Shown in pieces: positions 1-64,000 of a DNA stretch of 64,000 bases; position 1 is the stretch's first letter; every line of letters starts with the position of its first letter. The notes under the pieces were generated by a model that worked only from the letters and a program-made list of their open reading frames with translations, ran no database searches and was not told where the DNA came from. The stretch comes from Candidatus Enterovibrio escicola (GTDB lineage: Bacteria > Pseudomonadota > Gammaproteobacteria > Enterobacterales > Vibrionaceae): contig NZ_NBYY01000009.1 of the NCBI RefSeq assembly GCF_002464935.1, forward strand, positions 124,001-188,000, read 5' to 3'. The translations under genes were made by a program, and so were the position numbers.

Positions 1-687
1 ACCCCACTTAGGTCGAACTAACATCCCTTCTCGATAAAGAAAGGGTAATTGAAATGCAAACTGAGTCATACCCCCTAAAAACACACCTATTCCCAACCCT
101 ATCTCTGGTTGTTCAAGGTTGGGAGCAATCCAGATAGCCGCTGAAATCATGCCTACATTTAAGAAAACAGGAGTGAACGATGAAACAGCAAACCGTCCAA
201 GAGTGTTCAAAATTGAGCATGACAACGCTACGAATGAAATAAACCACAAATACGGAAACGTGATTTTTAATATGAGCGAAGCAAGTTCAAATTTGTATGC
301 AGAGGAACCCTCGTTAACCCAATCAATAAACCATCCTGCACCAAATAACGCCGCAATCACTGGCGATGCAATAACACCCATTAAGGTGACCAGCGTAACT
401 AATACCCCGAGTGTACCAGACACGTACGCAATTAATTCGCGAGTTTTATTTTTATCTTCACTGGCTTGATATTCTGAGAGTACAGGCACAAATGCTTGCG
501 AGAAGGCACCTTCAGCAAATAATCGACGCAGGAAGTTAGGAATTTTATTGGCGAAGAAAAACACATCAGCAGTAGCCCCTGCTCCCAAAAGGTTCGCAAT
601 CACCACATCCCTCACCAAACCCATGATCCTAGATACCATCGTCATGCAACTAACAACTATTCCAGAACGAAGCAATTGTTTTGACAC
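1..687 (-). CDS. murJ: MurJ lipid II flippase, N-terminal 229 codons (cut by window edge)
   Basis: Reading the complement from 687 gives an uninterrupted 229-codon frame to the window edge. It begins MSKQLLRSGIVVSCMTMVSR and contains RDVVIANLLGAGATADVFFF, followed by FANKIPNFLRRLFAEGAFSQ, the N-terminal signature of MviN/MurJ. MurJ is the MOP-superfamily inner-membrane flippase that moves lipid II to the periplasm for peptidoglycan synthesis. I chose the GTG at 687-685 because AGGAG (694-698) lies 6 nt upstream; the ATG two bases earlier is in another frame that stops quickly. Several hydrophobic membrane segments are visible. The gene is divergent from rpsT, as in vibrios and E. coli relatives. 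The C-terminal half and the usual downstream ribF and ileS lie outside the window. Confidence 0.95.
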   Translation of the reverse strand, partial: MSKQLLRSGIVVSCMTMVSRIMGLVRDVVIANLLGAGATADVFFFANKIPNFLRRLFAEGAFSQAFVPVLSEYQASEDKNKTRELIAYVSGTLGVLVTLVTLMGVIASPVIAALFGAGWFIDWVNEGSSAYKFELASLILKITFPYLWFISFVALSCSILNTLGRFAVSSFTPVFLNVGMISAAIWIAPNLEQPEIGLGIGVFLGGMTQFAFQLPFLYREGMLVRPKWG

Positions 688-908
688 ATATATCTCCTTA
701 AAATGGTCGCCCTCTTATTAATTCCCTAGTGGTTTACTTCCACCATACTGACGATAACTTTTTTGAAAAAATAGTTCATTTTACTCATAGACGGCTTACT
801 TCAGGCGAATAATCTTGATAGGGTTTTTCGCCATATTAACCGCGATAGTCACTATCCGCCAATGCTAGAGAGTCTAGCGTGCGTATGGTTGATCTCTGCA
901 TAAATGAA

Positions 909-966
909 TTGACAACACAAGTGTTCCGAGGCATATTCCTTGACCTAAACTGTCACCGAATATAAT
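909..966 (+). promoter_or_regulatory. Putative tandem rpsT promoters
   Basis: Two sigma70-like signals precede rpsT. The upstream one is TTGACA (909-914), a 17-nt spacer and CATATT (932-937). The downstream one is TTGACC (940-945), a 15-nt spacer and TATAAT (961-966). The E. coli rpsT gene also has two promoters. The second spacer is short, so the exact boxes are uncertain. The rest of the 690-908 interval should hold the divergent murJ promoter, which I could not pick out. Confidence 0.45.
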
Positions 967-984
967 AATATTGGAGTTATACCC

Positions 985-1245
985 TTGGCGAATATTAAAT
1001 CTGCTAAGAAGCGGGCAATTCAATCAGAGAAGTGCCGCCAGCATAATGCAAGTCGTCGCTCAATGATGCGCACCTACATGAAAAAAACCATCGCAGCCAT
1101 CGTAGCGGGTAACAAAGAAGTGGCCACTATAGCATATAGTGAAATACAATCTATTCTTGACCGGATGGCTACTAAAGGCCTGATCCACAAAAACAAGGCT
1201 GCTCGTAATAAAGCAAACTTAATTGCTAAAATTAAAGCTATGTGA
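985..1245 (+). CDS. rpsT: 30S ribosomal protein S20
   Basis: The 86-residue product ([19 protein letters not shown] at the start, ending LIAKIKAM) is basic and helical, with the length and sequence of bacterial S20, which binds 16S rRNA in the body of the small subunit. The start codon is TTG at 985. E. coli rpsT also starts with UUG, and the rare start is tied to autogenous control by S20 in that species. A GGAG ribosome site lies about 8 nt upstream. It is divergent from murJ. An A-rich/T-rich inverted repeat follows the stop. No defects were seen. Confidence 0.97.
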
Positions 1246-1259
1246 TAACTCTTAGTGTT

Positions 1260-1293
1260 TAAATAAAAAATTGCAGAAAGCCGTTTTTTATTT
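1260..1293 (+). terminator. Weak terminator-like repeat after rpsT
   Basis: AAATAAAAAA (1260-1269) is mirrored by TTTTTTATTT (1284-1293) across a short loop just after the rpsT stop. The stem is almost pure A/T, so it is only a plausible terminator. Confidence 0.35.
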
Positions 1294-1442
1294 ATTTTTC
1301 ATAATGCAGTACTCATTTAGGCACTAATCTTACCTCCAATAGAGTATTGTAATGTTAGAGTACGATAATACAGAATCACAGCGATAAAATAGCATTTCAG
1401 TATAAATTAGATAAGGAGCGTTAAAGCATAGCATCCGTCAGA

Positions 1443-2039
1443 TGAAATACACAGGTGTTATATCGTGCATCGCCATCAAAGACTCTAAAAAATAACGTTT
1501 GGAGAGCTATATCTAAAACTCGCTCTAACACGTGTATTGAAGATGTGATCTATCTCGGCAATTTCCTCATCATTGACCTCGTTGTGGTCAGTTTCCTTTA
1601 TCTGACGTTAGGGTTGTGAACTCATGGAAAGTGTGGAATTGACAATATCAACAAACGTCTCCATCACTGTACCTGCCTGCTTATTTGGTATCTTTAACTA
1701 AGGGCAGCAGCATTTATTGGCTGTACCCACCACAATAGTTGTGCCTAGGTGTAGAGTTGGAGCGGGTTCCTTTATCCTGTTTTAGTGCAAAGCGATGATA
1801 GCATACGCCTTGAAAATTGTTTGGGATATGGCTCTTTCTTTCTCGACTGATAGTGGAGTGAACACAAGCAAGTATTTGAGCAATCTGGTTAAATGAATCA
1901 CCCTCAACTAATCGTTTCTCAATATAAAATCGGTCATTATCATTTAACTGTTTACGAACCATGCACATCTCCAAGCAAAAATGAGGATACGGAGGTGTAC
2001 TTTAGTCTGGCTGATTCACCGCTAGGTTGTGCATTCCAG
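1443..2039 (-). mobile_element. IS30-family relic with internal deletion
   Basis: On the minus strand, 1974-1714 encodes an IS30 N-terminal helix-turn-helix (LNDNDRFYIEKRLVEGDSFN, then IAQILACVHSTISRERKSH). From about 1680 to 1480 come decayed pieces of the catalytic C-terminus (NDEEIAEIDHIFNTRVRASF after frameshift). The central catalytic part is missing. The ends look like terminal repeats: TGAAATACACAG at 1443 and its imperfect inverse GTTGTGCATTCCA ending at 2039. Related IS30 relics occur at 3070, 16690, 43975, 57385 and 63658. The transposase is dead. Confidence 0.75.
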
Positions 2040-2258
2040 ATGACGGAGGACGTTTTAATAGTGTTTATTATAATGACAAGAAATAGGAATTTTACACATG
2101 AAAAAGCTATCGAAGACATCACTCGCTATGGTCAAATCTGGTATACAGCTTCCATAGCAGTATCCTGATAATTGACGTTTGTTTTACGAATGTCATCTCT
2201 GAATTTCACGCCTTTGATAACCTCCGCGAGTAATTTAAAACCTCGCAGCCTACGTCAG

Positions 2259-2277
2259 TTAACCTCAGATCTGCATA
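2259..2277. mobile_element. Isolated IS982 terminus upstream of yajG
   Basis: The 19 bp here match the right terminal repeat of the IS982 copies in this window (AACCTCAGATCTGCATA), with no IS body attached. It lies about 75 bp before yajG. It is a footprint of a lost element or a recombination scar. The rest of 2040-2353 shows no recognisable gene. Confidence 0.6.
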
Positions 2278-2353
2278 CGTCATTGTCTCCCACAGAAAAT
2301 TTGTTATTATCGTATCTCTTCAAATGGACAAAATTAAAGGGATCTGTTAACCC

Positions 2354-2926
2354 ATGAAAATAATTCTACTTGTCTCAGGGCTGGTTTTCGGTCTGAATGC
2401 TTGCTCTACACCTCCGGTGTATCCGATAACTATAGCACCCCAACCAACCATATCGTCTGCTCCTGTCGCTCAAAATAAATCCGTCATGGTCGATAGTCGT
2501 GATCTACGTATCGCACAATTTGTGGCTTTCGTCGATAATGGTCGAGAAAATGTCCAACCTATTCATGCCACATCAAACATTCTTGACGTCCTTGAAGATG
2601 TATTAATTCGTCAGCTGAACTCTCAAGGTTTTTATGTGAATACCGATGGTATTGGAAAACTTCGTCTAGATTTGCTTGATGCACTTGTCAAAGTAAAAAA
2701 CTCCGTGTTTTCACATGAAATGACCACAAATGTACAAATTCAGCTCGTTGCAGAAACTAAAAATAATAAGCTGGTTAAGCGTTATACTGGGAGATCAACC
2801 ATAGAAGGAACAATGAATGCGTCGGTTGAAGACATTGGAGTTGCATTAAACAGCCTGCTTGAAGTGGTACTAAAGGACATTGCCCGTGACGAACAGATGA
2901 TAACCTTCCTAAACGAGAATTTCTAA
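2354..2926 (+). CDS. yajG: YajG-family outer-membrane lipoprotein
   Basis: The 190-residue protein starts with a lipoprotein signal peptide, MKIILLVSGLVFGLNACSTP, with the lipobox LNAC placing the lipidated Cys at residue 17. The rest is a single soluble domain of the YajG family (Pfam lipoprotein_16), with VMVDSRDLRIAQFVAF near residue 45 and an alternating hydrophobic C-terminal part. The function of YajG is not established. Length fits the family (about 190). Its stop codon overlaps the start of a short downstream frame (TAATG). Upstream is an IS982 scar; the native promoter probably lies between 2278 and 2350. Confidence 0.85.
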   Translation: MKIILLVSGLVFGLNACSTPPVYPITIAPQPTISSAPVAQNKSVMVDSRDLRIAQFVAFVDNGRENVQPIHATSNILDVLEDVLIRQLNSQGFYVNTDGIGKLRLDLLDALVKVKNSVFSHEMTTNVQIQLVAETKNNKLVKRYTGRSTIEGTMNASVEDIGVALNSLLEVVLKDIARDEQMITFLNENF

Positions 2927-3039
2927 TGCATATAATACTTAAATCCGTGTTTACAAAACTCCTATTGTTTGGTGCCACAATACCCTCAACCCTCATGGCC
3001 TGTATACTTTATCATAAAAGTCAACGCACAGTCATGTAG
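2926..3039 (+). pseudogene. Truncated exported-protein stub after yajG
   Basis: An ATG overlapping the yajG stop opens a 37-codon frame, MHIILKSVFTKLLLFGATIP then STLMACILYHK, which looks like a signal peptide and then stops. The sequence then runs into IS30 debris. The translationally coupled start suggests a former second gene of a yajG operon, cut short by IS activity. I cannot tell which gene it was. Confidence 0.45.
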
Positions 3040-3069
3040 CTTAATACAGAAACTTTGCCCTCCATCATT

Positions 3070-3660
3070 TGAAATGCACAGATATCATATCTTAAACCAC
3101 CATTAAATACTTTAAAAAATATCGTTAGGAAAGCAATATCCAAGACTCACTCTACCACGTGTATTCACGATATGTTCTATCTTAATCAATTTCCTCATTA
3201 TTGACCTCGTTGAAATTAGTTTTCTTTGACAAAAATCGCCTTATCAGACCATTGATATGCTAATTTAGCCCTGATCATTTGATCTATAAAGGTCTAGCAA
3301 AACAGAAATAATCGTCTTTGATTTTAGCGCTCTCTTCATGACCTCTGTACGCTGTATCGTTGTCTGACGTGATGGTTTTAAGTCATGGAAAGTGGAATTT
3401 ACAATATCAATAAACGTTTCCACCACTGTACCCCCCTGCTTATTAGGCATCTTTCTGATGCAGCAGAGTTTATTGGCTTTATCCACCAAGGTAAGCAGAA
3501 AAGATTTCTGTCACGTTCCGACGACCGTGTCATTACTAACTAACCAAACTCGACCTTATCGTCTGCAATATCAGTCCATTTCTCAATGCAAATACGGTTC
3601 TTTATATTTTACCTTATCGTCGCTGCTCATTTTAATTTTGTAGGGTTTGCTATGCCAAGG
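3070..3660 (-). mobile_element. IS30-family relic
   Basis: The minus strand around 3560-3265 encodes a decayed IS30 catalytic core: DTVVG near 3540, then after a frameshift VDKANKLCCIRKMPNKQGGT. This is the DDE region that follows the first catalytic Asp. Pieces of the C-terminus appear toward 3100 in other frames. The left end TGAAATGCACAG at 3070 matches the ends of the other IS30 relics. From 3661 to 3840 I see no recognisable gene. Confidence 0.65.
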
Positions 3661-3840
3661 AATGTCCTTGTATAGGACACCGTCATTACTTCTGTCATGC
3701 CATATACACCGGTACATCGTGCTTTAGGCGGTCTAAGTTCACCTCTAATCACATAGGGTAACGTATGCGTGCTGAGACGCTCATGAATGCACCTCCCTCC
3801 GTTACCTGAAATATACATGTGTGTAAACAGGATAGTGTTT

Positions 3841-3895
3841 ATCACAAACGTTTATTAACCGAAACAGAAATGTATCGTTATAAGCAGTTGCTCAG
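3841..3895 (+). mobile_element. IS5-A C-terminal fragment
   Basis: A 55-bp piece reads like YHKRSLAETAMFRYKQLL, the conserved tail of the IS903-type transposase, and then joins directly to the 5' end of another IS5-A copy. It is the scar of one IS5-A inserted in or recombined with another. Confidence 0.6.
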
Positions 3896-5249
3896 GGCGT
3901 TGTTTCCCCAAATATTTGCACTAATCACAATTCCTACGATTAGATCATTATGGAATTAAGTGGAAGGTGATGATGGGAAAGGTCAAGCACAAAATCAACA
4001 ACTGGAAACAATATAATCAAGCATTAGTAAACCTTGGCTCAATGACTTTTTGGATAAACGACGCTGCCATTAAGGCATGGCTTTGCCAAAGCATCACGGT
4101 CATCATAACAGTGAATTTATATCTTTCTATATTACGATTAAAACGACATTGATGGTAAAAGATATTTTCACTCTCCCACTTCGTGCGTTAACAGGCGGCC
4201 TCAATTCGGTTTTACGTTGAAGAATATCCCGCTGAAATTCCATAGATACACTTGCATTAACCTCAGATTTGCATAAGCGCTTGCTTATCAAACCAACTCA
4301 TCTTGATGCTCAGCTTCTTTGGTTGAAATGAATACGCGATACGCCCCACCAGCAAATTGACCATTAAAGATGATATAACTACACGGTGCCGAGAATTCTC
4401 GATTTGAGATATATGTTTTAGTTGGCCAAAAACGGTTTCAATAATAAATCGTTTCTGGAGCATCAGGCGGTTACAAAGTTTCATCACTTTGGGTTTCATA
4501 TTTTTTCACACCCGTTATCAGTGTAACTCCCTTATCTACAAGTTCCCGCTACAATGGATCAGAGATATAAACTTTATCCCCGTAGAACCACCCCGTCGTT
4601 TCTTCTCATCTCTTCGCGTTACCTTTAAAAAACTGATGTTTAAGAATGCGTAGGTTGTAACAAACCTATAGCTTGGATGAATCAACGAAGGTAATCACTG
4701 ACGGTGAGTGAGGTAAAAGCAAAGCGGAACCAAAAAATCTTGCATGAGCTTGAGCATCCTTGTGTAGCTAACTAATTTAGGAAATTCGTTCGTGAGGTAA
4801 CGGCAAACAAAGTGGATAAAATAGGTCTTGCAGTCTCAATACCCAGATTGATAGAAAGCTATCACTATCGTCATCACTTCGCTAACTGAGAGGCGAAAAG
4901 GCTTGTTTCTTTGTTTGATATCGGAAGAAATTAGGTGTTTTTCCTATGCAGGGAGGAAACTCTGGTAGAAGTCGTCGACATCGACGAAAACAGCGGCTAA
5001 GTTATTCATTCCCAAGTCCTTCGGAAGTCAATAGTTTATTTCAAACGATCAGATCGCGACTTGGGTATTTAGTTCATTTCTTATCTGCAGTTCAGGTTAA
5101 TTATAATGCTCAAGTTAGTGAACCACTTGAAAATATGAAAGTGATAAATAAAATTTCAAGACTCGGTATTCCTGTTAGCCAGCAGACAAATTAAGACTAT
5201 AAAAAATATTGGGATTAGTTCGTTATAGGCCTGATTTAATCAACAACGC
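3896..5249 (+). mobile_element. IS5-A copy (IS903 type) whose middle is replaced by IS982
   Basis: The terminal repeat GGCGTTGTTTCC starts at 3896 and the mirrored end AACAACGC finishes near 5249. The 5' part (from 3970) encodes MMGKVKHKINNWKQYNQALV, the usual start of this transposase, followed by stops and frameshifts. The 3' part (5098-5194) encodes VSEPLENMKVINKISRLGIP and ends QQTN. The DDE core between them is absent, and an IS982 sits there instead. The junction at 5097/5098 recurs at 13967. Confidence 0.8.
4260..5097 (-). mobile_element. IS982 copy with internal deletion, nested in IS5-A
   Basis: It is bounded by ACCTCAGATTTGCATAAG (4260) and the mirrored TTCAGGT (5097). The minus strand holds the IS982 transposase in pieces, including MKPKVMKLCNRLMLQKRFII (4499 downward). 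About 150 bp are missing relative to full copies (about 990 bp). The deletion endpoints coincide with a CCGTA repeat that in full copies occurs on both sides of the lost part (near 4580). The flanks are GCATTA and TAATTA, so no clean duplication remains. Confidence 0.8.
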
Positions 5250-5462
5250 TGTTTGACTGGACAGTGGCGGATTTCAAACCTGAATTCAGGTATTCTCCCT
5301 TAATTCTTCTACAAAGAATTGAATAACAGGATAAAAATTACTTTCTTAACTAAAAGTTTTGCTATCACTATTTTTAATAATCTATTGTCTGTATGGTCAT
5401 AATCGGGCATCATCTTGTGCAACAAATCCTACGATTAGTACATACAATTAGAACTTTTAGGC

Positions 5463-5481
5463 AATTGATGACAAATCAATT
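5463..5481. promoter_or_regulatory. Dyad upstream of brnQ, possible operator
   Basis: AATTGAT (5463-5469) and ATCAATT (5475-5481) form a perfect 7-bp inverted repeat around GACAA, 27 bp before the brnQ start. It could be a regulator site. No regulator family is implied. Confidence 0.3.
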
Positions 5482-5507
5482 ATACGCACACACGAAGGTA
5501 GTACGAA

Positions 5508-6815
5508 GTGAGAGATAATTTAAAGGCTAATGATATACTGGCACTAGGGTTTATGACTTTCGCGTTTTTCCTCGGGGCAGGCAATCTAATTTTCCCACCG
5601 CAAGCAGGATTGCTCGCAGGTGAGCATATGTTTTCAGGTATGCTAGGTTTTCTGATTACAGCAGTGGGTCTTCCCTTGATTGGTATCATCGCAATCGCTG
5701 TATCCGGAGGTTGTTGGAAGGGATTAACCCGTGATCTTCCTGTCTCAGTGGCTACATTGATGGCGGTATTAATTTTTATCATCATCGGTCCTGCATTCGC
5801 GGCGCCACGTGCGGGTCTAGTTGCTTACGAAATGGGATTTAAGCCGTTTCTGAGTGATGAAAGTGAGCTTGAATTGGTACTCTTCTCTGTCTCGTTTTTC
5901 ACCATTGTCATGTTTTTATCTCTGTTTGAAGGAAAATTGATTGACACTATTGGTAAACTATTAACACCCATCTTGTTTGTGTCACTGTCTATTCTTGCTA
6001 TTTCCGTCATAGTAAACCCCTTAGGTGATATCGGTGCCGCACAAGGCACGTACATTGATCAAGCATTTACCACAGGTTTCCTTGAAGGTTATAATACTAT
6101 GGATACCTTAGCTGCCTTGATGTTTGGCATGTTGATTGTGGATGTAATCCGTAAAAAAGGCATCAACTCTGATGCACAGACGTGCAGGTATCTAATATTG
6201 GCAGGGGTGATTGCCGCAGTGGGTCTGACGATTGTTTACGTATCACTATTTTATTTAGGCGCAACCGCATCAACTGTAGCGATTGGTGCAACAAATGGTG
6301 GCTCAATTTTGTCTTCATACGTGACGGTTCTGTTTGGTTCTACGGGACAAATTGTCTTATCAACCATTATTATTCTGGCATGTCTGACCACGGTTATAGG
6401 CCTTGTATCAGCATGTGCTGATTACTTTAGTATCTTAAGTGATAAATTCAATTATCACCAATGGGTTGTGATTCTGTCGATTGCTTCTGCAGTTGTGTCA
6501 AACGTAGGTTTGACACAATTGATTGCAGTTTCAATTCCTGTATTATTTTGCTTATATCCAGTTGCGATCGCTCTGATTGCGTTGACCTTCCTTCGTAGCT
6601 TCATGCCTAACCCAATCCTAACATATCGTGTAGTGTTGGGGGTGTCATTAATGTTTACATTGATTGATGCTGCGAAAGTTGGTGGTGTTGATATGTCAAT
6701 GTTTAGTGGTTTGCCACTGTTTAACTATGGCATGGTATGGCTGGTTCCGACTTTGATTGCTATGATTGTGATGCGCTTTGTCGATCCAAAAAAATGCCAG
6801 TCATCTTACGCTTAA
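5508..6815 (+). CDS. brnQ: Branched-chain amino acid:cation symporter
   Basis: The 435-residue membrane protein belongs to the LIVCS family, which imports leucine, isoleucine and valine with Na+ or H+. The N-terminus ILALGFMTFAFFLGAGNLIF, followed by PPQAGLLAGEHMF, is the BrnQ signature. About twelve hydrophobic segments can be traced, and the length is normal for the family. The start is GTG at 5508, with an AAGG motif about 12 nt upstream. It stands alone between IS debris on the left and decayed sequence on the right, and is intact. Sodium coupling is inferred from vibrio homologues. Confidence 0.93.
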   Translation: MRDNLKANDILALGFMTFAFFLGAGNLIFPPQAGLLAGEHMFSGMLGFLITAVGLPLIGIIAIAVSGGCWKGLTRDLPVSVATLMAVLIFIIIGPAFAAPRAGLVAYEMGFKPFLSDESELELVLFSVSFFTIVMFLSLFEGKLIDTIGKLLTPILFVSLSILAISVIVNPLGDIGAAQGTYIDQAFTTGFLEGYNTMDTLAALMFGMLIVDVIRKKGINSDAQTCRYLILAGVIAAVGLTIVYVSLFYLGATASTVAIGATNGGSILSSYVTVLFGSTGQIVLSTIIILACLTTVIGLVSACADYFSILSDKFNYHQWVVILSIASAVVSNVGLTQLIAVSIPVLFCLYPVAIALIALTFLRSFMPNPILTYRVVLGVSLMFTLIDAAKVGGVDMSMFSGLPLFNYGMVWLVPTLIAMIVMRFVDPKKCQSSYA

Positions 6816-8038
6816 CCTTATGCCTATCGCGTTTGATTGTAAATTCGGTAACAAGCTAAAAGTGAGAACCTACTATTGTGCTTAATACCAGTTCATCAAT
6901 TGGTAGATTCGTCGATTTTATCAAGGATTAATAATATCCTCAGATGTATGTTTTTTTGCATGCATCTGGATGCTATACTCGCGGTAATTGGCTTTATTTT
7001 CATAACAGGAGGATCAGTCTACGCGTTATGAAAGTGAGATTGACAAAGAAAAAACTAGGGACTCAACGTGTGAAGGTTGAGTACGCTTCCGCGTAAAAAT
7101 ACAACTGTTTACATCAGTAGGTTGGAACACTGCAAAGATTTCTTAAAATCAGCGCATCCGTTAAACGACTTTCAGGCACTGTCCAAAAGACTACGAATAG
7201 CTGGAGAAGCTAAAGCCATTGAAAATAAGGATTCAAACGGCTACTTTTCAACCACTGCAACCCTAAAGATCATCAAAAATTTCATCAATTTTACTTATCA
7301 GCACACCTTTCAAGGTGCCACCTATGTTGAACAGTAATTTGGCGTAAAGTATATAATTATAGGCATGAATAAATTCCTCCATCACAATGACTTCCGACAT
7401 AAAGTGCCTAGAAATATTCCCCGAAATTTTTACGTAAAAAACAACGGGATTACATCCGTCACTATGATAAACACAAAGTACACTGCAGCAAGTATGAAAT
7501 CATTGTATTCATTTATGCTGTCCATCTAGTGTAAATGATAAAGATCACCCATGGATGGATATGTACAGGATAAGATAAAGCACTTGAAACCACAACTCTA
7601 TGCAGTAGACTGAGCATTATTGATGCGTTAAACATTGCTAATATTGAAAGTACAGTTATAAGCGGATATGACATCATCGATGGTCTAAATATTGTTAGTC
7701 TTTTCTGCAAGTTAAAAACTGACTTACCCATTGACTCATACACTGCATATAATCTCGGATCGAATGGGATATTACCGAAGTGACTTCATTATCCCAAAGC
7801 GACTACCTAAAGATCTGAGCGAAGAATAAATTAAGAAGCTGTCTGAAGACTATGATGTAGGTAATATGAAAAAGCGCAAAAAGAAAGAATTATGGAGTTG
7901 TTGTATAACCACTGGTGGTTTATTTGAACTTCTCATCCTAACCATGGAAAATGTAAGTTTGCGCTATGGGATGGTGCGAGTAATTGTTAAATGAGGAAAA
8001 AAACTGTTAAATGAGGAAAAAAATATTTGGCGACTCTA
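6816..8038. other. Gene-poor decayed region with unrecognised coding-like stretches
   Basis: No intact gene is recognisable. After brnQ there is a hairpin (CAGATGTATG and GCATGCATCTG around T7, about 6939-6966) followed by a TATACT box. An AGGAGG-like site near 7008 precedes a 22-codon frame. Short open stretches follow: 7077-7337 (TTVYISRLEHCKDFLKSAHP, GTG start), 7364-7531 (MNKFLHHNDFRHKVPRNIPR), and 7610-7785, which reads IIDALNIANIESTVISGYDI in one frame. A frame near 7770-7900 gives YRSDFIIPKRLPKDLSEE before a stop. These look like one or more real genes broken by frameshifts, but I could not assign a family. Confidence 0.4.
7984..8023. repeat. Tandem duplication of a 20-bp unit
   Basis: The unit YTGTTAAATGAGGAAAAAAA occurs at 7984-8003 and again at 8004-8023, differing only at the first base. 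It lies just before an IS982 end and is probably a slippage duplication. Confidence 0.8.
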
Positions 8039-8074
8039 GCATTTAGTTCATTTCTTATCGCAGCTCAGGTTATT
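8039..8074 (-). mobile_element. IS982 left-end fragment
   Basis: About 36 bp match the left end of the other IS982 copies (TTCATTTCTTATCGCAGCTC, then AGGT). Nothing else of the element is present. Confidence 0.6.
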
Positions 8075-8075
8075 T

Positions 8076-8460
8076 ATTTCGAGTTATCAGAAGAACAAAG
8101 GTGCGATATTTTCATGCAAAGAGTCTTGTAGACTACAAAGTAGAAGTCAATAAGATTGTTGCTGATAAAGGTTATGACAGCACATTATTCAAAAAATATG
8201 TAGAGCTTAAAGGTGGAAAGAGCATCGTTGCTAAACAAAATTATGGGAGAGATATCGATAAAAGTGGTATAGACTTATCTCTATATAAGTATCGTCATTT
8301 AGTAGAGAACTCCTTTGGGAAATTCGACCCTATCATTCAGTTCTAACTATAAATGACAAATTAGGAAGAAATTGTGTCAGCATAGTATCATTGGCATTTA
8401 TATTAATGTGGTTGTTGTTATATTGTTGGACGAATTTTGTACAGAAAAGATCAAAAGCAT
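8076..8460 (+). mobile_element. IS5-B (IS1031/IS427-like) C-terminal transposase fragment
   Basis: The frame at 8101-8346 reads KIVADKGYDSTLFKKYVELK and, later, DLSLYKYRHLVENSFGKFD: the second catalytic Asp and the final Glu region of IS5-type DDE transposases of the short IS1031/IS427 kind. After a frameshift near 8346 the typical end continues as DKLGRNCVSIVSLAFILMWL. The element end lies near 8450 (TTTTGTACAGAAAAGATC). The N-terminal half is absent. A homologous C-terminal piece lies at 12793-13046 on the other strand. Confidence 0.75.
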
Positions 8461-8482
8461 CTAATAACCTGAAACAATGATT

Positions 8483-8855
8483 ATCAGGTACTCATCGGAA
8501 AAATGTTCTCTTTAACTGATCTATATCATACATGTCATCTTCCAGATTTTGTCGTACTGGTTCAAATAGTAAGGTATCGAAAGCAGTACAACGGCCTATT
8601 TGTATCTGTGTTGAATTTTCGGTTGATCTAATTGGTGCAATGCTACTGGTGGCTATCGCCAGCTTAGTATGGATACTGACAGTATGGCCAAGATTAATTA
8701 TCTTACTTAGTCACATCCCTTGTGATGCGTGATAGCAACATGTTAACGCGGTACTTGATCTTTCAGTGGCTAGTGATGCTACTTTATAGGTTAGAAGATG
8801 TATTTAAGCGGTATAAGTTTGGTGACATCACGAGGGTAGGAAAACAGGAATACAC
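8483..8855 (+). pseudogene. ptsP: ptsP (PTS-Ntr enzyme I) 3' relic
   Basis: Reading across several frames gives the end of PtsP. One frame reads TDLYHTCHLPDFVVLVQIV, the next RPICICVEFSVDLIGAMLLV (compare RPVSLCGEMASDP in enzyme I proteins), then LSMDTDSMAKINYL in a third, with an internal stop, and a tail ending GKQEYT just before the TauE/SafE start. PtsP passes phosphate from PEP to NPr. At least two frameshifts and stops make this non-functional. In vibrios and E. coli ptsP lies between rppH and lgt, so this is its native 3' flank. The matching 5' relic is next to rppH at about 38.9 kb. The alignment is from memory, but the order of matched motifs is correct. Confidence 0.75.
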
Positions 8856-8857
8856 TC

Positions 8858-9667
8858 ATGATGGATACTACCATGTGGTTTTTCGTTGTTTGTCTAGTTT
8901 TAGGCTGCTGTGTAGGATTACTAGCGGGATTACTGGGAATCGGCGGCGGTTTGCTCATTGTGCCCACATTGTCATCTGTACTGCCATGGGCGGGTATTTC
9001 TTCACCAATACTAATTATGCCTATGGCGTTGGCGACTTCTTTAGCTAGCATTGTTATCACTTCCTTGTCTTCTGCTTTGTCCCACTATCGATTGGGAAAT
9101 GTACAGCCTTATGTGATTAAGGCCCTCCTGCCAAGTCTTTTGATGGGTGGGGTTATAGGTAGTGTGATTGCCGACCGTTTACCTGTCAATTACCTACCAC
9201 GTATATTTGGTGGGATCGTGTGGATGTTGGCGCTTCAAATGATGTTTTCATTACGTGCTGAAACAGCACGAGCACTTTCCTTCACTACAGCCCATGTATT
9301 AAATGGCTGCATTATAGGGATTCTTTCTAGTTTAGTGGGTATCGGTGGTGGTTCTTTTACTGTGCCTTATTTGACTTACTGTGGTATTAAAATGCATAAA
9401 GCTATTGGTACAGCATCTTTTTGTGGGGTATTCCTTGCTGCGGCAGGCATGTCTAGCTTTATCGTTCTTGGTCTATCACAACCGGAACCGTTATTCAAGT
9501 ACAGTGTTGGATATGTTTACTTACCCGCATTGATTGGTATCACAACCACTTCAGTATTTACAACGAAATATGGTGCTAAACTTGCTTCACGTTTATCAAC
9601 TTCCATTATTAAGCGAATATTTGCTGTATTTTTGCTTTTGGTGGGAGCTCGTATGTTTTTAACCTAA
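8858..9667 (+). CDS. TauE/SafE-family membrane permease
   Basis: The 269-residue protein is hydrophobic throughout and carries the duplicated TauE/SafE (former DUF81) motif: GLLGIGGGLLIVPTL near residue 25 and VGIGGGSFTVPYLTY near residue 155. Members export or import sulfur-containing organic anions such as sulfite, sulfoacetate or taurine products; the substrate here cannot be told. ATG ATG opens the frame, with AGGA about 10 nt upstream. It sits between the ptsP relic and lgt, 14 nt before lgt, so it is probably co-transcribed with lgt. Its former promoter may have lain upstream in the ptsP operon. Confidence 0.9.
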   Translation: MMDTTMWFFVVCLVLGCCVGLLAGLLGIGGGLLIVPTLSSVLPWAGISSPILIMPMALATSLASIVITSLSSALSHYRLGNVQPYVIKALLPSLLMGGVIGSVIADRLPVNYLPRIFGGIVWMLALQMMFSLRAETARALSFTTAHVLNGCIIGILSSLVGIGGGSFTVPYLTYCGIKMHKAIGTASFCGVFLAAAGMSSFIVLGLSQPEPLFKYSVGYVYLPALIGITTTSVFTTKYGAKLASRLSTSIIKRIFAVFLLLVGARMFLT

Positions 9668-9681
9668 GGAAAATATAATTA

Positions 9682-10482
9682 ATGTCTTTAAAATTTCCGC
9701 AAATAGATCCAATTGTGATTGAAATTGGTTCAGTCGCTGTTCGCTGGTATGGATTGATGTATCTGGCTGGATTGGTCTTTGCTTTCTGGTTGGCAAACTG
9801 TCGTGCAGATAAGCTGGGTAGTGGTTGGACACGTGATGAAGTCAGTGATCTTCTTTTTGCTGGGTTTCTTGGGGTAGTTTTCGGTGGTCGCATTGGTTAT
9901 GTGTTGTTTTATCAATTTGATGTCTTCCTCAACAATCCCTTATTCTTGTTTAAGGTCTGGATGGGAGGAATGTCTTTTCATGGTGGTCTATTGGGCGTGA
10001 TATTTGCCTTAGTATGGTTCTCCTCCCGCACAAACCGTAATTTATTCGTGGTTTCCGATTTTATCGCACCGCTCGTACCATTTGGCTTGGGTGCCGGTCG
10101 ATTAGGTAATTTTATCAATGGCGAACTTTTGGGACGTAAAACTGATGCGGCGTGGGGCGTAGTATTTCCAATCGACAATCCTATTGTACGTCATCCGTCA
10201 CAACTCTATGAATTGATGCTTGAGGGTGTTGTATTGTTTTTTATCCTAAATTGGTTTATTCGTAAGCCACGTCCAATGGGGGCAGTATCAAGCTTATTCT
10301 TGATTGGGTATGGTGCATTCCGTATTATTGTGGAGTTTTATCGAGAGCCAGATGCGCATTTGGGGTTGTTTGGAGATTGGATTAGCATGGGACAAATCTT
10401 ATCAGCTCCGATGGTTATAACTGGAATCTTGATGATGGTATGGTCTTATCGTTGTCACCTAAATACACAGGATGCTACCTAA
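9682..10482 (+). CDS. lgt: Prolipoprotein diacylglyceryl transferase
   Basis: This 266-residue inner-membrane enzyme moves diacylglycerol from phosphatidylglycerol to the lipobox cysteine of prolipoproteins, the first step of lipoprotein maturation. The Lgt signature [16 protein letters not shown] is present with Arg140 and Asn143, and FHGGLLG gives His100, aligning with E. coli Arg143, Asn146 and His103 with a constant shift of three. Seven membrane segments are traceable. AAGGAAAAT precedes the ATG. In relatives thyA follows lgt directly; here an IS5-A relic follows, and thyA is 5 kb away on the other strand. YajG in this window is a probable substrate. Confidence 0.97.
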
Positions 10483-10534
10483 AACCGTATTCTAGATGTA
10501 GTTTGTCTTGGGCTTTCTCTTGAATTAAGGAAAT

Positions 10535-10573
10535 AGCCTCAAATCTGTATAAGAGAGTCTTTTTCAAGTTGGT
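10535..10573. mobile_element. Possible mini-IS982 relic (both ends, no body)
   Basis: AGCCTCAAATCTGTATAAG resembles the IS982 right end. About 30 bp later TTGGT is followed by TAATTA, the same target flank used by IS982 in other IS5-A copies. It looks like an IS982 that lost its interior. The left-end match is poor. Confidence 0.35.
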
Positions 10574-11477
10574 TAATTACGAAGAATAAGTTTAGGGCTG
10601 AGCAACTGTTTATAGCGAAGCATTGCTGTCTCTGCTAATGAGCGTTTATGATAATCCTTGTTTTTTTTCCACTCCACCAGTTTAGCCTCTTTTAAAGCCT
10701 TGACAGCTTCATTTCTAGAATGCCCTTTCTCCCAGTACCCCGCGTTGCTTCGAGGTGGAATACAGGGCGTTATTTCTTTGTTCTTCAGTACGTGGTGACA
10801 CGCTCTTGTGTCATAGGATCTATCAGCACTTACTTGCTGTATCTTTCGTCGTAATGAGTTAAGCAATATAGGTAAAACCTCACTTATCACCCACAAAAAC
10901 TAGGATAACTTCTGCAGCAATAAACTCCTGAGTAGACACATTAACGGCAAGATGCTGTTTGCGCCAGATCCGTCGCTTCTCCTTCCCATGTTTACGCGTT
11001 TCTCATTCACCTTCGTCGTATAATTTTAAGCTTGTGGCATCAATAACGATGTGGGAGACTGCTCCTCGACTCGGCAAAGGGTACTTAACTTCTATGATCT
11101 TCGAACGCTTACTAATGCAAGTGTATGTAGGGGATTCCAGCGGGACATTCATCAACGTAAAAACTGAATTGAGAAAGCCTTCTAATCCATGAAGTGGGAG
11201 CTTGAAAATACCTTTCACCATCAGTACCGTTTCAATTTTGGTATCCGAAAATATAAAGCCACGGTTACGATGACCGTGATGCTTTAGGCGACACCACGCC
11301 TTAATAGCAGCGACGTTTATCCAAAAAGTCACTGAGCTACGGTTTACTAATGCTTGATGATATTGTTTCCAGTTTTTGATCTTGATCTTTCCATTTCCCA
11401 CCATCACCTCCCACTTAACTCCATGATAATCTAATCGTAGGAATTGTGATTAGTTCAGATATTTGGGAAATAACACC
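10574..11477 (-). mobile_element. IS5-A copy, 3'-truncated, transposase frameshifted
   Basis: The 5' end is at 11477 (GGTGTTATTTCCC on the complement). The minus strand encodes MMVGNGKIKIKNWKQYHQAL through DATSLKLYDEGE (11407-11003). A TGA then interrupts it, and a second frame (10896-10573) continues with LRRKIQQVSADRSYDTRACH and PPRSNAGYWEKGHSRNEAVK. The conserved last 35 codons and the 3' terminal repeat are missing; the break is at the TAATTA site used by IS982. It follows the end of lgt. Confidence 0.85.
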
Positions 11478-11553
11478 ACGGTAGCCACCAAAATATACCT
11501 ATTGAATAAATGAGTAGTTTGTTGATAACACTAATACATTCAACAAAATACAG

Positions 11554-12744
11554 CTAATAATCAATACGAACCTTCTTTTCATCACAATTTTCATCTACCT
11601 CATTCGATTCCAGTAACACAACATTCAGCAAGGAATATCCTGCTAGAGCCGAAAGAGTTGAACCCATTAAGATGCCTAGTCTCGAGAGTGTAATGTAGCT
11701 TTCACCAACCCCAGAAAATGCCAATGATGAAATAAAGATCGACATCGTAAAACCAATTCCACACAATAATGACACTGCAAAAATCTGTTTGAAATTCACT
11801 TTTTCAGGTAGCTTTGCTAGACCGATCTTCACAGATACCCAGCAAAACATAAATATACCTAAGGGCTTACCCATCAACAATCCTAGTGCGATACCAATCG
11901 GTAAGGTATTGGTTAAGCTAGCTAACGACACACCTTCTAGGGATACACCAGCATTAGCGAACGCAAACAGTGGAAGAATCAAGAATGCCGCATAAGGGTG
12001 AATCGCATGTTCCAGCGTTTTTAGTGGTGACTTTCCATTTTTCTTACCCTCAAGCGGAATGATAAAACCAAGTATTATACCAGCAAGTGTTGCATGTACA
12101 CCCGACTTAAGAACACTGAACCACAATATCAGTCCAATCAACATGTACCATTTAATATCCGTCACATTTTTATTGTTCATCAAATATAATGCTACGGTTG
12201 AAAGAAAAGCTATCGTCAATGCTATCAATGACAGATCACTGCTATAGAAAAAAGCGATTATGACAATAACACCCAGATCATCAATGATTGCCAACGCCAA
12301 CAAGAACACTTTTAGTGATAGAGGGACTCGCTTTCCCAGCAGTGCCATCACACCCAGTGCAAATGCAATATCAGTTGCCGAGGGTATCGCCCAGCCACTT
12401 GCGGTCAGAGGGTCATTAAAATTAAAGGTCAGATACACTAACGCAGGAAACAACATACCGCCAATAGCTGCAATGGCTGGGAAAATAGCCTTTTCTTTCG
12501 TATTGAGGGCACCTTCTATTAATTCTCTCTTCACTTCAAGACCAATTAGAAGGAAAAAGATAGACATTAGGCCATCGTTTATCCAATGTCCTATAGACAA
12601 ACCTGCTATATAGCGATGCAATACACTCTCATAGAGTAATTGCAATGGGGAGTTTACAATGCATATTGCTAGTATTGCAGCAACCATCAGCACTAAACCA
12701 CCGGCTGACTCCATTTTGAGAAACTGACGAATTACATCAGTCAT
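11554..12744 (-). CDS. nhaA: Na+/H+ antiporter NhaA
   Basis: This 396-residue inner-membrane antiporter expels Na+ in exchange for protons and sustains pH and sodium homeostasis. The ion-binding pair is present ([11 protein letters not shown], Asp155-Asp156), as are the preceding Asp125 in [12 protein letters not shown] and the Lys in [10 protein letters not shown], equivalent to E. coli Asp163/164, Asp133 and Lys300. Length matches the family (about 390). No nhaR regulator lies next to it. Its upstream side is only about 50 bp from an IS5-B relic, so the native control region may be partly lost. It stands alone between IS relics. Confidence 0.97.
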
Positions 12745-12792
12745 TTAAAGCACTCCATTATAATTTGTCATTCGTAATTATTAATTACTAGG

Positions 12793-13046
12793 GGCAGTTA
12801 ATTTTTGCTGTACAAAACTCGTACAACAATACAACGGCAGCCAAATTAACATACATGCCAGTGATACTATATCGACGTCATTTCTCACAATTCTTCATAT
12901 CTAGTTGAAACTGAATGATATTATTTAATCATCCTACAGGAATTTCCTACTAAATGACTATTCTTATATAGAAACTAGTCTATACCACTTTTATTAATAT
13001 CTCGCCCATAATTTTGCTTAGCAATGACAATCTTTCCACCTTTAAG
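12793..13046 (-). mobile_element. IS5-B C-terminal fragment
   Basis: The complement matches the 8200-8460 fragment along its length: GGAAAGATTGTCATTGCTAA, then the stretch coding for KQNYGRDINKSGID, then an end with TTTTGTACAGCAAAAATT. It carries stops and is cut at 13046 by the 5' end of an IS5-A copy. Confidence 0.75.
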
Positions 13047-13047
13047 C

Positions 13048-14109
13048 AGCGTTATTTCCAACATATCTGAACTAATCGCAATTCCTACGATTAGATTATC
13101 ATGGAGTTAAGTGGGAGGTGATGATGGGAAATGGAAAGATCAAGATCAAAAACTGGAAACAATATCATCAAGCATTAGTAAACCGTAGCTTAGTGACTTT
13201 TTGGATAAACATCGCTGCTATTAAGGCATGGTATTGCCTAAAGCATCACGGTCATCGTAACCGTGGCTTTATATTTTCGGATACTAAAATTGAAACGGTA
13301 CTGATGGTGAAAGGTATTTTCAAGCTCCCACTTCATAGATTAGAAGGTTTTCTCAATTCAGTTTTTATGTTGATGAATGTCCCGCTGGAATCCCCCACAT
13401 ACACTTGCATTAGTAAGCGTTCGAAGATCATAGAAGTTAAGTATTGTTTACTGAGTCGAGGAGCAGTACCTTTAACAACCTGATATCTGAGAATGCGGAG
13501 GTTGTGACAAACCTGTAGCTGGGACGAATCAACGAAGGCAATCCCTGTTGGCTTTTCCTGACGGTGAGTGAGGTAAAAGCAAAGCGGAACCAAAACACCT
13601 TGCATAAGCTTGAGAATTCTCGTGTAGCTGAATAATTCAGGAAATTCGTTGGTGAAGTAGCGACAAACAAAGTAGATGTAATAGGTTTTAAAGTCTCAAT
13701 ACCCAAATTGATGGAAAGCTATCACTATCGTCATCACTTCGCTAACTGAAAGGCGAGAAGGTTTGTTTCTTTATTTAACACCGAAAGCAATTAGGTGTTT
13801 TTCCCGATCAGAGAGGAAAGTCGAGCAAAAGCCATCGACATCAACGAAAACAGCGTCTCAGTTATTCATGACCAAGTCCTTGTCCAGTCAATAGTTTATT
13901 TCAAATGATCAGATCGAGACTTGGGCATTCAGTGCATTTCTTATACGTAATTCAGGTTAATTACAATACTCAAGTTAGTTAAGCATTGGTAAATGTGAAA
14001 GCGATGAACAAAGTTCTAAGACTCGTTATGCTTGTTCACCAGCAGACAAATTAAGACTGCAAAAAGATTTGGATCAGTGCGTTATAGGCCTGATTGAATC
14101 AACAACACC
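13048..14109 (+). mobile_element. IS5-A copy split by half an IS982
   Basis: The 5' end starts at 13048 (AGCGTTATTTCC). The frame from 13121 encodes MMGNGKIKIKNWKQYHQALV through SKRSKIIEVKYCLLSRGAVP, then breaks at about 13463 into IS982 sequence. The IS5-A 3' tail resumes at about 13967 with CAATACTCAAGTTAG and ends AACAACACC at 14109. Both the IS5 core and half the IS982 are missing. The 13967 junction is the same as the one at 5097. Confidence 0.8.
13464..13966 (-). mobile_element. IS982 5' half nested in IS5-A
   Basis: The minus strand holds the IS982 left end (AATTCAGGT at 13966 reading inward) and the first half of the transposase in broken frames, including SYLTHRQEKPTGIAFVDSSQ and LQVCHNLRILRYQV. 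The right half of the element is gone, with a direct join to IS5-A at 13464. Confidence 0.75.
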
Positions 14110-14436
14110 ATCACAATATCCAAAATGTTTAACGAATAAACATGATGTATCTACAAAGATAATTTTATTATTACCATAAACAAAAAGACTTTCTCCGAGA
14201 TGTAACCCAAACACAGCCTATTTAAATAAAAGGCGAGCAGTTGCACAACGTCGATAAAGAATCATAGTAATCTGTTTAATAACGATAAAAATACAAGTTC
14301 TTGTCCTAAGTTATATCAATCCTATTGATAATAGAAAGGTATCAGTAGTCCAATTGTAATATTAGTGCAATATTTTATCCCTACTATCGCTTTCAGGTCC
14401 TTTCATTGACATACAACTGACACGGAGATTTCTTTT
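14110..14436. other. Intergenic region before nptA
   Basis: No gene is seen in these 327 bp. They should contain the nptA promoter. TTGACATACAACTGAC lies close to the start, at 14406, too near to be the -35 of the main promoter unless the leader is very short. No phosphate-control box was recognised. Confidence 0.5.
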
Positions 14437-15582
14437 ATGACATCCCAAGCCTCGACTGCTGCACCGATTAACAGCTCTAATAATTGGGTACGTTGGGCCA
14501 ATCTGGCATTAATGCTTTATACACTACTTGTTGCAGTATCCATGGTTGGTAGTGGTTTCAAATGGGCAGTAGGAAAGGAAGCAAATACATTATTCTTATT
14601 TGCTTCTCACCCTGTTGCTAGCCTGATGATCGGTATCATTGCAACTGCATTGATCCAATCCTCAAGCACTGTTACATCCATTATCGTGGGTTTAGTCGCG
14701 GGGGGCCTACCAGTTGAAACAGCCATCCCAATGATAATGGGTGCCAACATCGGTACTACCGTTACTAATACGGTAGTAAGTATGGGACATGCACGTTGCA
14801 AAGATGAATTCCGTCGTGCGTTTACCTGTGCGACTATCCACGATTTTTTCAACTTGTTGGCCGTTTCTATCTTTTTGCCTCTAGAAATCATGTCTGGTTT
14901 TCTAGAAAAGATCTCAGGTTGGCTTGTTGCCCCGCTGATATTTGAGGGCAATTTGAGTATGAAAGGCTTAGACTTCATGGGTACTTTGACGACACCTTTA
15001 GTGAATAGTACTAAAGATATGTTGTCTACCCTTACAGGTAACTGGGGTGCAATAGCATTAATCGTCATCGGCATTACATTGATCTTCGTATCAATCACCA
15101 TGATGGGAACCCTGATGCGTTCTTTAATGGTGGGTCGTGCAAAAGAACTCCTACACAGTGCAATCGGTCACAGTCCAATCCACGGCATCTTATCAGGCAC
15201 TATCGTCACTATATTAGTTCAATCTTCGTCAACGACAACTAGCCTAATGGTTCCATTGGTCGGAACAAAAGTTTTAAAAGTACGTGATGTTTACCCATTT
15301 ACTTTGGGTGCAAACATAGGTACGTGTGTCACAGCACTGCTGGCAGCAACCGCTGTAACGGGTTTAAACGCTGTATTCGCAATGCAAATTGCTTTGGTTC
15401 ACTTAGCGTTCAACGTGCTGGCAACACTGCTAATCTTCGGTATCCCATTCTTGCGTGAGATCCCCTTGAAATGTGCAGAAGTACTGGGTGAAATCGCAGC
15501 AAAAACCAAACTGGCGGTTATTGCTTACTTAGGGCTGGTATTCATAGCCATACCTGCAGGTATTTTATTAATGACCAAATAA
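14437..15582 (+). CDS. nptA: Na+/phosphate cotransporter, NptA type
   Basis: This 381-residue membrane protein has two Na_Pi_cotrans repeats, each with the QSSST signature (ALIQSSSTVTSIIVGLV near residue 70 and ILVQSSSTTTSLMVPLV near residue 265) and each with a GANIGT motif. It is the NptA/PNaS family known from Vibrio cholerae, driving inorganic phosphate uptake with sodium. Length fits NptA (about 380). No PhoU-like tail is fused. It lies tail to tail with thyA, an arrangement I believe to be ancestral in vibrios. An ACGGAG site lies upstream of the ATG. It is intact. Confidence 0.93.
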   Translation: MTSQASTAAPINSSNNWVRWANLALMLYTLLVAVSMVGSGFKWAVGKEANTLFLFASHPVASLMIGIIATALIQSSSTVTSIIVGLVAGGLPVETAIPMIMGANIGTTVTNTVVSMGHARCKDEFRRAFTCATIHDFFNLLAVSIFLPLEIMSGFLEKISGWLVAPLIFEGNLSMKGLDFMGTLTTPLVNSTKDMLSTLTGNWGAIALIVIGITLIFVSITMMGTLMRSLMVGRAKELLHSAIGHSPIHGILSGTIVTILVQSSSTTTSLMVPLVGTKVLKVRDVYPFTLGANIGTCVTALLAATAVTGLNAVFAMQIALVHLAFNVLATLLIFGIPFLREIPLKCAEVLGEIAAKTKLAVIAYLGLVFIAIPAGILLMTK

Positions 15583-15706
15583 ATCCGTCAAGTCCACTTA
15601 AGACGTTTCTTTGAGTCTCCTTGGAAGAACCTACCCTTCATTTCATTCCAGCCCATAAGAAGGACTCAGTACCTTAAGTGATCCGCGTTTATATAACGTT
15701 GTATTA

Positions 15707-16546
15707 CTAAATCGCAATCGGAGCTCTAATCATAGACTGTGCTTCGTAGCCTTCAATCTCGAAGTCTTCGAACCTATACCCAAAAATTGATTCAGGCTTA
15801 CGCTTTATCTTCAGCGTTGGTATAGTCCTAGGTGAGCGCTTCAGTTGCTCATATACTATCTTATCGGTCAGATGATTCCGATAGATATGAACATCACCAA
15901 AAGTATGAACAAAATCGCCGACTTCTAAATCACATTGCTGTGCAATCATATGGATAAATAATGCATAGCTTGCTATATTAAACGGGACACCAAGGAAGTA
16001 GTCTGCGCTACGCTGATAAAGCTGACATGATAATTTTCTATCAACAACATAGAACTGAAATAAGCAATGACAGGGCGCTAACGCCATTTTTCCTTGTTCA
16101 ACGTTTTCTTGGGGACTCATTGTCTCATTCGGCAAATCTGCAGGATTCCACGCAGTAATGATGAGCCGCCGAGAATTTGGTTTAGTTTTGATTTGATCAA
16201 TTAGCTCAGTTATTTGATCCACGCTAGAACCATCATGGCAAACCCAAGAGCGCCATTGCGCGCCATATACAGGGCCTAAATCACCAGTCTTTGTTGCCCA
16301 ATCATCCCAAATAGACACCTGATTTTCTTGCAGATATCTGATGTTGGTATCCCCATTTAAAAACCAAAGTAGTTCATGAATAATGGCACGTGTATACATT
16401 TTTTTTGTTGTGAGAAGAGGAAAACCTTGCCTAAGATCAAAACGCAATTGACGACCAAACACAGAGCGGATACCTACACCCGTACGATCGCTCTTATCAT
16501 TACCCTTATCGATTATATCCTGCATCAAATCAAGATATTGCTTCAT
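15707..16546 (-). CDS. thyA: Thymidylate synthase
   Basis: ThyA methylates dUMP to dTMP using methylenetetrahydrofolate. The 279-residue product has the catalytic Cys159 in [12 protein letters not shown], the phosphate-binding pair Arg126-Arg127 ([13 protein letters not shown]), and the conserved [13 protein letters not shown] and [10 protein letters not shown]. Length matches vibrio ThyA (about 283). AAAGGAAAT precedes the ATG. In relatives it directly follows lgt on the same strand; here lgt is 5 kb away and opposite. No defects were seen. Confidence 0.98.
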
Positions 16547-16689
16547 ACATATTTCCTTTCGTTATCTCGCTCTCTAGCGGGATATTTATTTAATGACACA
16601 AAAGTCTAAATTCAAGTTTGAAGTACGATACTTTATAATCAAACTACTGATGCCATATTTTTAATAAATAACGGCTCACTGCTTGAATA

Positions 16690-16950
16690 GTAAATAGTTT
16701 TTAGGCCGATGATTATTCCTTACTTGAATGAAGATATTATCTCTAATTTCAAGACTATTCTTAAGTCTATACCTTTATTTACCTAGTGTCTCAAAAGCCC
16801 ATCAGCATTCTTATTTTCCCCTCATTCCTATGAACAGTTAGGGTAAACAAAATAAATCTCAGTATCCAAAGCTTTTGCTATATCTTCATGATGAGCGAAT
16901 GCTCGGCCATAATCGTGTAGACATGTTTCTTGTGTGGTATCAATAAATCA
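16690..16950 (-). mobile_element. IS30-family fragment
   Basis: This stretch aligns by eye with 57410-57675, the catalytic and C-terminal part of the IS30 relic there: shared TAGGCCGATGAT, then TCTCAAAAGCCCAT, then CTTCATGATGA. It is interrupted at AATAAATCA by the next IS982. Multiple stops are present. Confidence 0.65.
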
Positions 16951-17787
16951 ACCTCAGATCTGCATAAATGCTTGCTTATTAAACTTAGTCATCTTAATAT
17001 TCGGGTTCTTTAATTGAAATAAATACGCTATAAACCCCGCCATCAAGTTGCCCATAAAGCTGGTTTAACTCCGGTGCCGAGAATACTCAATTCGAGATAT
17101 ATTTTTTAGTTGGTTAAAAACGGTTTTAATAATAAATTATTTTCGGAGCATCAAGCAATTCCAAAGTTTCATCATTTTGGGTTTCATATTTTTTTCATAC
17201 CCGTTATCAGTGTCACTCCCTTGTCTGCAAGTTCTCGCTCCAATGGACCCCAAATATAACCTTTATCTCCGTATAAACACCAAAAAGCTCGTCAACCATT
17301 TCAAATACAGGCTTTCTATCATCCATGCTAACTGTCGTCACTTTGACTGAGATAATGCCACCTTAGTCATTGATAATAAAGTGTGATTTGAAACCGTATA
17401 ACCACCACATCGTTCCTTTTCCTCGCTTCACGGTACCTTTAAAAACCTGATGTCTGAGAATGCGTAGGTTACGCCAAACCTGTAGCTTGGACGAATTAAC
17501 GAAGGCAATTCCTGTCGGCTTTGCCTGAGGGTAAGTGAGGTAAGAGCAAAGAGGAACCAGAACACCTTACATGAGTTTGAGCATCCTCGTGTAGCTAATT
17601 AATTCAGGAAATTCGTTGTGAGGTAGCGACAAACAAAGTGGATGTAATAGGTTTTGAAGTTTCAATATCCAGATTGATGGAAAGCTATCATTATCGTCAT
17701 CACTTCGCTAATTTTTCGTTGAAAAGGCTTATTTCTTTGTTTGATACCGGAAGAAATTAGGTTTTTTCCATGCAGGAAGGAAAGTGT
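16951..17787 (-). mobile_element. IS982 copy truncated by IS5-A
   Basis: The right end ACCTCAGATCTGCATAA starts at 16951. The minus strand carries the C-terminal transposase in broken frames and the region for FVNSSKLQVWRNLRI. The left end is cut at 17787 by the next IS5-A. Confidence 0.8.
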
Positions 17788-18855
17788 GGCGTTGTTTCCA
17801 AAATATCTGAACTACTCTCAATTCCTACGCTTAGATCATCTTGGAGTTTAAGCAGGAAGTGATGATGGGAAAGGGAAAGGGAAAGGGAAAGGGAAAGCAC
17901 AAGATCAGCAACTGGAAACAATATAATCAAGCATTAGTAAATAGTGGCTTAGTGACTTTCTGGATAGACGTTGTTGCTATTAAGGTATGGCCTTGTATAA
18001 AACATCACGATCCTCGTAGCCGTGAGTGTATATTTTCGGATACCGCGATTGAAACAGCACTGATGGTGAAAGGTATTTTTAAACTTTCACTTCATGGATT
18101 AGAAGGCTTTCTCAATTTAGTTTTTACGTTGATGACTGTCTCGCTAAAATCCCCTACATACACCTGCATTAGGAATGCGTTCGAAGACCGTAAAAATTAA
18201 GTACAGTTTGCCGAGGCAAGGAGCTCTCGACCACATCGTTATTGATGCTACAGGCCTAAAAGTATACGACAAAGGTAAATGGAAAATGCGTAAACAAGGT
18301 AAAGAAAAGCGACGGACCTGGCGCAAACTTCATCTTACCGTTGATGTGTTTACTCATGAGGTTATTACTGCAGAAGTTAGCCTAGTTTTTGTGGGTAACA
18401 ACGAGGTTTGACCTACATCGCTTAATCCCTTACGACGAAAAATACAGCAAGTCAGTGCTGATGGAGCCTATGATACAAGAGCATGTCACCACGTACTAAA
18501 AAACAAATGAATAACGCGCAGTATTCCACCTCGAAGCAACGCGGGATTCTAGGAGAAAAAGCATCCTAGAAATAAAACTGTAAAGGCTTTAAAAGAGGAC
18601 ATACTGGCGGAGCAAAAAAGGACAGGGGTTATCACAAACGCTCATTAGCAGAAACAGCAATGTTTCGCTATAAACAGTTGCTCAACCCTAAACTTACTCT
18701 TCGTAATTACAATGCTCAAGTTAGTGAAGCGCGGGCAAATATAAAACAATAAACAAAGTTCTAAGACTCGCTATACCTGTTCGCCAGCAGACAAATCAAG
18801 ACTGTAGAAAAGATCTGTATCAGTGCATTATAGGCCTGATTTAATCAATAACACC
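17788..18855 (+). mobile_element. Full-length IS5-A copy with degenerate transposase and a GGGAAA expansion
   Basis: Both ends are present: GGCGTTGTTTCC at 17788 and AATAACACC at 18855, giving 1068 bp. The transposase opens at about 17862 with MMGKGKGKGKGKHKISNWKQ, where GGGAAA is repeated five times; sister copies have MMGKxKHKI. It then shifts frame near 18180 (YSLPRQGALDHIVIDATGLK) and carries at least three stops after VGNNEV. The DDE core is recognisable but cannot be translated as one protein. Confidence 0.88.
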
Positions 18856-19174
18856 TATGTCAACGGTCAACGGTAAAAAAGAGAGAATTATAGGAGAATA
18901 ATCGACGATTAGAGTATCAACACTGCAAGGCACTACATTTAAATTCCTTACCGTGAGAGAAGAGTGTGCCACTTTCGGTAGTTGGTTTCTTTTTTTACTA
19001 TGCTAGACCAATAAGTAGCGTAGTTATTATCTACATTAAGACCCATCTATCAATATTATCTAGGAACATATTTTACATTTCCATTTTTTATACGGTTTTT
19101 TGAGCAGGAATAAGCAAGTGAGAAAGATTTGAGACCTGCATCATTGATGAGATGATTTTAATCAATAGAGTAGT
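18856..19174. other. Intergenic region between IS5-A and ung
   Basis: No gene or clear structured element was seen. The sequence is AT-rich with no long frame. Confidence 0.5.
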
Positions 19175-19870
19175 TCAGTTATCCAACTCAGGCTGCCAAT
19201 TAATCGGAGTTTTACCCATCTGTAACAGGAGTAGGTTGGTTTGGGAAAAATGACGACATCCAAAGAAACCACGATGCGCAGAAAGTGGTGAGGGGTGTGG
19301 TGCTTCCAAAACATGATGACGGTTACGGTCAATTGCTAGACCTTTTCTACGGGCATGCATACCCCACAATAAAAAGATTACTCTTTCACAATGTTGTTCA
19401 ACCATTTCCATTACACGATCTGTAAAGGTTTCCCAACCTAGGTGGGCGTGTGAATGAGCGTTACCCTGTTCAACCGTCAATACGGTATTAAGAAGTAACA
19501 CACCTTGGTTAGCCCAACTTTTTAAGAAACCATGATTCGGTATGAAAAAGCCTTCAATATCCTGAGCTAACTCTTTATACACGTTCATCAATGACGGGGG
19601 TTGCTTAATGCCGGGCAATACCGAAAAACAAATACCATGTGCTTGATTTGGGCCATGATATGGGTCTTGACCAAGGATCACCACCTTCACATCACCGAGT
19701 TCTGTAAAACGAAGTGCGTTAAATACATCTTTCTTTGATGGATAAATCACTGTTCCTTGCTGACGTGCCCTTGTCACATAGGCCATGGTTTGCCGAAAGT
19801 AGTCACGACCTTTTTCCTGACCGATCATTTCTTTCCAAGTTTTCCTTCCAGTCATGCTTACACTGTCCAT
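19175..19870 (-). CDS. ung: Uracil-DNA glycosylase, family 1
   Basis: Ung removes uracil from DNA to start base-excision repair. The 231-residue protein has the catalytic water-activating loop [30 protein letters not shown], and the DNA-intercalation loop [17 protein letters not shown]. Length is normal (about 225-230). The frame opens [17 protein letters not shown]; a second ATG at codon 6 is an alternative start. It stands alone between IS relics and is intact. Confidence 0.97.
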
Positions 19871-20124
19871 ATCTAATGAAAGATTCGTATTTTAACTTCT
19901 CAAGACACCCGATATTATAACTTATAATGGACACAAGTAGATGGATTTAACTACCCAACACACTGACTTTATGATTATCCCTTTCAATGAAACGACATAA
20001 AACTAAATATTTTTATATAAATGCTTCAGAACATGACAGATCAATGTCACCTTATCCTAACCTTTCCTCTCGATCATATATTCAATAAATTGGTTATGCT
20101 TTAAAGGCAATATGGCATATTGAT

Positions 20125-21620
20125 CTTTAATGAGTATTTCTTAATTAGCATGGCGAAACGTTATAAGCAACCTAGGATCTGCATAAGCGCTTTCTTATCA
20201 AACCTAGTTATTTTGATGCTCAGTTTCTTTGGTTGAAATGAATACGCGATAAGCCCCGCCAGTAACTTGACCATAAATCTGATACAACTACGGTGCCGTA
20301 AATACTCAATTTGGGATATGTTTTTTAGTTGGTCAAAAACGGATTTAATGAATAAATCGTTTCCGGAGAATCAGACGGTCCCAAAGTTTCATCACTTTGG
20401 GTTTTATATTTTTTTCATACCCGTTATTAACGTCACTCCATTTTCTGCAAGTTCCCACTCCAATGCATCAGAGATATAACCTTTATCTCCGTATAAACAC
20501 TCCCAAATCTCGTCAGCCATTTCCGATACAGGCTTTCTTTCATCCATCTTATCCGTCATCACTTTGACTGAGATAATGCCACTTTGGTCATTGACCATAA
20601 GGTGTAATTTGAAACCGTAGAACTACCCCATCGTTTCTTTTCCTTGCTTTGCGGTACCTTTAAAAACCTGATGTCTGAGAATGTGTAGGTTGTGATAAAC
20701 CTGTAGCTTGGATGAATCAACGAAGGCAATCCCTGTCGGCCTTTCTTAGCGATGAGTGAGGTAAGAGTAAAGAGTAAAGAGTAAAGAGGAACCAAAACAC
20801 CTTGTATGAGATTAAGCATTCGCGTGTAACTAACTAATTCAGGGAATTCGGTGGTGAGGTAGCAGCAAACAAAGTGGATGTAATAGGTTTTGAAGTCTCG
20901 ATACTAAGATTGATGGAAAGCTATCACTATCGTCATCACTTCGCTAACTGAAAGCTGAGAAGGTTTGTTTCTTTGTTTAACACCAAAAGAAATTAGGAGT
21001 TTTCCCATACAGGGAGGAAAATCTGGCAGAAATCGTCGACATCGACGAAAACAGCGTCTAAGTTATTCATGTCCAAATCCTTGTGCAGTCAATAGTTTTT
21101 TCCAAACAATCAGATCAAGATTTGGTCATTGAGTTTATTTCTTATACGCAGCTCAGGTTAATCACTTCACCAAAAATAACCTAACCTACAACGGCATGCT
21201 TAGAACCATATTAACTGATAATTGCTGGGAACTATTACTCCAACTAATGAAGATCTCTAATTGTCTTTATGATGAATCAGAACAAAAAATGACTTTTGAA
21301 GGTATTCACTAAGGTATTCACTATCGGATGCGAACTGGTATTCTATCACGAAATTTACCACGTTCATTTGAAGAGTGGAGAAGTGTATATCGATGCTTTA
21401 ATTTTTAGTCTAAAAAATGGTTCATGTATACAATAAGCTGTAAGGTGAGGTAGTCTGCTGGGTAACATGGAAGCATTGGTGTCTACCATTACAGATACCC
21501 TGCTTTTTAACAGGGCTTTATCACCTTTTAAAAGCAGGCATTTTGTACAAAAAGCTACTTATTGAATACATAAATAAGAAAAATGGTATCCTACCACACA
21601 CGGATAGTGATGTAGTGAGG
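20125..21620 (+). mobile_element. IS5-B N-terminal fragment, split by IS982
   Basis: The left end GATCTTTAATGAGTATTT at about 20130 matches the end of the 30660-30843 fragment. An IS982 interrupts it at 20170. After 21164 the transposase N-terminus resumes: MLRTILTDNCWELLLQLMK, then after a stop HYRMRTGILSRNLPRSFEEW and RSVYRCFNF, typical of IS1031-type transposases. From about 21440 to 21620 there is no clear IS5-B match. A 33-bp stretch near 21479 is shared with 46630. Confidence 0.65.
20170..21158 (-). mobile_element. Near full-length IS982 copy
   Basis: The element spans 989 bp from ACCTAGGATCTGCATAAG to GCAGCTCAGGT. It is flanked by TAAGCA and TAATCA, a 5/6 matching duplication. The minus strand has the transposase in several frames, for example VNDQSGIISVKVMTDKMDER and LYGDKGYISDALEWELAENG. 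It is inserted in an IS5-B relic. Frameshifts kill the gene. Confidence 0.85.
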
Positions 21621-21622
21621 AT

Positions 21623-23395
21623 TCACATTTCAGGTTTGAGTGCTATGAAACGCGATTTTTCACTGTACGGGAAGACGTCGCTGAACAGTCCTTGCTTAAT
21701 ATTACTTTGCAATCTTTTCCAATAATCTGCATCGAATAAATTAGGATGAAGTTCATTAAATAATAAGCAGATCTTTGGATTGATCAACAAGAAAGTGCGG
21801 AATTCTTCAGGAAATACGTCATTTTCACCCACGCTGTACCAAGGTTCCGCTGCCATCTCGTCTTCTGGGAAGCGAGAAGGTGGGATGTGCCTAAAGTTTA
21901 TTTCAGTTAGATACGAGATTTCATCATAATCGTAAAATATCACACGATTATGGCGTGAGACACCAAAGTTTTTAAAAAGCATATCACCAGCAAAAATATT
22001 TGCGGCTGCAAGCTGTTTTATAGCATCTCCATACTCTTGAATTGCAGTTCTTAGCCCTTTTTCATTAGCTTGATCAAGATAAATATTGAGTGGGATCATG
22101 CGTCGTTCCATATAAAGATGGCTGATGTGTATTTCTTTACTGGTCAGCTTTACATTGGACTGTGCAACATCGAGTAATTCTTCAATAAGCTCCTCGCTAA
22201 ATCGGTGTCGAGGCATAATAAAGTGGCGATAGTCCAAGGTATCCGCCATTCGTCCGACACGATCATGTTCTTTTACTAGTTGATACTTTTCCTTGACGAT
22301 TGCATGTGTAATGTTTTTCTGAGGGGCGAAACGGTCTTTAATAATCTTGAACACAAAACCGTATGATGGCAGTGTAAAAACAGACATGACCATCCCTTTA
22401 ATACCTGGGGCGATAACGAACAAGTCATCCGAATTATCGATGTGATAAAGAAACTCACGATATAGCTCTGTTTTTCCGTGTTTTTGACAGCCAATAGAAT
22501 TGTACAACTGAGCAGGTGTCTTGTGTGGCATTAATTGGCCAAGAAAGTCCACCAAGGCGGCAGGGACGGGAGCGTATACCATAAAGTAAGAGCGCGCAAA
22601 GCCGAATATCACACTAATATCATCAGAATCAGAGACACAGGCATCAACAAAAAGTTCTCCTTGTGCATTGATTAGAATTGGCAGTACCAATGGACGTATT
22701 TGGTTAACCGTCTCAATTCTACCAATAATATATGCTGCTTTATTACGGTAAAAAGGTTCGCGTATCATGTCGATGATTACGTCATTTATTAGTTGAGAAC
22801 TAAGTTGATTCTGCAACGCCGCTACAATATGGTGGACATCTCGGGATTTATTTTCCCACTTGATGCTGAATGGTGTGTCGTCTAACAACCTTTCCACAGT
22901 ATGTATAAGGTTATTATTACTGGAATAACGCTTTAAAAGCGGAGTGAGGTATTTGGGAATGCGACCACCTTGTGAACTATTAACGAATAGCTTATTGCGT
23001 TGAATATGGCGATGGTCAAAGATTCGACAGTAAACGGAATTAAAAAAACTCTCGGCAATGTCGTATCGAGGATAATCATCAAGAAGTTGACAATACGCAC
23101 TTTTCACGCCCATGAAGAAGGAAGGTGTAGCATGCTGTTTATTGAGCATAGTTTTTAATTGCTGAGATACCAAACCAACATGGTGGTCGTAGAAATTAAT
23201 CCGTTTTTTTAACGCCTGTTGTATGGTTTTCCAAGCCTGTTGTTCGAAGCGTTCTTGTGCGCCAGCAGTGACATCGAGGAAACGACCATACATTGCATCT
23301 GAGCCTTGTAATATTGTTGCAGCAACGAGCCTTTCTATTTCCTCATCCAAGCTCCATTCCTTATATACATAATACGTTTTAACCGTACATTCCAA
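21623..23395 (-). CDS. aceK: Isocitrate dehydrogenase kinase/phosphatase
   Basis: AceK phosphorylates and dephosphorylates isocitrate dehydrogenase, switching carbon between the TCA cycle and the glyoxylate shunt. The 590-residue protein has the AceK regulatory N-terminal half ([20 protein letters not shown]) and the kinase core with the ATP-contacting [36 protein letters not shown], and the catalytic [16 protein letters not shown]. Length is close to E. coli (578). In many bacteria aceK follows aceBA; neither is in this window, so it may be an orphan here. The ribosome site before the ATG is weak. It is divergent from thrA and abuts IS5-B debris at its 3' end. Confidence 0.96.
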
Positions 23396-23571
23396 TTAAC
23401 TATGGCATCATTATCCGTTATTACGCAAGCATAAAGAGTAATAAGACTGAACTTCCTTATTACATAAAGGGACTAACTAGATAATTGAAAATTGCGCTGT
23501 TTTTGAGAGATAACTTAAATTCTTATTGACCTTGTCACTTCTATTCGGTAAAGGTTGTAAAAAACAGAGCA

Positions 23572-23652
23572 ATGAAGTCTATATAAACATGCTGCAATGA
23601 GCCCACCATCATATCTATGATTGCCTGCGTTATTTGCGTCGGTGTGGGCTGA
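23572..23652 (+). promoter_or_regulatory. thrL: Degenerate thr leader peptide frame
   Basis: A 27-codon frame starts ATG AAG TCT ATA and would read MKSI, stop, TCCNEPTIISMIACVICVGVG, stop. Vibrio and E. coli thr leaders begin MK(R/S)IS, are rich in Thr and Ile codons, and end G-x-G just before the attenuator. Here codon 5 is TAA and only two Thr codons remain (ACA, ACC). The position, the 5' end and the glycine-rich end all fit a leader that has been damaged. The alternative is that another, unrecognised leader is used. Confidence 0.5.
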
Positions 23653-23707
23653 TATATACCGAATATTCAAAAAAGCCCGCACAGCAAAATAAGGTGCGGG
23701 CTTTTTT
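23600..23707 (+). terminator. Thr operon attenuator with competing hairpins and intrinsic terminator
   Basis: The terminator stem is AAAAAAGCCCGCAC (23669-23682) with GTGCGGGCTTTTTT (23694-23707), a perfect 14-bp pair around an 11-nt loop, giving a U run. Upstream, GTGTGGGCT (23642-23650) can pair with AGCCCGCAC of the terminator (nine pairs, one G-U), an antiterminator. The same segment can instead pair with AGCCCAC (23600-23606). Three mutually exclusive stems ahead of thrA are the classic attenuator layout. Confidence 0.85.
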
Positions 23708-23757
23708 ATTATTTTATTAGTGAGTTAGGAAGATCAGGACATAGCCGGAGAATCAGG

Positions 23758-26217
23758 ATGCGAGTTTTAAAGTTTGGTGGCACTTCCCTAGCCACTGCGG
23801 AAAAGTTTAATCGCGCCGCAGATATTATTACTCATAATATCTGTCATAGTGACGTTTCAGTGGTACTTTCTGCACCTGCAAATATTACCAATGGTTTGGT
23901 GTCCGTGATTAAAAACACTATCCTGCATGGTGAAGCTGAGAGTCAGGTTTTTGAGATCAAATCTATTTTTAATAGGTTGTTCGATGGGCTGGGGGAGATG
24001 GAAGGGACGTTTGATAAAGCGTTACTTTATCTAGAGTTAGATAAAATACTTAATCAGCTTATGCTGTATATCCAAGGTATTAAGTTGTTCGGACTTTGCC
24101 CTAATAATATTTATGCACGTATTATAAGTAAAGGTGAACGCTTGTCTATTATCACCATGTCAGTATTATTGAAAGCACGTGGTTACAGTACCTTCATTAT
24201 TGATCCTGTACATTACCTGTTGGCGAAGGGCGATTACCTTGAAGCTATGGTGGATATAGAAGTCTCTTCTGTAAATTTCAGACGCGAACCTATTCCTAGA
24301 AAACATATTGGATTGATGCCAGGATTTATCGCTGCTAACGAGCAAGGTGAACTGGTAACACTAGGCCGAAACGGATCTGATTATTCTGCGGCAGTACTAG
24401 CGGCTTGTGTTCGTGCCGAGTGTTGTGAAATATGGACCGACGTTGATGGAGTATATAGTTGTGATCCAAGGTTAGTACCAGATGCCAACCTATTGAGCTC
24501 ACTGAGCTACCAAGAAGCAATGGAATTATCCTATTTTGGTGCCAAAGTTCTGCACCCAAAAACTATCCTTCCTATTTCACGTTTCCACATTCCTTGTTTG
24601 ATCAAAAACACAAACAACCCACAAGGTGCAGGTACTTTAATCAGTAATGACGGTGGTGAAGATAATCTCGCCGTTAAAGGGATCACAACCCTAAATAAGT
24701 TGTGTATGGTTAACGTGTCTGGACCAGGTATGAAAGGTATGGTGGGAATGGCATCCCGTGTTTTTAGTGCAATGTCCATTGATGGTATTTCAGTTGTATT
24801 AATCACACAGTCATCATCTGAGTACAGCATCAGTTTTTGTATTGAAGCGAACGATAAACAAGTTACTCAAAGTCTACTACAAGACAACTTCGAACTGGAA
24901 TTAAAAGATGGTCTGTTAGAGCCTGTTGAGTACATTGATGATGTAGCGATAGTGTCCCTAGTGGGGGATGCCATGCGCACAGAGAAAGGCGTTGCTTCTC
25001 GGTTTTTTACTTCGCTGGCGGAAGTAAACATCAATATTGTTGCCATTGCGCAAGGTTCCTCAGAGCGTTCTATCTCTGCCGTTATTCCTAATGATAAGGT
25101 GTCGGAAGCAGTCAAAGCCTGTCACGAAAACCTCTTCAATAGTAATCACTATCTTGATGCTTTCATTATCGGTGTCGGAGGGGTTGGCAGTGAGTTACTG
25201 GAACAAATGAAACGACAACAAGCCAAACTGGCAGATCAAGGCATTGTGATTCGTGTTTGTGGGTTGGCGAATAGTCGAGGTATGTTATTAGACAGCAAAG
25301 GCATCGATCTTAATTTCTGGCGCGATGCGTTGGTAAACGCGGATGAACCATTCAGTTTTCCACGCATGATGCGTCTGGTTCAGCAAAATCACATTATCAA
25401 TCCTATTTTGATTGATTGTACATCAGATCAGGTAATCGCTAATCAATATGTAGACTTCTTATCTTCAGGCTTTCATGTCGTCACCCCGAATAAAAAAGCG
25501 AACACTACAAGTATGGAATACTACCAACAACTTCGTAATGCTGCACGAAGAAGACGTCGTAAGTTCATGTATGACACAACGGTCGGTGCTGGCCTTCCGG
25601 TTATCGAAAACCTGCAAAATCTAATTGCTGCAGGTGACGAGCTCGTGAAATTCACTGGTATATTATCAGGTTCACTATCTCACATTTTTGGTAAGCTAGA
25701 CGAAGGAAAAAGTTTTAGTGAAGCCACGATTACTGTACGTGAAAGCGGATTTACTGAACCAGATCCTCGCGATGATCTGTCTGGTATTGATGTAGCTCGT
25801 AAACTTTTAATCCTTGCGCGTGAAGCGGGCATGCATCTAGAGCTAGAAGATGTTAAAATTGAACCCGCGTTACCACCAAACTTTGATGTATCAGGAGATG
25901 TCGACTCATTTATGAGTAAATTACCAGAAGCTGATGCCTACTTTGAAAAACTGGCTAGAGATGCTCGTAGCGAAGGTAGAGTGTTGCGTTATATTGGTAA
26001 AATTGAGCATGGTCTGTGTTCCGTAAACATCCAATCAGTTGATGTGGACGATCCAATGTTCAGGATCAAAGAAGGTGAGAATGCATTAGCTTTCTATAGC
26101 CGTTACTATCAACCAATCCCCTTAGTATTGTGTGGCTATGGTGCAGGAACTCAAGTGACAGCAGCGGGTGTATTCGCGGATTTAATGCGTACACTTGGCT
26201 GGAAATTAGGAGTGTAA
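23758..26217 (+). CDS. thrA: Bifunctional aspartokinase I / homoserine dehydrogenase I
   Basis: The 819-residue enzyme catalyses the first and third steps from aspartate to threonine. The N-terminal kinase domain starts [17 protein letters not shown] (KFGGTS at 5-10) and includes [14 protein letters not shown] and the [13 protein letters not shown] region. Two ACT-type regulatory repeats lie around residues 315-455 ([38 protein letters not shown]). The dehydrogenase follows with the NAD(P) loop [14 protein letters not shown] near 465 and the catalytic region [20 protein letters not shown]. Length equals E. coli ThrA (820). It is first in the operon behind the attenuator, 3 nt before thrB. Confidence 0.98.
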
Positions 26218-26220
26218 AAC

Positions 26221-27180
26221 ATGAGTGTTGTGGTTTATGCACCGACTTCTGTCGGTAATGTCAGTGTGGGTTTTGATGTGTTGGGTGCTGCTGTATCACC
26301 TATCGATGGCTTTTTACTCGGTGATCGAGTTAAAATATCAAGTGGCGGTGATATGATGTTTCAGCTAGAATGTTTGGGATATTTCGCTGATAATTTACCT
26401 ACCAATCCTAAAGAGAATATCGTTTACCAGAGTTACCTTGTATTTTGCCGAGAAATGGAAAAGTGGAATTTACCAGTTCGTAATGTGTTAATGACCCTAG
26501 AAAAGAACATCCCGATTGGATCAGGTTTGGGTTCAAGTGCTTGTTCTATCGTTGCTGCACTGGATGCATTAAATCGCTTTCATGACCAAGCATTGAATGA
26601 CACGACACTGCTCGCGCTCATGGGCGAAATGGAAGCGATGATTTCTGGCTGCTTACATTATGACAACGTCGCACCTTGTTATCTTGGTGGATTGCAATTG
26701 ATGATTGAGAAAAACGGTATCATCAGCCAGCAAGTCCCATGCTTTGACGAATGGTATTGGGTAATGGCGTACCCAGGTATTGAAGTTCGGACTGCAGAAG
26801 CTCGAGTACTCCTTCCCACCCAATATTTTCGGCAGGACGTGGTCGATCACGGCCGATATCTTGCTGGCTTTATCCATGGTTGTTACTCTAATCAACCAAA
26901 ACTAGCGGCTAGTATGATCAAAGATGTAGTGGCGGAGCCATATCGCGAAAAATTATTACCTGGTTTTATAGAGGCAAGGCGTTATGCCAAAGATGCAGGT
27001 GCACTGGCAACAGGGATTTCTGGATCAGGTCCTACACTGTTCAGTATAACAAATGAAAAAGTCGTTGCCGAACTCGTGGCCAAGTTACTGAAAGAGAATT
27101 ATGTTCAGAATGATGAAGGATTTGTTCACATTTGTCGATTAAATAATAAAGGATCGACAGTTACAGGAAGTGAACTATGA
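26221..27180 (+). CDS. thrB: Homoserine kinase
   Basis: This GHMP-family kinase phosphorylates homoserine to O-phosphohomoserine. The 319-residue product has the N-terminal [19 protein letters not shown], the ATP-binding glycine loop [13 protein letters not shown] near residue 98-110, and the C-terminal [12 protein letters not shown]. Length is normal (309-320). It starts 3 nt after thrA, and its last four bases (ATGA) overlap the thrC start, so translation of thrB and thrC is probably coupled. Confidence 0.98.
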
Positions 27181-28460
27181 ATCTTTACAATATTAAGGCA
27201 AATGATGAACAAGTCACGTTTGGACAAGCCGTAAAACAGGGTTTTGGTCGTAATCAGGGGCTATTTTTTCCAAAAAAATTACCGTGTTTTGATGATATTG
27301 AAGCTTTGTTAAGTAAAGATTTTGTTTCCAGAAGTAGTGATATTTTATCAGCATTAATCGGAGATGAATTATCAGTAGAAACTGTACAGTCATTGGTTAA
27401 AAATGCATTCCAATTTCCCGCCCCCTTGGTACAGGTACAAGATTCCATACATGCATTAGAGCTGTTTCATGGACCGACCTTGTCGTTCAAAGACTTTGGA
27501 AGTCGCTTCATGGCACAATCACTGCGCGAACTATCTGAGGGCAGGAAAGTAACAATTCTTACCGCGACGTCGGGAGATACTGGAGCCGCGGTCGCTCATG
27601 CATTCTACGACATGGATAGTATCGATGTCGTAATCTTATACCCGAGAGGAAAAATAAGCCTATTACAAGAGAAACTCTTTTGCACTTTAGGGGGAAATAT
27701 TCATACGGTGGCTGTCAACGGAAACTTTGATGACTGTCAGATGATGGTGAAGCAGGCATTTGCTGATGCGGAGCTTCGTACTTCAATTGGTTTAAATTCA
27801 GCGAATTCTATTAACATCAGTCGGTTGATGGCGCAAATATGCTATTATTTCGAAGCTGTATCACAACTTACATCTGAACAGCGTAGAAATTTGGTGATCT
27901 CCGTGCCAAGTGGTAATTTTGGTAACTTGACAGCCGGTTTATTAGCAAAGGCGATTGGCCTACCGATAAAACGTTTTATTGCAGCCACCAACGTAAACGA
28001 CACAGTGCCTCGTTACTTACGAACCGGTGAATGGATGCCGGCGCCAACCATTCATACGCTTTCGAATGCAATGGATGTAAGCCAACCGAACAACTGGCCA
28101 AGGATTGAAGAACTTTTCCAACGTAAAGGGTGGGGTCTTAACGAATTAGGTTTTGGTGCTGTTACTGATGAAAAGACGGTAGAAACTTTGAAAGTGATGT
28201 TTAATGCTGGTTATCTATGTGAACCTCATGGAGCCGTTGCCTATCGTCTTCTCGAGCAGCAACTAAAGAAAGAGGAGCATGGCTTGTTCTTGTGTACAGC
28301 GCATCCTGCTAAATTTAAAGAGTCAGTTGATATCATTTTATCACATGATATTTTATTACCAGCGATGTTAGCAAAACATGAAGTAATGGAATTGTTGTCA
28401 GTAGAAAAAGATGCTGAGTTTCCACAAATAAGTGCTTACTTGAGGGATATTGCAAAATAA
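27177..28460 (+). CDS. thrC: Threonine synthase
   Basis: The 427-residue PLP enzyme turns O-phosphohomoserine into threonine. The Schiff-base Lys105 lies in [29 protein letters not shown] and the phosphate-binding [17 protein letters not shown] are typical of the family. Length is as in E. coli (428). Its start overlaps the end of thrB by ATGA. It closes the thrABC operon; the next 150 bp before the IS5-A have no recognised gene and no strong terminator. Confidence 0.98.
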
Positions 28461-28611
28461 CAGTTTATGATCCAGTACCCAGTGAAAGGATGAAATGCAT
28501 AAATAAAAAAATGGATAATGGCTGGTTTTTATAACGTTAACCCTTACAGATACTGAATAAAAGTCTGTTGGCGGACATTAAGTTTCTCTTCCAGTCATTA
28601 GCCCGTTAAAG

Positions 28612-30659
28612 GGCGTTCTTGATAAAATCAGGCCTATAACTCACTGATATAAGTCCTTTTTACAGTCTTAACTTATCTACTGGAGAACATGTATACCTAG
28701 TCCTAGAACTTTGTTCATCGCTTTCACATTTGCCAGCACTTCACCAATTGGAGCATTGTAATCACGAAGAGTGAGTTTAGGGCTTAGAAACTGTTTATAG
28801 CGAAGCAGTGCTATCTCTGCTAATGAGAGTTTGTGATAATCCCTGTCCTTTTTCCACTCTGCCAGTGTGTCCTCTTTTAAAACCTTTACAGCTTCATTTC
28901 TAGGATACCCTTACTCCCAGTACCTGCGTTGCTTCGAGGTAAAATACTGGACGTTATTCCTTTGTTTTTAGTACATGGTGACATGCGCTTGTATCATAGA
29001 CTCCATCAGCACAGACTTGCTGTATCTTGGGTCGTAATGGGTTAAGAAATGTAGGTAAAAGCTCATCTTTACCCATAAAAACTAGGCTAACTTCTACAGT
29101 AATAACTTCATGAGTAACCTGAGCTACGCATCAGAAATAAACTAAATATCCAAGTCACGATCTGATCGTTTGAAATAAACTATTAACTGAACAAGTACTT
29201 GTGAATGAATAACTTAGACGCTGTTTTCCTCGATGTCGACGACTTTTGCCAAACTTTCCTCCCTGCATGGGAAAACAACTAATTTCTTCCGGTATAAAAC
29301 AAAGAAATAAGTCTTTTTACCTCTCCGTTAGCGAAGTGATGATGATAGTGATAGCTTTCCATCAATTGGGGTATCGAGACTTCAAAACCTATTACATCCA
29401 CTTTGTTTGCTGATATCTCACCAACGAATTTCCTGAATTAGTCAGCTACACGAGAATGCTCAAGCTCATGCAAGCTGTTCTGGCTCCTATTTGTTCTGTG
29501 TTTTTTGTTATTTGCTCTTACCTCACTCACCGTCAGGCAAAGCCAACAGGGATTTCCTTCGTTGATTCGTCTAAGCTACAGATTTGTCACAACCTACGCA
29601 TTCTCAGACATCAGGTTTTTAAAGGTACCTCGAAGCGCGGAAAAGGAACGATGGGCTGGTTCTACGGTTTTAAATTACACCTTATTATCAATGATCTCGG
29701 TTGGTATTATCTCAGTCGAAGTGACGACGGATAACATGGATGATAAAAAGCCCGTATCAGAAACTTCTGACGAGCTTTGGGATGTTTATACGGAGATAAA
29801 GGTTATATCTCTGGTCCATTGGAACAGGAACTTGCAGACAAGAGAGTGACACTGATAATGGTTATAAACAAATATGAAACCCAAAGTGATGAAAATTTGG
29901 AACCGCCTGATGCTCCGGAAACAATTTATTATTGAAACCGTTTTTGACCAACCAAAAAACATATCCCAAATCAAGCATTTTCGGCACCGTAGTTGTATCA
30001 GCTTCATGGTTAACTTGCTGGTGGGACTCATCGCGTATTCATTTCAACCAAAAAATCCGAGCATCAAGATGACTGGGCTTGATAAGCAAGCGCTTATGCA
30101 GATCTAAGATTGAGTAGACACATCAACGTCAAGATGAAGTTTACGCTAGATACGCCTATTTTCCTTACCGAGTTTACGCGTTTTCCATTTACCTTCTCCG
30201 TATACCTTTAAGTTTGTGGCATCAATAACGCCGCAGACGATAGCTCCCAGACTCGGCGAACGGTACTTAACTTCTACGGTCTTAGAATGCTTACTAATGC
30301 AAGTGTATGTAGAGGATTTCAGCAGGACATTCATCAACGTAAAAACCGAATTAAGAAATCCTTTTAATCCACGAAGGGGAAGCTCAAAAATACCTTTCAC
30401 CATCACTGCCGTATCAATCTTAATATCCAAAAATATAAACCCACGTCCACGATGACCTGATGCTTTAGAAAAAGCCATGCCTTAATGGCAGAGATGTCTA
30501 TCTAAAAAGTGACTGAGCCACGGTTTAGTAATGCTTGATTATATTGTTTCCAGTTGCTGATCTTGTACTTGGTCTTTCCCATCATCACCTCCAGCTTAAC
30601 TCCATGATGATCTAATCGTAGGAATTGCGATTAGTTCAGATATTTTGGGAAACAACGCC
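28612..30659 (-). mobile_element. Full-length IS5-A copy interrupted by IS982
   Basis: The 3' end GGCGTTCTTGATAAAATC starts at 28612 and the 5' end finishes at 30659 (AACAACGCC). The IS5-A sequence is continuous if 29117-30110 plus one TGAGTA is removed. The transposase on the minus strand is in pieces: KASGHRGRGFIFLDIKIDTA, IDATNLKVYGEGKWKTRKLG (30478-30146), and a decayed C-terminal half at 29110-28740. It separates thrC from the gltB upstream region. Confidence 0.88.
29117..30110 (+). mobile_element. Full-length IS982 nested in IS5-A with TGAGTA target duplication
   Basis: The 994-bp element runs from ACCTGAGCTACGCATCAG to CAGATCTAAGAT, flanked by TGAGTA at 29111-29116 and 30111-30116. 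The transposase reads YLTHRQAKPTGISFVDSSKL, KRGKGTMGWFYGFKLHLIIN, then shifts frame (VEVTTDNMDDKKPVSE), and later KPKVMKIWNRLMLRKQFIIE, ending DKQALMQI. At least two frameshifts inactivate it. This is the clearest copy for defining the element ends. Confidence 0.92.
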
Positions 30660-30843
30660 CTTTAAAACTCATTCTATATTCTGGTCTATCAAAAATATAT
30701 CTATGCTCTTCATTAGTTGGAGTAACGACTTTTAGTGATTATCAGTTAACATAATTCTAAGCATGATTTTATAGGTTAGGTTGTTTTTAGTAAAGTGGTC
30801 ATAATACTTAATCATCTGTTCAAAAATACTCATTAAAGGTCAG
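30660..30843 (-). mobile_element. IS5-B N-terminal fragment
   Basis: The complement reads GACCTTTAATGAGTATTTTT (element end) and then MLRIMLTDNH, stop, SLLQLMKS, matching the 20125-21425 copy. It is cut at 30660 by the IS5-A 5' end. Confidence 0.65.
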
Positions 30844-31311
30844 CTCACCTTAATAAATTACAAGAAAAAACTTCCCCTAATCAGACATTACCCCCTAGTA
30901 AAATTACTATTCACAAGACCTACTTAATAGCTATTCTATATTTAGAATATTCGCAAGTAAAATCGGATATAACAATTCACTGCATAATAGATTGTTAATT
31001 TTCAATAGTAATTGAAATCCGAGATATGTAGGATATCTGTAGTTACGCCTACTTTATAAACAATGCAATTCGCAAAAAATCGCTCATGCTTAGCAACAAA
31101 TTCGGCATTCTGGAAAAAGCGCAGCGCGCCTGCATAGTTTTACAAAACTACAAGGTTACTTTTATTGGTCATGATAATTTGATTCGGTTGCTGTGGATCG
31201 ACACTTTTGTTGATTTAAACATAGTAGTCGCTATGACCATGCCCGTAAAAGGTATGGCTAGGGAATATAAATTCCCCCACTGCATTTGTGTCTACTGGAA
31301 GGACGTAAAAA
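30844..31311. other. Intergenic region upstream of gltB
   Basis: No gene is supported in these 470 bp. The region is AT-rich until about 31080 and should hold the gltBD promoter and leader. A short frame (31086-31367) overlaps the gltB start out of frame and is not convincing. A TGGAAGGA ribosome site precedes gltB. Confidence 0.5.
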
Positions 31312-34300
31312 ATGACAGATTCAGTGCTACGCACAGAAGGGCTCTATGTACCAGAAATGGAACATGATACATGTGGTATCGGCTTCATTGCCCACCTAAA
31401 AAACAGAAAATCCCATGTAATTATTACTCAAGCACTTGATATGTTGGCACGTATGGAACACCGCGGTGGTCAAGGCTGCGATCCCTGTAGCGGTGATGGC
31501 GCTGGTATTCTGTTACAAAAACCCCATGAATTCTTACTAGAAGAAGCTCGAAATATCGGATTCCAACTCCCGCAGTCGAACAAGTACGGTGTAGGTGTGA
31601 TGCTTTTTCCTAAAGACGAAAACAAACGCGAGCAATGCCGAGAAATCTTTGAGCGGAACACAACGCTCCTAGATCTCGAAGTCATTGGTTACCGAGTATT
31701 ACCAACCGACAATTCAATGATCGGAGTCGACCCCTTAGGTACGGAACCACAATTTGAGCACGCCTTTATTACATGCAGTAAATACTTTTCACTCGATGAG
31801 CTTGAGCGTAAACTATTTGTATTGCGTAACTACACTGTTCGTGTGTGCCTCGAAAGCGTATCAAATATTGGTGATGATTTTTATATCAATTCACTCTCCG
31901 CCAAAACAATGGTTTACAAAGGTCAGCTAACAACAAAGCAAGTACCTCAGTACTTCTTAGATCTGCAAAACACATCTATGGTAACGGCACTGGCGCTAGT
32001 TCACTCCCGCTTCTCAACTAATACTTTCCCGAAATGGCGTTTAGCGCAACCTTTCCGTTATATTGCACACAACGGCGAAATCAATACGGTTCGTGGAAAC
32101 CTAAACTGGATGAAAGCACGTGAAGCGTTACTGGAATCACAACTGTTCAATAAGCAAGAATTAAAAATGCTTCTTCCTATTTGTCAAGAAGACGCATCAG
32201 ATTCCGCTAACTTTGATATGGCATTAGAGCTGCTAGTGCTCGCTGGCCGCAGTCTGCCACACGTTCTCATGATGATGGTTCCCGAGGCATGGGAAGAAAA
32301 TAGCAACATGGATCCGAAACTCCGTGCGTTTTATCAATACCACGCCAACGTGATGGAACCTTGGGATGGTCCTGCATCACTTTGCTTTACTGACGGTTTA
32401 AAAGTAGGAGCAATGCTTGACCGTAACGGTCTACGGCCAAGCCGTTATACCATCACCAAAGATGATTACCTCATAGTAGCATCCGAGTCTGGTGTCGTAG
32501 ACATTGAACCTGAGAATATTCACTTCCGTGGACGCTTACACCCAGGGCGAATATTTATTGCCGATTTAGAACAAGGACGCATTATCTCTGATAAAGAAGT
32601 AAAGGACGAAATTGCTTCCGCTCAACCTTACAAAAAGTGGGTTGAAAAAAACTTGCTCCGACTGGATAAACTGCCAGAAGCTGGTACCAAACATCAACAA
32701 CCATCTCCTGAACGCCTGCTGCACCGGCAGCAAGCTTTTGGTATGACAACAGAAGAAGTAAACGAAATCTTGGTAACAATGGCAAAAGAGGGTAAAGAAC
32801 CACTTGGTGCAATGGGGGCTGACTGGCCATTAGCCGTGCTATCTCATCAATCCCAGCATTTGTCTAACTATTTCAAACAACTATTTGCTCAAGTGACCAA
32901 CCCACCGATCGATCCGATTCGTGAACGCATGGTAATGTCTCTTAAAACATATTTGGGTAGAGATCAAAACCTGCTGATTGAATCGGAAGAACACTGTCGT
33001 AAAGTTGAGCTAGAAAGTCCAATTTTAACTAATGCCGAATTAGAAAAACTGCGTGAGATCGATAACGAACACCTACAAGCAAAAACGTTGGATATCGTTT
33101 TCGGTGCCAGTGGTAACTTGGGAGAACTTGAACGTGCGTTAAAGCGTATTTGTCAGTATGCTGAAGATGCTGTTATCGACGGTTACTCCATTATCTTGCT
33201 GACTGACCGTGCGGTAAACTCAAACCACGCAGCTATCCCTGGCATGCTTGCCGTCAGTGCCGTTCATCACCATCTTATCTGCAAAGGTCTGCGTGCTAAA
33301 ACAGGAATTGTCATCGAAACTGGTGACGCGCGTGAAACTCATCACTTTTCTACACTCGTTGGTTTCGGTGCGAATGCTATTAACCCTTACCTAGTCTACG
33401 AGACTTTAGTCGAACTACAGCGTACAAAAAAACTCGACCCTGAGGTCGATGTGAATACACTGTTCGAGAACTACCGAGCATCTATTAACGCAGGTCTGCT
33501 GAAGATCTTCTCGAAAATAGGCATCTCTACCTTCCAATCTTACCACGGCGCACAGATTTTCGAGGCACTTGGCATCAGCAAAGAAGTTGTTCAAAAGTAT
33601 TTCACTGGTACCGTTTCACGTATTCAAGGACTTAGCATTGACGATATCGCCAGAGAAGTCTTAATCCGTCATCGAATAGGTTACCCAACGCGTGAGATCC
33701 CCGTACAAATACTGGATACTGGTGGTGTATACCAATGGAAACAACGTGGTGAAAAGCATTTATTCAATCCAGAAACCATCCATTTACTGCAGAGTTCCAC
33801 TCGGAATAAAGACTTCACGCAATTTAAAAAATACTGCTACGCTATAGATAAACAAGGCGATAATGCAGTGACACTGCGTAGCCAATTTGATTTCGTGAAA
33901 TATACTGGAGATAATATTCCTCTGGAAGAGGTTGAACCCATTGAGAGCATTCTGAAACGCTTTGCTACAGGTGCGATGAGCTTTGGATCTATCTCACACG
34001 AAGCACACTCTACGTTGGCAGTTGCCATGAATAGGATTGGAGCAAAATCTAACTCCGGTGAAGGTGGTGAAGATCCTAACCGTTTTGAGAAGAAAGAAAA
34101 TGGCGACTGGGAATGTTCCGCCATCAAACAGGTCGCATCTGGTCGCTTTGGCGTGACATCTTATTATCTGGCTAACGCCTCTGAAATCCAAATAAAAATG
34201 GCTCAAGGCGCCAAACCTGGTGAAGGAGGTCAACTACTCGGCCATAAAGTGGATGATTCGATTGCGCACACACGTCACTCCACTCCTGGGGTAAGTCTCA

Positions 34301-35859
34301 TTTCACCGCCACCACACCACGATATTTACTCTATCGAGGATCTGGCTCAGCTGATCTTTGATTTGAAAAATGCCAACCGTAAAGCACGTATCAATGTCAA
34401 GTTAGTGTCAGAAACTGGTGTAGGTACTATTGCTTCCGGTGTTGCAAAAGCAAAAGCAGACGTGGTTTTGATTTCGGGTTCCGATGGAGGTACTGGTGCA
34501 TCACCACTGTCATCAATTAGGCATGCTGGGCTTCCTTGGGAGCTTGGTCTTGCAGAGACACACCAAACACTACTGAAGAACGGACTGCGTAACCGAATTG
34601 TCGTTCAATCTGACGGTCAAATGAAAACACCTCGTGACCTTGTAGTGGCAACATTGCTAGGTGCAGAGGAATGGGGAATTGCAACAGCGGCACTGATTGT
34701 TGAGGGTTGTATCATGATGCGTAAATGTCACCTCAACACCTGCCCTGTTGGTATTGCAACTCAAGACAAAACTCTGCGCGACCGCTTTAATGGTCGCGTT
34801 GAAGACATAGTGACCTTCTTCACCTACATGGCAGAAGGTTTACGTGAAGAAATGGCCAAAATGGGATACCGCACCATCAATGAAATGGTCGGTCAATCCC
34901 AACACCTAAAAGTGCGCAGTGATATCGGTCATTGGAAATATAAAAATCTTGACCTCAGTGTCATTCTCCATAAAGAAAAACCACGCAAAGGTGATGGTAT
35001 GTTCTGCCAACGTAAGCAAGATCACGCACTCGAATCTGTACTAGATCTCAGTCTAATTGCAGCTGCAACCAACGCGTTACACGGAGGACAGAAAGTCGAT
35101 GCCCAGTTCACTATCGTCAACACCGATCGCAGTGTCGGTGCAATGCTATCGAATGAAATTTCAAAGATCTACAAAGACCGAGGCTTACCTGAACAAATGA
35201 ACGTGAAGTTCAAAGGCTCAGCAGGCCAAAGCTTTGGCGCCTTTCTAGCGAAAGGCGTCACCTTCGAAGTAGAGGGGGATGCGAATGATTACTGGGGTAA
35301 AGGTTTATCCGGTGGAACTTTAATTCTATATCCTGATTCCAAGAGTAACATTATTGCCGAAAAAAACATCGTTGTAGGTAACGTCTGCTTCTATGGTGCA
35401 ACCTCTGGTGAATCCTTCATTCGTGGTGTAGCAGGGGAGCGTTTCTGTGTACGTAACTCAGGTGCCAAAGTGATTGTGGAAGGTATAGGTGATCACGGTT
35501 GTGAATACATGACTGGCGGTTTTGCTATCATTCTCGGTCAAACTGGCCGCAACTTTGCCGCTGGTATGAGTGGTGGCATCGCCTACATTTGGGATGAATT
35601 TGGAGATTTTGAAACAAAACTAAATGCTGACCTAGTTGATCTTGATCCCTTGGATACAGAAGACATTAAACTACTTAAAACAATGATCGAAAAACACCAA
35701 GCCCTCACAGGCAGTTCAGTGGCTAAAACCTTTATTTCAAACGTTGATGAAAACCTAAAACGTATCATCAAAGTTATACCTCGCGATTACAAAGCCGTCA
35801 TTGAACAACACAAAATACAAATCGATAATAAAGAAGAAGTGGAGGTTGTCAATGAGTAA
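31312..35859 (+). CDS. gltB: Glutamate synthase (NADPH) large subunit
   Basis: The 1515-residue alpha subunit of GOGAT makes two glutamates from glutamine and 2-oxoglutarate. The N-terminal glutamine amidotransferase has its nucleophile at Cys21 (EHDTCGIGFIAH), after a 20-residue propeptide. The central and FMN synthase domains show GEGGEDPNRF, GAKPGEGGQLLGHKV and SGSDGGTGASPLSSIRHAG. The 3Fe-4S cysteines are Cys1133, Cys1139 and Cys1144 (CIMMRKCHLNTCPVG). The C-terminal GXGXG domain carries GQSFGAFLAKGVTFEVEGDA. Length is near E. coli (1486). Its end overlaps gltD by 8 nt. Confidence 0.98.
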   Translation: MTDSVLRTEGLYVPEMEHDTCGIGFIAHLKNRKSHVIITQALDMLARMEHRGGQGCDPCSGDGAGILLQKPHEFLLEEARNIGFQLPQSNKYGVGVMLFPKDENKREQCREIFERNTTLLDLEVIGYRVLPTDNSMIGVDPLGTEPQFEHAFITCSKYFSLDELERKLFVLRNYTVRVCLESVSNIGDDFYINSLSAKTMVYKGQLTTKQVPQYFLDLQNTSMVTALALVHSRFSTNTFPKWRLAQPFRYIAHNGEINTVRGNLNWMKAREALLESQLFNKQELKMLLPICQEDASDSANFDMALELLVLAGRSLPHVLMMMVPEAWEENSNMDPKLRAFYQYHANVMEPWDGPASLCFTDGLKVGAMLDRNGLRPSRYTITKDDYLIVASESGVVDIEPENIHFRGRLHPGRIFIADLEQGRIISDKEVKDEIASAQPYKKWVEKNLLRLDKLPEAGTKHQQPSPERLLHRQQAFGMTTEEVNEILVTMAKEGKEPLGAMGADWPLAVLSHQSQHLSNYFKQLFAQVTNPPIDPIRERMVMSLKTYLGRDQNLLIESEEHCRKVELESPILTNAELEKLREIDNEHLQAKTLDIVFGASGNLGELERALKRICQYAEDAVIDGYSIILLTDRAVNSNHAAIPGMLAVSAVHHHLICKGLRAKTGIVIETGDARETHHFSTLVGFGANAINPYLVYETLVELQRTKKLDPEVDVNTLFENYRASINAGLLKIFSKIGISTFQSYHGAQIFEALGISKEVVQKYFTGTVSRIQGLSIDDIAREVLIRHRIGYPTREIPVQILDTGGVYQWKQRGEKHLFNPETIHLLQSSTRNKDFTQFKKYCYAIDKQGDNAVTLRSQFDFVKYTGDNIPLEEVEPIESILKRFATGAMSFGSISHEAHSTLAVAMNRIGAKSNSGEGGEDPNRFEKKENGDWECSAIKQVASGRFGVTSYYLANASEIQIKMAQGAKPGEGGQLLGHKVDDSIAHTRHSTPGVSLISPPPHHDIYSIEDLAQLIFDLKNANRKARINVKLVSETGVGTIASGVAKAKADVVLISGSDGGTGASPLSSIRHAGLPWELGLAETHQTLLKNGLRNRIVVQSDGQMKTPRDLVVATLLGAEEWGIATAALIVEGCIMMRKCHLNTCPVGIATQDKTLRDRFNGRVEDIVTFFTYMAEGLREEMAKMGYRTINEMVGQSQHLKVRSDIGHWKYKNLDLSVILHKEKPRKGDGMFCQRKQDHALESVLDLSLIAAATNALHGGQKVDAQFTIVNTDRSVGAMLSNEISKIYKDRGLPEQMNVKFKGSAGQSFGAFLAKGVTFEVEGDANDYWGKGLSGGTLILYPDSKSNIIAEKNIVVGNVCFYGATSGESFIRGVAGERFCVRNSGAKVIVEGIGDHGCEYMTGGFAIILGQTGRNFAAGMSGGIAYIWDEFGDFETKLNADLVDLDPLDTEDIKLLKTMIEKHQALTGSSVAKTFISNVDENLKRIIKVIPRDYKAVIEQHKIQIDNKEEVEVVNE

Positions 35860-37321
35860 ACCACCTGGATTTTTAGAATTTAGCCGTGAATTGCCCGCCA
35901 ATAAATACCCTGATGTTCGTATTCAGGACAACAAAGAGTTTGTCCTAAATGAAAAGTTTGGCAAAAAAATTAACGAACAATCGGCACGCTGTATGGATTG
36001 TGGTGTACCATTCTGTCACAATGGTTGCCCTATCGGTAATATCATCCCAGAATTCAATGATGCAGTTTTTAGAGATAGCTGGGAGGAAGCATGGCAAATC
36101 TTGAGTTCAACCAACAACTTTCCTGAGTTCACCGGCAGGATATGCCCAGCACCTTGTGAAAGTTCTTGTGTGTTGGGTATTAACCAAGACCCAGTCACCA
36201 TTTGTAATATAGAAAAAACCATCGTTGAAACCGCCTACCGAGAAGGCTATGCAAAACCAAAAACCCCAAGATTCCGTGCTGGTAAAAAAGTCGCCATCAT
36301 AGGTTCTGGTCCTGCTGGACTTTCTGCAGCAGAACAGCTGAACAGCGCAGGCCATAGTGTTACTGTGTTTGAGAGAGACGAAAAAATTGGGGGTTTACTA
36401 CGTTTTGGTATACCCGACTTCAAACTTGGAATGGACATCATAGATCGCAAGATCAACTTGATGGAAAAAGCAGGCATTAAGTTTGAAGTAAATACCCATG
36501 TTGGTGTAACTGTCAACGCTCAGCAAATTCGTCAAGACTATGATGTAGTATTGCTGACTGGTGGTTCAACTGTGCCACGAAATTTGCCTATTCCTGGAAG
36601 AAATTTAAAAGGTGTTCATTTTGCTATGGAGTTTTTGGGTCAAAATAACCGCAGAGCAAATAACATGGATCTGAAAACAGAGGAACTCCATGCTAAAGAT
36701 AAACACATTGTAGTTATTGGTGGTGGTGATACAGGCTCTGACTGTGTTGGCACCTCAAACCGTCATGGGGCAAAAAGCATTACTCAAGTTGAAATTATGC
36801 CGATTCCACCGGCGAATCGTCCAGCTAACATGCCGTGGCCTCAGTATCCCACGATCATGCGTACATCTACTTCACACGAGGAAGGCTGCAACCGTCATTG
36901 GAACATTCTGACCAAAGAGTTTATCGGTGATACAGCGGGTAATATCAAAGCCCTCCGTATTGCCGATGTCGTATGGAAAAATAAGGTGTTAACCAAACAC
37001 CAAAGCTTCCAAGAGGTAGTGAACTCTGAACGTATCATCTCATGTGATATGGCTCTCCTTGCGATGGGTTTTTTGCATCCTGAGCCACATGGTGTATTGG
37101 CACAGCTTGACGTTAAATTGGACAACACTGGAAACGTGGCGACTAAAAACTTCTTGACAGATAAAGAAGGCGTGTTTGCTGCAGGTGATATGCGAACGGG
37201 GCAATCTTTGGTTGTATGTTGTATCAATGAAGGACGAGAATGTGCACGGGCCATTGATACCTACCTGATGGGTGATACATATCTTGAGGCTAAAGCTGAC
37301 TCTTTAATGCTCTCCGCATAA
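35852..37321 (+). CDS. gltD: Glutamate synthase (NADPH) small subunit
   Basis: The 489-residue beta subunit takes electrons from NADPH and passes them to GltB. I chose the ATG at 35852 because GGAGG lies 7 nt upstream and it matches the usual MSKPPGFLEF start; a longer frame begins at 35801 inside gltB. The 4Fe-4S cysteines are in ARCMDCGVPFCHNGCPIGN and GRICPAPCESSCV. Two nucleotide-binding loops follow: VAIIGSGPAGLSAAEQL (FAD) and IVVIGGGDTGSDCVG (NADPH). The last part ends with GVFAAGDMRTGQSLVV. It is translationally coupled to gltB by an 8-nt overlap. Confidence 0.98.
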   Translation: MSKPPGFLEFSRELPANKYPDVRIQDNKEFVLNEKFGKKINEQSARCMDCGVPFCHNGCPIGNIIPEFNDAVFRDSWEEAWQILSSTNNFPEFTGRICPAPCESSCVLGINQDPVTICNIEKTIVETAYREGYAKPKTPRFRAGKKVAIIGSGPAGLSAAEQLNSAGHSVTVFERDEKIGGLLRFGIPDFKLGMDIIDRKINLMEKAGIKFEVNTHVGVTVNAQQIRQDYDVVLLTGGSTVPRNLPIPGRNLKGVHFAMEFLGQNNRRANNMDLKTEELHAKDKHIVVIGGGDTGSDCVGTSNRHGAKSITQVEIMPIPPANRPANMPWPQYPTIMRTSTSHEEGCNRHWNILTKEFIGDTAGNIKALRIADVVWKNKVLTKHQSFQEVVNSERIISCDMALLAMGFLHPEPHGVLAQLDVKLDNTGNVATKNFLTDKEGVFAAGDMRTGQSLVVCCINEGRECARAIDTYLMGDTYLEAKADSLMLSA

Positions 37322-37360
37322 TCATAAATCAGTGTTATCCTCCAATTTTATCAGTTCTAT

Positions 37361-37860
37361 AAGCTAGATCAAAATAAATTGGCATAATCCACATGCTGAT
37401 AAGATAACTCGTCAATGGAACAGCGCTCTTTCCTTCTTATAGACTTCACTTCTGCCCATTTATGTTCTATTGGGTTAAGATCTGGACTGTAAGGAGGAAG
37501 CCTATCTAAAGTACAACCACGAACTTCAAGTGTGTCGCTACACTTATGAAAACTCGTATTATCCATAACAATCATAGCTTTCTCTAGAACTTTTGGAAGT
37601 AAATCTTATTCGATCTATTCATAAAACACTTCCGTATTGACGCCTCTAATTACTAAGCTAAGCGTTAAAAACGTATGATTGATGATAACGCCAATGGCGT
37701 TATCTCTTCCTTTCGAGTGCCCATAATGAACTCCATAGCATGGACTTCCTTTTTCCGAGGAACCCTGTGTTCGAGGCATACTCTTGGCAAACCAACTTTC
37801 ATATAAATTACCTGAGCTATATAACTTGGCCTTTTTCTTTTCAGAATGTTAACTGAATAC
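37361..37860 (-). mobile_element. IS630-family relic
   Basis: The minus strand encodes MIVMDNTSFHKCSDTLEVRG and RLPPYSPDLNPIEHKWAEVK (37575-37369), the second and third catalytic parts of an IS630 DDE transposase. Upstream in the same direction, 37800-37600 gives KSMPRTQGSSEKGSPCYGVH and NAIGVIINHTFLTLSLVIRG, followed by a nonsense codon (VFYE then stop). The N-terminal third is missing. The end is GCTAGATCAAAATAAATTGG at 37361. A second fragment lies at 46406. Confidence 0.8.
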
Positions 37861-37874
37861 AGTTGCCCTAAATG

Positions 37875-37946
37875 ATCTTCAGATCTATATGAAGATGGTT
37901 AACCTCAGGTCTGCGTAAACGCTTGCGTATGCAGACCTGAGGTTAA
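37875..37946. repeat. Hairpins from head-to-head IS982 right ends
   Basis: TTAACCTCAGGTCTGC (37899-37914) and GCAGACCTGAGGTTAA (37931-37946) form a perfect 16-bp inverted repeat with a 16-nt loop. Each arm is an IS982 right end, joined through GTAAACGCTTGCGTAT. Just upstream ATCTTCA (37875-37881) pairs with TGAAGAT (37890-37896). No T run follows the large hairpin. Confidence 0.8.
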
Positions 37947-38102
37947 GTTCTCTCGCGATGCTGAAGGGAAATATGAAGGTGAATCCGATATGAATATATC
38001 CTGTGCAAACACCTGCTAATTTTGCGGGTTACTAAATCGGTACAACAGTGTCAGAGTTAATGGTAATCGATATAACCTCAGCCAGTAGGATGCCGACCCA
38101 AC

Positions 38103-38800
38103 GGAATTGTTTTCCAAACATCTAAACTAATCGTAATTCCTACAATCAGATCATCTTGGAGTTAAACAGAAGGTGATGATGGGAAAGGCCAAGCCCAATA
38201 TCAGCAACTGGAAATAATATAATCAAGCATTAATAAACCGAAGCTCAGTCACTTTTTGTATATACATAGCTACCATTAAGGCATGGCATTGTCTAAAACA
38301 TCACGGTTAACGTGGACGGGGTTTATATTTTCGGATACTGAAATTGAAATGCCACTGATGGTGAAAAGTATTTTCAAGCTCCTACTTCGTGGATTAGAAG
38401 GCTTTCTCACTTCGGTTTTGACGTTGATGAATGTCCAGCTAAAATTCCCTACATACACTTGCATTAGTCAGTATTCGAAGACCGTAAAAGTTAAGTACCT
38501 TTTGCCGAGTTTAGGAGCTATCGCCCACGTCATTGTTGATGCCATAGGCCTAAAAGTATGCGACGAAAGTGAATGTAAAAACGCGTAAACACGGTAAGGA
38601 TAATTGGCGTATTTGGCGCAAACTTCATCTTGCCGTTGATGTGTCTACTCATGCGGTTATTGCTGCAGCAGTTAGCCTAGTTTCTGTGAGTGACAAAGGA
38701 GGTTTACTTACATTGCTTAACCCATTACGACGAAAGATACAGCAAGTCAATGCTGATGAATCCTATGACACAAGAGCTTGTCACAACGTACTGAAAAGTA
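38103..38800 (+). mobile_element. IS5-A copy, 3'-truncated
   Basis: The 5' end is GGAATTGTTTTCC at 38103. The frames cover MMGKAKPNISNWK, a stop, then GFIFSDTEIEMPLMVKSIFK (38283-38588) and, after a frameshift, TRKHGKDNWRIWRKLHLAVD through QQVNADESYDTRACHNVLKS. The sequence leaves the element near ACGCCCG at about 38800. The following GACCTAAAGGTC palindrome lies inside a CCCG/CGGG pair. Confidence 0.8.
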
Positions 38801-38879
38801 ACGCCCGACCTAAAGGTCTAAGACGGGACAAGTAAGTCTCAAGAATAAAACCCTTTCATAACCCTTAATTCATATCCCT

Positions 38880-39035
38880 ATTTTTCATAGGGAAGCGATA
38901 TATACAGGGCGGTGTTTTGTTTCAGTTTCTATACCTGTTCCGGTAGTTAATGTATTGAACTCGTGCTTCACGGCGCTAAACGCCACAACATGTTGCACAA
39001 TATTCCTCAATTTCGTAAACAGATACCACTCATTA
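38880..39035 (-). pseudogene. ptsP: ptsP (PTS-Ntr enzyme I) 5' relic
   Basis: Directly downstream of rppH, the minus strand from about 39030 reads FTKLRNIVQHVVAFSAVKHE, then FNTLTTGTGIETETKHRPVY, IASL and a stop. It resembles the PtsP N-terminus (LTRLREIVEKVA ... ILVT..C.AM.TEVCSVYLA), a GAF-domain start. No start codon is left in a good position, and the frame ends after about 45 codons at IS5-A debris. PtsP normally follows rppH on the same strand, so position and sequence agree. The 3' part of the same gene lies at 8483-8855 in the opposite orientation. Confidence 0.7.
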
Positions 39036-39086
39036 TAAACTTTTAGTTTTTTCTATACTTCATTTGCCTCTGTTCTTCACTTTTTT

Positions 39087-39566
39087 CTAACGAAAAGGCA
39101 ATGCAATGTCTACAAATTCTTTCATCACACACCGATAAACGTCGCGTTTAAACAACACCACCTGCCTGATTGGGTACCAATAACTCACCCAACGCCAACT
39201 GTCGAATTCAGGTGTATCTCCTCGCTCCATATTCACTTTTGAGTCGTCACATTCGAGTTTCAGTAAAAACCACTTTTGTTTTTGTCCTATACACACTGGT
39301 TTTGAATCCCAACGAATAAAACGTTTAGGCAACTTATAACGTAGCCAATGTCGACTTGTTGCCAAAACAAGTACGTCATTATTAGACAATCCAACTTCTT
39401 CGTACAACTCTCTAAACATAGCTTGTTCCGAGGTTTCTCCTTCATCTATGCCACCTTGAGGAAATTGCCAAGAGTTTTGTCCAAATCGACGAGCCCAAAG
39501 CACCTGACCGTGGTTATTACAAATGACAATCCCAACATTAGAACGATAGCCATCGCGATCTATCAC
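39087..39566 (-). CDS. rppH: RNA pyrophosphohydrolase
   Basis: RppH removes pyrophosphate from 5' triphosphate mRNA ends and so triggers decay. The 159-residue protein starts [20 protein letters not shown]. Its Nudix box spans residues 38-60 (GG-x5-E-x7-RE-x2-EE-x-G-L). [20 protein letters not shown] and [15 protein letters not shown] are typical RppH segments. It is slightly shorter than E. coli RppH (176), the loss being at the C-terminus. mutH lies divergently upstream, as in E. coli, though an IS982 now separates them. The ptsP stub is downstream. Confidence 0.95.
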
Positions 39567-39971
39567 TAAACAACCCCAAATATAATTTATATTTAACTAT
39601 GATTTTTTCATACTATATCCACAATGGTAAACAAACATTACATATGAAGCGCATCTTTTTGGTATCCTCCTAATCTTTTAGAGAAAATAAAATAGCTTTC
39701 CTGAAGTTATACTAGTCCAGTGCGACAATGCCCACATTTATTCACGCTTTCTGTGGATAGATTTGTGAAGAAAAACCTTTAAGCCTTCATTGCACAGAGA
39801 TATTGAATATCTCATCAAGATAACTTAAAGTACGAGTTAAAAAATAACATTATATTTAACAATAAGATGAATTGATAAAATCAGAAAGTTAATCCACCAA
39901 TTATACCATACTTAGACACAGGATCTTAGATCGGTCAAAGATCCAGCAAAGTGGGAGTTACCCCTTAAATA
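39567..39971. other. rppH-mutH intergenic region, first part
   Basis: No gene was found in about 400 bp. It is AT-rich and probably contains the rppH promoter. GGATCTT and AAGATCC form a 7-bp inverted repeat near 39922-39945. Confidence 0.5.
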
Positions 39972-40851
39972 ACCTGAGATCTGCATAAGCGCTTGTTTAT
40001 CAAGTCGCGTCGTTTTAATGCTTGGTTTCTTTGGTTGTAATGAAGACACGATCAGCCCAACCAGCAAGTTGCCCATAAAACTAATACAACTACAGTGCCG
40101 AGAATGCTCGATTTGCGAGATGTTTTTTAGTTGGTCAAGAACGGTTTCAATAATAAATCATTTCCGGAGTATCAGGCGGTTTCAAAGTTTAATTACTTTT
40201 GGTTTCATATTCTCTTTCATACCCATTATCAGTGTCACTCCCTTGTCTAAAAGTTCCCTCTCAAATGAAGCAGAGATATAACCTTTATTTCCCTATAAAC
40301 ACCCCAAAAACTTGTCAACCGTTTCTAATACAGGCTTTCTATCATCCACGTTAGCCGTCATCACGTTGACTGAGATAATGCCACCTTGATCATGGATCAT
40401 AAGGTATAATTTGAAGCTGTAAAACCACCCCATCGTTCCTTTTTCTCGCTTTGCTATACCTTTAAAAATCTGATGTCTAAGAATGTGGAGGTTACGACAA
40501 ACCTGTAGCTTGGACGAATCAACGAAGGCAATTCTTGACGGTGAGTGAGGTAGCAGTAAACAAAGTCGATGTAACGGGGTTTTAAGTTTTGATACCCCGA
40601 TTGATGAAAAACTATCACTATCGTCATTACTTGGCTAACTTAAGAGGTAAAAAAGCTTGTTTCTTTGTTTGACACCGGAAGAAATTAGGTGTTTTTTCCA
40701 TGCAGGGAGGAAAGTCTAGCAGAAGTCGTCGACATCGACGAAAACAGCGTCTAAGTTATTCATGCCTAAGTCCTTAGGCAGTTAATAGTTTTTTTTAAAC
40801 AATCAGATCACGATTTGGGCATTTACTTCATTTCTGATGCGCAGCTCAGGT
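39972..40851 (-). mobile_element. IS982 copy with perfect TAAATA target duplication
   Basis: It spans 880 bp from ACCTGAGATCTGCATAAG to GCAGCTCAGGT, with TAAATA on both sides (39966-39971 and 40852-40857). The transposase on the minus strand is broken by stops and an internal deletion near 40545, where a GTGAGGTA repeat probably served as the endpoints. It sits between rppH and mutH. Confidence 0.9.
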
Positions 40852-41073
40852 TAAATAATGAGAAAATTCTCGCCTAAAACCTATAATTCACCTAAAATCA
40901 AGTTCCAATAATACCGTATAAACACATAGGACCATAAGTCCGATGTTCTTCCACCATCCGAGATGGAATAACTCCTCCTACACATATAACGCCAATGACC
41001 TATGGAAGATCATTAGTTTTCTTTAACCTAGACGGTTAACGTTCTCACAAACCTAGATTGAAAGGAAATAGCC

Positions 41074-41754
41074 ATGATCTCACCCCCTACCTCTGAAGCC
41101 GAATTACTTAATCGCGCCTATAGCATTGCTGGTTTTACGTTAAATGAACTTGCCACACAAAACAACTTAATTTGCCCGCAGGATCTTTGCAGGGAAAAAG
41201 GCTGGGTTGGTATGTTATTAGAAAGATGCCTCGGCGCAATAGCAGGTAACAAACCAGAACAAGACTTTCAGAATATTGGTATTGAATTGAAATCCATCCC
41301 CATCAGTTATATGGGAAAACCGTTGGAAACCACATTTGTCTGTATTGCCCCTTTTATTAAGGTACAGGGACTCACTTGGGAGAACAGCCATATACGCAAT
41401 AAATTATCTAAAGTACTGTGGATTCCCGTCGAAGGAGAACGGGAAATACCTATCAGGGATAGACATGTCGGAACACCATTAATATGGCAACCTTCCGCTG
41501 AAGAAGAAGCCCAACTTAAGGTTGATTGGGAAGAGTTAATGGAATTTATCGTCTTGGGGAAAGTACATAAGATCAATGCACGACACGGTGAATACTTACA
41601 ATTAAGACCTAAAGCAGCAAATAGCAAAGAGCTAACTATAGCTTACGGTGACAGAGGTCAGCCAATAAAAACCCTGCCAAGGGCATTCTACTTACGTACA
41701 CAATTCACGGCTAGAATTCTCTCCCATTACTTTACGTTACCAGAAAATAAATAG
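41074..41754 (+). CDS. mutH: DNA mismatch repair endonuclease MutH
   Basis: MutH nicks the unmethylated strand at hemimethylated GATC sites during mismatch repair, activated by MutS and MutL. In the 226-residue product the catalytic set is Asp64, Glu71 and Lys73 in [15 protein letters not shown], with Glu50 in LLERCLGA. These align with E. coli Asp70, Glu77, Lys79 and Glu56 with a constant shift of six. AAAGGAAAT precedes the ATG. It implies Dam-directed repair is retained, although mutS, mutL and dam are outside the window. It is flanked by IS982 copies on both sides and is intact. Confidence 0.96.
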
Positions 41755-41826
41755 ATTAAAAGAACCTGCATTTTCAAGTTGTTTTATTATAATCTTTGCC
41801 ATCAATAGGTGTTGTTTATTAAATCC

Positions 41827-42757
41827 ACCTCAGATCTGCATAAGCGCTTACTTATCAAACCTAATCATCTTGATGCTCAACTTCTTTGGTTGAAATTAAT
41901 ACGCGATGTGCCCCGTCAGCAAGTTGCCTATAAAGCTGATACAACTACAGTGCCGAGAATGCTCGCTTTAGGATATGTTTTTTAGTTGGTCAAAAACGGT
42001 TTCGATAATAAATCGTTTCCGGAGCATCAGGCGGTTCCAAAGTTTCATCACTTTGGGTTTCATATTCTTTTTCACACCCGTTATTAGTGTTACTCCCTCG
42101 TTTGCAAGTTCCCGCTCCAATGGAGCAGAGATATAACCTTTATCTCCGTATAAATACCCCCAAAGTGCGTCAACCATTTCCGATATAGACTTTCTGTTAT
42201 CCACGTTAGTCGTCAGTCACTTTGACTGAGATAATTCCACCTTGATCATGGATAATAAGGTATAAGCTGAAGCTGTAAAATCACACCATCGTTCCTTTTC
42301 TTCGCTTCGCGGTACCTTTATCTGAGAATGTGTAGGTTGTGACAAACCTGTAGCTTGGATGAATCAACAAAAGCAATCCCTAAGGGTGAGTAGGGCAAGA
42401 GTAAAGCGGAACCAGAACAGCTTGCATGAGCTTGAGCATTCTCGTGTAGCTGACTAATTCAGGAAATTCGTTGGTGAGATATCAGCAAACAAAGTGGATG
42501 TAATAAGTTTTAAAGTCTAGATATCCAGATTGATGGAAAGTTATCACTTCGCTAACTGAGAGGCGAAAAGGCTTGTTTCTTTGTTTGACACCGGAAGAAA
42601 TTAGCTGCTTTTCCCATGCAGGGAGGAAAGTCTGGCAGAAATCGACGAAAACAGCGTCTAAGTTATTCAGGCCAAAGTCCTTATGCAGGAAATGGTTTTT
42701 TTAAACGATCAGATCGCGACTTAGGCATTTACTTCATTTCTGATGCTCAGCTCAGGC
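41827..42757 (-). mobile_element. IS982 copy joined to an IS5-A relic
   Basis: It runs 931 bp from ACCTCAGATCTGCATAAG to GCTCAGGC. The minus strand keeps MDNRKSISEMVDALWGYLYG then DKGYISAPLERELANEGVTL and [20 protein letters not shown], intact over 78 codons (42204-41968) but broken upstream. The right flank TAATTA is the hot-spot site inside IS5-A; the left flank does not match it. Confidence 0.85.
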
Positions 42758-43659
42758 TAATTATGAAAAGTAAGTTTAGGGCTGAGAAACTGTTTATAGC
42801 GAAACATTACTATCATTGCTAATGAACGTTTGTGATAACCCATGTCCTTTTCCACTTCACCAGTTTGTCCTCTTTTAAAGCCCTTATAACTTCATTCCTA
42901 GGATCTCCTTCCTCCTAGGACCCTGCGTTGCTTCGAGGTAGAATACTGGGCGTTATTTCTTTGTTCTTCAGTACATGGTGAAATACTCTTGTGTCATAGG
43001 CTTCATCAGCACTGACTTCCTGTACCTTTCGTCTTAATGGGTTAAGAAATATAGGTAAAACCTCATTATCACCCACAGGAATTAGGCTAACTGCTGCAGC
43101 AATAACCGCATGAGTAGACACATCACGGTAATATGAAGTTTGCGCCAAATACGCCAATTATCCTTACCGTGTTTACGCGTTTTCCATTCACTTTCGTCGT
43201 ATACTTTTAGGCCTATGCATCAATAATGACGTGGGCGATAGCTCCTAGACTCGGCAAATGCTACTTAACTTTTACGGTCTTCTAATACTGACTAATACAA
43301 GTGTATGTAGGGAATTTTAGCTGGACATTCATCAACGCAAAAACTGAATTGAGAAAGCCTTCTAATCCAAGAAGTGGGAGTATTAAAAAATACCTTTTAC
43401 CATCAGTGTCGTTTCAATTGAATTATCCAAAAATATAAACCAACGGCTACGATAATCGTGCTGTTTTAGACAATGCCATGCCTTAATAGCAGTGACGTCT
43501 ATCCAACAAGTCACTGAACCAGAGTTGATTAATACTTGATTATATTGTTTCCAGTTGCTAATTTTGTGCTTGGCCTTTCCCATCATAACCTTCCTCTTAA
43601 CTCCAAGATGATCTGATCATAGGAATTGCAATTAGTTCAGATATTTGGAAAACAACACC
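42758..43659 (-). mobile_element. IS5-A copy, 3'-truncated at the IS982 hot spot
   Basis: The 5' end is at 43659 (AACAACACC). Minus-strand frames include MMGKAKHKISNWKQYNQVLI (43586-43383) and, lower, VSTHAVIAAAVSLIPVGDNE with LRRKVQEVSADEAYDTRVFH (43157-42915). The last 35 codons and the 3' end are gone, replaced by the IS982 at TAATTA. Many frameshifts are present. Confidence 0.82.
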
Positions 43660-43968
43660 TATATATGACTCCCTTGAAAGAACTCTCGCCGAAAAAAGGG
43701 TTACTATCATCACAAATACAAGGAAGAACAGGAAACCAAAGCTGATGAAGATTTGGGATCGTCTTCTGTTTAGAAAACGATTTATCATCGAGACAGTCTT
43801 TAATCAACTAAAAAATATATCCCAAATAGATCATTTTCGGTACCGAAGTGGAGTGAGCTTTATGGTTAACCTTAATTACTGGACTCATTTCTTATACGTT
43901 ATAACCAAAAAAACCTAGCCTTGAAATTACTCGGTTTGAAAAACCCACGCTTATACAGATCTGGATTA
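43660..43968 (+). mobile_element. Divergent IS982-family C-terminal fragment
   Basis: The plus strand reads TRKNRKPKLMKIWDRLLFRK then [20 protein letters not shown], clearly IS982 but less similar to the other copies than they are to one another. It ends with CAGATCTGGATT. A related fragment lies at 61423. Confidence 0.7.
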
Positions 43969-43974
43969 ATTAAA

Positions 43975-44760
43975 AATTATGGCATCAAAATAGATACCTG
44001 ATGTCACCGCGGTGATAATTGATTTACTTATGCCATATAAAAAGCATGTCCATACGATTACGACAGATAATGGGCACGAGTTAGCTCATCACGAAAAGAT
44101 GGCAAAAGCTTTGGATATTGAGATTGACTTTACCCACCCTTCATCATCCATAGAAATGAGGGACAAATAAAACACTAATGGGATTTTAAGACACTACGTA
44201 ATGAAGCGCTAGATTCCAAACAATTTTCACGACATATACTATCATCGCCTTGCATCAGCATAGGCTTTAGAAACCCACTCCAACGCTACGAACGGGCTAT
44301 AAAGTACGATGGGATGCCAAGTGAAAGTAGAAAGTACAATTTAACAGTTATAGATGGCATGACATTTCAGACGAGAAGACCGAGTTTGTTCAGTTCGCAA
44401 TTAACATTAACACTGTCGTCGGAACCTAGCACAAATCTTTTTTCTTATCTTAGTGGATAAAGCCAATAAACTCTGCTACATCAAAAAAATACCCAATAAG
44501 CAGGCAGGTACAGAGATCGTTAGTCATGAAGAGGTTGCTGAAATCAATGATACTGATTTCTATTTTGCCAGATCGTATCGGTCAAGTGATCGTGGATTGA
44601 ATGAACATTACAATGGTCTGATAAGGTACTTTTATCCAAGAGAACTGGTTTTAACGAGATCAATAATGAGAGAATGGTCAAAATAGAATACCCGTATATT
44701 TCAGATGACAGATGGCGAAGGAAAAGACTTAAGAATGGTTACAGATGAATAGCTTACCTT
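43975..44760 (+). mobile_element. IS30-family mosaic relic
   Basis: Three IS30 pieces follow one another: a central catalytic part (VIIDLLMPYKKHVHTITTDN, then GHELAHHEKMAKALDIEIDF), an N-terminal/middle part near 44200-44330 that resembles 1714-1850, and a C-terminal part at 44453-44690 (MDKANKLCYIKKIPNKQAGT; FARSYRSSDRGLNEHYNGLI). The order is scrambled relative to a normal element, so at least two copies recombined. None is functional. Confidence 0.7.
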
Positions 44761-44829
44761 CTCTCAATCAAGGGTCAATCATAGCCGTAATAAACGTTTT
44801 ACTATAGGTAGTTCCCGTTATTTTTAGAA

Positions 44830-44846
44830 AAATTGCATAGCAATTT
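44830..44846 (-). terminator. Possible terminator behind the PACE-type gene
   Basis: AAATTGC and GCAATTT pair around ATA, and the minus strand then runs into TTTTTCT. It lies about 60 bp after the stop at 44906. The stem is short and AT-rich. Confidence 0.3.
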
Positions 44847-44905
44847 GATTAAAATCATCGCATTCCAAACTGGAATTTAGATGTAACCGACTGCCGTCAG
44901 TTTCT

Positions 44906-45349
44906 TTATTGTTTGGTTTCATGTTTGGTTTCATGTTTGAAATCTACAGGAAATAATTTGTCGTAAGCAACGTTATAGAAGTAGGCATAAAACAAATAGA
45001 ACACCACTAGCACGATATCCATCAAGAATGCTTGCCAATATTTAATGTTCAACCACCATGCCATTACTGGGATAGTTATCCATAAAAGTCCTAATTCAAA
45101 TAATATAGCATGTAATATCCGATGTTTTTGTTGTTTATTTGTGGTACCCACCCACTTCAGCATGACCTTATCGAACCAAATATTATAAATATAGTTCCAA
45201 CCTGTTGTCATCAGTGAAAACGCTATACCAAGTACACCTATATGAGAAACATCAAAACCACATAGGCATATGATCCCAAGGATCAAGATCAATCCAATTA
45301 TTTCGAATGCTACAGCACTTTTAATACGATCTACGGTGGTTTTCATCAT
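44906..45349 (-). CDS. PACE-family (AceI-like) efflux transporter
   Basis: I start the protein at ATG 45349 (or the adjoining ATG at 45346), because GGAG (45355-45358) is 5-8 nt upstream; an in-frame ATG at 45382 would add 11 residues without such a site. The product of about 147 residues has four membrane segments and the paired bacterial transmembrane motifs RIKSAVAFEIIGLILILG and NYIYNIWFDKVMLKWVG, then FELGLLWITIPVMAWWL and YAYFYNVAYDKLFP. These are hallmarks of proteobacterial antimicrobial compound efflux proteins, which export biocides such as chlorhexidine and may have native polyamine-like substrates. The tail has a small duplication (KHETKHETKQ). It is an isolated intact gene among IS relics. 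Confidence 0.85.
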   Translation of the reverse strand: MMKTTVDRIKSAVAFEIIGLILILGIICLCGFDVSHIGVLGIAFSLMTTGWNYIYNIWFDKVMLKWVGTTNKQQKHRILHAILFELGLLWITIPVMAWWLNIKYWQAFLMDIVLVVFYLFYAYFYNVAYDKLFPVDFKHETKHETKQ

Positions 45350-45647
45350 TATTTCTCCAGTTGATAGCGTATCTATATCCACAATTGAAGACTGAAAAGG
45401 TTATGTCCTATTTATAAATAGGATAGGTAAATAGAACATCAGTATGATGTGTTCATTATTTAATCACTGAGGAAAGTCCTGTCAGTAATACTCGTTCTAA
45501 AGATGCAGTGCTTTGATTTCAGCAGAACGTTTATTTTAGTCGACTCTATTTTCCACATATTTAAGGCCAGATGCTTCAAACTAGCCAAGATTGCTGCAGT
45601 ATTTTCGTGATAAGTCTGGTATCAACGCTATTGAGCTAATGTAATAA

Positions 45648-46330
45648 GCCTGAACTTTGTATAAGAAATAAACTAAATGTACAAGTAGCGATCTGATCGC
45701 TTGACTTAAATCATCAGTCTGAAAAGGACTTTATCATGAATAATTCAGACGCTATTTTTACCGATATCAACGATTTTATTAGGTTTTACTTCCTCCTTGG
45801 GGGAAACAGCGGATTGCAAGTTTCAAAGCAATGAATAAACCTTTTTACCTTCCAATCAGTGAAGTCATAACGATTATTGTATCTTTTCGTCAATCTATCT
45901 TTCCTGATTTTAAAACGGACTACACTCACTTTATCTGCCATCATATAATAGTAAAATCCCATGATGTGGTAAACTCTACGCGGATGCTTACGTTAATGAA
46001 AAGTGCTCTGGTTCCCCTTTTTTCTTATCTGACTCACCGACAGGCAAAACCTACGGGCAACACGTTCGTTGATTCTGCCAAGCTACAGATCTATCACAAT
46101 TTAAGTATTCCACGGCATTGCAGGTTTGGCTAAACAAGGTTTGGGAACGATAGGATGGTTTTATAGCTTTAAACTTCACCTTATCATCAATTACTAAATT
46201 GGTATTTTTTCGGTAAAGGTAACAACAACCAATATTAATGACAGAAAACCCATGCCAGATATGGCCGATAATTTCTGGAGATCAATCTATGTGGAAACAA
46301 AGAAATAGACCAAGCAACTTGAATATGCTC
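45648..46330 (+). mobile_element. Divergent IS982-family relic
   Basis: The left end is GCCTGAACTTTGTATAAG. The plus strand starts MNNSDAIFTDINDFIRFYFL and later gives SYLTHRQAKPTGNTFVDSAK and KQGLGTIGWFYSFKLHLIIN across frames with many stops. It is more diverged than the common IS982 copies. The C-terminal half is missing. Confidence 0.7.
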
Positions 46331-46386
46331 GATTTTAAAAGTCATTAGTGCATCCAATTTTAGGCGAATTTACATAGAAATAATCA

Positions 46387-46503
46387 ACCTCAGATCTACA
46401 TAAATTGGCAGAGCTGAAGTCTAGTAAGAAGGAAAGAGCGCTGTTCCATTGACGAGATGTTTTATCAGCATGTGAATTATACCAATTTATTTTGATCTAG
46501 CTA
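46387..46503 (+). mobile_element. IS982 end plus IS630 C-terminal fragment
   Basis: ACCTCAGATCTACATAA (46387-46403) is an IS982 right end. It is followed by about 98 bp nearly identical to the inverse of 37361-37460, the C-terminus and end of the IS630 relic (AGGAAAGAGCGCTGTTCC, then TTTATTTTGATCTAGC). Confidence 0.75.
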
Positions 46504-46548
46504 TAGCATCCAAGAGGAATCTCGGATACCAGCATTGTTCATAGCAAG

Positions 46549-46752
46549 TTAAATAATTTGCTCTGTTTTCCGCCTGATAAGCCATGTGTGTATATCCAAG
46601 CTAGAAGCATCGGCTACATGCCTAGCAACGATAACGGTGGTATCTATCACCGCCGATACCCTGTTTTTTAACCGTTTTTGTGTGCTGGCAAAACGATATT
46701 TAACATCATAGATAACTATAATGATCACCATGCAAAGGTAGATATATGACAC
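46549..46752 (-). other. Unidentified repeated fragment
   Basis: An open frame of 67 codons reads VSAVIDTTVIVARHVADASS and IHTWLIRRKTEQII. Part of its DNA (near 46630-46670) resembles 21479-21512, so it belongs to a repeat, probably another transposable element. I could not name the family. From 46753 to 47018, upstream of recJ, no gene is seen. Confidence 0.35.
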
Positions 46753-47018
46753 GCAGGAAAACCCATTAAATAGATGATTAGTTTATAAACTAGAATCGAT
46801 GTTCGTTTCCGATTATTATGTCTATAATAACAGACTAAAGTTCTTGTTTGTCTAATTATCTCGCGATACTTACACCTTGTATTTTTGGCTCTAACTCTGG
46901 AATGAAAGCTTTTTACACGACCGCTGTTTGATTTTTAGATGCTTAGATTTTTATAAACTGAGTCCTGTAAACGCCCGTTTTATGGGCTTATTTTCCTCTT
47001 AATACAGGTCTAGTTCTC

Positions 47019-48746
47019 ATGAACAAAATTAAACGTCGCCAACCTACTCCTAATTCTGTGTTTCCTGATTCAATCCCACTCTTGCTTCAACGCATTTATT
47101 CTAACCGTGGGGTAACAAACGTAGGTGAATTGGAGCTCGGTGCCAAAGGGCTTCACAGCTACAAAACACTGCATGGCATCGAACGTGCTGTATCTTTGAT
47201 TGCCTTGGCTATTACTGAAGATCGAAGGATCATTATTGTAGGAGATTTTGATGCGGATGGTGCAACAAGTTCTGCGCTCTCAGTGAGAGCATTGCACATG
47301 ATGGGATATCATAACGTGGACTATTTGGTTCCAAATCGTTTTGAAGATGGTTATGGGTTAAGCCCTAAACTGGTAGAAAAAGCTGCAATCAAAGGCGCAG
47401 AACTTATTATGACAGTCGATAATGGCGTGTCTGCGATTGAAGGCGTAGCGGCGGCAAAAGCTAGGGGTATTAAGGTGGTCGTGACTGATCATCATCTTCC
47501 TGGGTATGTACTCCCTGATGTGGATGCCATAGTAAACCCAAACCTTAGTGAGTGTAGATTCCCGTCTAAATCCCTGGCAGGGGTGGGAGTTGCCTTTTAT
47601 TTGATGCTAGCATTACGTGCTTATCTACGTGACATCGACTGGTTTTCCGATAAAGGCTTTATAGAACCCAACCTTGCTGAATTGCTCGATCTTGTTGCAT
47701 TAGGAACCGTAGCCGATGTGGTAGTTTTAGATACTAACAACCGTATTTTAGTACACCAAGGTTTGATGCGTATCCGAGCAGGTAAATGTCGACCTGGTAT
47801 TCAAGCGCTGATTGAAGTAGCAAACCGCAACATGACAACGCTGGTTGCGAGTGACTTTGGCTTTTCGTTGGGACCAAGACTTAATGCAGCGGGTCGCTTG
47901 GATGACATGTCCTTTGGTGTGGAGTTACTATTATCTGAAGATTTATCAGTAGCTCGCCAAATGGCGAGTAAATTAGATGCTTTAAATCAAACACGTAAAA
48001 TAATTGAACAAATCATGATAGGAGAAGCAATGGCGATTTGTGAACGCCTACAATGGGGTGAACAATCACATCTACCAAGTGCCCTTGCATTGTATCAACG
48101 TGAATGGCACCAAGGCGTGATTGGTATTGTCGCTTCTCGTATCAAAGATAAGTTCCATCGTCCGGTAATCGTATTCACGGATGATGAGAAAGGTATGATT
48201 AAAGGATCAGCCCGTTCAGTCTCAGGTTTGCATATTCGTGATACACTAAATCTCATTGATACCCAACATCCAGGGTTAATTAAGAAATTTGGTGGCCATG
48301 CAATGGCTGCGGGGTTAACCCTTGATAAAGTCGATTTTGAGTATTTTTCTCGTTTACTTGATGAAGCAGTACAAAATGTGATTACTGAAGATGAGTTGAA
48401 AGGTATATACCTTACTGACGGAGAATTGCTCCCAACAGAGATTTCTCTAGATATCGCAGAAGTATTACGCGCTCGTGATCCGTGGGGGAAGGGTTTTCCA
48501 GAACCCTTGTTCGATGGAAAATTTAAAATAATACACCAAAAACTGGTGGGTAGGAAACACCTCAAAATGAGGCTTAAACCTTTGATGGGTCGGCAAATAG
48601 TCGACGGTATAGCTTTCAACGTTGATTCACATAGTTGGCCAAATCCATCAGCTCAATTGGTGGAACTAGTATATCGCCTAGGTGTAAATGAATTTTGCGG
48701 TAACCGAAATGTTCAATTGATGGTTGAACATATGAGCGTGATATAA
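47019..48746 (+). CDS. recJ: Single-stranded-DNA exonuclease RecJ
   Basis: RecJ degrades single-stranded DNA 5' to 3' in recombination, base-excision and mismatch repair. The 575-residue protein has the DHH-family metal motifs: VGDFDADGATSSALSVRAL near residue 75, TVDNGVSAIEG, and VTDHHLPGYVLPDVDAIVNP around 155. The DHHA1 part follows with SARSVSGLHIRDTLNLI and KFGGHAMAAGLTL. Length equals E. coli (577). It leads the conserved recJ-prfB-lysS order. In E. coli dsbC lies upstream; here there is only IS debris. It is intact. Confidence 0.97.
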   Translation: MNKIKRRQPTPNSVFPDSIPLLLQRIYSNRGVTNVGELELGAKGLHSYKTLHGIERAVSLIALAITEDRRIIIVGDFDADGATSSALSVRALHMMGYHNVDYLVPNRFEDGYGLSPKLVEKAAIKGAELIMTVDNGVSAIEGVAAAKARGIKVVVTDHHLPGYVLPDVDAIVNPNLSECRFPSKSLAGVGVAFYLMLALRAYLRDIDWFSDKGFIEPNLAELLDLVALGTVADVVVLDTNNRILVHQGLMRIRAGKCRPGIQALIEVANRNMTTLVASDFGFSLGPRLNAAGRLDDMSFGVELLLSEDLSVARQMASKLDALNQTRKIIEQIMIGEAMAICERLQWGEQSHLPSALALYQREWHQGVIGIVASRIKDKFHRPVIVFTDDEKGMIKGSARSVSGLHIRDTLNLIDTQHPGLIKKFGGHAMAAGLTLDKVDFEYFSRLLDEAVQNVITEDELKGIYLTDGELLPTEISLDIAEVLRARDPWGKGFPEPLFDGKFKIIHQKLVGRKHLKMRLKPLMGRQIVDGIAFNVDSHSWPNPSAQLVELVYRLGVNEFCGNRNVQLMVEHMSVI

Positions 48747-49014
48747 CTAGTTCAAATTTTAGGTGTGAGAAACAAAAGAATGAAGCAGGTAGAGAATGTA
48801 GAAACAGTTCAACTGTCTATTATGGAACTGCTTGTGTTTTTCCTAGAGTTTCGGACTAGTTGCAATTTTTCCAAAAATTTCTTTCTAGGAAATTAAACCT
48901 ATCCGATCTATGGCCATAAATCTTTCCTGTTTGATCTCTATCAAACTCTATTTATTATGGTAGAGATTCGATAGAATTAGAGAATCAAGACTAATTATAA
49001 CTGCAAAAGTGACC
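48747..49014. other. recJ-prfB intergenic region
   Basis: No gene is seen in 268 bp. A prfB promoter may lie here, because the spacing is large for simple read-through from recJ. No strong terminator is visible. Confidence 0.45.
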
Positions 49015-50113
49015 ATGTTTGAAATCAATCCGATTAGAAATCGCCTCTTAAACATTACGGAACGTACCAATGTCCTTAGGGGGTTTCTTTGACTATGAAT
49101 CAAAAAAAGAGCGTCTAGACGAAGTTGATGTCGAACTGGAACAACCTAATGTGTGGAACACTCCTGAATGTGCAAAAGCCTTAGGCCGTGAGCGTGCATC
49201 GCTTGAATATGTGGTAAAAACTATCGTTTATCTGGAAAAAGGTGGCGAATACATCTGTGAATTACTGGAACTGGCAATTGAAGAAAACGATCAAAATACC
49301 TTTGATGAAATTGAACCTGAACTACGTAAGTTAGAATCTAGGCTCGAAAAGCTTGAATTCCGGCGTATGTTTCCAGGTGATCATGATAGTGTCGACTGCT
49401 ATATAGATCTGCAGGCAGGTTCGGGCGGTACGGAAGCACAGGATTGGACATCGATAATGTTACGCATGTATCTGCGTTGGGCTTATTCGAAGGGCTTTAC
49501 ATCGGAAGTAATTGAAGTATCAGTGGGCGATGTAGCCGGATTGAAATCAGCGACTGTTCGTATCAGTGGGGAATTCGCATATGGCTGGTTGCGTACTGAA
49601 ACGGGCGTTCACCGTTTGGTACGTAAATCTCCATTTGATTCTGGGCGTCGTCGCCATACTTCGTTTGCGTCGGCATTTATCTATCCGGAAGTGGATGATA
49701 ATATTATTATCGATATCAATTCCTCTGATCTGCGTATTGACGTTTACAGGGCTTCAGGCGCGGGTGGTCAACATGTTAATACTACCGAATCAGCGGTTCG
49801 TATTACGCACGTACCAACCAACACTGTGGTACAGTGCCAAAATGATCGTAGCCAACACAAAAATAAAGACCAAGCGATGAAACAACTTCGGGCAAAACTA
49901 TTTGAGCTGGAAACACACAGACAAAACGCGGAAAAACAAATGAGCGAAGATGCCAAGTCTGATATTGGTTGGGGTAGACAGATCCGTTCTTACGTTCTGG
50001 ATGACTCGCGAATTAAGGATCTACGTACTGGCATTGAAAATCGTAATATTCAAGCGGTACTTGACGGTGATCTCGACAAGTTCATTGAAGCCAGCCTGAA
50101 ATCAGGGTTGTAA
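49015..50113 (+). CDS. prfB: Peptide chain release factor 2, with programmed +1 frameshift
   Basis: RF2 ends translation at UGA and UAA. The gene starts at ATG 49015 and reads [20 protein letters not shown] then LRGFL to an in-frame TGA at codon 26 (49090-49092). A +1 shift on CTT TGA C continues as [14 protein letters not shown] to 50113, making 365 residues, the length of E. coli RF2. The GGQ catalytic motif is in [20 protein letters not shown], and the stop-reading SPF is in [17 protein letters not shown]. The frame after the shift alone would begin at 49070. It lies 26 nt before lysS. Confidence 0.97.
49076..49093 (+). promoter_or_regulatory. RF2 autoregulatory +1 frameshift site
   Basis: A Shine-Dalgarno-like AGGGGG (49078-49083) sits three bases before the slippery CTT followed by TGA C (49087-49093). 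This spacing is the one used in E. coli prfB. Low RF2 lets ribosomes pause at UGA and slip forward, so RF2 controls its own synthesis. The site is fully preserved. Confidence 0.93.
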
Positions 50114-50139
50114 TTTTTAAGTTAATTTGAAGGGTTACT

Positions 50140-51648
50140 ATGGATGAGCAATCCCAAGACGACAACAAACTGATTGCGGAGCGTCGCGGAAAACTAAACC
50201 ACATTCGTCTCTCCTGCAAAGCAAATGGGCACCCGAACGATTTTCGTCGTGAGCACAAAGCAGAAGATCTTCTGGTTAAATTTGGCAAAAAGAGCAAAGA
50301 AGAGCTAGAAACACTTAAATATACAGTGACTGTTGCTGGTCGTATTAGGGTTAAACGTGGTCCTTTCTTTGTTCTACAAGATGTGAGTGGACATATTCAA
50401 ACATATGCATCGAAAGACGTTCAGAAAGATCTAAAAGAAAAATACCACGGTCTAGACATTGGTGACATCATCGGTGTGAGAGGTACTCTGCACAAATCTA
50501 GCAAGAGTGATCTGTATGTGAATATGGAAGAATACCAGTTACTAACGAAGTCACTGCGTCCTCTACCAGAGAAATATCATGGATTATCGGACCAGGAGCA
50601 ACGGTGCCGTCAACGTTATGTTGATCTGATCGTAAATGAAGATTCTCGTAATGTGTTTATTGTGCGTTCGAAAGTGGTACAGGCAATTCGTAACTTCATG
50701 ACCGATAGAGATTTCATGGAGGTGGAAACTCCGATGATGCATAATATCCCTGGTGGTGCGTTAGCCCGTCCATTTGTTACCCAGCACAATGCTCTCGATC
50801 AAGAAATGTATCTGCGTATTGCACCTGAGTTGTACCTGAAGCGTCTAGTTGTGGGTGGTTTTGAACGTGTATTCGAGATTAATCGTAGCTTCCGTAACGA
50901 AGGTCTGTCTACGCGTCACAATCCAGAGTTTACTATGATGGAATTCTATATGGCGTATGCAGATTACAATGATCTGATGGATTTAACCGAAGAAATGTTA
51001 AATACCATAGCAACCGATGTGTTAGGATCTCCCATTATAACTCACGGTGATATAGAAGTAAATTTTAGTAATCCATATGTTCGTATGAGCATGCTAGATG
51101 CGATTAAACACTACAATCCAGATAACATGCTTATTCAAACACTAACGTATGAAGGCGTTCAGGATCGTGATCTGCTGGAGAGTATCGCAAGTGGTCTAGG
51201 TTTTCACGTTAAAAAGTTCTGGAACTGTGGTCAATTACTAGAAGAAATATTCGGTAAAACCGTAGAATCTAAACTGATCCAGCCCACCTTCATCACTGAA
51301 TATCCCACTGAAATATCACCATTGGCTCGTCGTAATGACAAGAATGCACTCATCACAGACCGCTTCGAATTATTTGTTGGGGGTCGTGAAGTTGCTAACG
51401 GTTTCTCTGAGTTAAATGACGCAGAAGACCAAGATTATCGTTTTAAAAGACAAGTTAACGCAAAAGAGTCCGGTGATGACGAAGCGATGTTCTACGATGG
51501 AGATTATATAAATGCATTAGAACATGGCTTACCACCAACAGCAGGTCAAGGTATTGGTATTGATCGTTTAGTGATGTTGTTCACAAATACCCACACCATT
51601 CGTGATGTAATTCTGTTTCCCTCTATGCGTCTTCAAAATAGAATATAA
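50140..51648 (+). CDS. lysS: Lysyl-tRNA synthetase, class II
   Basis: The 502-residue enzyme charges tRNA-Lys. The N-terminal OB fold binds the anticodon ([20 protein letters not shown]). The class II core has motif 1 around [15 protein letters not shown], motif 2 [20 protein letters not shown], and motif 3 [15 protein letters not shown]. Length is as in E. coli (505). An AAGGG site precedes the ATG, 26 nt after prfB, so the two are probably co-transcribed. No paralogue is in the window. Confidence 0.98.
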
Positions 51649-51861
51649 TTGTCTTCTTCACCTTGAAAAATAGCGAAACAAAGAATCCCGTTTATTTATC
51701 TCATGTCCTCTCGTGTGATTCATGATCTTTCGCTACATGAAAGATGTTGGTGAATGTTCACTATTTGAAAGCTTTCTAACGTTTCTATGCCACTTGTTCT
51801 AGCATGAATTCAGATAATAACTGCGATACTTATCGTATAACGTAAAAGAGAACGTTAACTA

Positions 51862-52749
51862 ACCTGATCTACGCATAAAAAATGAACTAAATGCAAAAGT
51901 CGCGATCTGATCGTTTGAAAAAAACTATTCCCTGTATCAAGACTTTGGCATGAATAACTTAGACGCTGTTTTCGTCGATGTCGACGACTTCTGCCAGACT
52001 TACCTCCCTGCATGGGAAAAACACCTAATTTATTCCGATGTCAAACAAAGAAACAAACCTTCTCACCTCTCAGTTAGCAAAGTGATGACGATAGTGATAA
52101 CTTTCCATCAATCTGGGTATTGAGACTTTAAAACTTATTACATCCGCTGTGATCTTACCTCACTCACCAACAGGTAAGGCCGACAGGGATTACCTTCGTT
52201 CATTCATACAAGATACAGGTTTATCACAATCTACGCATTCTCAGACATTAGGTTTTTAAATGGACCTAGAAGCGAGGAAAAGGCATGATGGGGTGGTTCT
52301 ACGGCTTTAAATTATACCTTATTATCAATGATCAAGGTGGCATTATATTAGTCCAAGTAACTGACAGCTAACGTGGATGATAGAAAACCTGTATCGGAAA
52401 TAGCTGATAAACTTTTGGGGTGTTTATACGGAGATAAAGGTTATATCGCTGCTCCATTGGAGCGGGAACTTGCAGACAAGGAAGTGATACTAATAACGGG
52501 TATGAAAAAGAATATGAAACCTAAAGTGAAAAACTTTGGGATTGCTTGATGCTTCGGAAACGATTTATTATTGAAACCGTTTTTGATCAACTAAAAAACA
52601 TATCCCAAATCGAGCATTCTAGGCACCATAGTTGTATCAGCTTTATGGTCAACTTGCTGGCAGGGCTCATCGCGTATTCATTTTAACCAAAGAAGCCGAG
52701 CATCAAGATAACTAGTTTTTACAAGCAAGCGTTTATGCAGATCTGAGGT
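51862..52749 (+). mobile_element. IS982 copy, degenerate
   Basis: It spans 888 bp from ACCTGATCTACGCATAAA to CAGATCTGAGGT, flanked by TAACTA and TAATTA (5/6 match). The transposase on the plus strand appears in fragments, such as YGDKGYIAAPLERELADKEV and [20 protein letters not shown], with many stops and a central deletion near 52150. Confidence 0.85.
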
Positions 52750-53192
52750 TAATTACGTGGATAAATAAATATCTAGTCGGCTTTGACGCCCCTAAGAATA
52801 GGGCACAATATGTACCCTCTTGTCGTACTTGAAGGATGCTATTTGATATACTGACTGACTGTCTTGTTGTGTGGGCTATGGCATATACGTGGTGGGTTTT
52901 ATTGTTTTGATAAACATTATATCTATACAACTTCTCTAGGCAAGGTGGTGGAATTGGCTAGCACCGATACACGTAACTTAAACAGAGCAAAGTTTCCTAG
53001 CCACATAACCATCAATATCTAGATATTTTTAATCAGAATGAGTATCTCATTTTAGTTAAAATTTCCGATGGGGTTCGAGTAGAAAAGAAGGAGTAGGAAG
53101 ATTAAATCTAAACCATCTGGAAAGGCATGCTTCGTTATATAGATTTTTTCTATGATAAACTCTAGTAATATAAAAATGAAAGGAATAACATT
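52750..53192. other. Intergenic region before yaaA
   Basis: No gene is supported in 443 bp. GGCAAGGTGGTGGAATTGGC at 52939 resembles the 5' half of a tRNA-Leu, but the rest does not fold with it. An AAAGGAA ribosome site precedes yaaA. Confidence 0.4.
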
Positions 53193-53975
53193 ATGTTGGT
53201 TGTGGTTTCTCCTGCAAAAAGCTTAGATTTTAAATCACCATTGGCAACAAAACGTTTTACACAACCTATGCTGATCAAGCATGCTGAAGCTCTGATTGAG
53301 GTCTGTTGTAAACTCACGTCTGCCGATATTTCAGATCTGATGAATGTTAGTGATAAAATTGCAGGTTTTAATGCGATACGGTTCTCAGAATGGGATCCAA
53401 AATTCACCACAGAAAACTCACGTCAGGCGATACTAGCATTTAAAGGGGATGTATATACAAGCCTTAAATCAGAAACTATGAGTGATGCAGACTTCTCTTG
53501 GGCTCAAAATCACTTGCGCATTTTGTCAGGTTTGTATGGTTTGCTCCGTCCGCTAGATTTGATGCAACCCTACCGTTTGGAAATGGGCACGAAGCTGTCG
53601 AATGAACGTGGTAGTAATCTGTATCAGTTCTGGGGAGATATCATCACCAACAGATTGAATGAGGTGATATTAAGCCAAAATGATTGCATTCTAGTAAATC
53701 TCGCGTCGAAGGAATACTTCAAAGTAATCAAACCTATGATGTTAAAAGCACCCGTTATTACGCTTGTCTTTAAAGATTACAACAAGGGTCAGTATAAAGT
53801 GGTTAGTTTCTTTGCTAAAAAAGCCCGTGGTATGATGGCGCGCTATATCATCGATAAGCGTATTGATAGTGTGGAAGGGTTGAAGGCATTTAACCGAGCA
53901 GGTTACGAGTACTACGCTGAAGAATCAAGCGACAAAGAGATTGTGTTCATACGAAAAAATAATAATAGTATTTAA
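53193..53975 (+). CDS. yaaA: Peroxide-stress resistance protein YaaA (DUF328/UPF0246)
   Basis: The 260-residue protein starts MLVVVSPAKSLDFKSPLATK and has the family segments AFKGDVYTSLKSETMS, LRILSGLYGLLRPLDLMQPY, RLEMGTKL, and LVNLASKEYFKVI. In E. coli YaaA lowers intracellular free iron under peroxide stress and binds DNA. Length matches the family (258). It has its own clear ribosome site. In E. coli it lies near thrABC; here thrC is 25 kb away, another hint of rearrangement. It is intact. Confidence 0.94.
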   Translation: MLVVVSPAKSLDFKSPLATKRFTQPMLIKHAEALIEVCCKLTSADISDLMNVSDKIAGFNAIRFSEWDPKFTTENSRQAILAFKGDVYTSLKSETMSDADFSWAQNHLRILSGLYGLLRPLDLMQPYRLEMGTKLSNERGSNLYQFWGDIITNRLNEVILSQNDCILVNLASKEYFKVIKPMMLKAPVITLVFKDYNKGQYKVVSFFAKKARGMMARYIIDKRIDSVEGLKAFNRAGYEYYAEESSDKEIVFIRKNNNSI

Positions 53976-54222
53976 CTTGAGGGATAAAAAATCCTACTCG
54001 TTTCATAGACAGGATTTCAAGCACCAACCCTATATACCTGAATAAGATGAAGGTAGTCGGCTTCAGAGCTCAACAGTTTATTTTTCAAGGAAAACACACA
54101 GTCTATTTGCTATCTAACAGCCATCTAACACCGACATAAGTGCATTCCGTAAAACCCGTTTACTGGCGTTATCCTAGGTGTCATTTTTTGTCCGATTTTA
54201 TAGACATACTTATAAAGTCAGA
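53976..54222. other. yaaA-AGCS convergent intergenic region
   Basis: No gene is seen. Two convergent genes end here and no strong hairpin was found; GGATAAAAAATCC just after yaaA is a weak pair. Confidence 0.4.
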
Positions 54223-55743
54223 TTAATTAATTTCAGTTTCTTCAGACGATTTCTGATTACAAATACCACGTTCATGACGGCGCTCCCAATAGTCTGCATT
54301 TTTAATCCCCAATTTAACAGGATCGAAGGCATAATTAACCAAGCCTTCTTTTTGCTGACGTTCATAATCCTTCAGTGCCTTTATTGCTGGTTTACTGATG
54401 AAGAAAATGGTTATAATCCCTACGATATTAAGCCACGCCATCAGACCAACACCTATATCTCCTATAGCCCACGCTAAATTCGCGGTTCTGATTGTACCAT
54501 AGAAAGCGACTGACACTAATATCACTCTCAGTACAAATGTCAGGTATGGAATTTTAATTCTTCTTCGAAGATATGCCACGTTAGTTTCCGCGATATAATA
54601 ATACGCTAAAATGGTAGTGAACGCGAAAAAGAATAGCACGATTGCAATAAATAGTTTACCAAAACCAGGCAGAGTCCTTTCAATGGCAAGCTGCGTAAAT
54701 ATAGGGCCATTAGCCATGATGTCAGATGCCATATTTTGAATGATGAATCCTTCAGTTCCGTGTACATTGTATGCACCCGTGATCAGTATCATAAAAGCTG
54801 TCGCTGAGCAGATCAGAAGAGTATCAATGTAAATTGAAAAGGCTTGTACTAACCCTTGCTGTGCGGGATGCTCCACATTTGCCGCCGCCGCCGCATGTGG
54901 GCCTGTTCCTTGTCCTGCTTCATTGGAGTAAATGCCACGTTTAACACCCCAACCAATTGCTGCACCGAATCCCGCCATTGGTGAAAAAGCATCGGCGACA
55001 ATTAGATAAATAATGTTGGGAACTTCAGTAATATTGAGTAAAATAATCACAAACGCGATAATGACGTAAGCCAGTGCCATAAAAGGAACTACGATTTGGG
55101 TGAAGTTAGCGATACGTTCCACACCTCCAAAAATGATTAAGCTGAGCATCACTGAAATAACGGCACCCGTGATGATTTTTGCTGTGCTGAAAGTTCCGAT
55201 GGCGGTATCAATCATATCACCTGAGCCAAAGGCAGCTTCGATAGCATTACCGATGCTGTTTGACTGAACACCTGGCAGCAGTACACCACACGCAAATATG
55301 GTCGCTATCGCGAAAATCCATGCATACCATTTTTTACACATGGATTTTTCAATGTAGTAAGCAGGGCCACCTCGAAATTCGCCGTTATCTTCTTCTTTAT
55401 AAATTTGTGCTAATGCCGATTCGGTGTAGGCAGTTGCTGCACCTAGGAAGGTAACCACCCACATCCAAAATACGGCTCCAGGACCACCAAATCCAATTGC
55501 CGTTGCAACCCCTGCAATGTTACCGGTACCGACCCGACCAGAGAGTGATATTGCTAGCGCTTGAAATGAGGAAATGCCTTTTCCAGAGCTTTTCCCTGAA
55601 AATATCAGATGACGCATTTCGTTGAATTGACGCAACTGAACAAAGCGTGTCAGGATAGAATAGAACAATCCCGTACTTAAACACATGTAAATTAGGACTG
55701 GACTCCAAATTATGCTATTTAGAACATCCACAAAAGATTGCAT
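54223..55743 (-). CDS. AGCS-family sodium:alanine/glycine symporter
   Basis: The 506-residue membrane protein begins MQSFVDVLNSIIWSPVLIYM and has the family signatures ISSFQALAISLSGRVGTGNI, FWMWVVTFLGAATAYTESAL and GVKRGIYSNEAGQGTGPHAA. About eleven membrane segments are visible. Members import alanine or glycine with Na+; the exact substrate cannot be told. The C-terminus is a hydrophilic tail (HERGICNQKSSEETEIN). The upstream region has the palindrome TCTGATCAGA (55769-55778), a possible operator. It converges with yaaA and is intact. Confidence 0.93.
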   Translation of the reverse strand: MQSFVDVLNSIIWSPVLIYMCLSTGLFYSILTRFVQLRQFNEMRHLIFSGKSSGKGISSFQALAISLSGRVGTGNIAGVATAIGFGGPGAVFWMWVVTFLGAATAYTESALAQIYKEEDNGEFRGGPAYYIEKSMCKKWYAWIFAIATIFACGVLLPGVQSNSIGNAIEAAFGSGDMIDTAIGTFSTAKIITGAVISVMLSLIIFGGVERIANFTQIVVPFMALAYVIIAFVIILLNITEVPNIIYLIVADAFSPMAGFGAAIGWGVKRGIYSNEAGQGTGPHAAAAANVEHPAQQGLVQAFSIYIDTLLICSATAFMILITGAYNVHGTEGFIIQNMASDIMANGPIFTQLAIERTLPGFGKLFIAIVLFFFAFTTILAYYYIAETNVAYLRRRIKIPYLTFVLRVILVSVAFYGTIRTANLAWAIGDIGVGLMAWLNIVGIITIFFISKPAIKALKDYERQQKEGLVNYAFDPVKLGIKNADYWERRHERGICNQKSSEETEIN

Positions 55744-55985
55744 TACAAGATCCTTTTTATTATGATTCTCTGATCAGAATAGTTTTTGATCGATGATCAG
55801 GATTAGTCCTAAATGCTATTCATTATTAATATAATCAGTTATGATTATCGTCTTCACTCGTAAAATACGTATTCCAATACGAATAATTTACTTGGAAACA
55901 GAGCGATTGAATAAACACATTAGGATGTGAAGCTGGAAGCTGATTAACACGATTTTATGGAGTTACATCCTAATAAGCTATTCAG

Positions 55986-57215
55986 TTATTTTGCTTTCTT
56001 ATTCCTCATTTTTACTTTCTCGGTAGTGACTTTATTTCGCACTTTTTTCTTTTTCTTTTTAAAGTTCGGTTTTTTATGTGACGGTTTTAGCCCTTCTACA
56101 TAACGTTCCTTTATCGCCTCATCCATATAACGACTAATGCGATCCATCATGGATTGATCGTGTGCTTCTACCAAGGAAATGGCACTGCCTTTTTTACCAG
56201 CCCGGGCGGTACGACCAATACGGTGTAAATAAACTTCGGCTGTGTGTGGCAAATCGTAGTTAATAACATGGCTGATATCCAGAATGTCGATCCCGCGTGC
56301 AGCGACATCAGTAGCTAGTAAAATATTAATTTCACCATTGGAGAAGCGCCTGATGGCATTGATACGTTTAACTTGTGCCATTTCGCCTTGCAGCCAACCA
56401 CATTTAGTTTTGCGAGCTTCTAGGACATCACGTAGTACGGCCAAACGTTCGCGGGTTTTCACAAAGATGATTGCACGTTGAACTTGGTCTGCCAGTATTG
56501 TAGTTAGCAATGTGTTTTTGTGCTTTAGATCATCACAGCGAAGGTACCATTGTGTGATTTTTTTACGTTCACGACGTGGTGGTGATACAGTTATTTCGAC
56601 CTGATTGGTGAGGATCTTTTGTTTGAAATCAAGTATTCCTTTACCTTCAAGCGTTGCTGAGCACAGAAAACTCTGTTTACGCCCGTGACATTCTTCTGAC
56701 ACGCGATCAACGATTGAGCTAAAGCCCATGTCCAACATACGGTCAGCCTCATCTAGTATCAAACTTTCTATCGCGCGACAGTTGAAACGTTCAGCTTCAA
56801 TGTATTCCATCAGACGACCAGGCGTCGCAACTACGATATCTTGGGTTTTACTGAGGGCCTCTGCATGTTTTTGATAAGAGATACCACCAGTGATGGTCAT
56901 GATTTTCAATACGGTATGTTTCGCCAGTTCACAGGCATGATCCGCTACTTGGTTCGCTAGTTCACGGGTTGGAGTTAGGATTAATACCCGTGCAGAGCCC
57001 ATTTTATTTCTCGGAAAATCTAGCAGATGTTGCAGTGCTGGAAGCAAAAACGCAGCGGTTTTACCTGTTCCTGTTGGTGCTGAAGCCAGTATATCACGGC
57101 CGTCCATAGCATGAGGAATTACATCAGCCTGAATTGATGTTGGTCGCTCAAAGCCCATTTCTTTCAGCGCTAAGAGGAGTTGTGGATCCAGTTCTAGTTC
57201 AGCAAAAGTTATCAT
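55986..57215 (-). CDS. srmB: DEAD-box RNA helicase SrmB
   Basis: SrmB assists early 50S ribosomal subunit assembly. I start at ATG 57215 (MITFAELELDPQLLLALKEM), which has GGAG about 9 nt upstream and matches SrmB; an in-frame ATG at 57278 would add 21 residues. Motifs in order: SAPTGTGKTAAF (I), PTRELANQV (Ia), VATPGRL (Ib), LDEADRMLDMGF (II), SAT (III), FVKTRERL (IV), ATDVAARGIDI (V), HRIGRTARAGKKG (VI). The C-terminal tail is very basic. FDCRAVE-like FNCRAIESLILDEADR and HTAEVYLHRIG favour SrmB over RhlE. Length is 409. Confidence 0.93.
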   Translation of the reverse strand: MITFAELELDPQLLLALKEMGFERPTSIQADVIPHAMDGRDILASAPTGTGKTAAFLLPALQHLLDFPRNKMGSARVLILTPTRELANQVADHACELAKHTVLKIMTITGGISYQKHAEALSKTQDIVVATPGRLMEYIEAERFNCRAIESLILDEADRMLDMGFSSIVDRVSEECHGRKQSFLCSATLEGKGILDFKQKILTNQVEITVSPPRRERKKITQWYLRCDDLKHKNTLLTTILADQVQRAIIFVKTRERLAVLRDVLEARKTKCGWLQGEMAQVKRINAIRRFSNGEINILLATDVAARGIDILDISHVINYDLPHTAEVYLHRIGRTARAGKKGSAISLVEAHDQSMMDRISRYMDEAIKERYVEGLKPSHKKPNFKKKKKKVRNKVTTEKVKMRNKKAK

Positions 57216-57384
57216 GTGTTCTTTCTCCACCAAAAATAAGGAGCGAAATATAGAGGCTCTTTCAAGTACGATTATCACGTTGTGATTATAAAACCTCTGG
57301 TTAATGCAATTAAGGTTGTCGGAATACGCCTAAATTCAGGTCTGAAGTGTGTTAATTTTAAATTAAGCTACTTACGTAATTTTT

Positions 57385-58170
57385 TAAAAACAACGGTAAA
57401 CTTCTTAAACCCTAAACGTTTCTTAGGCCGATGATCGATCCCTACTTGAGCCAAGGTAATCTCTTTATTGGTGAACATTCTTAAATCTGTCTCCTTTCTT
57501 TACGTACGGTCTCAAAAGCCCATTAGCATTTTCTCCTCGTTCCCCTTAAAAATAAGGGTGGATAAAGTAAATCTCAACATCCACAGCTTTTGCTATCTTT
57601 CATGATGAATAAACTCTCGACTATTATCTGCCATAATCGTATGGTCATCCTTTTTGTATGGAATTAGTAAATCAATTATCGCTGTAGTGACATCCTCTGC
57701 CGATTTTAATGCCACTGTTTTAATTAAATAAAACCAGCTCTTACGTGCTAATATCATGACGATAGATCTTGCCTCCTTACTATTTATCGGCTGCGACAAA
57801 ATAATAAATCCACTAATGGTGGACGGACGCTCCTACATTAGTTAGTGCGTGCGATATCTAGTCAGAGACTCCAGTTGTTTTCAAGTAACAGATAAACGAA
57901 AACTCTTTTATTTATTGATATCTTGTAGTTGCTTGTTAGCTTACGATTATTCACCGATATATTTTGAGCAATTTTAGAGCAATAAGTAACCGTTATTACG
58001 GTCACCTTTTCAGCTCTCAATAAACTGGGAAACTCTGAAGCTTGATTTCCTTTGCGATATCCGCCACTGGAATTCCACGTTTTAAAAGAGCTTTAATTTG
58101 GTACTTCTTCCCGCAACCAACTGCTGATAATTTATGCTAGTACTGCTTATTTTCTTGGAGAGAAGAGCGT
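57385..58170 (-). mobile_element. IS30-family relic, nearly full span
   Basis: On the minus strand the N-terminus reads LSAVGCGKKYQIKALLKRGI then PVADIAKEIKLQSF (near 58135-58030). The core reads SWFYLIKTVALKSAEDVTTA and IDLLIPYKKDDHTIMADNSR with EFIHHE (57799-57593), and the C-terminus decays toward 57400. Stops and frameshifts are frequent. It lies upstream of srmB and is followed by an IS5-A copy. Confidence 0.75.
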
Positions 58171-58190
58171 ACTACTTTCTAGAATTGGCT

Positions 58191-59255
58191 GATTTTGTTG
58201 ATTGAATTAGGCCTATAACGTACTGCTCCCAATCTTTTTTACAGTCTTAATTTATCTGCTAGCGAACAGGTATACTGAGTCTTATAACTTTATTCATCCC
58301 TTTCATATTTACCAGCGCTTTACTAACTTGAGCATGGCAATTACGAAGAGTGAGTTCAGGAGCAAACAACTGTTCATAACGACACATGGCTGTCTCTGCT
58401 AATGAGCGTTTATGATAATCCCTGTCCTTTTTCGACTCCGACGGTTTGTTCCTTTCAACGCCTGTACAGCTTCATTTTTAGAATTTCTTTCCTCCCTGTA
58501 CCCCGCGGTACTTCGAGGTGGAATACTGGGCGTTATTCCTTTCTTTTTCAGTACGTGGTGATATGCTCTTGTGTCATAGGCTCCATCAGCACTGACTTGC
58601 TGTATCTTTCATCGGAATGGGTGGAAAAATGTAGGTAAAACCTCATTGTCACCTACAGAAACTAGGCTGATTTCTTCAGCAATAACTTCATGAGTAGACA
58701 CATCAACGGCAAGATGAAGTTTGCGACAGATACGTCGCTTCTCCTTGCCGTCTTTATGTATTTTCCATTTGCTTTCTCCGTATACTTTTAGGCCTGTGGT
58801 ATCAATAACGACGTGGATAACTGCTCCTCAACTCGGCAAACGATACTTACTTTCTACGGTCTTCGATCGCTTACTAATGCAGGTGTATGTAGGAAATTTC
58901 AGCAGGATATTCATCAACGTAAAAACTGAATTGAGAAAGCCTTCTAATCCCCGACGTGGGCGCTTAAAAATACCTTTCACCATCAATGCCGTTTCAATCG
59001 AGATATCCGAAAATATAAACCCATGCCCACGATGACCATGATGCTTTAGACAATACCATACCTTAAAATACCATACCTTAATAGTAGTGTCTTCTATACC
59101 AAAAAGTGACTGAGCCTCAGTTTACTAATGCTTGATTATATTGTTACCAGCTGCTGATCTTGTGCTGGGCCTTTCCCATCATCACCTCCAGCTTAATTCC
59201 ATGATGATCTGATCGTAGGAATTGTGATTAGTTCAGATATTTGGAAAATAACACC
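58191..59255 (-). mobile_element. Full-length IS5-A copy, degenerate
   Basis: It spans 1065 bp between GATTTTGTTGATTGAATT (58191) and AATAACACC (59255). The complement carries the whole transposase in broken frames: MGKAQHKISSW at the start, GHGFIFSDISIETALMVKGI, VIDTTGLKVYGESKWKI, and an end near 58250 with FARRQIKT-like residues. A short duplication of ACCTTAAAATACCATACC-like sequence occurs near 59060. It is not functional. Confidence 0.82.
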
Positions 59256-59257
59256 AA

Positions 59258-59322
59258 TTAAGACTGTAAAAAAGATTTGGATCAATGCATTATGCATTTA
59301 ATTTAATCAACAACACTTAGTT
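59258..59322 (+). mobile_element. IS5-A 3' tail fragment
   Basis: AATTAAGACTGTAAAAAAGA to ATCAACAACACTT matches the last 65 bp of IS5-A copies in the plus orientation, next to the 5' end of an inverted copy. Confidence 0.7.
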
Positions 59323-60315
59323 GGCTTACTCTATCTACGATAGAGCATAAGTATCTCAGTTATTATCTGAATTTGGGGGTATGCTTGGGAGCCTAGATTA
59401 AAGAAAAATCATTACTCACGCATTTTGTTATTGTGGAAGAAAAATATTCAATTTATTTATCAATCGGTTATCCATATTTAATGTTACATTTTGATAGATG
59501 AAGGGTCTCAATATATACGATATCCTTTCCGAAGATAAAATAAATTGTTGGCAATCTCTATAACACAACTCATAATAAGAGGGGCAATTTAACCCTCTAG
59601 ATACACTTTAAACGACTCAATCTGAAAACGATTAGATACTTAAAATTAACGGAAATACACGACAAAGTGATTGCTACATTCATTGAACGTGAATATTCCA
59701 TTTAAATCATAATCAACTTATTAAATACATGAGCAAATATAATCAAACATCTAACAGTTACAATTCTATATTTCATACCACGTCTTCCGTAGACTCTAAA
59801 TAAAGGATAACTATTGCAAGTCTATTTACATGGTTGTCTTAGCATCCTACCTTTAGCGAAATTTTCGTATAAATTCAATACGTTTTTAGGTGTAACTTGG
59901 AACGAAAACAGTTTACTTTTCCATAATAGTCCCAATCACCCACCGAGCTACCCTACCACTTCCTTCAATTCATTGTGATACCGTACCTTTCTGTGCCTCT
60001 TGTTGCAGAAAACTGATTTGAATCATACCCCATTTATATTCATGGCAAGATCACGCTGCCAATGCTTAGGTTATCCTCACCGGATCCCTGAAATAACAGT
60101 ATGGGGGCTGTCGTCAATCGTCCTTGTTTACCCCACCAATCAGACGTTGACCCTGAGGTAGATTGATATGCTGTGATTTCTACAATAAATCTATATTCTC
60201 CAAGCATTCTCTTCCTGTTATTACACCCCTTTATAGTCGAATAACATCGCACGTTGCAAAACTCTAGTTTGATATTCATTAGCATTGATCTCTTCACGGG
60301 CGATACAATGCGCTA
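59323..60315. other. Gene-free region of about 1 kb with one unrecognised frame
   Basis: Most of this stretch (59323-60039) has no long frame on either strand and no recognisable family. On the minus strand 60297-60040 holds an 85-codon frame (SDWWGKQGRLTTAPILLFQG, ending SGEDNLSIGSVILP) that looks like the C-terminus of a real protein but lacks a family match I can defend. A decayed former gene is likely. Confidence 0.35.
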
Positions 60316-60474
60316 ATTTACGGTGTTGTTGATTAAATCGATCTTATAACGCACTGATCTCAATTCCTTTTACAGTCTTAATTTGTCTGCTGGAAAATAG
60401 GCATACCGAGTCTTAGAACTTTGTTCATCGCTTTTACATTTGATAGCGCTTCACTAACTTTATCATTATAATTA
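60316..60474 (-). mobile_element. IS5-A 3' tail fragment abutting IS982
   Basis: GGTGTTGTTGATTAAATCG (the 3' terminal repeat) begins near 60321, and the complement encodes the end of the transposase. The fragment stops at ATAATTA, where the IS982 begins. Confidence 0.75.
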
Positions 60475-61422
60475 ACCTCAGGTCTGCATAAGCCCTTGCT
60501 TATAAAACTGAGTCATCTTGATGCTCAGCTTCTTTAGTTGAAATGAATACGCGATGAGCTATGCCAGCAAGTTACCCATAAAACTAATACAACTACGGTG
60601 CTGAGAATGCTCGATTGTGATATATTTTTTAGTTGGGTAAAAACGGTTTTAATAATAAATCATTTTCGGAGTATCAAGCGGTTCCAAAGTTTCATCACTT
60701 TGGGTTTCATATTTTTTCATACCCGTTATCAGTGTCACTCCCTTGTCTGCAAGTTCCCACTCAAATGGAGTGGCGATATAACCTTTATCTCCGTATAAAC
60801 ACTCCAAAGCTCATCAACCATTTCCGATACAAGCTTTCTATCATCCAAGTTAGCCGTCGTCACTTTGACTGAGATAATACCACCTTGGTCATTGATAATG
60901 AGGTGTAATTGGAAACCGTAAAACCACCCCATCGTTCCTTTTTCTCGCTTCGCAGTACCTTTAAAAACCTGATGTCTGAGAATGCGTAGGTTGTGACAAA
61001 CCTGTAGCTTAGACGAATCAACGAAGGTAATCCCTGACGGTGAAATAAATTGGAACCAGAAGAGCCTGTATGAGCTTGAACATTCGCGTGTAGCTAAGTA
61101 ATTCAGGAAATTCGTTGGTGAGTAAGAAGAAAACAAAGTGAATGTAATAGGTTTTGAAGTATCAATACCAAAATTGATGAAAGATTATCCCTATCGTCAT
61201 CACTCCGCTAACTGAGAGGTAAGAACGTTTGTTTCTTTGTTTGACACCGGAAGAAATTAGGTGTTTTTCTCATGCAGAGAGGAAAATCTAGTAGAAGTCG
61301 TCAATATCGACGAAAACAGCGTCTAAGTTATTCATGCCAAGTCCTGATTCGGTCGATAGTTCTTTTTAAACGATCAGATTGTGACTGGGGCATTCAGTTT
61401 ATTTCTTATGCGCAGCTCAGGT
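60475..61422 (-). mobile_element. IS982 copy at the IS5-A hot spot
   Basis: It spans 948 bp from ACCTCAGGTCTGCATAAG to GCAGCTCAGGT, flanked by TAATTA and TAATTT. The minus strand has GITFVDSSKLQVCHNLRILR, QVFKGTAKREKGTMGWFYGF and ISVKVTTANLDDRKLVSEMV open over 133 codons (61136-60735), then a frameshift. Among the better preserved copies, but still broken. Confidence 0.88.
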
Positions 61423-61590
61423 TAATTTATCATCGATGACCGTTCTTTATTAACGAGAAAATACATTCCAAATAGAGCATTATCGATACCGAATTGGGAG
61501 GAGATTTATAGTCCACCTGAATTTCTAAACTTATTATTTAACCGTTCCACACAAAAAACCTAACCTTAAGGTCAGTGGTGAAAGTTATTG
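61423..61590 (+). mobile_element. Divergent IS982-family fragment
   Basis: TTTATCATCGATGACCGTTC and the following bases match the 43766-43900 fragment at DNA level (TTTATCATCGAGACAGTC there), the C-terminal part of the divergent IS982 type. It contains many stops. From 61591 to 61949 no gene is seen before mtnN. Confidence 0.55.
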
Positions 61591-61949
61591 CTTTAAAGGT
61601 AAAAAGGAAACAAGTGTAGTACCTGCAATCTTAGACACTGGAAATAAGTGAAATTAATTACATTGGTAAGTCAATTCTGGATCCGCTATAATAGCGTAAA
61701 ATAGATTAATTTAAGTCGGCGTTAATATCCCTTACCAGATCTCCAGAAGTAGATTCTTTCCGGTAGAAATACCGTGCGCAATTCAATCTTGAAGATCGAC
61801 GTGATTGATAAAAGTAGACAGCTACAGTAGGCATTTTAAACTCACTTCAAATCTTGCCCAACGAAATCGTGCTTACACGGGTATTTTTATCCCCAAATTT
61901 GCTACCATCCTACATCCAGCACATTCCTGAAAACTAAATGAGAATAGAC

Positions 61950-62654
61950 ATGAAGATTGGTATCATAGGAGCCATAGACCAAGAAATTAATCTACTAAAA
62001 TACAAAATCAACAATTGTCAACTACAAGAAATTTATTGCCTCAAATTCTATACTGGCACACTTAACAATGTGGATATCATTCTTCTTCAATCAGGCATTG
62101 GTAAAGTAGCCGCTGCCATTGCTACCTCGGTACTGCTTGATCGATTTAAACCCTCCACGATCATTAACATCGGTTCTGCCGGAAGCTTCGATTCTTCTTT
62201 GGATTTAGGTGATATCGTGATGGCCACCGAGGTGGCATATCACGATGTCGACGTCACTGCTTTTGACTACATTATAGGTCAAATGGCTGGTCAACCTGCG
62301 ACTTTCACATCTGATGAAAGATTGATGGAAGTTGCAGAAAAAGCACTAACCTCAATGGTACCCATACCGCATGCCGTTCGTGGTATGATCTGCACAGGTG
62401 ATAGTTTTGTTCACACCGATAAGCATAAAAACTACATTCGTAAACACTTCCAGAATGTGATAGCTGTTGAAATGGAAGCGGCTGCTGTTGCCCAAACATG
62501 TCACCAGTTCAGAGTACCCTTCGTGGTGATACGAGCTATTTCCGATCTAGCCGACAAAAAGTCACCAACGACGTTTAAAACGTTCCTACCATTGGCAGCA
62601 AAAAACTCGAGTACACTGATAGAAAAAATGATCTATTTACTTGATTCAGGATGA
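61950..62654 (+). CDS. mtnN: 5'-methylthioadenosine/S-adenosylhomocysteine nucleosidase
   Basis: MtnN (Pfs) cleaves the toxic by-products methylthioadenosine and S-adenosylhomocysteine, feeds methionine salvage and provides the precursor of autoinducer-2. I choose ATG 61950 (MKIGIIGAIDQEINLL), which aligns with E. coli; an in-frame ATG at 61938 would add four residues. The 234-residue product has Glu12, Glu176 (AVEMEAAAVAQ) and Asp199 (ISDLAD), equivalent to E. coli Glu12, Glu174 and Asp197. It lies between IS relics and is intact. Confidence 0.96.
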   Translation: MKIGIIGAIDQEINLLKYKINNCQLQEIYCLKFYTGTLNNVDIILLQSGIGKVAAAIATSVLLDRFKPSTIINIGSAGSFDSSLDLGDIVMATEVAYHDVDVTAFDYIIGQMAGQPATFTSDERLMEVAEKALTSMVPIPHAVRGMICTGDSFVHTDKHKNYIRKHFQNVIAVEMEAAAVAQTCHQFRVPFVVIRAISDLADKKSPTTFKTFLPLAAKNSSTLIEKMIYLLDSG

Positions 62655-62685
62655 CTGAAATCACCACACATTTTGATATCTTGCC

Positions 62686-63657
62686 GGTGTTGTGGATTAA
62701 ATCAGGCCTATAACGGACTGATCCCAATTTTTTTACAGTCTTAATTTGTTTGTTGGCGAACAAACATAGCGAGTCTTATAATTTTATTCATCGCTTTCAT
62801 ATTTGCCAGCCATTTACTAACTTGAGCATTATAATAACGAAGAATGAGTTTAGTCCTGAGCAACTGTTTATAGCGAAACATTGCTGTCTCTGCTAATAAT
62901 TGTTTGTGATAAGCCCTATCCTTTTTCCACTCCGCCTGTTTGTCTTCTTTCAACACTTTTACAGCCTCATTTCTAGGATGCCCTTCCTCCCAGTACCCCG
63001 CGTTGCTTCGAGGTGGAATACTGGGTGTTATTCTTTTTTTTTTCAGTACGGGGTGACATGCTCTTGTGTCATTGGCTCCATCAGCACTGACTTGCTGAGT
63101 CTTTCGTCGTAATGAGTTAAGCAATGTAGCTAAAACCTCATTGTCACCTACAGAGACTAGGCTGATTTCTTCAGCAATAACTTCATGAGTAGACACATCA
63201 ACGGCAAGATGAAGTTTACGCCAAATACGCCACTTATTTTTATCCTGTTTACGTGTTTTCCATTCGCCTTCACCGTATACTTTTAGGCCTGTGGCGTCAA
63301 TAACGACGTGCTCGACAGCGCCTCTAGTAGGCAAACGGGACTTAATTTCTATGGTCTTTAATCTCTTGCTAATGCACGTGTGTGTATGGGATCTCAGCGG
63401 ATACTCATCAACGGAAAAACCGAATTGAGAAAGCCTTATAATCCACGAATAGAGAGATTAAAAATATCTTTCACCATCAGTGTTCTTTCAATTACGGTAT
63501 CCAAAAAGTGACTGAGCTTCGGTTTACTAATGCTTCATTATATTGTTTCCAGTTGCTGATCTTATGCTTGGCCTTTCCCCTCATCACCTCCCGCTTAATT
63601 CCATGATGAACTAATCGCAGGCATTGCGATTAGTTCAGATATTTGGGAAACTACACC
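62686..63657 (-). mobile_element. IS5-A copy with the longest surviving transposase frame
   Basis: It runs 972 bp from GGTGTTGTGGATTAAATC (62686) to ACTACACC (63657). The minus strand 63334-62741 is open for 197 codons: RGAVEHVVIDATGLKVYGEG, LHLAVDVSTHEVIAEEISLV, QQVSADGANDTRACHPVLKK, SNAGYWEEGHPRNEAVKVLK, ending FVRQQTN. These contain the DDE residues. The N-terminal third (63580-63340) has deletions and stops, so no full protein is made. Confidence 0.88.
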
Positions 63658-63972
63658 TTCAAAACTCTCACGGCAGACAACAGTACAGAATTCGCCGGTC
63701 AATAAGGAGGTTGCTAAAATCAACAGATGTTGATTTAAATTTTACTAAACCTTATCGATCAAGTGATCGGAGACTAAATGAGCATACAGATGGTCTGACA
63801 AGGAAACTCTCACCAAGAGGAACTGACTTCAACGAAATCAGTAATGAGGAAATTACCAAGATAAAACATAGCCTAAACACACGTGGTAGAGCGAGTTTTT
63901 GGTATCGCTCTCCGAACAATGTTCTTTCAGAGTATTTAATAGCAGTTTAAGATATAACACCTGTGCATTTCA
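63658..63972 (+). mobile_element. IS30-family C-terminal fragment
   Basis: The plus strand reads KTLTADNSTEFAG, then after a frameshift near 63700 DLNFTKPYRSSDRRLNEHTD and NEEITKIKHSLNTRGRASFW, ending SEYLIAV. This is the last part of an IS30 transposase with its final catalytic Glu region. The end ACCTGTGCATTTCA (to 63972) matches the terminal repeats of the relics at 1443 and 3070. Confidence 0.8.
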
Positions 63973-64000
63973 CTTAACGGAGGGCGTAGCAGTTCCGAGT

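Follow-up and report, generated by a model that had tools for sequence, protein, structure and literature searches.

A dead ptsP gene, split by rearrangement in the genome of an anglerfish symbiont, and the loss of its nitrogen phosphotransferase relay

'Ca. Enterovibrio escacola' is a luminous bacterium of deep-sea anglerfish, and EINtr, the product of ptsP, is the enzyme at the head of a nitrogen-signalling relay, PTSNtr (PtsP-NPr-EIIANtr). The available part of the published genome description presents 'Ca. Enterovibrio escacola' MJ02 as an anglerfish symbiont rich in insertion sequences (IS) and pseudogenes, in which 55/55 pseudogenised non-transposase genes adjoin or are interrupted by transposase fragments (Hendry et al. 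2018, PMC6020299). Reduction in 'Ca. E. escacola' and 'Ca. E. luxaltus' is called possibly independent in that part, with the question of one or two events left open, while the main text, as far as available, makes no mention of inversion, synteny, rearrangement, gene order or nitrogen, and treats the PTS for sugars only (PMC6020299). Here, we analyzed a stretch of 64,000 nucleotides from an 'Ca. E. escacola' contig (the window; Table 1), in which the remains of ptsP lie in two places.

We found ptsP of this symbiont to be a dead gene with about three quarters of its length gone. With PtsP proteins from 12 congeners (loci L003-L014) as tblastn queries against 264 kb of the contig, we obtained matches at E<=0.05 in two places only. 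One of these, 39022-38894 on the minus strand, matched PtsP residues 1-43 (best 35.8 bits, E 0.001). At the other, 8512-8844 on the plus strand, residues 640-752 matched in pieces, the best single one reaching 46.6 bits (E 1.1e-7). Six control searches, with one reversed and five shuffled versions of these 264 kb, gave at most 28.9 bits (E 0.13). The original prediction from the sequence had placed the N-terminus at 38880-39035 (minus) and the C-terminus at 8483-8855 (plus), with similarity to the first ~45 and last ~120 residues and decay of both halves. In substance this was borne out; DNA alignment with 9/12 congeners extended the relics to the approximate positions in Table 1, which depart slightly from the predicted limits. 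The two remnants now lie ~30 kb apart on opposite strands, each end of the gene being retained beside its native neighbors, as had been proposed, and also in its native orientation, as judged from the intact order rppH-ptsP-TauE-lgt-thyA in the congener G016, with which G007 and G013 are collinear at this place. Queries for the middle of the gene (residues 67-620, 5 queries) found nothing at E<=0.1 in the 264 kb searched. The search for another ptsP that the prediction had called for was likewise negative by profile across the genome, where NF008283 and PF02896 found only the 578-residue PtsI on contig C37; such profile searches are blind to the decayed relics themselves, and further small ptsP scraps are possible. 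No full-length frame combining GAF and EI domains remains open, and no GAF-EI protein can be made. An origin of the two pieces from ptsI could be ruled out, as the genome's own PtsI matches neither of them.

Table 1. Features at and around the two ptsP junctions (positions in the window)
Feature	Position	Strand	Remarks
xerD relic (residues 105-178)	7791..8009	+	new neighbor of ptsP 3' relic; G016 query is XerD by TIGR02225
Repeated 48-bp stretch	8030-8077	+	among IS relics (8030..8467) abutting ptsP 3' relic
IS5-type (NF033580) transposase relic	8101-8467	+	abuts ptsP 3' relic
ptsP 3' relic	8460..8844	+	PtsP residues ~622-752; frameshifts and stops
TauE/SafE-family permease	8858..9667	+	native downstream neighbor of ptsP; start 8858; PF01925; order in G016, G007, G013
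lgt	9682..10482	+	native neighbor; TIGR00544
Second copy of the 38107-38797 IS family	10784..11473	-	inverted relative to 38107-38797; between lgt and nhaA
gltB and gltD	31312..37321	+	new neighbors of ptsP 5' relic; NF008730 and TIGR01317
IS5-family copy, NF033579 type, 3'-truncated	38107..38797	+	between gltD and ptsP 5' relic
ptsP 5' relic	38848..39022	-	PtsP residues ~1-66 (1-43 by tblastn); ATG lost, stops near its end
rppH	39087..39566	-	native upstream neighbor of ptsP; stop at 39087; NF001934
mutH	41074..41754	+	native neighbor of rppH; NF003458

Our searches show that the whole PTSNtr relay is gone in this symbiont. A loss of the nitrogen PTS from enzyme I had been predicted; the loss is real and extends further, as npr is a relic and neither ptsN nor rapZ was found in the genome, which also holds no match to a PTS_EIIA_2 protein. 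The npr relic (C9:1682-1930) carries 4 stops and shows 53% identity to NPr across residues 6-52. It occupies the native place of npr, in front of a 455-residue gene whose G016 counterpart, 82% identical, also follows npr. We ruled out that the relic derives from HPr or from the HPr domain of a fructose protein, since those queries had no match there whereas NPr matched beside its native neighbor. HPr and PtsI of the sugar PTS are retained, with HPr present as a single copy in the genome, beside ptsI. Across 18 genomes of the genus, NPr was kept in 14/14 with a largely readable ptsP and intact in 0/4 without it, and two of these last four have an intact ptsN. There are hints, from few independent events, that EINtr and NPr disappear together and EIIANtr later.

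The sister symbiont, 'Ca. E. luxaltus' CC26 (genome G004), also has a split ptsP, with two relics in separate places. As in 'Ca. E. escacola', the 5' relic follows rppH and adjoins the arcB-gltBD cluster in the same orientation, and the 3' relic precedes TauE-lgt. By contrast, the 'Ca. E. luxaltus' relics are 67 kb apart on the same strand and their extents (~residues 1-153 and 668-748, or from ~620 with 2/20 queries) differ from the 'Ca. E. escacola' ends, while the C-half junction brings in a xerD relic in 'Ca. E. escacola' versus dnaG (TIGR01391) and rpoD (identified by eye) in its sister. The 5' relic meets the gltD end of the cluster in the former and the arcB end in the latter. On 'Ca. 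E. luxaltus' contig C1, we found none of the four genes that run from behind arcB to gltD, and gltB of the 'Ca. E. escacola' type was found in no contig of that genome. Queries for the middle of ptsP (residues 67-620) matched nothing on C1 except the 5' relic already identified and the ptsI locus. Searching the gaps between relics and new neighbors for a 'Ca. E. luxaltus' gltBD scrap or a common IS returned repeats and weak matches only, with no decisive scrap, and at base level decay has shortened the breakpoint sides of the two species to unequal lengths, and the repeats beside them differ. In 'Ca. E. luxaltus', ptsN has one stop and npr is a relic.

Allowing for lost genes, the same ends are thus joined in the same orientation in both symbionts. 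Upon comparing all testable derived junctions, we found 2/14 to be common to both species with the complete 'Ca. E. luxaltus' contig (2/13 with the incomplete one), the second being serB/ytjB-prfC. At least two shared junctions arose in 29/20,000 runs with random block order and in 294/20,000 with the most local shuffle (0.15-1.5%), and the ptsP junction arose by chance in 103-157/20,000 simulated runs (0.5-0.8%). These figures therefore suggest, without proof, that the ptsP break predates the species split. We consider the chances somewhat better than even that the 5'-half junction already existed in the ancestor shared with 'Ca. E. luxaltus', and just above even that this ancestor carried the ptsP break together with at least one other junction (serB/ytjB-prfC). 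Under a tighter position limit of 8 kb, only 1/11 testable junctions was shared and the ptsP junction dropped out; in the reverse test, computed on the incomplete 'Ca. E. luxaltus' contig, 0/4 of its junctions mapped onto the 'Ca. E. escacola' genome. A possible but less probable alternative is that separate IS insertions and rearrangements broke ptsP independently in the two symbionts, the similar 5' junctions being coincidental. This would fit the 12/14 testable junctions that are not shared, the relic lengths that differ between species, and the trees of IS5 copies, which the available part of the published work reads as separate expansions (PMC6020299), but it has to accept the low chance frequencies above, under the models that were run. 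Furthermore, a shared junction requires that gltB be missing from 'Ca. E. luxaltus', and since no gltB of this type turned up in that genome, we count this against independent breaks. If the break is indeed shared, rearrangement and PTSNtr loss, and hence genome reduction, began before the two species separated, at odds with the published view that the reductions were possibly independent; the species-specific IS bursts would then have followed as secondary events.

The rearrangement of the window is more complex than one event. Under an inversions-only model, it is a minimum of 8 inversions away from the ancestral order. The original prediction held that an inversion between IS copies broke ptsP, which survives in part: reversing exactly the 30-kb segment restores the gene and the ancestral adjacency, and lies on a shortest rearrangement path (distance 8 to 7). 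As a single simple event it is unsupported, because this inversion is the latest event in only 7,980/68,992 shortest scenarios, no matched pair of IS copies was found, and RecA was not found. We therefore regard as unlikely a single inversion between two inverted IS copies in the 'Ca. E. escacola' lineage alone, with ends exactly at 8.46 and 38.85 kb and subsequent decay of the halves. IS5-group relics do occur at both junctions, but they belong to different subgroups, the copy on the N side is truncated, and blastn of both flanks and the protein families gave no matched pair (NF033579 versus NF033580 types, without cross-match), where both fragments fall below the whole-protein cut-offs and are assigned to the best family. 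Moreover, the segment does not hold the ancestral neighborhood, as its gltBD and aceK blocks stem from beyond rppH and its nhaA-thyA block is flipped, and the sister species has a split ptsP with a compatible junction. An exchange between the 38.1-38.8 kb copy and its inverted partner at 10.8-11.5 kb was rejected as the cause, since, judging from block order, it would not rejoin ptsP. Homologous exchange between IS copies needs RecA, and RecA (PF00154) was found in 0/2 symbiont genomes versus 14/14 controls; classical IS-IS recombination would therefore predate RecA loss, or another route was used. One IS5 family occupied 8/11 break gaps versus 1/16 collinear gaps (Fisher p 5.8e-4), an association that lost significance when restricted to gaps >=900 bp (8/10 versus 1/3, p 0.20). 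Finally, a misassembly at repeats that separated the ptsP ends is very improbable despite a repeat-rich assembly of 39 contigs (2,645,619 bp), since both pieces are decayed, the middle of the gene was not found in the 264 kb searched or, by profile, in the genome, ptsP is split in a comparable way in the sister genome, which was assembled separately, and the 38107-38797 IS copy shares no more than 90% identity with any of the 39 other scored copies (40/290 candidates scored genome-wide), so that no exact repeat is known at the junction that could mislead an assembler.

Overall, we are fairly confident that the best explanation combines a dead ptsP, an IS-associated rearrangement, the loss of the whole PTSNtr, and a 5' junction that is probably ancestral. 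On host restriction, ptsP probably became dispensable, and it would then have been cut by an IS-associated chromosome rearrangement with loss of its middle, for which ends, orientation and decay are directly visible. If only inversions are allowed, the cut is one of at least 8 that shuffled a once collinear region. Because IS5-type elements lie at most break sites, the likely agent is an inversion or deletion promoted by IS elements, and the junction of the 5' half probably formed before the divergence from 'Ca. E. luxaltus'.

In a symbiont so full of IS elements, a further dead gene is nothing unusual, whereas a junction common to two symbiont species would provide a better marker than IS trees for distinguishing one from two reduction events. 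The split ptsP, with IS relics at both junctions, resembles the IS-associated pseudogenes of MJ02, which lie beside transposase fragments according to the available part of the published description (PMC6020299). Compared to the PTSNtr of its congeners, the relics described here descend from the same gene and keep the same rppH and TauE-lgt neighbors, but differ in that they encode no GAF-EI protein and are accompanied by an npr relic in a genome where ptsN was not found.

We confirmed that ptsP, which encodes enzyme I (PtsP, EINtr) of the nitrogen phosphotransferase system (PTSNtr), is present as two relics in 'Candidatus Enterovibrio escacola' MJ02, which lives in symbiosis with Melanocetus johnsonii and for which Hendry et al. 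2018 (PMC6020299) report 974 pseudogenes as well as 888 transposase genes. Using tblastn with PtsP queries from 12 congeners against 264 kb around the window, we obtained matches at only two sites at E<=0.05, both scoring above the best of six controls (28.9 bits). DNA alignment placed the relic limits at ~38848-39022 and ~8460-8844, slightly shifted from those originally predicted; the N-terminal piece lacks an ATG, and the C-terminal piece carries a 7-base gap, frameshifts, and stops. The 5' relic has kept rppH as its native neighbor and the 3' relic TauE-lgt, and the congener used as the ancestral gene-order reference (G016) reads rppH-ptsP-TauE-lgt-thyA, with two further congeners collinear with it over the compared stretches (G007, 140 kb; G013, 180 kb). 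Taken with the scores relative to the controls, the original prediction of two ptsP relics 30 kb apart therefore stands. Profiles of PtsP and of the EI C-terminal domain, too coarse for scraps decayed like the two relics, detected no second ptsP in the genome (2,645,619 bp, 39 contigs), and only PtsI answered (578 residues, contig C37).

Coordinates of ptsP remnants and associated features (window positions for escacola unless a contig is given; luxaltus is the sister symbiont 'Ca. E. luxaltus' CC26)
Feature	Genome	Position	Strand	Remarks
ptsP 5' relic	escacola	39022-38894	minus	residues 1-43; best 35.8 bits
ptsP 3' relic	escacola	8512-8844	plus	residues 640-752, in pieces; best 46.6 bits
ptsP 5' relic	luxaltus	C1:1255727-1256183		after rppH
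ptsP 3' relic	luxaltus	C1:1188400-1188640		before TauE, lgt, thyA
rppH-TauE interval without ptsP	G002	L132:~9767-10488		
rppH-TauE interval without ptsP	G014	L133:~9811-10660		
npr relic	escacola	C9:1682-1930		four stops
ptsN and rapZ	luxaltus	C1:1350925-1352236		within L134
decayed xerD	escacola	7791-8009	plus	residues 105-178, 49% identity
48-bp repeated stretch	escacola	8030-8077		
gltBD pair	escacola	31312-37321		
other, neighboring gltBD pair	luxaltus	C1:1312764-1318675		

The predicted loss of the nitrogen branch from enzyme I was borne out and proved wider. PTSNtr in its standard make-up comprises PtsP, PtsO (NPr), and PtsN (EIIANtr) (e.g., PMC12369347). The escacola genome has a single HPr, located beside ptsI; no PTS_EIIA_2 protein, ptsN, or rapZ was found in it, and npr remains as a relic, matched by NPr at 53% identity over residues 6-52 and followed by genes in the reference order, among them one for a 455-residue protein (82% identity). 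Assignment of this relic to HPr or a fructose-type protein was rejected, as those queries gave no match at the site. Thus, PTSNtr is absent from escacola, beyond a mere disconnection from enzyme I. In luxaltus, the order rpoN-hpf-ptsN-rapZ is kept (rpoN and hpf assigned by visual inspection); ptsN can be aligned throughout its length and contains one stop, and it is followed by an intact rapZ and then by a short npr relic. Across the genus, ptsP is readable or nearly readable in 14 of 18 genomes (intact in 12, fragmented in G001 and G006). Each of these 14 encodes NPr at >=80% identity, and intact NPr occurs in none of the four genomes without such a ptsP. Two of these four (G002 and G014; 3.6-3.7 Mb, 98% complete, 330-370 contigs) lost ptsP in place, with 0.7-0.85 kb between rppH and TauE and an intact gene order; NPr was not found in either, and ptsN is intact in both.

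The proposed cause of the break, an inversion between IS copies, was supported in part. Relative to the reference, the window reads A -F -C +B +H -I +J +D -E -G +K. Block C carries the 3' half of ptsP at its end and D the 5' half at its start; J corresponds to gltBD, and B spans nhaA to thyA. Inversion of the stretch that the two relics bound is a permissible step and rejoins ptsP; however, sorting by inversions alone takes eight steps, and this one is the latest event in only 7,980 of the 68,992 shortest scenarios. One IS5-type family (best NF033579, PF13737) occupies 8 of 11 break gaps vs 1 of 16 collinear ones (p 5.8e-4), or 8 of 10 vs 1 of 3 when only gaps >=900 bp are counted (p 0.20). 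A copy of this type, truncated at its 3' end, lies at the 5' relic, but the 3' relic is flanked by another IS5 subgroup (NF033580), and a RecA match was absent from both symbiont genomes vs present in all 14 controls. We therefore regard IS activity as probably the agent of the break, but the ptsP junctions bear no signature of a clean IS-to-IS inversion.

A decayed xerD adjoins the 3' relic, and because XerD finds a best match of only 31% on luxaltus contig C1, the gene may be lacking in both symbionts (264 kb searched in escacola). The nearby 48-bp stretch, matched at 23 further sites in the 264 kb (81-95% identity), is probably the end of an IS of a type otherwise unseen here.

In luxaltus, ptsP is likewise split. 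The two symbionts are sisters in our rpoB tree (21 rows; support 86/91, below the starred level), as in the published one (PMC6020299). Beyond the luxaltus 5' relic, 983 bp, mostly repeats present elsewhere in both symbiont genomes, lead to arcB (NF008302), and the reference order is arcB, two genes, gltB, gltD. The 5' relic thus abuts the gltD end in escacola and the arcB end in luxaltus, in identical orientation. Because GltB of the escacola type was not found in luxaltus, where the sole match was a paralogue at 43% identity, loss of the intervening genes alone would suffice to convert one of these junctions into the other. The glutamate synthase paralogues survive reciprocally, one gltBD pair in each symbiont.

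Upon mapping escacola junctions onto luxaltus (reference, 300 kb; escacola, 264 kb; luxaltus, one contig), 2 of 14 testable ones were common to both, the second being serB-prfC in escacola and serB next to what we take to be ytjB, a label without a family match, in luxaltus. At least two common junctions arose by chance in 29 of 20,000 runs with random block order and in 47, 117, and 294 with increasingly local order; the corresponding counts for the ptsP junction were 106, 103, 157, and 123. With a position limit of 8 kb, 1 of 11 junctions was common, the ptsP junction not being the one, and reverse mapping with an incomplete luxaltus contig gave 0 of 4. The serB junction could have arisen twice, via a short local inversion. 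IS5 trees have been read as expansions at differing times in the two symbionts (Hendry et al., PMC6020299), and Baker et al. 2019 (PMC6773444) restated the possibility that genome reduction was independent. On balance, we lean slightly toward a ptsP break common to escacola and luxaltus.

Within the literature searched, which leaves most subscription papers outside, we found no work treating Enterovibrio together with ptsP, and nothing on the nitrogen PTS in symbiont genome reduction or on gene order in these symbionts. The common junction is the part of the ptsP case worth pursuing. The fate of ptsP itself is ordinary for a genome of this kind, and its loss has been described for other proteobacterial lineages (PMC2405797).
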